This document shows, piece after piece, positions 1 through 64,000 of a DNA stretch of 64,000 bases. The notes beneath the pieces are model-generated. The model saw only the letters and a program-made list of their open reading frames with translations. It was not told the origin of the DNA and searched no databases. Source of the stretch: Neocallimastix lanati (nom. inval.) (Eukaryota; Neocallimastigomycota; Neocallimastigomycetes; Neocallimastigales; Neocallimastigaceae). Every line of letters begins with the position of its first letter. The first letter of the stretch is position 1. The DNA is taken from assembly GCA_016946835.1 (NCBI GenBank), contig JACVTC010000060.1, forward strand, positions 398,001-462,000. Direction: 5' to 3'. The position numbers and the translations under genes were made by a program.

Positions 1-933
1 AATTAATTTTTAATCTATTTATATAATGATTTAGTATATTATATATTGTAATTATTTTTCACTATATTATTATAGGATTTTCTCTTTTGTTAATTTTCTT
101 GCGTATTTCTAGCTGTATTGTATCAAAAGTGGTATGGTTCATATAATTTTAGGAATATAATAATAATTAACACAAATAATAAAATTACAATAAAAAAAAA
201 ATAATTTGTTTTAAAATCAATATTTATTTATTCAAATTTATAAAAGAAAAATAATAATATAATTATTTATTTAATAAAAAGAAAGTTATTGATTATATTT
301 TATTTCACTAAAATTACATGTATTTATATTTTTTTATCAAATTAAAATTTGTAAAGCCTAACTATTTTTTTAATAAACTAATTACTAATTATTTTTATAA
401 ATAAAACATTTAAATTGAAATTGAATTATTATTTTAGTTAATAATATTATTGTTATAAATAGTAGTTATATATTATTGAATTATTAATTATTTAATAATA
501 GTTTAATACTAATATATATAAAATAAAAATAAAGAGATTATACAGAATATTTTATTGTGGTTTAGTTAAATTTAGTAATTAAAAATAAATTTAAATTGAT
601 AACGAAAATTTTAATAACTAATTAAATAGATTTGATTATTTTCAATATAACATAATACAAAAGAAATATAATATTAATATATTAAGTGGGCAAGGACAAT
701 ATTCTTGGCTAAAGATTTTTAATATATTATAATGGAATCGGATCGATAATTCAAAAAGGAATTATAAGTTAATTAGTGATTTATTAACTTAAGATTTCTA
801 TTTAGTAATATTTGAAGAATATTGGAAAGTTCCAATTATATAGAATAGAATAATCTATAAGGTTAGAATAATTTATATTATTCTAGTACAATTAGTATTA
901 TTTGTTTATTCTGTATTAAAAGTTTTAAAAGTG
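1..933. other. AT-rich intergenic DNA, no gene seen
   Basis: Almost pure A/T sequence with short homopolymers and no long reading frame. A slightly less AT-rich patch at about 685-900 precedes the tRNA-Arg gene; I recognise no promoter element or repeat in it. Confidence 0.6.
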
Positions 934-1007
934 GCTCGCGTAGCCTAATCGGATAGGGCGTCAGACTTCTAATCTGAAGATTGCGGGTTCAAGTCCCGCC
1001 GTGAGTG
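934..1007 (+). tRNA. trnR-UCU: tRNA-Arg (anticodon TCT)
   Basis: The 74-nt sequence folds as a complete cloverleaf without intron. The acceptor stem pairs GCTCGCG with CGTGAGT, with G-T wobbles tolerated. The D-stem is GCCT/GGGC, the anticodon stem TCAGA/TCTGA encloses loop CTTCTAA (anticodon TCT), and the T-arm is GCGGG-TTCAAGT-CCCGC. The internal B-box is TTCAAGTCC. A T-run at about 1014-1020 can serve as the RNA polymerase III terminator. It reads AGA codons, which an AT-rich genome would use heavily. Unlike the tRNA-Cys/Gly genes it has no LTR or duplicated block next to it and is single-copy in the window. Confidence 0.96.
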
Positions 1008-2477
1008 CTTTAATTTTTTTAAGAAATTTAAATTACTAAAACTTATTTTCATTTCACATTAAAACTTAAAAAAAATTATTAAGCTCCAATTTGGACAATT
1101 AACATGTAAATTTATATATATATAATATATATATATTTTATAATAATATATATGTAATTAATAAAGAAATAAATAATTAAAGTTAAAAGGAGGTGAGGTC
1201 CGTTTGCCTATATAAGGATTTTTTTTTTTTTTTTATTTTCCCGAATTTATTTATACACGCTTTATTTTGAATAATAGCATTTTATTTCACGTTACTACTT
1301 AAAAAGTATTAAAATGATTCAATTTGGAGTATTAATATTTTTTTTTTAAAAATAATATTCATGTAATTAATAAAAAAAAAATTTTTTTCCTGAATTTACT
1401 TATTTATTCTTTATGTTGAATATTTTTTTATTTTATTTCAATATTTAAAAAAAAAAATATTACGTTCTAATTTGGAAAAATAATATTGTTTTTATTTTTT
1501 ATTTTTATTAATTTTGTGCTTTTTTTTTTTTTTTTTTTGTTTTTTTATTAAAAAAAAATATATATATATATATAAAATGAATAAATAAATAAATACAGTT
1601 AAAGTTCTCAATAATGGCAGCTGTTATAAAAATTCAAATGTTATGGTTCGGGTTTTATTTAAAATTTTATTTAATTATTTAATTTTTTATTTTTTTTTCT
1701 GTCTACATTTTAATTATTGAAAAATTTCACTTATTTATACTTTTTGAAAAAAATAAATATGTAAAGCCTTTCAACATTTTATTATCATATTTAAAAAAAA
1801 TAATTTACTATTACTAATTACTTCAAATTTTATATTAATTTAAATTAACTAATTCATAAGTATTTTTATTTTAATAAATTTTGTTTACATAATTTTATAT
1901 TATTTTTCATATACTAAAACTAAATTATTTAATATATACGAAAAGAAACAAACAAAATTTAAAAATATTTTACAGAAAAATAAAATTATTTTAATCAAGA
2001 ATGTTAACATAATATTCTTATATTTTATATAAAATAAATTTAAAAATTATAATATATTTAATATTTATTATTAATCAATTAAGATTTGATTCTATTTGTG
2101 GGGAATAAAAATATTAAATAATCAATTTAAAAATAAAATAAAATACTAAAAAGAATACAATTTTAATATTGATACAATATAATAATAATATAATAATATA
2201 TTTGAATAAAAATAAAATATTAATATTGATAATAAACACTTTAATAAAATAATAAAATTTAAGGTTAAATTATATATATTGATATTAATAATAAAAATAT
2301 AGAATTATTGATAATATTTTAGAAACTTTTAATAAAAATATAAAAAATTTATATTTATAAAATAATTTAGTATAGAAAATATAGTAAAGTAATATTAAGT
2401 AAAGAACAATATAATGGAATCTAAAGTAAGTTGAAATTCTAATTAATAATCCATTATATGTTCGTTCGTTACCACAT
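1008..2477. other. AT-rich intergenic DNA, no gene seen
   Basis: Homopolymer-rich A/T sequence with long T-runs near 1220 and 1520 and (TA)n near 1115 and 1560. A small less AT-rich patch lies around 1190-1225. No coding sequence, RNA gene or recognisable repeat was found. Confidence 0.55.
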
Positions 2478-2719
2478 TGTAATCATTTAATTAAAAAATT
2501 ATAATTAAATTATTAATCATTAATATTAGCTCTAACTGCTAATATTAAAGGTTTAGAAAAGAATCATACTTACCTATGGTTCTTTCTAATTTTCGAGTTT
2601 ATTATAACGAATTATAATAAACGAAACACTAAAATTGATAAAGAAAAGTTTTAATTATAAAATTTTTTTTATTAAAATAATTTGTTTTATTAATTATTAG
2701 AAACTTTAAATGTTAAAAC

Positions 2720-2755
<36 letters not shown>

Positions 2756-3471
2756 TATAATTGTTATAATAATAACTCTTGATTTCTCAAAGAGAATTCA
2801 AGAGCCTTATTTATACTTTTTTGTCAAAATAAGGTTAAAATCAAAAAGGGGTTCTAATCTTAACAAATCTCTTATCTAGGAAAAGACTAGAAGAAAAACC
2901 TAGTTAAGTTTTTTGATCGATATTCTATCCATATCGATCATCGCGTTAATTAAGTAAAACCGATTACTTTTAAGAAATAATTTGAAAAACCTTAATTAAC
3001 CGATTACTTAATCTAATATAATGATCGAAAATAAAAGAATAAAATGAAAATTATTTCGATCATAAAATTTAAAATTTAATCTATTTAGTTCTATTTTATA
3101 GAACTTTACATAAAAAGTATAAAACAATATATTAATACTAAAAATACATGATTAATAAAATACAGAATACATGATAGAATACAGAATAGTGTTTTAGTTT
3201 ATGATTTAATAAGTAAGAGAAAACTAAAACTAATAAATTTAATAATTAAGTGAATAATAAAATAAATTTAATATTATTTTAAATGTATATAAATTATTTA
3301 ATTAAATAAAATTTTAATATTAAACTAAATAAATTTTTAATATGTAATTAAATAAATTATTAATTATAATTAAGTGTATAAATGAAATATGAGTTAAATA
3401 AAAGTTATATTAATTATAATTTAACTAAGAAAATATAATTATTTTGTTGAAAATAATTATATTTTTTTACA
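2478..3471 (-). mobile_element. solo LTR, Ty3/gypsy, Gypsy1 type
   Basis: A 994-bp solo LTR closely similar along its whole length to the 999- and 1017-bp LTRs of the Gypsy1 element (21426-28742). On the + strand it starts TGTAATCATTTAATT and ends TTTTTACA. The conserved core has the CTCTTGA/TCAAGAG hairpin at about 2776-2804, TATTTATA (the LTR TATA box, read on the minus strand), the TTATCTAGG/CCTAG hairpin and GATCGATAT/ATATCGATC. No internal region is attached, so it is probably a product of LTR-LTR recombination. I see no clear 5-bp target duplication. Confidence 0.85.
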
Positions 3472-4039
3472 TCGTATTATCTGTAACAGATGCATGGTAA
3501 CTTTAAACCTATCCAATGATAGTCCTCTGGTTACGTAACGTATCTCTAAACAGTTAGCAATTTCGGCTAATCAAATAAAATCTTTTATTATTTTCATACA
3601 TTAAATTATATTATTTTTATAATTAATTATATAGTTAAATACATAGTTAAATATATTTTATTTAGTAATTAGTAAACTAAGATAAATTAAATTATTTACC
3701 AATCATAAAATTATCGACATGAATAAATAATAATTGAACTTGTAACTGTAACGCACTAGCGTTACTATTAACGTAAATTGTTATTATAAATATTAATATT
3801 AATAATAAAATATAATTATTAAATAAATATAAATTACTCAGTGTAAGCCCAGTAACTAATAACAGATAGAGTTATAAAGTGCTGCGCTATATTCTTTTGT
3901 GATAAAATTGATAATTATAAATATAATTAATTTTAGTGTTTATTATTAGCAACTCGAATAGAGAGGTGTTAAGTTATCTTAGCCTTTAAATTTAATTACT
4001 ATTCGTTATTTTAGTTAATAATAAACTTACCTTTTACAT
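3472..4039. other. intergenic spacer between solo LTRs
   Basis: AT-rich DNA with two slightly less AT-rich patches (about 3480-3560 and 3730-3960) including a short palindrome around CGCACTAGCG. No gene or repeat recognised. Confidence 0.4.
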
Positions 4040-5068
4040 TGTAAGAAATCATAAGTAAGAAATCATAATTATTCAATAATGAATAATTAAAATTTCTTAT
4101 AATTAATGAAAAATCATTAATAATTTATAATTATTTATAAAATAATAATTATTTTTAAAAAATATTTATTTAAATAATAATTAATATATTCATTGATTTT
4201 AACTTATAAATTTATTTAATAGTTATATTTTCATATATTGATCTAAATTTATTTACATATTATAATTTATACATTTATATAAATAATATAAAATTTATTT
4301 ACATATTATTATTATTCATTTAAATAGAATTTTTACAAAAGATTATGTAAATTTGTATTTAATATTTTACCATAAAAATATTAGTTATTTTAATTAAAAT
4401 AAATTATGTATTTTATAATGTATTATAAACTATAAATGTATTTAATCTATCATATTATTTAATCTTTATTTTTTAAATGAAAAAAAAAAAAAAAAAAATC
4501 TTTTTTTATTAATTCCTATCCTATCAATATTTAATATTTTAATAATTAATTAGAAAATCGGTAATTAAGGTTTTTCCTAACAAATAGGTTTTCTTTAATT
4601 ATAACATGATCAATATGATTAGAATATTGATCGAAAAACTATTTAGGTTTTTCTTCTAATCTTTTCCTAAATAGATTTTTTGTTAAGATTAGAAAATAAA
4701 TTTATTTAACGGATTGATTTTAAAAAAAAAATATAAATAGGACTCTTGAGTTCTCTTTGAGAAATCAAGAGTTATTATTTTAAGAAAATATAATAAATAA
4801 TAAGAAATAAAATAAATTTTTTATTTATATATCAAAAAAATATTATTAATTATAAAAGCTTTTTTTTAAATATTTCCAACTACTAATCTACTGGTACTGA
4901 GTTATTGTTTATTATATTTACTTTTAATAAACTCTACATAATTAAGTATAATTTTAATTTTTTAATTTTTAATTTTTATTTTTCTCAATTTTAATATTAT
5001 GTAAAAATAATATTAAAATTGTAGATAATAGTTATATTAATTGATTTTAGTTTAGTATAGCTATTACA
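4040..5068 (+). mobile_element. solo LTR, Ty3/gypsy family, diverged, inverted
   Basis: A diverged LTR of the same family as Gypsy1/Gypsy2, in the opposite orientation. It starts TGTAAGAAATC and ends GCTATTACA, giving TG...CA ends and 1029 bp. The core at about 4550-4780 keeps hairpins CTATTTAGG/CCTAAATAG (4639-4647 with 4666-4674), GATCAATAT/ATATTGATC (4608-4632) and CTCTTGA/TCAAGAG, with sequence changed on both arms relative to the young LTRs. Flanks TACAT and TTCAT may be a decayed 5-bp target duplication. Old copy. Confidence 0.72.
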
Positions 5069-5075
5069 TTCATTG

Positions 5076-5935
5076 TGTAAGAAATATAGAAATATTTTCT
5101 ATATTTCTTAGTCTAAATATAAATTTTATTAATTACAAATTAATCTAAATATAAATTTTATTAATTAAAAAATTAAAATACGTAAGTATAATAATATTAA
5201 ATATTAAAAAATAATAATAGAATTTTCACAAATACAATTATGTTTAAAATTTAAAATTCTTCTAAATAATTTCCACAATAATATTAAATAATAAATAAAT
5301 TAAAATTAATATTTAATATTCTAAAATTATTTTCACAATAATATTAAATAATAATTAAATTAAATTAAATAATAAATTTCTTTGAAATAATTCGTTCTAA
5401 TTTAATACAATTAAGAAAATCTTCAGGTTTTTCTGCTAGTCTTTTCCTGAAGATACAACAGCTGACTAGCAAACAATAGCTTAATTAAGAAATAATTAAT
5501 ATATTATATTAAATAATTATTAATTAAATAAACACATGAAAAATAAATAATAATAATTAATTAATTAAACAGACACATGATAAAAAAAAAATAATAATAA
5601 TAAATAAATATAAAATAAGATTAATTAATAAATAAAAAAGTATAAAATAACGATTGATTTCTGTTTTTTCAGAAATCAAGAGTTATTATTATTAAAAATA
5701 TTAATAAAGATAAATATTAAAAATAATAATAACCTAAAATTTAAAGTTTAAAATTTTTTTTTTAATAAAATTTTGTGTTTTAAAAACTTATTTTTATATA
5801 CGAGTCTTCTACTTTTTCTAATTTTCGTCTATTTAAATATAAGTATTTTTCTTTATTTTTTTTTAATAATAAACTCAATCAATATAAAAAATAAACTCTT
5901 ATAAAAAAAATTTCTTTTTATTAGAGTTTCTTACA
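5076..5935 (+). mobile_element. solo LTR, Ty3/gypsy family, highly diverged, inverted
   Basis: An 860-bp LTR starting TGTAAGAAATATAG and ending GTTTCTTACA. It begins 7 bp after the previous LTR ends. Primary sequence is poorly conserved, but the hairpins remain: ATCTTCAGG/CCTGAAGAT (5419-5427 with 5446-5454) around the conserved loop, and TTGATTTCTG/CAGAAATCAA near 5653-5680. Flanks CATTG and TATTG look like a decayed 5-bp target duplication. Its right end lies 15 bp upstream of tRNA-Cys, the spacing typical of Ty3-type integration at RNA polymerase III start sites. Confidence 0.65.
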
Positions 5936-5950
5936 TATTGTCAGGTAAAA

Positions 5951-6022
5951 GGGGTGTTAGCTCAGCTGTAGAGCAATTGACTGCAGATCAATAGGTCTTC
6001 GGTTCAAATCCGGAACGCCCCT
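5951..6022 (+). tRNA. trnC-GCA: tRNA-Cys (anticodon GCA), copy 1
   Basis: A 72-nt complete cloverleaf: acceptor GGGGTGT/ACGCCCC with discriminator T, D-arm GCTC/GAGC, anticodon stem ATTGA/TCAAT around loop CTGCAGA (anticodon GCA), T-arm TTCGG-TTCAAAT-CCGGA. No intron. It differs from the copies at 36779 and 40577 in the D-loop. The tRNA-Gly gene starts 12 bp downstream with no long T-run between them, so the pair could be made as one dicistronic RNA polymerase III transcript. An LTR ends 15 bp upstream. Confidence 0.96.
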
Positions 6023-6034
6023 TACGCTTTGCAA

Positions 6035-6105
6035 GCGTTAATAGTATAGAGGTAGAATATTTGCCTTCCAAGCAAATGGCCCGGGTTCGATTCCCGGTTA
6101 ACGCA
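6035..6105 (+). tRNA. trnG-UCC: tRNA-Gly (anticodon TCC), copy 1
   Basis: A 71-nt cloverleaf: acceptor GCGTTAA/TTAACGC with discriminator A, anticodon stem TTTGC/GCAAA around CTTCCAA (anticodon TCC), T-arm CCGGG-TTCGATT-CCCGG (a perfect B-box). No intron. T-runs at about 6112-6116 and 6125-6130 can terminate transcription. It always follows tRNA-Cys by 12 bp in the three copies of this block. Confidence 0.95.
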
Positions 6106-6132
6106 TATTCCTTTTTAAATAAATCTTTTTTA

Positions 6133-6248
6133 TGTAGGACTGTTAGGGAATAAGCTCTAAGCCAGATGTGTAACGACATGTGAAAGGGGGATGCTGTACT
6201 AGTATGCAAGTAAATCACACTTAAAAGGTGCCATAATGGGTACTTTTT
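6133..6248 (+). ncRNA. candidate structured RNA downstream of the tRNA pair, copy 1
   Basis: This block begins TGTAGGACTGTTAGGG and ends in TACTTTTT, a possible RNA polymerase III terminator. It is conserved downstream of all three tRNA-Cys/Gly pairs but is less AT-rich and better conserved than DNA further out. In copies 2 and 3 it can form paired stems; this copy is the most diverged and has lost the first stem. No known RNA family was recognised and no convincing A/B box is present. It may simply be duplicated flank. Confidence 0.35.
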
Positions 6249-6725
6249 ATTGTGTGTCAAAAATTTTTTTTTTTTTATATTAAAATTTATTAAATAATAA
6301 ATTATTATTTTAACATTAAAAATTATGAATCTGAAATAAATCCATGCTTTGATCTAAATTTATTGATATAAAACATATATGTTTAGTAACATATTTGTAT
6401 ATTTTATAATAATTATTAAATATTAAATTTATATCTTTTTGATAATAATTATTTTATTTTATTTTATGGCAATATGTATTATTATAATTATAATAATTAT
6501 AATACTTTAATTCATATAAAATTTATATAGTTCTATATATTAGAATATATAATTAATAGATTACCTATTTCTTATAAATAAATTAAATTATTTATATTAG
6601 AAATAGAGGACTCTCTTGTAAAATTTTAGGAATTAGAATTATTATTTGAATTGTATGAATATTATAATTTTATTAATAAATTTTATTAAACAATCATTAT
6701 TTTTTAAAAAAAAACCACTACTTAT

Positions 6726-6799
6726 ATAAAAACGTAATATAAATAAAATACGTGTGACGTCAAATGTAATATGCGGGACTTTTATCTGTAATAATTTAT
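6726..6799. other. inverted segment (relative to copy 2 at 37599-37673)
   Basis: These ~74 bp match the reverse complement of 37599-37673 with about five differences, while sequence on both sides matches copy 2 in direct orientation (CACTACTTAT on the left, CTATATTAATTTCAATT on the right). The segment holds the palindrome TGACGTCA (6755-6762) near its centre. Only very short inverted repeats (ATAAA/TTTAT) flank it. Confidence 0.88.
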
Positions 6800-6937
6800 G
6801 TTTACATAATATCTATATTAATTTCAATTATTCAAATTAATTAAATAATTAAATTTATCTTTATATTTTTATTAATATTTAAATTACTATATTATTAATA
6901 TCTATTATTAATAATATAATTAAATACTAATCTGTAA

Positions 6938-6991
6938 CTTACAAAGTATAATAGAAAGGTGTAAAAATCTATTTTTTATGTTCTTTATAAG
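6938..6991. other. 36-bp inverted segment between 9-bp inverted repeats
   Basis: CTTACAAAG (6938-6946) and CTTTATAAG (6983-6991) flank 36 bp that match the reverse complement of 37827-37862 with two mismatches. Both sides align directly with copy 2, where the repeats are a perfect CTTACAAAG/CTTTGTAAG pair. Confidence 0.9.
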
Positions 6992-9743
6992 GTTATTGTA
7001 AAATTACCTTAATAGTAATATATTATAGATTTTTTTCACTATTAAATAAAATAAATTATTATAAATAAAAATAATTAACTAATTCTAATTACTAAAGTTT
7101 ATTATAAATAAATTTTTATTAAACTAAACAATTTAAATATTTATTATTATTATTATTATAATTATTATACATCTACAAAGCATATTACTATAAAGACATA
7201 TTGACTTTGTAAAAATTTTAATAAAACATATTATGTTCTGTAAGATTTTTTGAATATATTATAATGTCATCTAAGTAGACAAAGAGAAACAAGTCATTAT
7301 CATCAGTAAAGATGTCTTGAATGAAACGTTGAAAAACCGAAGACGCATTATGTAAACCAAAAGGCATTACACGGTATTCAAAATGACCAAAAGGAGTACG
7401 AAAAGCAGTAAGGTATTCATGACCTTTCTTGACACGAACTAAGTTATAGGCAGATCTTAAGTCAAGCCGAGAGAAAATAATAGCACCTTTAAATGATTCT
7501 ATCAAATCAGATATCCTAGGAATTGGATAACTGTTTCTAATGGTGATAGAATTGAGCTTTCTATAGTCAACACAAAGTCTAAGAGAACCGTCACGTTTTC
7601 TAACAAATAGCACCGGGGCACCAACGAGTGATTTTTATTTTCTAATGAACCCTTTAGAAAGGTTTTCCTTGATGTATTCACGAAGAGCCTTCTTTTCTTC
7701 AACGGTCAACGAATAAATTGGTCCAAAATAAAGTTGAGTACCAATAACTAAATCAATAGATATATCATAAACACGGTGTGGAGGGAGTTTATCAGCTTCT
7801 TTCGTTTCAAATACCATACAATGGTCATAATAATATTTTTTAATTTTTTATTTTATTTTTATTGATATTCTTAATTTCACTATTGTGAACTAAAGCAGCG
7901 CAAATGTTCATATCGCTAAGTTCGTCCTTCAGTTATGGAATCTGGAATTATTGAGCCAAGAGAAATTTCATTCTTCTGTTCATTACTAGGTAAGAGAGAA
8001 GCGGTAATATTCGGTGAACGGAAAACAAACCTATTACCCTTAGTAGAAGGGCAATGGTTTTTACAGTAGCTTTCCAAGAAGTAAATTTTATTATTTTTGT
8101 AATCAATACAAGGTGAATGAAGGCTTAACCAATCTCTTCCAAGGATTGCAGATACGTCTTGAAGTTGTAAATTGGCTATAAAGAATTCAAATGTTTCCGT
8201 ATGGACCATGAAAGTAAGCTTAAGACGTTTTTGTAAATTGTTTTATAGCCATATTCTTTTCATTAGGAAGTTTTACATTGATTATATTTGAGAGGTTTGA
8301 ATAAGGAATTTTGTTTGCTGTTACGAAGCTTTTGTAAAGATAACTTCTAGCAGAGCCTGAGTCAATGAGGATTCTGGTTTTAATCTTTTTGTTATTAACG
8401 GTTAACAGGAAAGGTGTAGTCATTTTATTATTATGACTTGGGGTGTAATTTGCTGATAAAATACTTCCATTGTTTCGTCTCTTATGGTGCTTATTGTGTT
8501 TAAATTTATTTTCGGTCATGTTAGTTTCGTGTCTTTTTCGTTTGAAAGATTTACCACTCCTTGGCTTGTAGTCATTCGTCTTTACTTTTTGTTTAAGTAA
8601 ACATTTTCTATCAATATTGATAATAGAATTTGTTGCTTCGAATAAAATTTTAGGTTTGTCTAATTTATCGAACACCGTTTTAACATCCTCAAGAAGACCT
8701 CTTTTGATTAGGTCAATAAATACATCGTTTGGCCATTCAATACGTCCAGCTAACCTTCGAAATTCAATAGTATATAATGCTGCTCTTCCTAAATGAAGTG
8801 GTTTTAAGTTTAGAAGTTGTTCGATAATAACATCCTTCTGTTCCTTAGTATCCCCAAAATTGCTTATTAGAATATCCTTAAAGGTTTTATAGCTTAACGA
8901 ATTTAAAGTTCCATCAGCCTTCAATGAAAGTCCCCATTTCTTTGGAGGTCCATGTAACATGCTGATAACATAAGAAATTTTTAAGTCGTCCGTGGAAAAA
9001 GAATTAGGATTTTTCAAAAAAACAATTCACTCTGTTCCAGGAGCTCATGAATATTAAGTTTGCTGTTATCAGATAAGTCCTTGGATAATACTCCGTTGGT
9101 GGAAAAGAAGGTAGGAATAAATTCTGTTAAAGCTGTTATAAACTTTGAGGATTCAACTTCACTTGGAATTTGGACTTTATTACTATTGAATTCTATTTTT
9201 TATTTTACCTACTTCTAATATTTATACTATGAAAAAAATATATATATATTTCAATATGATCTTAAGGTTGTAGTTTGGAAGTTTTGGCGAAAGAAAACAG
9301 TTGAATAAGAAAATACTCAAGCATTTCCAGACGATTTTCCAGCAGCATGTTAGAAGTAAACAGTAGTATGTACTTAATGACGGGAGCAGCTTGCCTATTA
9401 CTGGTGTCATGTTCCCGCGTACACCACGATTGCAACCTACCACACATTGGATAGGTCAGTTCAGAACTGCCCAGATCGTTGCCTGTGACAGATAAACTTA
9501 ATCCAGAAACTGTTACCTGCACGCTAACACACCCTTGCTTCTAAAGTCTGTACTAAATCTTGATATTTTCCTTTTTGTTTTCATGGCATACTACTTCCGC
9601 TTCTACTCCCTAAAATCATATTACTATGATTCCAACCTGTTATATCGAGTTTATTATATCAAATATAATAGTCAATACACCAAATTTAGAAAAGAGAGTT
9701 GCTTATAAAAATGTTTCATTAAAAAATAAAATTATTAAAATGA

Positions 9744-9790
<47 letters not shown>

Positions 9791-9836
9791 TGGTTATATT
9801 TATTATTATTATTATTATTATTATTGTTGTTGTTGT

Positions 9837-10094
9837 TGTTATGTATATATTTAATTTTATTTATTTATTAAAATATTTAATATAAACAAGTCTGAGATTA
9901 AAATAAAAAATAATCAAGTGAAATATATACACTAAATTTAATCAAATGATTTCGTGATTAACATAAAAATAAGAAATAAGTTATTTACATAAAAGAATGA
10001 TATTAACATAAATAATGTTAATCATACATAAAATAATAATTATATAAAAAATAAAATATAAATTAATATATTAAAATTTATTAATATTGTAACA
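9837..10094 (-). repeat. copia 3' LTR
   Basis: A 258-bp terminal repeat starting TGTTATGTATAT and ending TTGTAACA on the + strand, followed by CTCCCCCTC, the complement of the polypurine tract. It matches 15252-15508 nearly base for base. Confidence 0.9.
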
Positions 10095-13000
10095 CTCCCC
10101 CTCAAATGTAATTTTAATTATTAAAAATTATATTTGCGAAGGATTTTATTTTGTTTCCATTAGTGACTTTTGTTAAAATATCTGCTAAGTTTTCAGAGCT
10201 TTTAATGTGTTTTAATTCAACTATTTTCTTCTTAATGTTGTCTACCTTAAAGTGATATTTAATTGATATATGTTTTAATTTAGTATTTAAATCAACATTT
10301 TCCATAGAAATTTTACATGCATTATTATCAATAAAAATAGTTATTGGTTTATTAAATCCTATTAATTCAAAAAGAATATTCTTGATCCATAATAATTTAT
10401 TGATGCATTATGAAGCACTAATATATTCTGCTTCAGCGGTTGAGGTAGCAACTATAGACTGTTTTTTAGACATCCAAGAAATTGGGTTATTTCCTAAAAG
10501 AATAATATGTCCAGAAGTCGATTTTCTGTCTTTAATGTCTCCAGCAAAATCCGAATCAGTATAAGCAACTATGTCTCCTTGACCATCATAAGTTATCTTG
10601 TAATATATAGTGCTGTTTAAATATTTCAAGATGTTTTCTACTTTTCTCCAATCGGTTATTGTAGGATTTTCCGAATTTCTGGCTGCTTTGTGTACCGCAA
10701 AAGAAATGTCCGGTCTGCTTGCTTTGGATAAGAATATTAGCATACCAATAGCGCTTTTATATGTTGTTTTATCATATGGATCATTATTCTCAGAAATAAT
10801 ATTATCTCCAACGCATGGAGTTGTAACTTTTCTCATATTATTAATATTGAATTTATTTAAAATGATGTTAATAAAATGTTTTTGAAAAATTGAATAATTG
10901 AAATTGTTTTTTTCAATTATAATTCCTAATATATAATTAATTGGTTCGCATTTTGAAATTTTGAATTTTTGTTTAATTTTATTTATAATGTTACTGATTT
11001 CTTTAATTAATCCAGCGATAACCATATCATCAACATATAGTGCAATTATACAGACTAATTTTCCATTAACGTTCTTTTTAAATATGCATTTTTCAGACGA
11101 CAATTGAATAAAACCTTGTTCTATTAAAAATTCAGATGTTGTCAGATACCATTGGCGTCCTGACTGTTTTAATCTGTAAAGTGCCTTTCTAAGTTTCCAG
11201 TATCCCTTCCCAAAGTTAGCATCTCCATGAGGAATAGTTGTATAAATTTCTGTCTCAATTTTAGCATTAAGGTAGGCATCTTTAATATCAAGTTGGAAAA
11301 TATGCCATTTGAATTTTGAAGCAATGGCAATAATCAATTTTAGACCATCGATATTTAGAGTAGGGGCAAAGGTCTGAAAAAAGTCCACACCAAATAATTG
11401 TCGGAATCCTTGTGCAACAATACGAACTTTGTGTTTAATAACAATACCAGCCCTATTAATTTTATTTGTGTATATCCAAATTAAAGTTAAAATTCTTTTG
11501 CCTTTTGGGACATGTTTAACAAATATCATTATATTATTATCATAAAAGTTGCACAATTCATCATCCATGGCTTGTTCCCATAATAAATGGTCTTTGCAAT
11601 TGATTGCTTGAATATAATTGTTTGGGACCATGTTTTGAATTGAAGCAATAATTTTGTTGTTAAAATCTGTTCTACGATATTTTTTAAATTTTATAAAAAA
11701 TACTGGATTTTCTTTTCTTTTTAAAATATTTAAATTTATATTATGATTGATAAAATTATTATTTTTATTATTTGATGAGGTTCCTTCATCATAATTATTT
11801 TTAATTAAATTATTTTTATTTAAAATTTTTAAATTATTGCTTTTTGATAAATTTGGTAAATTCATTCTATAGGTCCAATAATTAAATTTATGTGATTGAT
11901 TGGGAACATTGTTATTTTCAATAATTAATTTTTAATATTACTGCTAAAAGTGGACTTTTTGTTTACATTTGAAGTAATAATTTCTTTTAACGTTTTACTT
12001 TTATTATTTTTATTACTGTGTATATTATTATTATTGTTTTATAATATATTATTATTTCTTAATGATATAGAATTTGTATTATTAATTGTATCAGTTAATT
12101 GAGTATTATTATTTTGATAATATATGTTAGAATATTCATCAATATTATTTCCTTTATTATAATTTAATATATTCGACTTAATATTATCTTCGAATTTATT
12201 ATTATTTAAGGTTTCATTAAATTTTTCATTTAAATTTTTAATATTTTCATTATTAATTAAAGTTTGATTTTTATTGGCAATTAAATTTTTGTCATTTTCA
12301 TTATATAATAAAGTTTTGTTTATATTTTCTTCAGAATTTGAAAAAGTTTTATTATTTGAAAAATTTTTATTATTTGAAAAATTTTTATTTTGAATAATTT
12401 CATCATTTTTTAAATTTTGAAAATTTTCAGTTGTATTTATATTTTGTGATTTCTCTATATTTTGACTATCAAATTTAGTCGTTTTTTCAATATTTTGTTT
12501 ATTTGCGAAAGAACTATTAGGTGGTGTCTTATTTTGATTGTTTTGATTGGAATCTGGTGAGGAAATAGATGACGGATAATCACAACCATCGTCAGGAATG
12601 TCATAGAAAATTTCCTCATTTGAATTATTTTGATTATTATTTTTATTATTATTTATGGTTAAATTATTAGGATTATAACTAATAAGATTGGTAAAATTAA
12701 AATAGAATTGGAAGATATTTGGATCTCCATATTGGTTTTTATTATCATTAGATAATTTTAGGTTGGCTGGAGTATCTTCCAAGCAGTGAATTTCTCTAAC
12801 TTTATGTATTTTGTAATTTTCATAATCCATTATAATATAACAATTCGATTGTTCACTAAATCCCAAAAATATTACTTTACGAGAATTTGGTGAAAATTTA
12901 GATTTATTTTGATCAAAAATTTTGTAATAACTAATGCATCCAAATACACGTAAATATTTAATATTTGATTTGTTATTGAAAAATATTTCATTAGGGATTT

Positions 13001-14470
13001 TATTATTAATGCTTATATGTAGTACTTTGTTGTAAACATAGTTAGCATAAGTTACAGCAAAATCCCAAAAATTTTGGCTTAATTCACTCCAATATAATAT
13101 TGTTTTTGTGCAGGAGATTAGAGTTTGATTAAATCTCTCTGCAATTCCATTATTTTCAGAGTTGTAAGGAGGAGAAAATACCTTTAAAATACCGTTTTCT
13201 TTACAGAAATTTTTAATTTTCTTGTTATCAAATTCACGTCCTTGATCTGATTTGAAAATTTTAATTTTATAGTTATAATTGCTATTATTTAAGAATTTAA
13301 AAACTTCAATAATAGTATCTATGGCTTCAGATTTACTTTTTAGTAGGAATATCCAACTTTTTCTACTAAACTCATCAATAAAAGTTAAAATAAATCTTTT
13401 TCCAGTAAAAAATTTATTTATTGGCCCAATAATATCAGAATGTATTACTTCGAGGATATAAGAAGCTTTGGGAGTAATTCTATTGTGTGATTTTCTTTTC
13501 ATTTTTGTTATTTTACATTCATCACAACAATTATTATTATTTATACCATGTTCTTGTAAATACTTTTGCATATCCTCATTATTATAATAATGATCAATTC
13601 TTCTATGCCAAAGAAGTTCTTGGTAATTATTAAAATTTTACATAGCCATAATATTATTTCTATTATTACTTATTTCATATTTTTTATTTTGAACATCAGT
13701 GATATTTATTTCATTTCTTTTATTAGCTTGAAATGATGCGATTGTTTTATAATTTTTATCTAGCATTTTTAGAATAATATTGTTATTTATTTCTTCAATA
13801 ATAACTTTTATTTCAATTTTAGCTAATTCTATACCACTAATCATATTTTTAGTTATATCTTTTGAGTACAGAACACGATTTAATTTTATTTTGTAATTAT
13901 TTATATTTAAAATTGTTTCTCCATACCCATCAAAAGTACATTTGGTTCCGTTAGCACAACTTATTTTTCATTTTTAAATTTTTGTAATATACTTTTATTA
14001 TTAGTTATATGTTCACTGCACCACTATCATATAACCATTAGTCTTTATTATAATTATTGGTATTTAATAAATATTTTATTGCATTTAACTGTTTAAGAAC
14101 ACGTGTGTTTTTGTGTTTTAACATCAAATTTTCATTAGTAATGGATGGATTATTAATTTTATTGATAAAGTTTATTGATTTTGTGTCGTCATTAGGTTTT
14201 TCTAAATTATCATGTAATTCATGATAATTAAATCCATTGTTATATTCGTTACTCAATTGAATATCATTAATATATCCCATAAATTTTCCATTGTTAGAAT
14301 TACCATTATTTTTTCTATTTGGATTTTTTAAATTGCGCCAGCATTCCTTTAAAGTGTGACCATGTTTTTCACAAATTAAACAAAATTTTTCTTTTTGATT
14401 ATTTTTATTATAATTTTTATTGTTGCTTTTATGATTCATTTGTTTATCATTTTTATATTTACTTTCATTG

Positions 14471-14501
<31 letters not shown>

Positions 14502-15251
14502 CCGTTTTTGTAAATCTTTTATATCTTTTGTGAAGTGCATCAATTTCCATTGGGTCATCGGATTTGTTGGAGTTAGTATCTTCATTATTATTGTTCCATT
14601 CTCCGGCATAAGGTTTCATGGTTATATTATATTTTATTCTCTCACACAGTTGTTTGTAGGTTTTGTTAACATTGAATTCAAATTTGCATCTAAATCCCGG
14701 AGGAAATGTATTGTAAGCATATTTTAATTTTTCCTTATCTGAAATGGGAAACTTTGATTTTTTCATATTTTCAAAAATATTATCTAACTTTGTTAATATT
14801 TTTGGAATATCTTTTATGGTTTTTGCTTTTAAATCAGCTATCTTTTTAGCCCAATAAAGCATATCCGTTTCACTTTCTCCGTATTCTCCTTTAAGGTACT
14901 TTATTATAGAATACGCGGATTCTAATTTTATGACATCCTTTATAATGTCAGAGCCTATAGAATTTAAAATAAAAAGACTTGCCTTCTTATTTTCTCTTTT
15001 CGCATTTTCTAATTCATCTGAATTAGAATTTTTTTTCTTCTAGTTCTTTAAGTACATCTTTATCAATGTAAATATTTAAATTATTAATGTATAGTACATC
15101 ATAGATTATTGTGTACCATACTTCAAAATTGTCCCCTGTCAGGCGGACATTATTTTCTTTTAATGAATAATTACTATTATAACCATTCATTATTTAAAAT
15201 ATTAATTAGAATTAATCTCTTTCCTTTCCAGAGCTGAGACTCTTAATCTGT

Positions 15252-15508
15252 TGTTATGTATATGTTTAATTTTATTTATTTATTAATATATTTAATATAA
15301 ACAAGTCTGAGATTAAAATAAAAATAATCAGGTGAAACATATACACTAAATTTAATCAAATAATTTCGTGATTTACATAAAAATAAGAAATAAGTTATTT
15401 ACATAAAAGAATGATATTAACATAAATAATGTTAATCATACATAAAATAATAATTATATAAAAAATAAAATATAAATTAATATATTAAAATTTATTAGTA
15501 TTGTAACG
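15252..15508 (-). repeat. copia 5' LTR
   Basis: A 257-bp terminal repeat matching 9837-10094. It is flanked on the right by (ATT)n and then by the rest of the interrupted Gypsy-A LTR, whose core (hairpins, GATCGATAT/ATATCGATC) is at about 15540-15850. Confidence 0.88.
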
Positions 15509-16231
15509 ATTATTATTATTATATTGGTTATAATAATAATTCTTGACTTCTCAAAGAGAACTCAAGAGCCTTATTTATACTTTTTTTCAAAATTAAGGTT
15601 AAATACAAAATGTATTTTCTAATCTTAATAAATCTCTTATCTAGGAAAAGATTAGATAGAAAAACCTAGATAAGATTTTTGATCGATATTCTATCCATAT
15701 CGATCAATACATTAATTAAGTAAAACCGATTACTTCCACGAAGTAATTAATAATTGGAAAAAACTTTAATTAGCCGAATGGTTAATCTAATCTAATGATT
15801 GAAAATAAAAGAATAAAAGAATAAAAGAATATTTAAGATATTTCAATCATAAAAATATTGATTTACATATAAAAAAAATAATATATTAATAATATTAAAT
15901 TATGTACTAAATAAAATACAGAATACATCATATAATATAGAATAATGTTTTAGTTCCATAATTTAATGAAAATAAATAACTAAAACTAATAAATTTAATA
16001 TTTAAAAGAATGATTAAATAAATTATTATTATTATTATTTAAATGTATAAAAACTATTTATCTAGATAATTTTTTAATAATAAATTTAATAGATATTTAA
16101 TATTATATTAAATAAATCATTAATTATAATTAAATGTACGAATGTAATATAATTTAGATAAAAGTTATATTAATTATAACTTAGCTAAGAAAATGTAATT
16201 ATTTTGTTAAAAATATTTATAAAATCTTACA

Positions 16232-16914
16232 AATATTTGGCAAAGGTTGATTATTATTTTAATTTAGAATTTACTTCTAAAAGTGATAATAATGTGTCAA
16301 TTGAAATAAGTATTTATTAATACATAAATGTTAATTAAAACACTAAAGTTTAAGAGTAAGAAAAGAGTATTTATTTTTTTAATAATAAAACTTTATTTAT
16401 TAATATAAAATTGTACTTTTTATTATTTAGAATATTTATATTCTTAATAAAAAAGTATTGAAAAAAAAAAGAGAATAAAATAATTTATTAAATTTTCTTA
16501 AAATCTAAATTTTTAATTCTTGAATTCTGATTCTTTATTTTTAAAGAAATATTTACATGTTTTTATATTTTTCTTTTAAGTTTAGATTTTTAAAAATAAA
16601 ACTATTTAATTATTTTAAGTAAACACTTTTAAGATAAAATAAACAATTTTGTTATTATTAATAAGTTTCTTTTCAATTAATATTAATATCAATATAAACT
16701 TAGATTTAATTTAAAATAGTTAAAGCATAATAAAAGAATAATTTAATATAAAATACATTGTTCTATAAATTAAAACAATATTTATTTAATAATTTTAAAT
16801 CTTTTAATTTATTTTTATTTGAATATTATTTTATAATTATCAATAACTAATGAAGAGGGTTATTATTCAATTTTATTGATTTTTCTTAATTTATAATTTG
16901 GTTATTTACCATAC
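16232..16914. repeat. spacer X, first copy
   Basis: AT-rich DNA colinear with a diverged copy at 18593-19201. Both contain TTTAGAATTTA followed by TTCTAAAAGTGATAATAA and, further on, TTTATATTTTTCTTTTAA. Each is followed by an inverted LTR pair, so spacer plus LTR pair forms a duplicated unit of 2.4-2.8 kb. No coding capacity. Confidence 0.65.
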
Positions 16915-17712
16915 TGTAATAATTTCTATAAATTATAGAAATTATTATTTATAATTAATATTAACTAAACTATTAATATTAAATAAAAATTAAAATAAAA
17001 ATTAAAATAAAAATAAGAATTTAATACTTATCTTTAAAATAGAGTTTATTATAAGAAAATATAATAGACCTTGAATATGAAAAGAGAAAATAAAATATGT
17101 TTTTTTTAAAAGAACTTTATTAATCTATTTGATTATTAAATATTTTATTATTTTTTTTTTTTGATAAATTTTAAAATAACTATTTTATATTAATTGAAAT
17201 ATTAATGTCTTTAATTGTTATTATATTTTTCTTAAAATAATAACTCTTGATTTTCTAAAGAAGAAAATCATTAGCTATTTATATTTTTACAAAAGTAAAT
17301 GGATTTTTCTAATCTTAACAATGATTCTTTCCAGAAAAAGATTAGAAGAAAAAACTGGAAAGATTTTTGATCAATAATCTATACTTATTGATCATCGTGT
17401 TATTAAATAAAACCAATTATAATTAATCGAAAAAACTTTAATAACCGATTTTAATAACTAAAAGAATTAAAAAGAAAAAAGGATAAAAAAAGAGAAGGAT
17501 AAAATAATGCAGAAATTTTATTTAATACATTTTTTCTATGAAATAATACAGAAGTTATATTAAATACATTTTTTCATATAACAATTAATACATTAATTGA
17601 TATAATTGTTTTTAAATGAAATAAATTTTTTAAAGAATAATAATTATGAAATGATTATTAATTAATAAGAAATAGAAATAAATTATAAAAATTTATATCA
17701 ATTTCTTATACA
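16915..17712 (-). mobile_element. diverged solo LTR, left member of an inverted pair
   Basis: An LTR of the Gypsy family in Gypsy1 orientation. It starts TGTAATAATTTC and ends near TTCTTATACA. Hairpins are kept with altered stems: CTTTCCAG/CTGGAAAG (17327-17334 with 17355-17362) and GATCAATAA/TTATTGATC around 17370-17395, plus TGATTTTCT/AGAAAATCA near 17255-17278. The opposing LTR starts 2 bp further on. Old. Confidence 0.68.
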
Positions 17713-17714
17713 TA

Positions 17715-18592
17715 TGTAAGAAATAATAATTATTTACTAATAAATAATTACTATTTCTTAGTCTTTATAATTATTGATAATAATTATAAATTTATTTAAA
17801 TTATAACAAAATTTTATTTAATTAATTATTAATTATTCATTTATAAATAATTATAATTTATTATATATTTAATTATTAAATTTATTAGTTTTAGCTTATT
17901 TATCTAATTAAATTGTAAACAAACACATTATGTATTTTATTATGTATTTAATAATGTATTCTGTATTTTATTTAATATTTTATTTTCCTTTTTTGTAAAT
18001 TTATTATTTTAAGATCGAAATATTTTTTAATTATTTTATTCTTTTATTTTCGATCATTAGATTAGATTAACCATTCGGCTAATTAAGGTTTTTTCCAATT
18101 ATTAATTACTTCGTGGAAGTAATCGGTTTTACTTAATTAATGTATTGATCGATATGGATAGAATATCGATCAAAAATCTTATCTAGGTTTTTCTGTCTAA
18201 TCTTTTCCTAGATAAGAAATTTGTTAAGATTAGAAAAACCTTTTTTATTTAACCTTATTTTAACAAAAAAAATATAAATAAGGCTCTTGAGTTCTCTTTA
18301 AGAAATCAAGAGTTATTATTATAAAAATATAGTTATAATAGTAACAATTTTATATTTTAAACTTTAACAAATTAATAAAATATTTTATTCAAAAAACATA
18401 CTTTAAAAAATTAAATTTATACAAATCTTTCTTCCTTCTTATTTTTCGTGTTATTATTATAATTAATTTTATAGTAAACTCTACCAATATTTAGGTAAAA
18501 CTTTTTTTTATTTTCTCATCTTAATGAATTAATCGTTAAGTTGAAGTTAATAATCATATTAAGTGATAGCATTTAGTATGATTATTATAACA
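17715..18592 (+). mobile_element. LTR, right member of an inverted pair
   Basis: A reverse-orientation LTR starting TGTAAGAAAT and ending ATTATAACA. The core at about 18040-18315 closely resembles Gypsy2-type LTRs (GATCGATAT/ATATCGATC, TTATCTAGG/CCTAGATAA, CTCTTGA/TCAAGAG). Together with the previous LTR it makes a large imperfect palindrome. Confidence 0.72.
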
Positions 18593-19201
18593 TAATATGC
18601 TTATTATCTTAATTTAGAATTTAATTTCTAAAAGTGATAATAAGTATAACAAAATTAAATGTTTTATAATCAATAAATTAAAATTTTATTAAAACACAAA
18701 ATATCTTAAACTTATAAAGAAAAGCAAATTTCTTTTAAGTTAAAAGATAATAAAATTTTAAATTAATAATTTTTGAGAAATTAATTATTTTTTTTTTTTA
18801 TTAATTCTGTTTCTTTAAATTTGAGATTATTTTTACAAGTTTATATATTTTTCTTTTAAATTAAAGATTTTAAAATAAAACTATCTAATTATTATTTTTA
18901 AACAATTATCATTATTTTTAAACTTAAGTTTACATTAAGATTTTTATAATATAACATTTTTAATTTTTATTATCAAAATTACATTGTTCTTTAAAATAAA
19001 ATATTTAATATTTAATAATTTTAATTATTTTAACAATTTAATTTATTTATATTATTTATTTAAAATATTTACTTTTATTATTATTAATTAATTTATAGTT
19101 ATTGTTTAGATGGTAATATGATTTATTTTATTTTGTTTAATAATTTTATTCAATTTCAATAATATAATGTTTTATTGATTTATAATTTAATCCTTTATCA
19201 A
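18593..19201. repeat. spacer X, second copy
   Basis: Colinear with 16232-16914 but diverged. It ends with ATCAA (19197-19201) directly before an LTR that starts at 19202; the same ATCAA follows the inverted LTR ending at 21420. No coding capacity. Confidence 0.6.
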
Positions 19202-21420
19202 TGTAATAATTCTATTAAGAACTAACTCAAAATAGAATTATTAACTACAACTTAACGACTAATTCATTAAGTTGAGAAAATAAAATAAAATAAATTTTTT
19301 TTTTTTTTACCTTTAGAGTTTATTATAAAATTAATTATAATAATAACACAAAAAGTAAGAGAAGAATTGTTTATATAAATTGATTTTAAAAATATGTTTT
19401 TGAATAAAATATTTTTATTAATTTATTAAAGTTAAAAATATAAAATTGTTACTATTATAACTATGTTTTTTATAATAATAACTCTTGATTTCTCAAAGAG
19501 AACTCAAGAGCCTTATTTATATTTTTTTATGAAAATAAGGTTAAATAAGAAAGGGTTTTCTAATCTTAACAAATCTCTTATCTAGGAAAAGATTAGATAG
19601 AAAAACCTAGATAAGTTTTCGATCGACATTCTATCCATATCGATCAATACATTAATTAAGTAAAACCGATTACTTCTAAAAAGTAATTGGAAAAAATCTT
19701 AATTAACCGATTTTCCAATCTAATGATCGAAAATAAAAGAATAAAATAATAAAAGATATTTCGATCATATAATTTATCCTTAAATAGTTAATAAAATACA
19801 GAATACATTATAAAATACAGAATACATTATAAAATACAGAATACATTACAAAATACAATACAAAATACATTAGTTACAGTAGAGAATTTAACATATTGTA
19901 AATATATTATTTAAAATTAATTAAATAAATTTTGTTAAATTAATGAATATTTAAAATTAAATTAAATAAATTTAATAAATATTATATGTAATTAAATAAA
20001 GTTATAGTTATAATAACTTAACTATGTTAAGATTATATTTGGTTTTGATATAACTTGGTTGGAATGCTATAAACTAATAACTTCCTTATGATAATTAAAT
20101 TTTATTTTATCAGTATTATTATAGAATTTTATTATATTTTATTTTATTATTTTATTTGATTTTATTTAATAATATTTTTTAATGAATGAAGTTATCAGAT
20201 TATTAAAATATTAATAATCTTACGAAGATTATTTAAAACATTTAATTCACTATTCTTTTATACATAAAAATAAACAATTAAAAAGTTATATAATAATAAA
20301 TAAAATAATAAACAATAGTTTAAAAAGTTAGATAATAATAAATAAAAAATAAACAATTAATTATACTTTAAAAAGTATAAATTATATTCAACAATTTTAT
20401 TATTATTATTATTATTTAATAATAATAAATAATATATATTTATATTGTAAAAGGATTTTGAGGCGTATGATCATACTAAATAATGATTAATTTGTTATGG
20501 TAATGAGGCTTATATAGCTCATCGAGTTATATCCTTTATAAACTAAGAAAATATAATTATTTGTTAGCAAATAATTATATTTTCTTAGTTAAGTTATTAT
20601 AACTATAACTTTATTTAATTACATATAATATTTATTAAATTTATTTAATTTAATTTTAAATATTCATTAATTTAACAAAATTTATTTAATTAATTTTAAA
20701 TAATATATTTACAATATGCTAAATTCTCTACTGTAACTAATGTATTTTGTATTGTATTTTATTCTGTATTTTATAATGTATTCTGTATTTTATAATGTAT
20801 TCAGTATTTTATTAACTATTTAATTTTATATTTTTAATATAAGGATAAATTATATGATCGAAATATCTTTTATTATTTTATTCTTTTATTTTCGATCATT
20901 AGATTGGAAAATCGGTTAATTAAGATTTTTTCCAATTACTTTTAGAAGTAATCGGTTTTACTTAATTAATGCGATGATCGATATGGATAGAATATCGATC
21001 GAAAACTTATCTAGGTTTTTCTATCTAATCTTTTCCTAGATAAGAGATTTGTTAAGATTAGAAAACCCTTTCTTATTTAACTTTATTTTCATAAAAAAAT
21101 ATAAATAAGGCTCTTGAGTTCTCTTTGAGAAATCAAGAGTTATTATTATAAAAAACATAGTTATAATAGTAACATTTTTATATTTTTAACTTTAATAAAT
21201 TAATAAAAATATTTTATTCAAAAACATATTTTTAAAATCAATTTATACAAACAATTCTTTTCTTACTTTTTGTGTTATTATTATAATTAATTTTATAATA
21301 AACTCTACTCTAAAGGTAAAAAAAAAATTTATTTTATTTTATTTTCTCAAATTAATGAATTAGTCGTTAAGTTGTAGTTAATAATTCTATTTTGAGTTAG
21401 TTCTTAATAGAATTATTACA
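19202..21420. mobile_element. palindromic LTR pair with 5-bp target duplication
   Basis: An LTR in Gypsy1/2 orientation (19202 to about 20024), ~500 bp of AT-rich loop, then an inverted Gypsy2-type LTR (about 20541-21420). The unit is bounded by ATCAA on both sides (19197-19201 and 21421-21425), so it appears to have integrated, or been fixed, as one piece. The two LTRs are very similar in their core, implying youth. The loop has no coding sequence; a small palindrome lies at about 20541-20590. Confidence 0.7.
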
Positions 21421-21425
21421 ATCAA

Positions 21426-22424
21426 TGTAATAATTTAATTAAAAAATTATAATTAAATTATTAATCATTAATATTAGCTCTAACTGCTAATATTAAAGGT
21501 TTAGAAAAGAATCATACTTACTTATGGTTCTTTCTAATTATCGAGTTTATTATAACGAATTATAATAGACGAAACACTAAAATTGATAAGGAAAAGTTTT
21601 AATTATAAAATTTGTTTTATTAAAATAATTTGTTTTATTATTTATTAAAAATTTTAAATGTTAAAATTTATTGTCATTATTATTATATTATAATTGTTAT
21701 AATAATAACTCTTGATTTCTCAAAGAGAACTCAAGAGCCTTATTTATACTTTTTTGTCAAAATAAGGTTAAAATCAAAAGGGGTTCTAATCTTAACAAAT
21801 CTCTTATCTAGGAAAAGACTAGAAGAAAAACCTAGATAAGTTTTTTGATCGATATTCTATCCATATTGATCATCGCGTTAATTAAGTAAAACCGATTACT
21901 TTTAAGAAGTAATTGGAAAAACCTTAATTAACCGATTACTTAATCTAATATAATGATCGAAAATAAAAGAATAAAATAATGAAAATTATTTCGATCATAA
22001 AATTTAAAATTTAATCTATTTAGTTCTATTTTATAGAACTTTACATAAAAAATATAAAACAATACATTAATAATAAAATACATGATTAATACAATACAGA
22101 ATACATGATAGAATACAGAATACATGATAAAATACAGAATAGTGTTTTAGTTTATGATTTAATAAGTGAGAGAAAACTAAAACTAATAAATTTAATAATT
22201 AAGTGAATAATTAAATAAATTTAATATTATTTTAAATGTATAAAAATTATTTAATTAAATAAATTTTTAATATTAAACTAAATAAAATTTTAATATATAA
22301 TTAAATAAATTATTAATTATAATTAATTGTATAAATGAAATATGAGTTAAATAAAAGTTATATTAATTATAACCAAACTAAGAAAATATAATTATTTTGT
22401 TAAAAATAATTATAGATTCTTACA
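21426..22424 (-). repeat. Gypsy1 3' LTR
   Basis: A 999-bp terminal repeat from TGTAATAATTTAATT to GATTCTTACA, almost identical to 27726-28742. It begins 5 bp after the inverted LTR that ends at 21420. It contains the hairpin core and a variable number of short tandem units around TACAGAATACATGATA. Confidence 0.92.
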
Positions 22425-25400
22425 TTGCTCCCTTTATGGTGACGGTTCCTTTAATCCTATGTCTCTTTCAGTATAAGGCTCCAACTGCGAGATATGAAAT
22501 ACCGGGTGTAAATGAAGATTTTCTGGTAATTCAAGCCGGTAGTTCATTCTTTCCCTCACTTCTATGACCTTAAAGGGTCCAAGATACTGGTTAGAAAGCT
22601 TTTTTGCAGGTTCATTGGAGAAGTAATACCTTTTCAACCAAACCATGTCGTTAACATGGAAAGTAGGACCAGAAGCTTTCCTAGAGTCACCAAACTTTTT
22701 GAAATCTTCTTTAGCTTTGATAAGGTGCTTTTTAAGGGCATCAAAATGGGCAGACCAATCCCTAGTAAGTACAGAGGCATTATCTTTTAAAAGAACAGGA
22801 GGAGAGTCAATATTGCATACTGGATTAAAACCATAATTTGCACAGAAAGGCGACATGTTTATAGATTTGTGAAATGAGTTGTTATAAGCCATTTCACAAA
22901 GAGGTAGATAAAAGCACCATTCATTTTGGGCAGTAGAACAGTAGCATCGTAAATATTGTTCGATTACGGAATTAGCCCTTTCGACTTGACCATTTGTTTG
23001 TTGATGATGAGCAGTAGCGAGTCTTGGCTTAGTATTTAGAGCTGAGCAGAGTGAGGTCCAAAATTCAGAAGAGAACTGGGAGCCATGATCAGAGACAATG
23101 ATTTTAGGGAATCCATGATACCGAAAAACGTTGTAAAGGAGCATCTTGGCGGTCAGGTCAGCGGAAGGGACGTCGGAGCAAGGAACTAAATGGGTCATCT
23201 TTGTTAAGTGATCCGAAACCACCATAATACATGTGCAATCTTGTGAACTAGGTAACGAAACTATAAAATCAACCCCAATAATTTCCCATGGTTTATTGGG
23301 AACAGCAACGGTTGAATTTTTCCGTAGGGTTTATGTCTACGAATTTTACACCTAGCACAAGTTGAACAAGAAAGTACATAATTATGAATATCTTTCTTCA
23401 TATTAGGCCACCAGTAGTATCTCTTGATTTTATCAAGAGTTTTGTCAATACCTTGGTGTCCGTTGGTGGGTGAATCATGAAAAGATTTCAAAATTCTTGC
23501 TCTTAAAGTGGATGGGACGATGATTCTGTTTTGGAAATGTAAGACTCCTTCATTTAAAGAAAATAAAGAACTTTTAACTGTGTTTGACTTAGTTTTAATC
23601 TTTTCTAAAATAGATTTGCAATATGTGTCAGTCGTTTGGGCATCAATCAAACTACTAATATTATCAGTGTTTGCACAACATAAGGCATTATCATCCAATA
23701 AAGGACGGTCTTTGTTGTGGACGGAAACCACGGAATTATAATCCGGACGTCTCGACGACGAATCTGGTTTACCACACCTTGATCCAGGTCTGAACGAAAT
23801 CCTAAAGTCAAACTTAAAAAGAAAGAGGCTCCATCTTATCTGGCGTTGGTTTAAATGTTGAGGCTTTTTAAAATATAATAAATTCCTGTGATCGGTAATG
23901 ATTTGAACAGGAAACTTAGCCCCTTCAAGGTGGTGACGCCAGGTTTCAAAAGCGGTGATAATAACGAGTAGTTCCTTGTCATATATTGTATAATTTAATT
24001 CAGAAGATGACAAAGACCTAGAATGAAAAGCGACAGGGTGAAGTTCGTTATCCTTGTCACTGATTTGAGAAAGAATGCAACCCACAGCAAAATCACTGGC
24101 ATCAGTTTCAACAGTGAATTCCTTATCTGGATCGGGGTAGATAAGGATTTCGTCTGTGGTAAAAGCAAGTTTTAATTTTTTGAAGGCATTCTCAGCATCA
24201 TCATTCCATTTGAACTCGTTATTCTTCTTGAGGAGTATTCTTAAGGGTTCCATAATTATGGCGAAATTCTTTATTAATTTCCTATAGTAGTTACAGAGTC
24301 CGAGGAAACTTTGAAGTTCATTCATGTTTTTTGGAGTAGGCCATTCAAGAATTGATTTTACTTTGTTTTTATCCATAGAAAGGCCATTTATTGATACAAC
24401 AAACCCTAAAAAAGTAGTTTCAGGAACGTGAAATTCACATTTTTCTAGTTTTACATAGAGACCATTTTTGACTAACAAGGAAAGGACATGATGAACATGT
24501 TTAATATGTTCAGTAAGGTTTTTCGAATATATTATAATGTCATCTAAGTAGACAAAGAGAAACAAGCCAATATCATCAGAAAAAATGTCTTGGATAAAGC
24601 GTTGAAAAACCGAAGGTGCATTACGTAAACCAAAAGGCATTACACGGTATTCAAAATGACCAAAAGGAGTACGAAAAGCAGTAAGGTATTCATGGCCTTT
24701 CTTGACACGAACTAAGTTATAGGCAGATCTTAAGTCAAGCCGAGAGAAAATAATAGCACCTTTAAATGATTCTATCAAATCAGATATCCTAGGAATTGGA
24801 TAACTGTTTCTAATGGTGATAGAATTGAGCTTTCTATAGTCAACACAAAGTCTAAGAGAACCGTCACGTTTTCTAACAAATAGCACCGGGGCACCAGCAG
24901 GAGATTTTGATTTTCTAATGAATCCTTTAGCAAGGTTTTCCTTAATGTATTCACGAAGTGCCTTCTTTTCTTCAACAGTCAACGAATAAATTGGTCCAAA
25001 ATAAAGTTGAGCACCGGGAACTAAATCAATGGATATATCATAAACACGGTGTGGAGGGAGTTTATCAGCTTCTTTCTTTTCAAATACAATACAAAGGTCA
25101 TAATAATATTTTTTAATTATTTTTTTTATTTCTTTTGGTATTCTTAATTTCACTATTGTGAACTAAAGCAGCGCAAATGTTCATATCGCTAAGTTCGTCT
25201 TCAGGTATGGAATCTGGAATTATTGAGTCAAGAGGAATTTCTTCCTTCTGTTCATTATTGGGTAAGAGAGAAGCAGTAATATCTGATGAATGGAAAACAA
25301 ACCTATTACCCTTAGTAGAAGGGCAATGGTTTTTACAGTAGCTTTCCAAGAAGTAAATTTTATTATTTTTGTAATCAATGTAAGGTGAATGAAGGCTTAA

Positions 25401-26519
25401 CCAATCTCTTCCAAGGATTGCAGATACGTCTTGAAGTTGTAAATTGGCTATAAAGAATTCAAATGTTTCCGTATGGTCCATGAAAGTAAGCTTAAGACGT
25501 TTTGTAACTTGTTTTATAGCCATATTCTTTTCATTAGGAAGTTTTACATTGATCGTATTTGAGAGGTTTGAATAAGGAATTTTGTTTGCTGTTACGAAGC
25601 TTTTGCAGAGATAACTTCTAGCAGAGCCCGAGTCAATAAGGATTCTGGTTTTAATCTTTTTGTTATTAACGGTTAACAAGAAAGTTGTAGTCATTTTATT
25701 ATTATGACTTGGGGTGTAATTTGCTGATAAAATACTTCCATTGTCTCGTCCCTTATGGTGCTTATTGCGTTTAAATTTATTTTCGGTCATGTTAGTTTCG
25801 TTTCTTTTTCGTTTGAAAGATTTACTACTCTTTGGCTTGTAGTCATTGGTCTTTACTTTTTGCTTAAGTAAACATTTTCTATCAATATTGATAATAGAAT
25901 TTGTTGCCTCAAATAAACTTTTAGGTTTGTCTAATTTATTGAACTCTGTTTTAACATCCTCAAGAAGACCTCTTTTGATTAGGTCAATGAATACATCGTC
26001 CGGCCATCCAATACGTCCAGCTAACCTTCGAAATTCAATAGTATATAATGCGGCTCTTCCTAAATGAAGTTGTTTTAAGTTTAGAAGTTGTTCAATAAGA
26101 ACATCCTTCTGTTCTTTAGTATCCCCAAAATTGCTTATCAAAATATCTTTAAAGGTGTCATAGCTTAACGAATTTAAAGTTCCATCAGCCTTCAATGAAA
26201 GTCCCCATTTCTTTGGAGGTCCATGTAACATGCTGATAACATAAGAAATTTTTAAGTCGTCCGTGGAAAAAGAGTTGGGATGTTTTTTAAAAAACAATTC
26301 ACTCTGTTCCAGGAGCTCATTAACGTTAAGTTTGTTGTTATCAGCTAAGTCCTTGGATAACACTCCGTTGGCGGAAAAGAAGGTAGGAATAAATTCTGTT
26401 AAAGCTGTTATAAGCTTTGAGGATTCAACTTCACTTGGAATTTGGGCGTTATTACTATTGGATTCCATTTTTACCTAAATTATAAATTATATTAACTATG
26501 AAATATATATATATGTTTA

Positions 26520-26885
26520 TTATGATTATAAGGTCATAGTTAGGAAGTTTTGGCGAAAGAAAACAGTTGAATAAGAAAATACTCAAGCATTTCCAGACGA
26601 TTTTCCAGAAGCACGTTAGCAGTAAACAGTAGTATGTACTTAATGACGGGAGCAGCTTGCCTATTACTGGTGTCATGTTCCCGCGTACACCACGATTGCA
26701 ACCTACCAAACATCGGATAGGCCAGTCCAGAGCTGCCCAGATCGCTGCCTGTGACAGATAAACTTAATCCGGAAACTGTTACCTAGATGCTAACACACTT
26801 CTGCTTCTAAGGTCTGTACTAAGTCTTGGTTCTTCTATATTGTTTCCTTGGCCTACTTCTTCCAGTTCTATTTCCCTAAAATCAT
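26520..26885 (-). other. Gypsy1 GC-richer leader
   Basis: A patch clearly less AT-rich than its surroundings, just upstream of gag in element orientation, conserved with the Gypsy-A fragment at about 9260-9610. It is untranslated leader and might hold packaging or translation signals, which is inference only. Confidence 0.6.
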
Positions 26886-26904
26886 GTAAACATATGTTAG
26901 TGTA

Positions 26905-27345
26905 TTTATGTGTTCTTATTATTGTTATTATTTATTTTATTATTGCTATTTATTGTTGTTTAATTTTTTTTTTATTATTTATCATTTATCATTTATCATT
27001 TATCATTTATTATTTACTATCATTATTTATTATTATTTATTATTATTTATTATTATTTATTATTATTTATTATTTATTATTATTTATTATTTATTATTAT
27101 TTATTATTATTTAGTATTATTTAGTATTATTTATTATTATTTATTATTATTTATTATTATTTATTATTATTTATTATTATTTTATTATTATTTATTATTA
27201 TTTATTATTATTTTATTATTATTTTATTATTATTTATTATTATTTATTATTATTTATTATTATTTATTATTATTTATTATTATTTATTATTATTTATTAT
27301 TATTTTATTATTATTTTATTATTATTTATTATTATTTATTACTAT
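26905..27345. repeat. TTTATTATTA microsatellite inside Gypsy1
   Basis: About 440 bp of near-perfect ATTATT/TTTATT repeats between the Gypsy1 leader and its 5' LTR. Reading frames through it are artefacts of the repeat. Confidence 0.9.
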
Positions 27346-27725
27346 ATATCTATTCTTTTAATTTTTTATGATTTTAATTATTTATCCAACTAATTATTAC
27401 TATTTACTTATTTTTTAATATTTAATTTATGGTTTATATTAATTTATTCTTATAATTTCTATACTAAATTATTAATTAATGATTTTTGATCTGATTTACT
27501 AATATTATCTACTTATATTTAAATATTTAATTTATTTACTATATATTAATTTATTTTTTTAATTTCTAGATTATTCTATATAATTTATATTATTTTATTT
27601 ATTATTAATCATAAAAATTTTTATTGTACTACACTAAATTATTTTGTACTACTTGATTCTAGAAATTAATTATATTATTAAATTAATTAACTATTCTATT
27701 AAACTATACTAAGAAGAGTTATTAT

Positions 27726-28742
27726 TGTAATAATTTAATTAAAAAATTATAATTAAATTATTAATCATTAATATTAGCTCTAACTGCTAATATTAAAGGT
27801 TTAGAAAAGAATCATACTTACTTATGGTTCTTTCTAATTATCGAGTTTATTATAACGAATTATAATAGACGAAACACTAAAATTGATAAGGAAAAGTTTT
27901 AATTATAAAATTTGTTTTATTAAAATAATTTGTTTTATTATTTATTAAAAATTTTAAATGTTAAAACTTATTGTCATTATTATTATATTATAATTGTTAT
28001 AATAATAACTCTTGATTTCTCAAAGAGAACTCAAGAGCCTTATTTATACTTTTTTGTCAAAATAAGGTTAAAATCAAAAGGGGTTCTAATCTTAACAAAT
28101 CTCTTATCTAGGAAAAGACTAGAAGAAAAACCTAGATAAGTTTTTTGATCGATATTCTATCCATATTGATCATCGCGTTAATTAAGTAAAACCGATTACT
28201 TTTAAGAAGTAATTGGAAAAACCTTAATTAACCGATTACTTAATCTAATATAATGATCGAAAATAAAAGAATAAAATAATGAAAATTATTTCGATCATAA
28301 ATTTAAAATTTAATCTATTTAGTTCTATTTTATAGAACTTTACATAAAAAATATAAAACAATACATTAATAATAAAATACATGATTAATACAATACAGAA
28401 TACATGATAGAATACAGAATACATGATAGAATACAGAATACATGATAAAATACAGAATAGTGTTTTAGTTTATGATTTAATAAGTGAGAGAAAACTAAAA
28501 CTAATAAATTTAATAATTAAGTGAATAATTAAATAAATTTAATATTATTTTAAATGTATAAAAATTATTTAATTAAATAAATTTTTAATATTAAACTAAA
28601 TAAAATTTTAATATATAATTAAATAAATTATTAATTATAATTAATTGTATAAATGAAATATGAGTTAAATAAAAGTTATATTAATTATAACCTAACTAAG
28701 AAAATATAATTATTTTGTTAAAAATAATTATAGATTCTTACA
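27726..28742 (-). repeat. Gypsy1 5' LTR with TATA box
   Basis: A 1017-bp terminal repeat. On the minus strand a TATA box (AGTATAAATA, 28041-28050) precedes the CTCTTGA/TCAAGAG hairpin, placing the likely transcription start in or just after that hairpin. Further hairpins lie upstream in U3: CTTATCTAGG/CCTAGATAAG (28103-28112 with 28131-28140) and GATCGATAT/ATATTGATC (28147-28171). Confidence 0.88.
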
Positions 28743-28747
28743 ATAAA

Positions 28748-29595
28748 TGTAATAATTCTATTAAGAACTAACTCAAAATAGAATTATTAACTACAACTTA
28801 ACGACTAATTCATTAAGTTGAGAAAATAAAATAAAATAAATTTTTTTTTTTTTTTTTTTTTTTTTTGTTTTTGTTTTTGAATAAAATATTTTTATTAATT
28901 TATTAAAGTTAAAAATATAAAAATGTTACTATTATAACTATGTTTTTTATAATAATAACTCTTGATTTCTCAAAGAGAACTCAAGAGCCTTATTTATATT
29001 TTTTTATGAAAATAAGGTTAAATAAGAAAGGGTTTTCTAATCTTAACAAATCTCTTATCTAGGAAAAGATTAGATAGAAAAACCTAGATAAGTTTCCGAT
29101 CGATATTCTATCCATATCGATCATCGCATTAATTAAGTAAAACCGATTACTTCTAAAAAGTAATTGGAAAAAATCTTAATTAACCGATTTTCCAATCTAA
29201 TGATCGAAAATAAAAGAATAAAATAATAAAAGATATTTCGATCATATAATTTATCCTTATATTAAAAATATAAAATTAAATAGTTAATAAAATACAGAAT
29301 ACATTATAGAATACAGAATACATTATAGAATACAGAATACATTATAAAATACAGAATACATTATAAAATACAGAATAGAATACAATACAAAATACATTAG
29401 TTACAGTAGAGAATTTAGCATATTGTAAATATATTATTTAAAATTAATTAAATAAATTTTGTTAAATTAATGAATATTTAAAATTAAATTAAATAAATTT
29501 AATAAATATTATATGTAATTAAATAAAGTTATAGTTATAATAACTTAACTAAGAAAATATAATTATTTGCTAACAAATAATTATAGATTCTTACA
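28748..29595 (-). repeat. Gypsy2 3' LTR
   Basis: An 848-bp terminal repeat from TGTAATAATTCTATT to GATTCTTACA. It starts 5 bp after the Gypsy1 LTR ends. It has the canonical hairpin core and a short tandem array of ACAGAATACATTATA units whose copy number differs between LTRs of this family. Confidence 0.9.
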
Positions 29596-32500
29596 TTGCT
29601 CTGTTTAATTATGATGTTTCCATTAAGTCTTCATTTCTTTTAGTATATGGTTCCAATTGTGAGATATGAAATACCGGATGGAGATGTAAGTTCTCTGGAA
29701 GTTCCAAACGGTAATTCATTCTTTCCCTTTTCTCGATGATTTTAAAAGGTCCAAGATATTGAGTGGATAATTTTCTAGAGGGTTCATTCGTAAAGTAGTA
29801 TCTTCTAAGCATAACCAAATCATTTACCTTAAAGTCAGATCCTACAGATTTTTTATTGTCAGCATATTTCTTAAAATCTTCTTTGGCTTTAACTAAATGT
29901 TGACGAAGAGCATTGAAATGTGAAGACCAATGCCTTGTAAGAACAGAAGCACTATCTTTTAGCAGAATCGGTGGTGAATCAATAACACAATTTGGGTCAA
30001 ATCCATAGTTAGCATGAAAAGGAGTTTGAGCTATTGATTTGTGAATGGAGTTGTTGTAGGACATTTCCCATAAAGGGAGGTAGAAACACCATTCATTTTG
30101 AGCAGAAGAACAATAGCAGCGAAGATATTGTTCTATTACAGCATTAGCCCGTTCAACCTGACCATTGGATTGTTGGTGGTGAGCAGTAGCAAGTCTTGGT
30201 TTAGCACGAATAGCATCGCACAACGAAGTCCAAAATTGAGAAGAGAATTGGGAACCATGATCAGACACAATCACTTTAGGAAAACCATGATACTTAAAGA
30301 CTTGGAAAAGTAAGAGCTTAGCAGTTAAGTCGGCAGAGGGAACATCGGAGCAGGGTACTAAATGAATCATTTTGGTTAAATGATCAGAAACAACCATGAT
30401 ACAAGTGCAATCTTGTGAAGAAGGCAATGAAACAATAAAATCGACGCCAATAACTTCCCAGGGTTTTGTAGGAGTAGGAAGTGGTATTAGTTTACCATAA
30501 GGTTTATGACGACGGATTTTATTTCTACAACAAACATCACAAGAAGCCACATAATTTGAAATATCTTTTTTCATATTAGGCCACCAGTAGTTCCTTCTGA
30601 GTTTTTCAAAGGTCCTATCTACCCCCTGATGGCCACTAGTGGGTCCATCATGGAAAGACTTTAAAAGTCTAGCCCTGAGACTGGAAGGAATAATAATACG
30701 CTTTTGAAAGTGAAGTACGCCATCGACGAAGGAAAATAAAGAACTTTTGATGTTGTTTGACTTATCCCTTATTTTTAAGAGGATATTTTTACAATAATTA
30801 TCAGCTTTCTGTGCTTCAATAAGACTACTAATATTGTCATTTATAGCACAACAGAAAGCATTATTGTTAATTATAGGTTGTGATTCAGATGAAGAGTCAG
30901 ATTTAAAATCTGGGCGTCTTGAAAGAGCATCTGGTTTGCCACTTTTAGCGCCTGATCTGAATGCAATCCTATAGTCAAACTTTGATAAAAAGAGACTCCA
31001 ACGAATTTGTCTTTGATTTAAATGTTGGGGTTTCTTAAAATACAATAAGTTCTTGTGGTCTGTTATTACTTGAACAGGAAATTTTGCGCCTTCTAAATGA
31101 TGCCTCCAAGTTTCAAACGCAGTAATTATAGCAAGAAGTTCTTTATCATATATAGTATAATTGACTTCTGCTTTATTGAGGGATCTAGAATGGAAGGCTA
31201 CGGGATGCAATAAGTTATCAGTGTCACTAACCTGAGAAAGTATGCAACCGACAGCAAAGTCGCTAGCATCTGTTTCAACGATGAATTCTTTCTCTGGATT
31301 AGGAAAAATGAGCACTTCATCAGCTTTAAAAGATTCTTTCAATTTATTAAAAGCTTCATTTGCTGATTCATCCCAATTAAATGTAGTATTTTTCCTTAAA
31401 AGTCGACGAAGAGGTTCCATATTTTTGGCAAAATTATTGATAAACTTTCTATAGAAATTACATAAGCCTAGAAAACTTTGTAATTCCTTTTGATTCTTCG
31501 GAATAGGCCAATCCAGAACAGATTTTACCTTATCCTTATCCATAGTGAGACCATCTACAGAAACAGTGAAGCCTAAGAAAGTGGTTTTAGTAACATGGAA
31601 GTCACATTTCTCTAATTTAGCATATAATCCATTGTTGATGAGAAGTTGAAGAACGATCCTAACATGTTTAATATGTTCTTTTTCGTTGTTAAAGTAAATA
31701 ATGATGTCGTCCAGATAGACCTGCACGAAAGAACCAATGATATCACTGAAGATATCTTGTACAAAACGTTGAAAAACCGAGGGGGCATTTCGAAGTCCAA
31801 AAGGCATAACGAGATATTCGAAATGTCCTAAAGGGGTTCTAAAAGCAGTAAGATATTCGTGACCTTCTTTAACTCTGATTAGGTTATAAGCAGATCTAAG
31901 GTCAAGACGAGTAAATATCTTAGCTCCTTGAAAGGATTCAATCAAGTCATTTATTCTTGGAATTGGGTAGCTATTACGGATTGTGATAGCATTTAACCGG
32001 CGATAATCTACACAGAGTCTAAGGGTACCATCGCGTTTCATTATAAATAATATAGGAGCACCTGCTGGTGATTTTGACTTCCTAATGAATTTCTTTTTTA
32101 AGTTTTCCTTAATATAATCCTTTAAAACTTTCAGTTCTTGTACAGTAAGAGAGTATATTGGACCAAAATAAAGTTCTCCACCAGGAATAAGCTCAATAGC
32201 AATATCATAGTCACGATGGGGTGGTAAGTTCTCAGCTTGTTTCTTTTCAAATACTATTTTAAGATCCGAATAGTATTTATTAATAATCTCTTCTTTTCCC
32301 TGAACGTCAGTGTTTACTTCTTCTGAATCAATCATTGCAGCACATAAATCAGAATCTGAGATATCTGTATCAAAAGCCGAATTTGGTAATACTGAATCTT
32401 CTTCTGAATTCTCCAACATTGAAGCAGTAATATTTTTATTTTGATTAAAAAACTTATTACTTTTGGAGGATGGGCAATGTGAGCCACAGTATCTACCAAG

Positions 32501-33764
32501 GAAGTAGATTCTATTATTTTTATAATCGATGAAAGGATTGTGAACGGATAACCAATCCCTTCCAAGAATACCATTAATGCCCTGAAGAGATAGATTAGCA
32601 ATGCAGAATTCAAAAGTTTCCTTATGATCCATAAATTTTAATTTAAGGGGCTTAGTAGTTTGCCTGATATTCATACTTTTCCCATTAGGAAGTTGGATGT
32701 TGATTTGGGAATTGAGTCCTAACACAGGTAATTTATTAGAATTTGCGAAGTTTTTACAAATAAAACTTCTGGCAGAACCCGAATCAATTAATAGATTTGC
32801 CTTAATATTTCTTCCATTAATATCAAGGTAGAAGGTAGTTGTGATTGTTGTTTTAATATTCGGGGTGTAATTTGCTGAAAGTATGTCGTTTTTAGACTTA
32901 TTTTTTCTGAAATGAGAATGTTTAGAATTCTTTTCTGATTTTAATAAATCGTTTCTTTTCCTATGAAACGACATTTTTCCATTAAATTTATTTTTTTGAT
33001 TGTGGCGTAGACGACTTTCCAAAAAACACTACTTATCAATTCCAATAATAATGTTGGTAGCTTCAAAAAGAGTAGATGGCTTTTCGAGTTTATCAAACTC
33101 TTCGCGGACTTTGTCAAGTAGACCCTTACCGATTATATCGATTAAAACTTCGTCGGGCCATCCTAAACGTCCAGCCAATCTCCGAAATTCAATAGTATAT
33201 TCAGCAACATTTCCTAATTGAAGTTGTTTCAATTTCCACAACTTTTCCATGATGACATATTTTTGCTTCCTTTCATTCCCAATATCAAAGTTATCCAGTA
33301 AGAGCTTCTTAAACTTACTAAATTCAAGGTTCTTTAGAGTACCATCAGTTAAAAGAGAAAGACCCCATTTTCTAGCGGTACCAGTAAGTTTATTAATAAC
33401 AAAAGAACTTTTTAGTTCATCCTTTTGAAAAGAATTTGGATGCTCCTTAAAGAAATCTTCACTTTGAATTAAAATTTCTAAGATATTTAGTTTATTGCTT
33501 TCATTTTCCTTTTGGAGGACACCATTAGGAGAAAAGAAAGCAGGAATGAAGTCAGCAATTGCAGTAATAAGTTTGGATGCATTTTCATCATGGAGATAGG
33601 AATTATTAACTTCACTTGAGGAAATTGCTTGTTTATTACTATTGAAATCCATTTTTATGCCTTTAGTATAGATAAAAATAGGATAGAGTTAACAAAATGG
33701 ACATTTTTATTACACAAAATTAAGAATTATAATAAGGATTTTGATTAATAAATATTTTATAGAA

Positions 33765-34400
33765 TACACTTTAATTTCTTCCTTCCCGTGTTACCGTTCA
33801 TTTGGTTTATCAACCAAAGGGCTGAGGTGTAGGTCTAATGTTACAGCCTACCAGTAACGGTCAACAACGTACTTGGAAATTAAATTAAAATGATTAACAA
33901 AATATTATTATAAACTTATCCTTTATTATAAACTTCTGCATAAATACAATATTTAGTATTATTTTAATTAAAATTCAATATCACTTTCTTATGCCTTACA
34001 ACATTCAAAAACCGGCAAAAGTGATCCATTAAAACATAAAAAAAAATATTTTATGTTTTCCATAGCAGTTTTATATAATCAAGCATAAAAAAAAACATAA
34101 CTGCTATAACCAATTTTGTTTGGGATAAACAAACTGTTAAAACCCATTATTAAAATTAAAACTATATAATTTTACTTCAATACATAGTATTGAAGAACCT
34201 CGAGGCCTTCAGTCACCAAGAGTTCCTTATTCGCTAGAGCTACATTCGGATAACCTATACTTTCACGTGAAATACTGCATTTCCGTACAGTACAAACCGC
34301 TACGGTATAGGAAAAGGAGACCTTTCCTTTATTACTACCTAAAAATGTACTCACCATCCCCAATTAGATGGCTAACTCTATATATGAAGGTATTATTACC
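33765..34400 (-). other. Gypsy2 leader with structured patches
   Basis: Two GC-richer patches (about 33780-33875 and 34185-34400) inside the untranslated leader. The first holds inverted CCGTTA/TAACGG segments; the second ends in a GAAGGTA/TACCTTC hairpin near 34386-34403. Function unknown. Confidence 0.5.
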
Positions 34401-34474
34401 TTCTCAGTTTGTTATTTTTTATTTATTTTTTAAAATTTTTATTTATTTCTTTATTTATTTATTATCATTATAGT

Positions 34475-34516
<42 letters not shown>

Positions 34517-34577
34517 ATTTTCAATTATTATTTCTATTCTTAATTATATTATCTAAAATTATTATTATTATTCTATA

Positions 34578-35351
34578 CTTTAGAGTAGAGTTTATTATAA
34601 AATTAATTATAATAATAACACAAAAAGTAAGAGAAGAATTGTTTGTATAAATTGATTTTAAAAATATGTTTTTGAATAAAATATTTTTATTAATTTATTA
34701 AAGTTAAAAATATAAAAATGTTACTATTATAACTATGTTTTTTATAATAATAACTCTTGATTTCTCAAAGAGAACTCAAGAGCCTTATTTATATTTTTTT
34801 ATGAAAATAAGGTTAAATAAGAAAGGGTTTTCTAATCATAACAAATCTCTTATCTAGGAAAAGATTAGATAGAAAAACCTAGATAAGTTTTCGATCGATA
34901 TTCTATCCATATCGATCATCGCATTAATTAAGTAAAACCGATTACTTCTAAAAAGTAATTGGAAAAAATCTTAATTAACCGATTTTCCAATCTAATGATC
35001 GAAAATAAAAGAATAAAATAATAAAAGATATTTCGATCATATAATTTATCCTTATATTAAAAATATAAAATTAAATAGTTAATAAAATACAGAATACATT
35101 ATAAAATACAGAATACATTATAAAATACAGAATAAAATACAATACAAAATACATTAGTTACAGTGGAGAATTTAGCATATTGTAAATATATTATTTAAAA
35201 TTAATTAAATAAATTTTGTTAAATTATTGAATATTTAAAATTAAATTAAATAATTTAATAAATATTATATGTAATTAAATAAAGTTATAGTTATAATAAC
35301 TTAACTAAGAAAATATAATTATTTGCTAACAAATAATTATAGATTCTTACA
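34578..35351 (-). repeat. Gypsy2 5' LTR
   Basis: A terminal repeat matching 28748-29595 over its core. On the minus strand the TATA box lies at about 34786-34793, next to the CTCTTGA/TCAAGAG hairpin. It is followed by target duplication ATAAA (35352-35356). The expected first ~100 bp at the inner edge are not recognisable; a T-tract occupies that position. Confidence 0.85.
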
Positions 35352-35356
35352 ATAAA

Positions 35357-36761
35357 ATTGAAACAGATTGAAAATAAAGTTAATTTAGTAATTTCTTACT
35401 AAAAGTCTTTATTCTCATGTTCAAATATAACTAGATATACTAGTTAATAAAAAAAAAGATAAAAGTAATTTTAATTTTATTTTAATATTTTATTAAGTAA
35501 CTTAAAATAATTAAATCAATTAGTTATTGATTCATTAATACAATTTGTTTTATTAAAATTATCATTTATTAAAAATAATCATTTTAAAATATTATTATTA
35601 ATATTATCTAATTTTTATAATGGCTAATTAGGTACAATTTTTAAAACTATTAATTTTTATTTCTATTTATATTAATTTTTATATTTATACTCTGTTTATA
35701 AATAATAAATTAACTATTAATAATAAACAATTAAATAAACAATTATTGTTTATTTTATATTATTTTAATCTAATTATTATTAATTGTGTATTATTTAAAT
35801 ATTTAATATTTTTATAATTTAAATGTTTATAATCTAAAAATTAATTACTTTATTATAATTTAATTATTTATTATTTTTAAATTCCGTTTTATAATTATTT
35901 TTAATTTTTAATTTTCATTCTTTATCAAAATGGTACAAGATCTGAAGATTTTATTAATAAAATAATATATTCTAATAATAAGGAAAAATTTAAAATATTA
36001 TTCTCTAATTCTAAACCTAAATTAATTAATAAACTACTCTAATTTTAGTCTAAACTATCCTAATCTAAAAGAATCTAAACTAAGTTAAAATAACTTAAAC
36101 TAATATCTTAATCTAAACTAAACAATTTCTCTAAATCTATTACTATTTCTATAAAATGTTTAATACAACTAATCTATTACTAAACTAATTTTATACTATA
36201 CTTATCTTAATATTATACACTAAACACAAAAACTATTAATTAAACACTTTTAAAACATTAAATTTAGAAAAATCTATTTAATAAATTTTAATTTATTTTA
36301 AACTATTTAATTTATTATTTAACTTTTAGAAAATATTAAAAAAATAATATAATAATAAAGTCGTAAGAAAAAAAGGGAGAGAATAAAAGTATTGTGTTAC
36401 TTTGTTCTTTTTTATACTAATAAAATATTTATTTGATTGGATTAAAAATAAAAATAAAAAAAAATTAATAATAAAAATTTAATAATAAAAATTTAATAAT
36501 AAAAATATAATAATAAAAATATAATAAACTTAAATTTTCTAAATTATTAAAATATTATATAAAAATTTTACAATATTAAATAATATAATTAATACATGAT
36601 TTTTTAATACATCTAATTATTTTTATTTAACTTTATAATATTCTATAACTAATATTTTAATATTCAATTTTTTATTATTTATTTATAATTGTTAATGATA
36701 TTTTTTACTTTAATATTTTCTTTAAATAGTTTAATTTTTCTTTATTTAATTGTACCGTAAC
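35357..36761. other. AT-rich intergenic DNA, no gene seen
   Basis: About 1.4 kb of A/T sequence between Gypsy2 and the second tRNA block. A short AAATTTAATAATAA tandem stretch occurs near 36470-36530. No coding sequence or RNA gene recognised. Confidence 0.55.
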
Positions 36762-36778
36762 AAAGATAACAGGCAAAA

Positions 36779-36850
36779 GGGGTGTTAGCTCAGCGGTAGA
36801 GCAATTGACTGCAGATCAATAGGTCTTCGGTTCAAATCCGGAACGCCCCT
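36779..36850 (+). tRNA. trnC-GCA: tRNA-Cys (anticodon GCA), copy 2
   Basis: A 72-nt cloverleaf with the same stems as the gene at 5951, anticodon GCA in loop CTGCAGA, and D-loop AGCGGTA as in copy 3. No LTR lies upstream here, so the LTR next to copy 1 is a later addition or was not part of the duplication. Followed 12 bp later by tRNA-Gly. Confidence 0.96.
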
Positions 36851-36862
36851 TGTGCTATGCGA

Positions 36863-36933
36863 GCGTTAATAGTATAGAGGTAGAATATTTGCCTTCCAAG
36901 CAAATGGCCCGGGTTCGATTCCCGGTTAACGCA
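36863..36933 (+). tRNA. trnG-UCC: tRNA-Gly (anticodon TCC), copy 2
   Basis: Mature 71-nt sequence identical to that at 6035-6105 as far as I can compare: acceptor GCGTTAA/TTAACGC, loop CTTCCAA, T-arm CCGGG-TTCGATT-CCCGG. A T6 run at about 36956-36961 can end transcription. Confidence 0.95.
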
Positions 36934-36963
36934 ATTTAATTATTTTAGAATAAATCTTTTTTA

Positions 36964-37098
36964 TGTAGGACTGTTAGGGAATATAGTCCCAAAGCAAAGC
37001 AGATATAGAATGACGTGTGGAATAGTGATATTGTATTAGAATGTCAGTATATCACATTTAAAGGTAATATCTGGATAAGTGGGAGATAGTTACTTTTT
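36964..37098 (+). ncRNA. candidate structured RNA downstream of the tRNA pair, copy 2
   Basis: Begins TGTAGGACTGTTAGGG and ends TACTTTTT. Possible stems: GGACTGT/ATAGTCC (one G-T pair) at the 5' end; an outer stem CAGATAT/ATATCTG enclosing GTGATAT/ATATCAC. In copy 3 the first stem is GGACTGT/ACAGTCC, so the G-T pair here is a G-C pair there. Unknown family; weak evidence that it is an independent transcript. Confidence 0.42.
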
Positions 37099-37548
37099 AA
37101 TGTGTCCAAATTATTTTTTTTTATATATTAAAATTTATTAAATAATAAATTTTTTATTTTAACGTTAAAATAATGAATCTGAAATAAATCTATGTTTTGA
37201 TCTAAATTTATTGATATAAAACAAATATGTAAAGTAACATATTTGTATATTTAATAATAATTATTAAATATTAAATTTATATCTTTTTAATAATAATTAT
37301 TTTATTTTATTTTATGTCAATATGTATTATTATAATTATAATAATTATAATACTTTAATTCATATAAAATTTATATAGTTCTATTTATTAGAATATATAA
37401 TTAATAGATTACCTATTTCTTATAAATATATTAAATTATTTATATTAGAAATAGAGGACTCTCTTGTAAAATTTTAGGAATTAGAATTATTATTTTAATT
37501 GTACGAATATTATAATTTTATTAATAAAATTTATTAAACAACCATTAT

Positions 37549-37591
<43 letters not shown>

Positions 37592-37598
37592 ACTACTT

Positions 37599-37673
37599 AT
37601 AAATTATTGCAGATAAAAGTCCCACATATTACATTTGACGTCACCGTGTATTTTATTTATATTATGTTTTTAT
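37599..37673. other. segment inverted relative to 6726-6799
   Basis: See the copy 1 entry at 6726. TGACGTCA is at 37636-37643, close to the centre, so the palindrome stays in place when the segment flips. Confidence 0.88.
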
Positions 37674-37817
37674 ATATATTTACAATATGTCTATATTAAT
37701 TTCAATTATTCAAATTAATTATATAATTAAATCTATCTTTATATTTTTATTAATATTTATATAATTATATTATTAATATCTATTATTAATAACCTATAAT
37801 TAAATACTATTCTGTAA

Positions 37818-37871
37818 CTTACAAAGAACATAAAAAATAGATTTTTACATCTTTCTTTTATACTTTGTAAG
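37818..37871. other. 36-bp segment between perfect 9-bp inverted repeats
   Basis: CTTACAAAG (37818-37826) and CTTTGTAAG (37863-37871) enclose 37827-37862, which is the reverse complement of 6947-6982 with two mismatches. Confidence 0.9.
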
Positions 37872-38019
37872 GTTATTGTAAAATTACCTTAATAGTAATA
37901 TATTATAGATTTTTTTTCATTATTAAATAAAATAAATTATTTTAAAATCAAATTAATTCAATAATTTTAATTATTAAAGTTTATTATAAATAAATTTTTA
38001 TTAAACTAAACCATTTAAA

Positions 38020-38075
<56 letters not shown>

Positions 38076-38140
38076 CTACATAGCATATTACTATATAGAC
38101 ATATTGACTTTGTAAAAATTTTAATAAAGCATATTATTTT

Positions 38141-38196
38141 ATTTAAATTTAAAAACATAAAATATATCAAAATCTTAACAATATAAAAATAAAATA

Positions 38197-38245
<49 letters not shown>

Positions 38246-39418
38246 GCTATTAGTAACAATTGGTACAGAACATTTAAAATATTCCATATCGAGTTATTAA
38301 TTTAGTTGGTCGTTTCTCTAGGAATTATGACACAATAATATATTCTAATATATTATAAGAAAATAATTCATAATAATTATATTTTATAATAATATTTTAT
38401 ACTTTGTTTATTTTTATTATTTTATCTTTACATATATAAATATTTATTATTACATTCTCTTAATTTTATATAATTGTTAAAATAATTATTTAATATTATA
38501 TTTTTATTAAACATATCTCTTAAACTATTAATTTCTTAATAACTTTATTTAAATATACAATTTCATTATTAAATATATTTAGCTATTAATATTTAAAATA
38601 TATTTCTTAAAATAAAATATAATTATCAATATTTATAATAAAATTCCTAAAAGTTATATAATTCTCATAATAATATCTTAAATATACAATTTCATTATTA
38701 AATATATTTAATATTAATATTTAAAATATATTTCTTAAAACAAAATATAATTATCAATATTTATAATAAAATTCCTAAAAGCTATATAATTCTCATAATA
38801 ATATCAAAAATATAAAATAAGTCTTATTAAAAATAATGATGAATTAGTTTAATATCATAATAATAGAATCATTAATAAAATAATTTATCTATTTGATAAA
38901 AGAATTAATCATACTTTTAAAAATAATTATTTGAATAACTATATATAAATTATTTAATTATTATATCCAATAATATTTATACATTATTTCTAACCTACAT
39001 TTTTTACCTAAATCTTATTTTTATGGTGGTATCGTATCACAATGTAATATTAATTATTTATTAATAATTATATTTCTTAATCTTTATAATTATTGATAAT
39101 AATTATAAATTTATTTAAATTATAACTAATTCATACATTGAAATATTATTATCAAATTTATTAATATTATAATTATACATACACTTTAATAATATTAGAA
39201 GATTTAATTAAATAATTATTATTTATACACATATTAATATCAATAATTTATTTAAATTATTCACTTAATTATTAATTTAATATAAATCTTTACTTTCATT
39301 TATTTTTTACATTGTACATTTAAAAGTATAATTAATAAGTATCTGTATTTGTATAATTTTATCTTTTAATTTAGAAAGATAGTGTTATATTTATAAGCTT
39401 AGATTAAATTTTAATGAT
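38141..39418. other. AT-rich intergenic DNA with a 129-bp tandem duplication
   Basis: A long A-tract at about 38201-38240, then AT-rich DNA. 38551-38679 is repeated directly at 38680-38807 with few differences. Around 39050-39125 there is similarity to 17725-17815, suggesting a shared old repeat. No genes. Confidence 0.6.
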
Positions 39419-39785
39419 ATTTATTACACACAATTGATTTATACCTAATATTCTTATTACACACAATTGATTTATACCTAATATTCTTATTACACACAAT
39501 TGATTTATACCTAATATTCTTATTACACACAATTGATTTATACCTAATATTCTTATTACACACAATTGATTTATACCTAATATTCTTATTACACACAATT
39601 GATTTATACCTAATATTCTTATTACACACAATTGATTTATACCTAATATTCTTATTACACACAATTGATTTATACCTAATATTCTTATTACACACAATTG
39701 ATTTATACCTAATATTCTTATTACACACAATTGATTTATACCTAATATTCTTATTACACACAATTGATTTATACCTAATATTCTT
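39419..39785. repeat. 33-bp minisatellite, 11 near-identical units
   Basis: Tandem units of 33 bp containing TTACACACAATTGATTTATA. The period is a multiple of three, so several frames stay open; these are not genes. Unit identity is nearly perfect, so the array is recently expanded or homogenised. There are no variable spacers, so it is not CRISPR-like. Confidence 0.95.
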
Positions 39786-40557
39786 AATCTACAAAAATTA
39801 AATTTTGTAGAAGTGAATAAAAGTATAAATACTGAAACAGAATAAGAAAATTTTAAGAAATTTAAAATAAATATGTTTTATTATTAAACATAAATTGTTT
39901 TATTAAAAAGATTGTTTTTATTTTAATATTAATATTTATTTATTTAATTAATAATTTTATTAATAACAGAAAAATGATTATTAAAACTAATAAAATAATA
40001 AAGTTAAATATTTATTATTTATAATTTATTTAAATTTTAAAAATATTGATTATTAAAAAAAACTAATAAATTAATTTATTAATAATAATTTATTGATTTT
40101 TAATGATTTTTAATATCCATAATTTTATTATTAACAACTAATAAACTAATAAAATATATAATATATTTTATTGAAATTATTAATAATAAAGAATATAAAA
40201 GTTATAAAATAAAAATAATTAAAATTGAATTTATAAAATAAATAAATATTAATTATTATAAAAATTAAAAGTAATTTTAAAACTATTTAGCTGTAAGATT
40301 TTAAAATTTGTTTGTTTATAATCTTGTTTATAATCTTGTAAATATAAAGAATATTAATTATTAATTTATTTTAGTTTTTAATTAAAATAGTTAATGATTA
40401 ATTAGATTGTTATTATTTTTATTTTAATTTATTTTTATTTAATTTAAATTTTTTTTTTTTTATTATTTAAAATGGATCTCACTTTTAGAATAAATTAGTT
40501 TTTGGGTTAAGTTAAATAAAAATTTATTATTTATTTTAATTTATAGTTTTGTTATTT
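39786..40557. other. AT-rich intergenic DNA, no gene seen
   Basis: A/T-rich sequence with no repeat or gene recognised before the third tRNA block. Confidence 0.5.
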
Positions 40558-40576
40558 GTTTATTCGTTAAGCAAGA

Positions 40577-40648
40577 GGGGTGTTAGCTCAGCGGTAGAGC
40601 AATTGACTGCAGATCAATAGGTCTTCGGTTCAAATCCGGAACGCCCCT
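40577..40648 (+). tRNA. trnC-GCA: tRNA-Cys (anticodon GCA), copy 3
   Basis: A 72-nt cloverleaf identical to the copy at 36779 as far as I can compare. Part of a shorter third copy of the tRNA block whose similarity to the others fades at about 41100. tRNA-Gly follows after 12 bp. Confidence 0.96.
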
Positions 40649-40660
40649 TAAGCTTAAAAA

Positions 40661-40731
40661 GCGTTAATAGTATAGAGGTAGAATATTTGCCTTCCAAGCA
40701 AATGGTCCGGGTTCGATTCCCGGTTAACGCA
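40661..40731 (+). tRNA. trnG-UCC: tRNA-Gly (anticodon TCC), copy 3
   Basis: A 71-nt cloverleaf with loop CTTCCAA. It differs from copies 1 and 2 by one base in the variable region (GGTCC in place of GGCCC), which leaves all stems intact. Confidence 0.95.
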
Positions 40732-40760
40732 ATTACTTTTTTTTATATAAATTTTTTTTA

Positions 40761-40898
40761 TGTAGGACTGTTTTAGGGAATACAGTCCCAAAGCAAAGCA
40801 GATATAGAATGACGTGTGGAAGGGCGATGTTGTATTAGAATGTCAGTATATCACATTTAACAGTTATATCTGGTGAAGTGGGAGATGGGGTACTTTTT
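40761..40898 (+). ncRNA. candidate structured RNA downstream of the tRNA pair, copy 3
   Basis: Begins TGTAGGACTGTTTTAGGG and ends TACTTTTT. Stems: GGACTGT/ACAGTCC (perfect, 7 bp) and CAGATATA/TATATCTG (8 bp). High similarity to copy 2 along ~135 nt, while the DNA beyond the T5 run diverges faster. Confidence 0.42.
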
Positions 40899-41403
40899 AA
40901 TGTGTGTCTAAATTATTTTTTATTTTTTTTTTTATATTAAAAATTATTGAATAATAAATTTTTTATTATTTTTATATATTAAAAATTATTAAATAATAAA
41001 TTTTTATTTTTTTTTTTATATTAAAAATATTGAATAATAAATTTTTATTGTAACATTAAAGTAATGTATCTAAAATAAATTTATGTTTTGACCTAAATTT
41101 ATTTTAATCACGTTACCTCTGTCACGTTTCTTTTGATTAATGAATATTGACATCATTGAATAAGGGGAGCATTTCGCAAAATTTCATTTCGGAAAGTTTC
41201 ATTTCGGAAGATTTACATAAAAAGTTTCATTTCGCAAAATTTCATTTCGGAAAAGTTTCATTTCGAAAAATTTTTAATAAATAAATAAATTAATAATAAA
41301 ATAAATAAATAATATATATAATTTAAATAAAAAACTAAATAAATAAAAATAAATATATAAAACTATAATAAATAAATAAATTTTAAAATTAAATTTTTAA
41401 AAA

Positions 41404-41833
41404 ATTTTTTTTTTTATAGACTGAAGACTTTGGTCTTCCCCATATAGTAATATGGGTGTATGATTAACTGCCATACCGGTACGGCGTCGACGCTCTCAAC
41501 TCCCCATAAGCAAAGAAACTCCATATAGAAGCACCCTACGCGATCCTCGAGGGAAAGCAGAGCCAACTATAGGTGGCGTCCTTGCCATCCCAGGGGAGCT
41601 GGACACTGTAAATCCTCTCAGACAAGGCTTACGCAATGGGATTCTAATAGTGTTAGAAATATAGAAAACTTAGAAAGTATACCTACCTGAGTATCGTTTA
41701 ACCCCTAACCTTTCACGCAAAACCCAAAGGGTTGCTATCGAAGTTCGTCAGCTGCAGGGTTTGAACCTGCGCGGGCAGAGCCCACCAGATTTCAAGTCTG
41801 ACTCCTTAACCACTCGGACAAACTGACTACTTC
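41404..41833 (-). mobile_element. SINE-A copy 1, full length, tRNA-Ser head
   Basis: Read on the minus strand: 6-nt leader, complete tRNA-Ser(TGA), ~300-nt body, 3' hairpin GAAGAC/GTCTTC (41423-41438) and a 12-nt A-tail. The 11-bp target duplication TTTTTAAAAAA is at 41393-41403 and 41834-41844. The sister MITE-A copy 2 (about 44808-44825) keeps the uninterrupted target with a single copy of this sequence. The insertion therefore includes the tRNA. A start 6 nt upstream of the mature tRNA is what a retroposed RNA polymerase III transcript would show. The body shares long identity with 52961-53240. Confidence 0.85.
41746..41827 (-). tRNA. trnS-UGA: tRNA-Ser (anticodon TGA), head of SINE-A
   Basis: An 82-nt class II cloverleaf: acceptor GTCAGTT/AGCTGAC, anticodon stem TCAGA/TCTGG around loop CTTGAAA (anticodon TGA at 41792-41794), long variable arm TGGGCTCTGCCC, T-arm GCAGG-TTCAAAC-CCTGC. 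All stems are intact, so it may still act as a functional tRNA or only as the SINE promoter. Its 3' side runs straight into the SINE body with no T-run, so normal tRNA termination is lacking. A true host tRNA-Ser gene probably exists elsewhere. Confidence 0.88.
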
Positions 41834-42215
41834 TTTTTAAAAAAAAATATACATATATATACGGACATATATATATTAAATATACATTATATAATAATAA
41901 ATATTCATTAGAATTAACGCTTTAAAAAAATAAAATATTTTATCATATGTTTTAAACGTTTTATAATTTTTTAAAATATATATAAGAATTTTATATATAT
42001 AAAAAAAATAAGTATTAATAATTTAAAAGATGTAAAGGATAATAATTTAAAATATAATTGTTAAATTTAAAATATGATTATTAAAAAAAATATTAAAAAA
42101 TAATATTTAAATAATTAATTGATCATTTTACACCTTTTAAGTCCTTGCGCAGTATTTTAAAAATCTTAAATTGCTAATAAATTTTTTTAATAAAAGAAAT
42201 ATTTATAAATAATTC

Positions 42216-42257
<42 letters not shown>

Positions 42258-42809
42258 TGAGGACATCATAAAAAAGGGAGTTAAAAGTAGCACAAAATTA
42301 GGATGATTTTAGGTGGTATCTATTTTTTTATTTTTTATTTTTATTTTATATTTTATATTTTTTTTATATTTTATACTTTATATTTTTTTTTATTTTATAT
42401 TTTTATATTTTATACTTTATATTTTTTTTTTTTATATTTTTATATTTTTATATTTTATATTTTTATATTTTATATTTTATATTTTTTTTTTTATATTTTA
42501 TATTTTATATTTTATATTTTATATTTTTTGTTTTTATTTTATATTTTATATTTTATATTTTATATTCTTTATTTTTTATTTTATATTTTTTATTTTATAT
42601 TTTATAATTCTTTTTTTTTTATTTTTTTATTATTTATTATTTATTTATTTTATTATTTATTTATCTATTTATTAAAATTTTGCGAAATGAAACTTTTCCG
42701 AAATGAAATTTTTGCGAAATGAACTTTTGCGAAATGACACAAAAAATTTTGCGAAATGAATCTTTTCCGAAATGAAATTTTTGCGAAATGACACACACTC
42801 ATTGAATAA

Positions 42810-42896
42810 ATATGTTTTTTTTCACATAAATACTATAATTAAATTTTTTCATTTTAATTTTTAATTCTATTAAATTATTTAAAAGGGTTTTTATTA

Positions 42897-42932
<36 letters not shown>

Positions 42933-42956
42933 TATTAAAGTATTAATATTTCAAAA

Positions 42957-43023
<67 letters not shown>

Positions 43024-43064
43024 ATATCATGATTTTAATTTATAATTTTTGAGACTTTGAAACA
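42810..43064. repeat. simple-sequence DNA between nested elements
   Basis: ATT microsatellite (about 42890-42935) and a long perfect TAAA array (about 42955-43024). No gene. Confidence 0.7.
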
Positions 43065-43070
43065 TCATCT

Positions 43071-43330
43071 TTTTTTTTTTTTTTTTTTTTTTTAACGACT
43101 GTAGCAGGATTTCTCCCCAGCTGCACATCCGTAGACACACAATGGTTTATTACTAGAGCTCTTATCTAACTTCCTACTTAGTAGGTTGGACTGCCTTACA
43201 GTTTCTCTTTGGCGCTCCTTACCCAAGTATTATTACTGCTTGTCATTGTACGATAATCTTACAATTGGATCTCGCAGCCACAATCTCAATGATCACGTGA
43301 GAACCTCACCATGATATTCTATAAGTAAGA
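43071..43330 (-). mobile_element. possible second SINE family (SINE-B)
   Basis: A GC-richer patch of ~230 bp whose + strand begins with a T-run (43071-43093), i.e. an A-tailed sequence on the minus strand ending GCTACAGTCGTTAAAA. It shares only GGAGCGCC and position of tail with SINE-A. A degenerate B-box-like GGTTCTCACG lies near its 5' end (about 43300). No target duplication found, so the retroposon call is tentative. Confidence 0.4.
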
Positions 43331-43371
43331 ATAATTAAATTTTTCATATGTCACCATATGTTTCGTATCTG

Positions 43372-45150
43372 TGATATGAAATGAAAATAAAAACCTTAAT
43401 TATTAATAAATTATTTCATTAATAATTACATAAAAATAAATCAATTAATCACTTGATTAATTATCATATGATTTATTAAATGATCCAGAAATAACGTGAT
43501 ATAAGATAAATTTATGTAAAATCATAAATTCTCTAAAAATACATAAAATTAATGTAAACATAAAATTTTTAACATAAATTTTATGTTATGTAAATATGTA
43601 AATAATTTATAAATTAATTAAGTTTTATTTTATTTCATTTTAATTATTTTTATTATATTTTTATTATATTTTTATATGTTCTAATTATTATAAATATTTT
43701 ATTATTTATATTATACTTTTTAATTCTTATTATTTTAAAATATTTTATAATTAAAGAGTATTCTATAAAGAATACTTTATATTTATTCTTTGTAATTTTG
43801 CAGTTTTGCAAATTGCCATTCATGCAATTCAAATAGTTAAAATTATAATAATAAATTGCCAAAATAAAAATATTTTATTAGTAAAATTAATTTAGTAATA
43901 TTTAATATGAAGTTATAAAAATTATGAGTGTGTGTCATTTCGCAAAAATTCATTTCAGAAAAGTTTCATTTCACAAAATTTTTTGTGTCTTTTCGCAAAA
44001 GTTCATTTCGCAAAAATTTCATTTCGGAAAAGTTTCATTTCGCAAAATTTTAATAAATAGATAAATAAATAATAAAATAAATAAATAAATAAATAATAAA
44101 AAAATAAAAAAAAAGAATTATAAAATATAAAATAAAAAATAAAAAATATAAATTAAAAAATAAAAAATATAAAATATAAAATATAAAATATAAAATATAA
44201 AATATAAGTATAAAATATAAAAAAAATATAAAATATAAAATATAAAATATAAAATAAAAAAAACTATAAAATATAAAATAAAAATATAAAATATAAAATA
44301 TAAAATATAAAATATAAAATAAAAAAAACTATAAAATATAAAATAAAAATATAAAATATAAAATATAAAATAAAAAAATAGATACCACCTAAAATCATCC
44401 TAATTTTGTGCTACTTTTAACTCCCTTTTTTATGATGTCCTCATCTTTTTTTTTTTTTTTACTGAATTATTTATAAATATTTCTTTTATTAAAAAAATTT
44501 ATTAGCAATTTAAGATTTTTAAAATACTGCGCAAGGACTTAAAAAGTGTAAAATGATCAATTAATTATTTAAATATTATTTTTTAATATTTTTTTTAATA
44601 ATTATATTTTAAATTTAACAATTATATTTTAAATTATTATCCTTTACATCTTTTAAATTAGTAATACTTAATTTTTTTTTATATATAAAATTCTTATATA
44701 TATTTTAAAAAATTATAAAACGTTTAAAACATATGATAAAATATTTTATTTTTTTAAAGCGTTAATTCTAATGAATATTTATTATTATATAATGTATATG
44801 TATATTTTTTTTTTAAAAATTTAATTATAAAATTTATTTATTTATTATAGTTTTATATATTTATTTTTATTTATTTAGTTTTTTATTTAAATTTTATATA
44901 TTATTTATTTATTTTATTATTAATTTATTTATTTATTAAAAATTTTGCGAAATGAAACTTTTTATGTAAATTTTCCGAAATGAAATTTTGCGAAATGCTC
45001 CTCCCCCAAAAATTATTAGTTAATTAAATAAATTTAAATTATAAAATAAATAAATAACTATTTAATAAATAAGTAAATAAAATTATATTATATTAATAAA
45101 TTTCATAAATAAATTCATATAACTTCTCCCAGTAAGAGAGTGAACCAAGG
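43372..45150. repeat. left arm of a large palindrome, interrupted
   Basis: 43372-43925 plus 45008-45150 align as an inverted repeat with 51579-52228 (~0.7 kb per arm, moderately diverged), ending at CTTCTCCCAGTAAGAGA and TGAACCAAGG. The arm is interrupted by MITE-A copy 2, and the MULE sits at its inner end. The right arm shows both pre-insertion sites. Confidence 0.8.
43926..45007. mobile_element. TIR element MITE-A, copy 2, inverted
   Basis: A 1082-bp non-autonomous element flanked by the 9-bp target duplication AAAAATTAT (43917-43925 and 45008-45016). Tips read GAGTGTGTGTCATTTCGC on the left and GGGGGAGGAGCATTTCGC (minus strand) on the right. It is the reverse complement of 41164-42800 without the SINE and with a shorter T-tract. 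The right palindrome arm (about 51690-51710) holds the empty target with one AAAAATTAT. Confidence 0.87.
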
Positions 45151-45519
45151 AATGTGGTCCATTTCGCCAATTTTTTTTTTTTTGAAATTTTAATAAGCCA
45201 TCTATTTATTTGTGGCTTTTAAAATTTATATTATTACGCCATAAAATTTAATATAATTTTAAGTAAAAAAGAAATAAATGTATAAATAAATAAGTAAATA
45301 AATAAATAAAAATTAAAAAAGTCAATAAAAAATAAAATATTTTTATATAATTTTTTTTTTTTGACAATCATGTTATAAGGAAAATGATGAATAATTATTT
45401 TCCTTATAACCTTATTTTTATATATTTTATTATTAATATTTATATTATATTTTTATATTTTATATTTTATTATTGATATTATATTTTTATATTTTTCTAT
45501 TAATATTATATTTTTATAT

Positions 45520-46340
45520 TTTTAAATTTTTATATTTTATTATTAATATCAATATAATATTTTTATATTTTATTATTAATATCAATATAATATTTTTATA
45601 TTTTATTATTAATATCAATATAATATTTTTATATTTTATTATTAATATCAATATAATATTTTTATATTTTATTATTAATATCAATATAATATTTTTATAT
45701 TTTATTATTAATATCAATATAATATTTTTATATTTTATTATTAATATCAATATAATATTTTTATATTTTATTATTAATATCAATATAATATTTTTATATT
45801 TTATTATTAATATCAATATAATATTTTTATATTTTATTATTAATATCAATATAATATTTTTATATTATATTATTAATATCAATATAATATTTTTATATTT
45901 TATTATTAATATCAATATAATATTTTTATATTTTATTATTAATATCAATATAATATTTTTATATTTTATTATTAATATCAATATAATATTTTTATATTTT
46001 ATTATTAATATCAATATAATATTTTTATATTTTATTATTAATATCAATATAATATTTTTATATTTTATTATTAATATCAATATAATATTTTTATATTATA
46101 TTATTAATATCAATATAATATTTTTATATTTTATTATTAATATCAATATAATATTTTTATATTTTATTATTAATATCAATATAATATTTTTATATTTTAT
46201 TATTAATATCAATATAATATTTTTATATTTTATTATTAATATCAATATAATATTTTTATATTTTATTATTAATATCAATATAATATTTTTATATTTTATT
46301 ATTAATATCAATATAATATTTTTATATTTTATTATTAAAA
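45520..46340. repeat. 33-bp minisatellite inside the MULE, about 24 units
   Basis: Units of 33 bp containing TTATTATTAATATCAATATA. A variant unit (TATTATATTATTA in place of TATTTTATTATTA) occurs at about 45866 and again 231 bp (seven units) later, so the array was partly expanded as a 7-unit higher-order repeat. The ~300-codon frame through it is an artefact of a period divisible by three. A degenerate piece of the same motif is at about 49195-49245, on the other side of the transposase. Confidence 0.95.
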
Positions 46341-46659
46341 AATTTTATTTTATAAATTTATATTTAAATTAATATTATTTAAAATATTAATTTTTTATAT
46401 TATAACTAAAACTTTAGTTGTTATTATAACATCTTAATAATAGGATTAAACCTTTTATTTTATATATAATTTATAAATAAAATATTAAATAATAATAAAA
46501 ATTACAAAATAATATTTTTATAAGACTTAAATTATAGCTGTAAATTGAAATTTCAAAAATTAAAATTTGTTGTTCACATTTCAATTACTATTTATATATT
46601 ACCGCAACCGTTTTGTAGAGATATATAAATAGGTTTTTTATACATATGAATTCACATGT

Positions 46660-47060
46660 CTATCCCATATTATATATATGGGCTTGTAAAGAACATATAT
46701 ACTTTGGTATATATATCTTATACTATATTAGTACGACGTCGGCGCTCCAAATTCCTAAGCAGAGGTAGCTCCAGTAGACATGTCTTGCCAAATAACATCC
46801 GTGTTATCCTATAGAAATTGAACTCGTAACCCTCTCAGTATAGGCTATACAACTACACAAGGATGCCATGGGTGATCAAATATAGAAATTAAATACGTGG
46901 CAATCCAATAATGGTAGGAGCGGAATTAATACTTACCTGAAATTGTGCCATTATAACCCCTTTACCCTTTCTCCAAACCCTATCGGGAAAAACAGATCAA
47001 GAATAGATACCAGCAGGGGTTGGCTGGACACCAGATGATTATTAAGTCGCCACATAACAA
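46660..47060 (-). mobile_element. diverged SINE-A-like sequence within the MULE
   Basis: A GC-richer patch colinear on the minus strand with the SINE-A body: a TTTTTCCC-GGGTTT segment, AAAGGGTAAAGGGGTT, CAGGTAAGTAT, TTTCTATATTT, CTGAGAGG, TGGCAAG, GCTTAGGAATTTGGAGCGCCGACG, compared with the corresponding segments at 41440-41730. No obvious A-tail or target duplication, so it is an old or differently formed member. A tRNA-like head is possible at about 47020-47080 but cannot be folded with confidence. Confidence 0.5.
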
Positions 47061-47500
47061 CCAGTAGAAAACTCAGTTCTACTTTATATGCTAAAAAATG
47101 CTATATATATTTGTTGTTTTAAAAAGACTTAAAAGTTAATAATTTAATTAGATTATAATATAAATAAAATAATTAATTAATTCATAAATTCTTTATTAGT
47201 ATATATTAAAAAAAAATAATTAATATTAATTTAGAATAAATAAATAATTAAATTTTTTTAATATACATTAAATAAATAATTTATTTTTAAATAATAAAAA
47301 TTAAAATATTTTCATATATACTTTATGTATCTATTTTTTTTTAAAAAAATTAAAAGAAAAAGAAATAATTAAAATACTTTTTATCTTTTAAAAAAAATTG
47401 AATATTTAATTGTTCAGAATTAATATTAAAAAATAATATTTAGATAATTAATATAATAATTTAAAAGATATAATTAAAAACTATATATTAAAATTTATAA

Positions 47501-48796
47501 ATGGAAGAAAACATAACTATTTATATAAGTGAGTCTAATAAAGGAGAAGAACAAATCATTATTAATAAACAATATAAATTTTATTTTTCACATTCAAGAA
47601 AAGATAATTCAAGAGTTTATAAATGTACCGAATATATAAAAAATAATAAATGTAAATCTTTTATTATTTTAAATAATGAGAAAGAAATCTTAAAATATGA
47701 GAGTTTACATAATCATCCTGGAAACGAATATAGTGTATCCCTATCTGTAATGAAACATAAAATTAAAGATGAAATTAAAAAACATTCAAATCCTTTTGAT
47801 ATAAAACGAAAAAGACTATATAATGAAATTTCTAAAGAAATGGGATTTATATATCCGTGTCCAGAATATATTTCAGTTAAAACTCTAATATTAAGAAGTA
47901 TTAATAAAAAACTACCATCCAATGTAACAACTTTTAATGAAATTCCTAATGAATCTGAATATTATAAAACTGAACGAAATGAAGATTTTATGATATTCAA
48001 AAATTCTGATTTAGTAATTTTTCAATCCCCTTTTCAAGCAAAATTATTTAAGAAATATAATAATGATATATTTGTGGATGGTACTTTTTATATCGCACCT
48101 AAATTTAGTCAACAAGTGTTTATTACTAGAACTTACGTTAAAGAATTGAATAGTTTTTATACTACTTCTTATGCAATATTAAGAAATAAAAAGCAAAAAA
48201 CATATAAAATGTTATTCAATAAATTAAAACAAAATTCTAATAATAATATTATAACTGAACCAAAAAATGTACATTGCGATTTTGAAAAAGGCATATCCAA
48301 AGCAGTTAAAAAAATATTTCCTAATATAAATATTAAATACTGTATTTGGCATTATAAAAATTTATTAGAAATTAAAAAAAATGAATTGTGCCGTAATGAA
48401 GTGAACGATGATAAAAAAATATTTAATTATTACAAAGGAATTTCAAACTTACCATTTATCAACCCTGAATACATTATGGATATTTTTTCATTAATTAAAA
48501 CTAAATCCATTGAAAAAAATTCTTGTCAATTTTTAAAATTTTTAGAATATTTTTATGAAACATATTTAATTGGTTACAATATGAAAAGTTGGAATTATTA
48601 TAATAATATTGAACATATAACCAATAATGCTTCAGAATCACTCAATAATTCTTTAAATAAACTATTTCCAATGAAACCAAATTTTTATGAATTAATAAAT
48701 AAATTAAAAGAACAGGAACATTTATCATATTATGATTACCAAATGAAAATAAAAGGAATTTGGAGAATGAAAAAAAAAAATAAAAACAAAAACTGA
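47501..48796 (+). CDS. MULE (Mutator-like) transposase, C-terminus shifted out of frame
   Basis: A 431-residue protein that would cut and rejoin the element's ends in the nucleus. The N-terminal ~75 residues form a FLYWCH-like zinc-binding domain with C42, C51, H70 and H72. The catalytic core follows the MULE pattern: DGTF with D193, CDFEKG with D260, a C281-x2-H284 motif (CIWHYK), and E379 in NNASESLNN. The start ATG at 47501 precedes the zinc domain directly and no upstream in-frame extension is apparent. The frame ends at 48796 just after an A-rich stretch (about 48770-48795). Another frame downstream, to about 48923, encodes a plausible continuation (IEKYKNKEAKL, then TKLWFECLTNL), so a slip in the A-tract probably removed the last ~45 residues. 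The DDE core is intact. Codon use is strongly A/T, like its surroundings and unlike the ABC transporter gene. Confidence 0.88.
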   Translation: MEENITIYISESNKGEEQIIINKQYKFYFSHSRKDNSRVYKCTEYIKNNKCKSFIILNNEKEILKYESLHNHPGNEYSVSLSVMKHKIKDEIKKHSNPFDIKRKRLYNEISKEMGFIYPCPEYISVKTLILRSINKKLPSNVTTFNEIPNESEYYKTERNEDFMIFKNSDLVIFQSPFQAKLFKKYNNDIFVDGTFYIAPKFSQQVFITRTYVKELNSFYTTSYAILRNKKQKTYKMLFNKLKQNSNNNIITEPKNVHCDFEKGISKAVKKIFPNINIKYCIWHYKNLLEIKKNELCRNEVNDDKKIFNYYKGISNLPFINPEYIMDIFSLIKTKSIEKNSCQFLKFLEYFYETYLIGYNMKSWNYYNNIEHITNNASESLNNSLNKLFPMKPNFYELINKLKEQEHLSYYDYQMKIKGIWRMKKKNKNKN

Positions 48797-49259
48797 TGAA
48801 ATTAATATCTTAATTGAAAAATACAAAAATAAAGAAGCCAAGTTAATTGACATTAAATATAATAGAAGTGATCTTACTAAATTGTGGTTTGAATGTTTAA
48901 CTAATTTAAATAATATTTTATAAATATTATTTAATAATAAATAATTATGAAATTACAGAGGAATTTCCAAAAGAAAAAATCATTAAAATTCTTTCATACA
49001 AAAACTTATAATTAAATTTATTAATTAAAATTTTATAATTATTAAAAAGTTAAAATGTTTATATACTTGATAAAATTTATGTAGTTTAAATAAATATTCT
49101 ATAATTTTATTATTATAATTAATTTTATTAATAATTGTTTAAATATTTTATTAATATTTTTTTTAAAATAAATAAACCTATATTTTTATACTTTATTATT
49201 AATATCAATAATATATTTTTATATTTTTATATTTTATTATTAATGTTTATAATTAATTT

Positions 49260-50440
49260 TATTAATAATTGTTTAAATATTTTATTAATATTTTTTTTAA
49301 ATAAATAAATCTATATAATTGCTAAAGTATTTTATTAATAGTTGTTTAAATATTTTATTAATATTTTTTTTAAATAAATAAATCTATATAATTGTTAAAG
49401 TATTTTATTAATATTTTTTTTAAATAAATAAATCTATATAATTGCTAAAGTATTTTATTAATAGTTGTTTAAATAAATAAATCTATATAATTGTTAAAGT
49501 ATTTTATTAATATTTTTTTTTAAATAAATAAATCTATATAATTGCTAAAGTATTTTATTAATATTTTTTTTTAAATAAATAAATCTATATAATTGTTAAA
49601 GTATTTTATTAATATTTTTTTATTAAATAAATAAATCTATATAATTGTTAAAGTATTTTATTAATATTTTTTTAAATAAATAAATCTATATAATTGTTAA
49701 AGTATTTTATTAATATTTTTTTTTAAATAAATAAATCTATATAATTGCTAAAGTATTTTATTAATAGTTGTTAAAGTATTTTATTAATATTTTTTTTTAA
49801 ATAAATAAATCTATATAATTGTTAAAGTATTTTATTAATATTTTTTTAAATAAATAAATCTATATAATTGCTAAAGTATTTTATTAATAGTTGTTAAAGT
49901 ATTTTATTAATATTTTTTTTTAAATAAATAAATATATATAATTGTTAAAGTATTTTATTAATAGTTGTTAAAGTATTTTATTAATATTTTTTTATTAAAT
50001 AAATAAATCTATATAATTGTTAAAGTATTTTATTAATATTTTTTTAAATAAATAAATCTATATAATTGCTAAAGTATTTTATTAATAGTTGTTAAAGTAT
50101 TTTATTAATATTTTTTTTTAAATAAATAAATATATATAATTGTTAAAGTATTTTATTAATAGTTGTTAAAGTATTTTATTAATATTTTTTTTTAAATAAA
50201 TAAATCTATATAATTGTTAAAGTATTTTATTAATAGTTGTTAAAGTATTTTATTAATATTTTTTTATTAAATAAATAAATCTATATAATTGTTAAAGTAT
50301 TTTATTAATATTTTTTTTTAAATAAATAAATCTATATAATTGCTAAAGTATTTTATTAATAGTTGTTAAAGTATTTTATTAATATTTTTTTAAATAAATA
50401 AATCTATATAATTGTTAAAGTATTTTATTAATATTTTTTT
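49260..50440. repeat. AT minisatellite, ~50-bp and ~75-bp units, right side of MULE
   Basis: About 19 units built from AAATAAATAAATCTATAT, ATTGTTAAAGTATTTTATT and a T-run. Two unit types alternate: short (~50 bp) and long with an extra AATAGTTGTTAAAGTATTTT segment. TTGTTAAAG and TTGCTAAAG variants mark subunits. No coding sequence. Confidence 0.92.
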
Positions 50441-50682
50441 TTTAAAATAAACCTTTTAATTGTTTGAATATTTTGTTTTTTTTTTTTTTTTTTGTAAAAA
50501 AATATTTATTTTTATCTAACCATTATAATTTATTTAATTATTCACTTAATAAATTTTAAGAAAAAAATTACAAATTAATAATACAACAAAATAGTATCAT
50601 ATAACTATTAATTTAAAAAGCCTCAAATTTTGGTATATCACGTGAAAAAAATTGGCGTTTTGGACCTCTCCCTGAACCAAGG

Positions 50683-51578
50683 TGTACTTTATCATCTGCC
50701 ATGACATCGTCTTTTATTTATTTATTTATTTTAATATTTTTTAAAACTTTAATAAATAATAAAAACTTTAATTAATTAATTTTTTATTAAATTATTTTAT
50801 TATTTATTAAAGTTATATAGAACATCAATAAATGATAAAAAATTTTACTTTTTATGGAATTAATTAAAATATTTTTTATTATTATAAAATTAAATAATTT
50901 ATTAAAATTAAAATATAGAAAAATAATTATTTTATATATCATAGAATATAATGTAATAAATGTAGTTTTTATAGTATAAAAAAAACGAATATTCTTAAGA
51001 ATACAGTAACAATAATAATAAATAAATAATAAATAATAAATAATAAATAATAATTAACTAAATAAATAAATAATAAATAATGGAATAATAAATAATAAAT
51101 AATAAATAATAAATAATAATTAACTAAATAAATAAATAATAAATAATGGAATAATAAATAATAAATAAATAATAAATAAATAATAAATAATAAATAATAA
51201 ATAATAAATAATAATTAACTAAATAAATAAATAATAAATAATGGAATAATAAATAATAAATAATAATAAATAATAAATAATAAATAATAAATAATAAATA
51301 ATTGAATAGTAAATAATAAATAATAAATAATAAATAATAAATAATAAATAATAAATAATAAATAATAATAAATAAATAATAAATAATAAATAATAATAAA
51401 TAATGGAATAATTAAATAATAAATAATTGAATAATAAATAATAAATAATAATAAATAATGGAATAATTAAATAATAAATAATAAATAATAAATAATAATA
51501 AAGAGTATTTATTAATAAATAATAAATAATAAATAATAAATAATAAATAATAAATAATATATAATAAATAATGATAAA
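50683..51578. repeat. spacer (loop) of the palindrome, AAT repeats
   Basis: AT-rich DNA followed from about 51010 by AATAAATAATAAAT arrays, within which a unit with TAACTAAATAAATAAATAA and AATGGAATAAT recurs about three times at ~110-bp intervals. No gene. Confidence 0.65.
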
Positions 51579-52228
51579 GTACGCCTTGGTTCAGTCTCTT
51601 ACTGGGAGAAGTTATATAATATAATTTTATTTATTTATTTATTAAATATTTATTAATTTATTTTATAATTTAAATTTATTTAACTAATAATTTTTATAAA
51701 TTCATATTAAATATTACTAAACTAATTTTATTAATAAAATATATTTATTTTGGCTATTTTTATTATTGTAATTTTAACTATTTGAATTGCAAAGAATTAA
51801 CATAAAGAAAAAGTATTCTTTATATAATTTTCTTTAATTATAAACTATTTAAAAATAATAAGAAATAAATATTTAGTTAAATATTATAAAAGTATAATTA
51901 TAAAATATAAAAATATAAAAATATTATAAAATATAATAAAAATATAATAAAATAAAATAATTAAAATAAAATAAACTTTAATTTATAAATTATTTACATA
52001 TTTACATAACATAAAATTTATGTTATAAATTTTATGTTTACATTAATTTTATGTATTTTAGAGAATTTATGTTGTTACATAAATTTATACTTTATCACGT
52101 TATTTTTAGATAGTTATATAAATCATATGATAATTAATCAAATGACTAATTGATTTATTTTTATGTAATTATTAATAAAATAATTTATTAATAATTAAAG
52201 TTTTTATTTTCATTTTATATCAATAATA
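51579..52228. repeat. right arm of the large palindrome
   Basis: The reverse complement of the left arm (43372-45150 without insertions). It begins GATAAAGTACGCCTTGGTTC and includes CTCTTACTGGGAGAAG. It has neither MITE-A nor MULE and so serves as the empty-site reference for both. Confidence 0.82.
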
Positions 52229-52917
52229 AATAATAAAAAGAGTATTTATTAATAAATAATAAATAATAAATAATAAATAATTGAATAGTAAATAATAAAT
52301 AATAAATAATAAAATAAATAATAATTGAATAATAATAAATAGATTGTATTTATAATAATAAATAATAATAATAATAAATAGATTGTATTTATAATAATAA
52401 ATAATAATAATAATAATAAATAGATTGTATTTATAATAATAAATAATAAAAATAATAATAGAGTTATTATGATATAATATAAAAAAAAAGAATCTTCTTA
52501 TGAATACAATAATTGAATAATTGAATTAATAAATAATTAAATAATTAAAAAGAGAATATTTATTAATAAATAATTGAATAATAGAGTAACAATTAAATAA
52601 TAAATAATGAAGTGATATAAACTCAGTTCATTGAAGCTCTTTTTTTTTAGAATTATAAATTTATTGATTATATAAAATAATCTTTTATTTTAATATTTTA
52701 AAAATAAAAGAAAAAAAAAATAGTTATTAATGTCATTATTATTATTATTTATTATTTATTATTATTATTATAAATATTCATATTTAAAAATGACTTTTTA
52801 TTTATTTATTTATAATAATGAAATATAATAACTAAAAAAAAAAAGAAAATAAAATATCATATAATAAATAGTATAATATTATCAAAATAAAATAATTCAT
52901 ATATAATAATAAATCTT

Positions 52918-52920
<3 letters not shown>
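52229..52920. repeat. AT simple repeats
   Basis: TAATAAAT arrays, then three units containing AATAGATTGTATTTATAATA (about 52330-52440) whose reverse complement recurs at 53650-53760. A second GAATCTTCTTATGAATACA segment near 52490 resembles 50990-51005. No gene. Confidence 0.6.
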
Positions 52921-52961
<41 letters not shown>

Positions 52962-53274
52962 GACTGAAGACTTTGGTCTTCCCCTTATAGTAATATGGGT
53001 GTCTGATTAACTGCCATACCAGTGACGGCGTCGGCGCTCTCAACTCCCCATAAGCAAAGAAACTCCATATAGAAGCACCCTTGCCATCCCAGAGGAGCTG
53101 GACACTGTAATTCCTCTCAGACAAGGCTTACCCAATGGGATTCTTATAGTGTTGGAAATATAGAAAACATATCTACCTGAGTATCGTTTAACCCCTAACC
53201 TTTCACGCAAAACCCAGAGGGAAAAATCGTGAAGATTTGATACTTGTGGGGGTCGATCCAGAATAAATCTTCAT
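52908..53274 (-). mobile_element. SINE-A copy 2 with 13-bp target duplication
   Basis: The element is 52921-53261, flanked by AATAAATCTTCAT at 52908-52920 and 53262-53274. On the minus strand it starts CTGGATCGACCCCCAC (a B-box-like GATCGACCC), continues with the SINE-A body (shared with 41404-41745 from GGGTTTTGCGTGAAAGG onward), the 3' hairpin GAAGAC/GTCTTC (52966-52981) and a 38-nt A-tail. It lacks the tRNA-Ser head and a ~40-bp body segment present in copy 1 (about 41551-41590). It may be 5'-truncated at the B-box or belong to a subfamily with another tRNA head. Confidence 0.85.
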
Positions 53275-55522
53275 AAACCTTCATCTATTTTATCTATTTG
53301 CATACCATAAAATTTATGTTTTCTCATTTATTTCAACATAAATTTCATGTGTTTTTATAGAATTTATGAAATTACATAAATCTATTCTTTCATATGATTA
53401 TATCATAGGATCAATTCATCCAATGTTCAAATTGTGTTAATATGAGTAAGAATAAAAAAAATGATGTAAAAAAAAGTTTAAAAAATAAAAAAAATAAATA
53501 TAAAAAAATATAATACAAAAGAATATAATTAATAATAATTAAAGTTTTGAATTGTTTTCCTTTTTTTATTTTTTTTTTTTTTTTTAAAAGCAAAATCATT
53601 CATTCATTCCTTCATTCATTCATTGAATCATTCATTCTTATTATTTAATTATTATAAATACAATCTATTTTATTATTTTTATTATTATTATAAATACAAT
53701 CTATTTATTATTATTATTATTATTTAATTATTATAAATACAATTTATTTATTATTATTCAATTATTTATTTTATTATTTATTATTTAATTATTCATTTAT
53801 TTATTTATTCATTTATTTATTCATTCATTCATTCCCAAATATTTAAAATAAAAGAAATTTTAATAAAAAATAAAATAATGTTCAATAACTTTTTTTTATA
53901 ATATTTTTATTAATTATTATTTATTATTTATTATTTATTATTTATTATTTATTATTTATTTATTTATTATTAATTATTCAATTATTTATTATTTATTATT
54001 TATTATTTATTATTTATTATTTATTATTTATTATTTATTATTTATTATTTATTATTTATTATTTATTATTTATTATTTATTATTTATTATTTATTATTCA
54101 ATTATTTATTATTTATTATTCAATTATTTATTATTTATTATTTATTATTTATTATTTATTATTTATTATTTATTATTTATTATTTATTATTTATTATTTA
54201 ATTATTTATTATTTATTATTCATTATTTATTATTTATTATTCATTATTTATTAATAAATACTCTTTTTATTTATTTATTATTTATTTATTTATTTAATTA
54301 TTTTGTATTTTTAATTTAAAAATTTGATTTTTAATTTAGAGTTTTTTTAGAATATTCTAAAATTCAAATGTATCAAATAGATTGTGGCTTATATTTTAAA
54401 AAATTATATATCATTCATTATTAATACGCCTTTTTCTATTAAAAAGAAATTATTTATTTATTTATATATTTAATAAATTGAAATGAAAAGAAATGAAAAG
54501 AATTTAAATAATGAAATAAATCCATTTATTTATTTATTCAATTAATTATTTATTCATTCATTCATTTAATTAATTATTTATTTATTAAGTAGATTAATAT
54601 ATTCTAACATTAAAATCTATAATAAATTATTTATTTATTCATTTAATTTTTATTACATTTTTTATTACATTTTTTGTTTTTTATTACATTTTTTGTTTTT
54701 TATTACATTTTTTGTTATTTATTTTATTAAATTTTTTTCTTTTTTCTTTTTAATTTTTAATTTAAAATTTTTTTATTTTTTTTTTTTTTTTTTTTAGAAA
54801 ATTAAAAAAATATAAAAGAAAAAAAAATTTTTTTATTTTTTTATTTTTTTTTAAAAAAACTAAAAACTACAAAAAAAAACTACAAAAAAAAAAAATTTTT
54901 ATTATAAAAAATTATTAAATATAAAATTATTAAATATAAAAAAAATTTCTATCAAAATTATTTTTGCTTCTTAAAAAAAAAAAGTAAAAGTAAATAATTT
55001 ATAATTTATAATAATTAATACTAATAATAATAAAATAATAATAATAATAATAATTTATAATAAATTATAATAATTATTATTATTATTTAGAATTGTAAAA
55101 ATCAATTTTAAATAAAAATAACTTACACATATATTTAATATTTATATGTATTTAATATTTATATATATTTAATATTTATATATATTTAATATTTATATAT
55201 ATTTAATATTTGAATATATTTTATTTTATTTTATTTTTTTTTTATTATTCATTTTAACTTCTTAACACCTCAATTGAAATTTCTACTAGTTTAATTACAA
55301 TTGAATATAAAATAAAATAAAATAAAATAAAATAAAGAGCAAAACAAATATATATTTAGAATTGTAATGTTCAACATTTAAAATAAATAAAATTTTTTTA
55401 TATCTTATAAATGAATTTAAAAAATACTATAATTATAATTAAAAAAAAATAAAAATTCAATACTAAAAAACCAACAAACTAACCAACCAACCAAACAAAC
55501 AAACAAACAAATATAAAATAAC
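53275..55522. repeat. AT simple-repeat field upstream of the ABC transporter
   Basis: (TTTATTA)n and related arrays dominate 53640-54300; TTATTACATTTTTTG units lie at 54650-54715, ATTTAATATTTATATAT units at 55135-55210, and (AAAAT)n at 55305-55335. Immediately before the ABC start codon is an A/C-rich unstructured leader with ACCAACCAACCAAACAAAC (about 55470-55512). No gene recognised. Confidence 0.65.
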
Positions 55523-55907
55523 ATGGAGAGTATACCTCCGAAGAAAAGTCTCAATAATGAAAAACAGAAAAGTGTTTCTTATTTTGAACTTTTTAAATAT
55601 GGGAATACAAAGGAAAAAGTTATGACAGTAATTGGTGTCATAGCATCATGTATTAAAGGTACCGCTATACCTTTAATGTAGGTTGCTTTATTTATAATGA
55701 AGTTTTTATATATCTATCAATATTTTTCTTTTTTTTTTTTTTTTTAAATTTATAAAAATTTAAACATTTTTATTGCTATAAAATTATAAAGTAGTCTATT
55801 GGCTTTAAATATTCCTATTTTTATATTATTTTATTGTTTTACTCGTAGGTCTTTTTTTTTTTTTTTTTTCTCTCATATTTACCCTCTTAGTGTTATTACT
55901 ATTAACT

Positions 55908-55938
<31 letters not shown>

Positions 55939-56229
55939 TTTTTTTTTTTTTAAAAAAAATTTTTTTTTAAAAATATTTATTCTTCTTCAATCTATTTTAT
56001 TATCATTTTTTATTATATTATTTTATAATAATAATATATATATTTTTTTTATTGCACTTCTATTTTTTTTTTTTTTTTATTTTCTTATGTAAAAATTTTA
56101 TTATTATTCTTTATTAATATAATTACTATCACCCTTATTATTATTTTTTATTATTACTATTACTATTACTACTACTACTATTACTACTATTACTACTATT
56201 CTTATTATTATTACTACTACTACTACTAC

Positions 56230-56278
<49 letters not shown>

Positions 56279-59200
56279 TATTCATTCTCTATTCGTTTTT
56301 TATTCATTCTTTATTCATTATTTATAATTTTTATATTAATTATTTTATTCATTATTTAAAATATCTAATAACATTATTTATTATTATATACTTTGACTAT
56401 TTAAAAATAGGTTAAGTGTGATGAGTAGTATGATGAATTTGTATACTTCACTTATTGTCAGTGTGACGTTAAAACGTATCACTGGGATAGAAGAGGAGGA
56501 GGAACTATTTGATTTTATGACGGCTTTAAATTCAAATCAAAAGGATAAAATTACCGAATTTAAAACCACCCATACCAATATAAATGTGGATCAAGTCATT
56601 TCAAACTTTAATTCATCCAATTATGCCAGCTATGACTTCGGAACGGGCATGAACAGTTTTCAGTTGAGACCAACCAACGAAATTTTCCATGAATTGGTCA
56701 GTCGCTATTTCCTTCTCTATATACTCATCAGTCTGGGATCGTTTCTGTCGTCCTTTCTTTCCAGTGCATTGTTGAATATCTCGGCTTCGCGTCAATCGCT
56801 AAAAATTCGTCAATTAGTTTTTCGTTCCTTAATGAACCAAGAGATTGCTTGGCATGAAAAAACAAGTCCCGGGGAATTAACCTCCAGAATCGTGAGTGAT
56901 TCACTTCTGATTGAGGATGGTATTGGCTATAAGCTGGCATCGCTTGTCAGTACGATTTCTATGCTCGTATCAAGTTTTGTGCTGGCCTGTGTTCGGGGAT
57001 GGAAGCTGGCGATACGTATCTCTCTCGTACTCCCCATTATTATCATCGTGATGGCTGCAATGACCTATCTGGTTCAGACGAACACCATCAAATCACAAAA
57101 CGCCTATGCCAAGGTCGGCGGTATTGCCCAGGAAGCCTTCTCCCAAATTCGTACCATTGTGTCCTTCGGGAATGAAGCGAAGGAAATTCAGAGGTACTTT
57201 GACGGCTTAAAACCAACCAAAAAATACGGAATGAGGAGAGCTCAAGCCCTCGGTGGGGGTATCGGCCTTCTGAACTTGTGTCTCTTCGGTGCCTACGGCC
57301 TGGCCTTCTACCTTTCCTCTCAATTGGTTTTCAACGGGGTCATGAAGGGAACCGACTGTGTGAACGCCATTTTTTGTATTCTGATGGGGGTGTCCGGTTT
57401 CGCCTTCACTGGTAATATTTTGAATTCGTTTGGGGAAGCCGCGGGGGCTGCTTCCGTGCTTTTCGCCTGGATTGATCGTACCCCGGCCATAGATCATAAG
57501 AGAGGGGAAGTGCCTTCTCAACCGCTTCAAGGCTTCATCGAATTTCGTAATGTGCATTTTACCTATCCATCACGACCTGGCGTTGAGGTATTGAAGGGTA
57601 TCTCCTTCACTTGTCAACCTGGTCAAACCGTTGCTCTGGTGGGGGCCTCCGGTTCCGGTAAGTCTACCGTCGTTCAACTCCTGGAACGATTCTACGACCA
57701 CGATGCCGGCGATATCTTCATTGATGGAAAGAAGATCGACGACTACAACATCGATTGGCTTCACACCCAAATGGGTTTGGTGTCTCAGGAACCCACCCTG
57801 TTTGATGTCTCCATTGCTAAAAATATTACCATTGCTTGTCCTACCGCCGCCGACGACAACGATAACAACAATAACAACAATAACAACAATAACAACGATG
57901 ACAACGACAACAACAACAATGATGATGACGACCACCATGCCATGACTCCTGCTATTACTCAAGATCAAATTGAAGCTGCTGCCAAGAAAGCAAATGCCCA
58001 TGACTTTATTATGAAATTACCAAAGGGCTACCAGACCAGTGCCGGAGAAAGAGGATTGAAGTTGAGTGGAGGTCAGAAGCAACGAATATGTATTGCCCGT
58101 GCCTTGGTTATGAATCCGAAGATTCTGTTATTAGATGAGGCGACCTCCGCCCTCGATAATTCCTCCGAAAAGGTGGTCCAACACGCCCTTGACTCGGCCT
58201 CTTCCGGTAGAACGACCATTGTGATTGCTCACCGCCTCTCCACCATTCGAAATGCGGATAAAATAATTGTCCTGGAGAAGGGAACGGTCGTGGAATCAGG
58301 CACTCATGAGGACCTGATGGCTAAAGGTTCGGTATACTATAATTTAGTAAAAAATCAAAGTATGACGGTTCATCATCAAGATGAAACGGATGTTACAAAT
58401 TCTAATTCTGATTTCGATTCTAATATTGACTCCAACTCCAGTTCTAATTCCAATTCTGATTCAAATTCATCGGCCAACGAAATTGATCCCGATGCTATTG
58501 ATTATGAAGTAGTAGAGGATGAGGATGAGGATGAGGATGAGAATGAGGAAAGAGAAGAGGAAAAGGTAGAGGAGAAGAAGAAAAAGGAAAAGAAGAAGAA
58601 GGAAAATATTGAGAAGGAAGAAAAAGAATCTAATATGAATTTAAATCAAAAAAAGAAAAAAAAGAGTAAGAAATTCCAAAAAAATAATAAAAAATCGAAA
58701 AAATCTGAAACCAAAACAATAAATCCTCTCTTAACCTTTAATTGGAAAAGATACCTCAAGTATAATCGACCCTTCTGGGCTTTAAATTTGGTAGGAATCC
58801 TATGTTCCTTTTTTAATGGATTTCAAAATCCCCTTCAGGCCTATATTATCGGTTCTTCCATCAATATGTTTAATAAACAGGGTCAAGAGTTACTGGAGGA
58901 TGGTAAGAAGTGGTTAATTCTCTATAGTGTCATCGGTCTCATTACCTGCCTATCGTTTTATGCCACCTTTGCTGGCTTTGGAACGGTCGGTGAATATTTA
59001 ACCTATATCTTCCGTCGTCAGATGTATCAATCGATGATTCAACAAGAGGTTGGCTTCTTCGATACCAATGATATTGGTGCCGATAATGGTGTCAGTAACG
59101 GTAATGGTGTCAGTAACGATAATGGTGTCAGTAACAGTAAAGGTAAAGGTAAAGGTAAGGGTAAAGGTAAGGGTAAGGAAGATCATTCTCAATCATCCAC

Positions 59201-60686
59201 GGGAATGGACCAACACCAACAGCAACAGACTAGTTCCGATACGGGAACGTTAACTTCAAAGTTAGCAACGGAGGCAGGTTTAGTTCAAAATTTAAATGTT
59301 TGTGCCGGAACCATCATTGAAGTCATCGTGAATATCCTTGGTGGATTTTGTGTGGCTTTCTTTAACGGTTGGAAGATGACCTTAATTTTATTAGCCGTTG
59401 CTCCTTTAGTCTTTTCGGGTGCCCTTCTGGTCATTAAGGCCTCCGACGTGAATGGAGCAAAACGTCTTGCCCAAGAAAATAGTTCCAAGGTGGCGGTGGA
59501 AGCCATCGCTAACATTAAGACGGTGAAGGCCCTCAACCTCACCGATCACTTCATTCGACGCTATCACACGAAGCTCTTGGCCCCTCAGGCTCGTCTCGAA
59601 AAAAAATACTTTGTGAGCTCCCTTGGCGTCGGCTACAGTGACGGGGTCATCTATTTCATCTACCTCATCGGCTTCTACCTCGGTTACCTCTTCATCAAGA
59701 AGGGCGAGATCGAATTCCAAAATATGTTCCGCGTGCTCCTCGCCATTATCTTTACTACAGCAGGCGCCGGTCGTATCAGCACCATTGCTCCTGATCTCAA
59801 CAAGGCCACGGAAGCGTTCGCTCAGGTCCTCAAGATCATCGATCGTCAACCCAAAATCGATGCCTCCTCTCCAGAAGGTTATATTGGAAAAGAAGAAGAA
59901 GAAGAAGAAGATAAAGAAGGAAAGATGGAGGAAGCTAAGGATTATATTGAGTTCCGTCAGCTTCAATTTAGTTATCCTTCTCGTCCTTCAGTAATGGTTT
60001 TACGTATGGCAAATGGATCGACCATTTCTATTCCAAAGGGAAAACAGCTGGCCCTGGTGGGCGGTTCTGGTTGTGGTAAGAGTACCCTGATCGGATTACT
60101 GCCACGATGGTATGATCCCTCTCGAGGAGACATCCTCGTGGCCGGTCGAAGGAACGTCGACTACAACCTTCGATGGTTACGTCGTCAAATGGGCATGGTG
60201 AACCAGGAGCCAAGTCTCTTCCACATTTCCATCCGGGAAAATATTCGGTATGGAAAGGAGGAAGCCAGTGATGAAGAAGTGGTGGAGGCCGCGAAAAAAG
60301 CCAACATCCATACGTTTATTCAGTCACTGCCCGAAGGGTATGATACGATCGTCGGAGGCATGGGGACCTCGACGATGAGCGGGGGACAGAAACAAAGAAT
60401 TGCCATCGCAAGAGCGCTCATTCGTCAACCGAAGCTGTTGCTGTTGGATGAGGCCACCTCGGCCCTCGATGCCGAATCCGAATTTTTGGTGCAACAGGCG
60501 TTGGAGGCCGCCAGCCACAGTCAGGGACGAACGACGATTACCATTGCGCATCGTCTCTCCACCGTTCGAACGGCCGATAAAATTGTGGTGATGAAGGAAG
60601 GAAGCGTGGCAGAGATGGGCACACACGACGAATTAATGGCTAAAAAGGGAGAATACTATCAGATGGTGATGGCCGGTAATAGTTAA
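55523..60686 (+). CDS. ABCB-type (MDR/P-glycoprotein) full ABC transporter
   Basis: Two exons, 55523-55677 and 56411-60686, give 1476 residues: TMD1-NBD1-linker-TMD2-NBD2. It should pump lipids, peptides or hydrophobic compounds across a membrane using ATP. Exon 1 encodes the N-terminus (MESIPPKK, then VSYFELFKYGNTKEKVMTV) and the first part of TM1, which a start at ATG 56421 would lose. NBD1: Walker A GASGSGKST (~463-471), Q-loop SQEP, signature LSGGQKQR (~602), Walker B ILLLDEATSALD, H-loop AHRLST. NBD2: Walker A GGSGCGKST (~1269), NQEP, MSGGQKQR (~1375), LLLLDEATSALD, AHRLST. Both ATP sites look complete. Unusual inserts: an Asn/Asp run between Q-loop and signature of NBD1 (57850-57945), an acidic then Lys-rich linker (58430-58710), a GVSN/GKGK repeat in TMD2 (59070-59200) and a Glu-rich patch before NBD2. 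It is much GC-richer than its surroundings. Substrate cannot be told. Confidence 0.95.
55678..56410 (+). other. intron of the ABC transporter gene (733 bp)
   Basis: Donor GTAGGT at 55678 and acceptor AAAAATAG ending at 56410. Splicing joins AT to G to give ATG (Met52) and keeps the frame exactly; reading through exon 1 meets a stop one codon later. The intron is filled with T-runs, (TA)n and an (ATT)n/(ACT)n microsatellite at 56140-56280, so its length probably varies between strains. Confidence 0.88.
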
Positions 60687-61740
60687 GACTTAGAGTTAAG
60701 ATTAAGTCCGTGTCAGTGTCCGTATTAGGATAGTATAATAATGTATCGTATCGTATATTATAATATCATATAGTATAATATAATATAATATCATATAATA
60801 TCATATCATATAATATATCATATAATATAATATAATATAATTATAATATAGTATAGATACTCTATTTTTATTTTAATTTTTATTTTATATTAAAAAAATT
60901 TTTGATTGTTTTTTAAAAAGGAAAAAAAAGGAGGAAAATGGAAAAGAGAAAAGGGAAAATATATATATATATACACTTTCACGACCCACTCACCTAAAAT
61001 AAAATATAATAATAATGATACAATAATAATATAAAAAAAAAAAAAAAAGTTAAAATAGAACATAAAAAATAATAATATAAAATAGAACATATAATAATAA
61101 TAATAAAAAAAAATAATTATAAAACAAAATTAAAAAGAAATTGAAAAGTAAAAAAAATATATATATATATTTATATTTAAATATATATATATATAGAAAG
61201 AAAATAAAATAAAAGAAACAAAAAAAAAAAATTACATTCCTACATAAATAAATAAATATAAATAAATAAATAAATATAAATAAATAATTATAAAATAAAT
61301 AAATAAAAATTTATTAATTAAAAAATTAAATAATTAAATAATTATCAAATAAATAATTAAATAATTAAATAATTAAATAATTAATTAAAATTTATTAAAT
61401 AAAATAAAATAAAATTTCTTTTAACTAATTAAAAAAAAAAATTTTTTTTTTTTTCCACATTTCTTTTTTTCAATAAAAATTAAAAAAAATTTAAAGAAGA
61501 TTGAATTTAAAAAAAAAAATTTTTTTTTTTAAGATAAAATTAAATTAAACTAAATTAAAAATTAAAAATTTAAACTTTATTTTTTTTTTTTTTACTTTTT
61601 TTTTTTGTCACAGAAAAAGAATGAAAACTCTTCATCCAAATGAAATTATGGAATAATGGAATAATAATTGAAGAATAATGGAATAAAAGATAAAATGATT
61701 AAAGTTAAAATAATTTAATCTCTATCCATTTCCAAATTAT
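60687..61740. other. 3' flank of the ABC transporter, AT-rich
   Basis: TATAATATCATA-type repeats (60740-60850), then A-rich DNA with (TA)n and TAAATAAT repeats. No gene or terminator signal stands out apart from possible AATAAA-like poly(A) signals. Confidence 0.55.
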
Positions 61741-62320
61741 AAATAACTCTTTTTAAAATAAATAATTTAAAAAATATAAATATTATTAATTTTAAAATTT
61801 AATTAACTAAGTTTTTATTAGAAACTGAATAGTCCTTTAGATTGCATATGTGTATCTTTTTATTTTTTTTTTGATGAAGAAAAAAAAAATTATATATAGA
61901 AGAAATAAATAAAAATAAATATTTTTTCGAAAATAAACTTTTACTTATCATCTTCTTCTATTTCAATCTTCTTTCTATTTTAAATTTATGATTTAATAAA
62001 AAAAATTTGAAATTAAAAAAAAAAAAAACAAGAAAAAAAACAAAAAAAAACACACACACTTTTATTTTGTTTATTGAAACTAAAGGTATCGATGTACCGC
62101 TGTTTCTCTTGGAAAAAATTATATATATATAACAAAAAAAAATTAATAAAAGAAATAAATAAGAATAAATATATATATAATTTAGAAAATAAGAAAAAAA
62201 AAGTAAAGACGAAATTTAGTTATAAAAAGTAATAATCTTTAAATATATTTATATGTAATATAACTATATATTTTTTATATATATAAAAAGCAAATTAAAA
62301 TATTGATTTAAAATCAAAAA

Positions 62321-62393
62321 TGCGAAGTGTGAGGTTCGAACTCACGACCTTAAGATTATGAGACTTACGCGCTGCCGACTGCGCCAACTTCGC
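62321..62393 (-). tRNA. trnM-CAU: elongator tRNA-Met (anticodon CAT), array unit 1
   Basis: A 73-nt cloverleaf on the minus strand: acceptor GCGAAGT/ACTTCGC with discriminator A, D-arm GCGC/GCGC, loop CTCATAA (anticodon CAT), T-arm GTGAG-TTCGAAC-CTCAC. The TTCGA T-loop and D-arm resemble elongator rather than initiator tRNA-Met. No intron. Downstream on the minus strand a T-run follows (complement of AAATCAAAAA), fitting RNA polymerase III termination. Confidence 0.94.
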
Positions 62394-63024
62394 TTCCTTA
62401 AATATCGAAAAATAATTAGGAAAATCTGAACAGAAATTGTTATGTAAATTTACCTAAAAAAAACTTAACCCTTTAAAAATTATTCTAAAATTGCTTTTCT
62501 ATATACTCATTGAACTCGTCTATAGTTTAAAAAAATCATTATTACCACAGAATTATTAATAATTATTAATGTCTTTTAAAATAATTTTATACATTATGAT
62601 TCAAGAATAATATAACTATTTAATTATTAATTATATTAATAATATTTATTTATATTTATTATTAATATCTTAGTCTCTTTATCAATATTCAATATATTAT
62701 TACTTATAATAATTCTTTTATTACTATCTATATCAAAATTTTAAATTACTATTTTTAAAATAAATAATTTAAACAATATGAATATCATTAGTTTTTAAAT
62801 TTAATTAACTAAATTTTTATTAGAAACTGAATAGTCTTTTAAATTGCATATGTATATCTTTCTTTTTATTTTTTTTTTTTTTTGATGAAGAAAAAAAAAT
62901 TATATATAAAAAAAAAAGAAATAAAATAAATATTTTTTCTAAAATTGAATATTCCTTATCATCTTCTTCTTCTATTTCAATCTTCTTTCTATTTTAAATT
63001 TATGATTTAATAAAAAAAAATTTG

Positions 63025-63058
<34 letters not shown>

Positions 63059-63182
63059 ACTTTTATTTTGTTTATTGAAACTATAGGTATCGATGTACAG
63101 CTGTTTCTCTTGGAAAAAATTATAACTATATATTTTTTATATATAGAAAAAACAAATTAAAATAATGATTTAAAATCAAAAA

Positions 63183-63255
63183 TGCGAAGTGTGAGGTTCG
63201 AACTCACGACCTTAAGATTATGAGACTTACGCGCTGCCGACTGCGCCAACTTCGC
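63183..63255 (-). tRNA. trnM-CAU: elongator tRNA-Met (anticodon CAT), array unit 2
   Basis: Identical in sequence to 62321-62393 as far as I can compare and 862 bp away in direct orientation. A third copy is expected about 45 bp beyond the window end, because the third array unit has begun. Confidence 0.94.
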
Positions 63256-64000
63256 TTCCTTAGATTTCGAAAAATAATTAGTAAAATCTGAACAGAAATT
63301 ATTATGTAAATTTACCTAAAAAAAACTTAACCCTTTAAAAATTATTTTAAAATTTCTTTTCTTTATACTCATTGAACTCGTCTATAGTTTAAAAAAATCA
63401 TTATTTCCACAGAATTATTAATAATTATTAATGTCTTTTAAAATAATTTTATACATTATGATTCAAGAATAATATAACTATTTAATTATTAATTATATTA
63501 ATAATATTTATTTATATTTATTATTAATATCTTAGTCTCTTTATCAATATTCAATATATTACTACTTATAATAATTCTTTTATTACTATCTATATCAAAA
63601 TTTTAAATAACTATTTTTAAAATAAATAATTTAAACAATATGAATATCATTAGTTTTTAAATTTAATTAACTAAATTTTATTAGAAACTGAATAGTCTTT
63701 TAAATTACATATGTATATCTTTCTTTTTATTTTTTTTTTTTTTTTTTTTTGATGAAGAAAAAAAAAATTATATATAAAAAAAAAAGAAATAAAATAAATA
63801 TTTTTTCTAAAATTGAATATTCCTTATCATCTTCTTCTTCTATTTCAATCTTCTTTCTATTTTAAATTTATGATTTAATAAATAAAAATTTGAAATTAAA
63901 AAAAATAAAAAAAAAAAAAAAAACACACTTTTTATTTTGTTTATTGAAACTAAAGGTATCGATGTACAGCTGTTTCTCTTGGAAAAAATTATATATATAT

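What the first reader, a model, noticed from the sequence alone, without database searches (positions are those of the whole stretch)
2478..35351. Hairpins in the gypsy LTRs are preserved by paired (compensatory) changes across diverged subfamilies
Seen directly: every LTR of this family has a stem-loop with an 18-20 nt loop of the form AAAAGAYTAGAAGAAAAA. The loop is nearly constant but the stem differs: CTTATCTAGG/CCTAGATAAG (28103-28140), CTATTTAGG/CCTAAATAG (4639-4674), ATCTTCAGG/CCTGAAGAT (5419-5454), CTTTCCAG/CTGGAAAG (17327-17362). In each case both arms changed together. A second hairpin covaries too: GATCGATAT/ATATCGATC against GATCAATAT/ATATTGATC (4608-4632) and GATCAATAA/TTATTGATC (about 17370-17395). 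A third, next to the TATA box, is TCTC/GAGA in young LTRs and TTGATTTCTG/CAGAAATCAA at 5653-5680. Such changes imply selection on a folded form, either RNA from the 3' LTR or a DNA palindrome bound by a dimer. The conserved loop favours an RNA or single-stranded ligand. I know of no described LTR element with this loop.
Basis: partly seen in the sequence, partly recalled or inferred. Interest (0 to 1): 0.85.

Follow-up and report, generated by a model that had tools for sequence, protein, structure and literature searches.

The report
Conserved RNA knot in fungal retrotransposons
The long terminal repeats of a group of jumping genes in this fungus carry a knotted RNA fold whose paired strands change together while the fold stays the same, so the fold itself is probably needed by the element.

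Summary
On the element's sense strand the 'constant loop' is U-rich and its middle pairs with a stretch about 9-10 nt past the stem. A sequence-blind pseudoknot scan of the window found 10 hits, all in these LTRs, against 0.1 per shuffle. In 15 chosen copies of different types 95% of S1/S2 cells pair, with 30 two-sided changes against 8.4 in shuffles. S1 covariation is very strong (0/100000 swaps); S2's is weaker (86 to 555/100000). Wobble gives only weak evidence for the sense strand.

Many families add a covarying second hairpin and an upstream ENE-like U-rich hairpin. The carriers are Ty3/gypsy elements whose primer site matches their own R region. Most likely role: a U3-encoded 3'-UTR module that protects or handles the genomic RNA's 3' end; this is inferred. 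One genome only; no transcript or probing data.

The parts
28084..28139 (-). Pseudoknot, family with near-identical copies, 5' LTR: S1 28131-28139 with 28104-28112; loop 28113-28130; S2 3' strand 28084-28093
21784..21839 (-). Pseudoknot in the 3' LTR of the same element
2852..2907 (-). Pseudoknot in another LTR copy; one S1 pair broken
4639..4694 (+). Pseudoknot, S1 CTATTTAGG/CCTAAATAG family
5419..5471 (+). Pseudoknot, S1 ATCTTCAGG/CCTGAAGAT and S2 TGCTAGTC/GACTAGCA family
15617..15673 (-). Pseudoknot
17307..17362 (-). Pseudoknot, S1 CTTTCCAG/CTGGAAAG family
18179..18235 (+). Pseudoknot
19558..19614 (-). Pseudoknot
21007..21063 (+). Pseudoknot
29035..29091 (-). Pseudoknot, 3' LTR of a second gypsy element
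34830..34886 (-). Pseudoknot, 5' LTR of that second element; one S2 pair broken
28147..28171 (-).
   Evidence: sequence; for other copies
28177..28232 (-). H0, ENE-like hairpin: lower stem, U-rich internal loop, upper stem CC..GG
   Evidence: sequence; same hairpin in copies L001, L010
28043..28048 (-). TATA box
28009..28037 (-).
   Evidence: sequence; for other copies
28002..28013 (-). R sequence AAGAGTTATTAT, complement of the primer-binding site
27714..27725 (-). Primer-binding site ATAATAACTCTT directly after the TTACA end of the 5' LTR
5653..5680 (+). H3 of the ATCTTCAGG family, TTGATTTCTG/CAGAAATCAA
22434..26474 (-). gag-pol reading frames of the first gypsy element
29609..33028 (-). pol frame of the second gypsy element

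Best explanation
The LTR hairpin is one half of an H-type RNA pseudoknot. Sense 5' to 3': S1 strand (9-10 nt), U-rich L1 (UUUUUC), S2 strand (8-10 nt), 2-4 U, S1 partner, L3 of about 9-10 nt, S2 partner. It lies in U3, upstream of the TATA box, so in genomic RNA it should occur only at the 3' end. In many families it follows an ENE-like U-rich hairpin and a second hairpin. Shown: the pairing potential, its covariation and its place. Inferred: that it acts as RNA in the 3' UTR, as a 3'-end module that stabilises the transcript and marks its end, with L1 possibly lying in the S2 groove as a short U.A-U / C+.G-C triple helix. Confidence: RNA pseudoknot under selection about 0.85-0.9; 3'-end protection as its job about 0.45; the figure below is for the whole statement.
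For: Sequence-blind H-type scan of the window: 10 hits, all LTR pseudoknots; 20 shuffles gave 2 in all. Fifteen chosen copies (12 of the 17 types with at least two distinct pieces, plus 3 single ones): 95.1% of cells paired (shuffles 84.9, 0/500 as high), 30 two-sided cells (shuffles 8.4, 0/500), slid controls 33-55% paired. Arm swaps: 24 representatives, S1 0/20000, H1 0/20000, S2 2/20000; the 17 types, S1 0/100000 (11 stems), S2 555/100000 on ten pairs and 86/100000 on nine. S2 changed on both sides: TTCTAATCTT/AAGATTAGAA, CCAAATCTT/AAGATTTGG, TGCTAGTC/GACTAGCA, TGCTAGTCT/AGACTAGTA, and in a single diverged copy TGTTGATCT/AGATCAGCA. Of 63 distinct loop-selected places (of 100 listed, of 911) 56 meet fixed S1 and S2 limits although neither S1 nor the S2 partner was selected. 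Of 20 loci picked by an R sequence, 17 show the pseudoknot (by eye). Pol of other families is about 70-73% identical. ENE-like hairpin: 10 of 24 representatives beat all 60 shuffles; swap 0/50000 in a set chosen for a good own score.
Against: No transcript, probing or functional data. One genome only. S2 varies little, so its covariation is thinner than S1's; 35/20000 with 15 distinct S2 strands. Strand evidence from wobble is weak: G.U occurs in two multi-piece families and in some loops I selected for a change, but one type found at three places (L171, L191, L204) has a C.A in S2. Family 5419-5471 shows no ENE-like hairpin and lacks the AAGA of S2 that the triple-helix idea uses. Five of 24 representatives gave no ENE-like hairpin and several others were no better than shuffles. 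The copies were mostly gathered with patterns that fix L1, so its conservation is partly selected for. Loops start 54-214 nt upstream of the TATA box, where DNA elements would also be expected.
Confidence: 0.55

Rival explanations
1. Same RNA pseudoknot, different job: a signal for packaging, first-strand transfer or poly(A)-site choice in the 3' LTR, rather than RNA protection.
For: It lies upstream of R and should be present only in the 3' copy; Ty1 has an H-type pseudoknot, called functionally important, at its 5' end (passages of PMC9503155 and a cited title); the elements look self-primed.
Against: Distance to the TATA box varies between families, 54-214 nt from loop start; many families also have an ENE-like hairpin, which points to tail protection.
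Confidence: 0.28
2. DNA-level function: palindromes bound by a protein dimer, or inverted half-sites of a transcription factor near the TATA box.
For: Promoter-proximal position; the loop and the S2 partner are inverted copies of one 10-mer; wobble evidence for RNA is weak.
Against: S1 has 11 stems among types with at least two pieces while keeping pairing, unlike a binding site; L3 stays near 9-10 nt; two interleaved stems are kept; the family with near-identical copies keeps a G.U that breaks the DNA symmetry and is not found folded on the other strand.
Confidence: 0.1
3. No selection: hairpin-templated copying or template switching during reverse transcription keeps the arms complementary.
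For: Such events can change both arms at once; one copy of the near-identical family (L011) has a two-sided S1 change not seen in its sampled relatives.
Against: Two interleaved stems are both kept; single copies keep uncorrected one-sided changes (30 unpaired S1 cells of 414 in the 46 single types, after dropping pieces with fewer than 7 of 9 pairs); a G.U persists in the commonest type (13 distinct pieces); loop lengths and U-rich L1 are kept too.
Confidence: 0.07

Closest known systems
ENE (element for nuclear expression) in transposon RNAs, e.g. Arabidopsis Evade (PMC12501189)
   Same: U-rich internal loop flanked by stems near the 3' end of an LTR retrotransposon RNA; resembles the H0 hairpin
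   Different: Evade's ENE lies in a spacer before the 3' LTR, H0 lies inside U3; the pseudoknot itself is not an ENE layout
Ty1 5'-terminal pseudoknot
   Same: H-type pseudoknot in an LTR retrotransposon genomic RNA
   Different: at the RNA 5' end and long-range; the present one is compact and in U3
Telomerase RNA pseudoknot
   Same: H-type with U-rich loop 1 (human RNA reads UUUUUCUC) next to an S2 with A-U pairs at the junction (layout recalled)
   Different: no telomerase context; the likeness is short and may be convergent; the triple helix is recalled for telomerase and untested here
Tf1/sushi-like self-primed Ty3/gypsy elements (recalled)
   Same: PBS matches the element's own R start; integrase ends in an SH3_Tf2-1 domain
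   Different: start site and priming not measured; I recall no U3 pseudoknot described for Tf1

Membership tests
H-type RNA pseudoknot | two interleaved stems with compact loops | tested here: met
H-type RNA pseudoknot | folds in RNA | not testable with these tools
   no probing data
ENE (for H0 only) | stem, U-rich internal loop, stem, beyond chance | tested here: met
   met in part of the families: 10 of 24 representatives beat all 60 shuffles, 5 of 24 gave none; 41 of 52 types score 10 or more, some of them chance-like
ENE (for H0 only) | G-C pairs on both sides of the U-rich loop | tested here: inconclusive
   upper side CC/GG in most found; lower side G-C in some families, A-U in others
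ENE (for H0 only) | triple helix with poly(A) | not testable with these tools
   needs melting or mutant assays
Telomerase-type triple-helix pseudoknot | U-rich L1 facing A-U pairs of S2 | tested here: inconclusive
   present in most types; the 5419-5471 family lacks the first two S2 pairs; L1 partly selected by the search patterns
Ty1 5' pseudoknot | located at the RNA 5' end | tested here: not met
   lies upstream of the TATA box in U3
Ty3/gypsy LTR retrotransposon | RT-RNase H-integrase order, paired LTRs | tested here: met
Self-primed (Tf1/sushi) elements | PBS complementary to own RNA 5' end | tested here: inconclusive
   13-16 nt match to the R region in 4 of 4 families examined; the actual RNA start is not mapped
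Any Rfam family | covariance-model match | tested here: not met
   one LTR only, window 27700-28760: a single sub-threshold match, on the other strand

The most novel reading that the evidence does not exclude
A new class of U3-encoded, triple-helix pseudoknot that, often together with an ENE-like hairpin, shields the 3' end of self-primed fungal retrotransposon RNA, and that has persisted across diverged gypsy families whose LTR sequence has otherwise largely turned over.
Probability: 0.3. Interest if true: 0.85.

Novelty: new variant of a known kind. Interest (0 to 1): 0.7.

Why it matters
Conserved RNA folds inside U3 of LTR retrotransposons are, as far as I know, little described. Here many copies of several families within one genome give a natural covariation experiment, and the fold can be tested directly by probing and by compensatory mutants in a reporter. 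If it protects the RNA, it would be a further structural way, beside the ENE, by which transposons resist host RNA decay.

Tried and rejected
Rfam on one LTR gave nothing relevant. Pattern scans elsewhere: 0 in viral contigs; 3 bacterial places among prokaryote genomes, taken as chance and not examined for the stems. A covariance model (R1) was built but never used, because this genome may not be searched with a model. A DNA query with R-U5 listed 44 matches, 40 of them 99-100% identical. Pattern one search gave mostly unrelated hits (48 places against 66 for its control); some searches gave real variants (20, 101 and 176 places; controls 5, 5 and 0). Rows dropped: 21 of 153 distinct pieces with fewer than 6 of 9 S1 pairs (at least L008, L076 and L170 among them are real copies in another register or with an insertion); then 4 of 69 types with fewer than 7 (two of these four, L075 and L077, are real copies with mutations, L015 and L205 are chance). 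The odds of the DNA rival were raised from 0.08 to 0.1 and of the first rival lowered from 0.3 to 0.28 because of the C.A type found in that check. Telomerase capture by the element was considered; there is no evidence beyond the short loop likeness.
Full report
What was checked. The window lies in a 199-Mb assembly. The loop motif is enriched in the window (18 matches against 3.5 expected) and has 911 exact places in the genome.

Strand. The gypsy genes between LTRs 21423-22425 and 27724-28742 run on the minus strand, and a TATA box follows the hairpin on that strand. Read in this sense the loop is TTTTTCTTCTARTCTTTT.

The missing partner. In sense, the middle of the loop is complementary to a stretch 3' of the stem: TTCTAATCTT with AAGATTAGAA. 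In the copy at 5419-5471 both differ: TGCTAGTC with GACTAGCA. This makes an H-type pseudoknot. A scan that fixes only stem and loop lengths, a minimum of G+C in the arms and a cap on wobbles, and no sequence, finds 10 places in the window on both strands, all in these LTRs; 20 dinucleotide shuffles gave 2 in all. Two more LTR copies miss the limits by one mutation each. In 225,759 bases of 72 fetched loci, some overlapping, the same scan with wider loop limits gave 135 hits: 90 are this pseudoknot, 43 are the same places read on the other strand, 2 are chance (sorted by eye). The family with near-identical copies appears only on the sense strand there, because its G.U becomes A.C on the other.

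Covariation. From 208 loci and the window I read 153 distinct pieces. After dropping 21 there were 69 S1/S2 types; 65 pass a stricter limit, and 17 of these are seen in at least two distinct pieces. In the 17, five S1 positions have two-sided changes and none has a one-sided change; the non-pairs are a T.T at the loop end (3 types) and a T.T at the outer end (1). Swapping arms: S1 0/100000; S2 555/100000 on ten pairs, 86/100000 on nine. Over 24 representatives: S1 0/20000, H1 0/20000, S2 2/20000; over 15 distinct S2 strands 35/20000. A separate count on 15 copies gave 95.1% paired cells, 30 two-sided cells against 8.4 (0/500), score 0.341 against 0.146 (0/500). Those 15 are 12 of the 17 types plus three single copies, chosen by me; the five types left out differ from included ones mainly in S2, and one of them has the C.A mentioned below. 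One row (f4) is misregistered by one column, which works against the structure. S2 evidence is real but thinner than S1 evidence because S2 hardly varies. Several S2 variants were sought with patterns that demand a changed loop, so their counts are not a random sample.

Wobble. In the 15-copy alignment, the misregistered row left out, there are 3 G.U and no A.C (one G.U is in a single copy). Among the 17 types, S2 has G.U or U.G in five cells, at least two of them in loops selected for a change, and one C.A inside S2 (type at L171, L191, L204) plus two at its outer end. This favours the sense strand only weakly.

Other samples. Of the 100 places listed for the loop motif I used 63 distinct ones, 61 of them with the ATTAG form; 56 have S1 of at least 7/9 and S2 of at least 8/10 (one search gives 60 of 67 with four repeats). 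Of the 7 others, four are the same structure with a mutation or shifted register, one has an insertion, one is a chimera with half the structure, and one (L205) is unrelated. Twenty of 43 loci with an R sequence, mostly ones the loop list had not shown, have the pseudoknot in 17; the other three have foreign sequence upstream. They are mostly near copies of one family.

Geometry and energy. L3 is mostly 9-10 nt (54 of 60 records have 10 after nine S1 pairs, range 8-12; for family pieces). S1 and S2 duplexes sum to about -17 to -23 kcal/mol for the family pieces computed, against a nested optimum of about -8 to -13; no pseudoknot penalty is included, and one diverged copy (L129) sums to only -11.8.

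Neighbouring structures. H1 (the GATC hairpin) covaries. Upstream of it lies H0, with a lower stem, U-rich internal loop and upper stem CC..GG. Among 24 representatives 10 beat all 60 shuffles, 5 gave none, and several are no better than shuffles. In 27 distinct pieces chosen for an own score of 10 or more, own arms score 13.3 against 10.2 when swapped (0/50000); that choice favours the own arms. Energy folding alone shows the shape in about 10 of 26 pieces by eye. This is the layout of an ENE, known from Evade (PMC12501189; [quoted passage not shown] The 2016 survey itself is not held, so I cannot say whether it lists these elements. The family at 5419-5471 shows no H0.

R, PBS and H3. The PBS directly after the TTACA end of the 5' LTR, ATAATAACTCT(T), is the complement of an R sequence 35-38 nt after the start of a TATA box in 19 of 21 rows printed (50 in the two rows of one family, which has a second TATA-like site closer). 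R and PBS match over 13 nt in three families and 16 nt in the fourth, where R, PBS and H3 differ together. With the SH3_Tf2-1 domain this fits a self-primed Tf1-like element (recalled). H3's 5' arm would then be U3 only, so H3 could hide the 3' copy of the primer sequence; that is inference.

Age. RT-containing pol proteins of three other families and of the second window element are 70-73% identical to the first window element, with one stretch at 56%, yet the pseudoknot keeps its plan.

Mechanism. Best reading: a U3-encoded 3'-UTR module. Shown: pairing potential, covariation, place. Inferred: RNA action and protection. L1 UUUUUC with AAGA in S2 would allow a short triple helix; human telomerase RNA has UUUUUCUC in the like place (sequence seen in PMC12137546; its layout and triple helix are recalled).

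Literature. Searches for LTR retrotransposon pseudoknots, triple helices, anaerobic-fungal LTRs and ENEs listed no paper whose title or abstract start describes this structure. Some listings were capped (15 of 3,643, 10 of 14). Apart from PMC12501189 (abstract and two sections) and passages of PMC12846552, PMC12137546 and PMC9503155, only listings were seen, and most subscription papers are not held.

Noticed in passing
27714-27725 and 28002-28013; L236, L237, L238: PBS complementary to the element's own R region in 4 of 4 families looked at; in one family R, PBS and the TATA-proximal hairpin differ together. Looks like Tf1-type self-priming.
   Followed up: partly
28009-28037 and equivalents: The hairpin between TATA box and R should form only in the 3' LTR RNA and would cover the start of the self-primer sequence; possible masking of the wrong copy.
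   Followed up: no
L217 (G000:C142:9786-10248): A CCCAAATC-family LTR lies in reverse inside an ATCTTCAGG-family LTR and cuts off its pseudoknot.
   Followed up: no
L215 (G000:C24:316216-320216): The 4 kb beside an LTR of the TTCATCAGG family has no match to the gypsy pol; the internal part of that family was not found.
   Followed up: no
10408-15039: A separate retrotransposon whose frames look copia-like by eye (not run against Pfam), with 260-bp repeats at 9834-10093 and 15249-15507 (97% identical); the pseudoknot scan had no hit there.
   Followed up: partly
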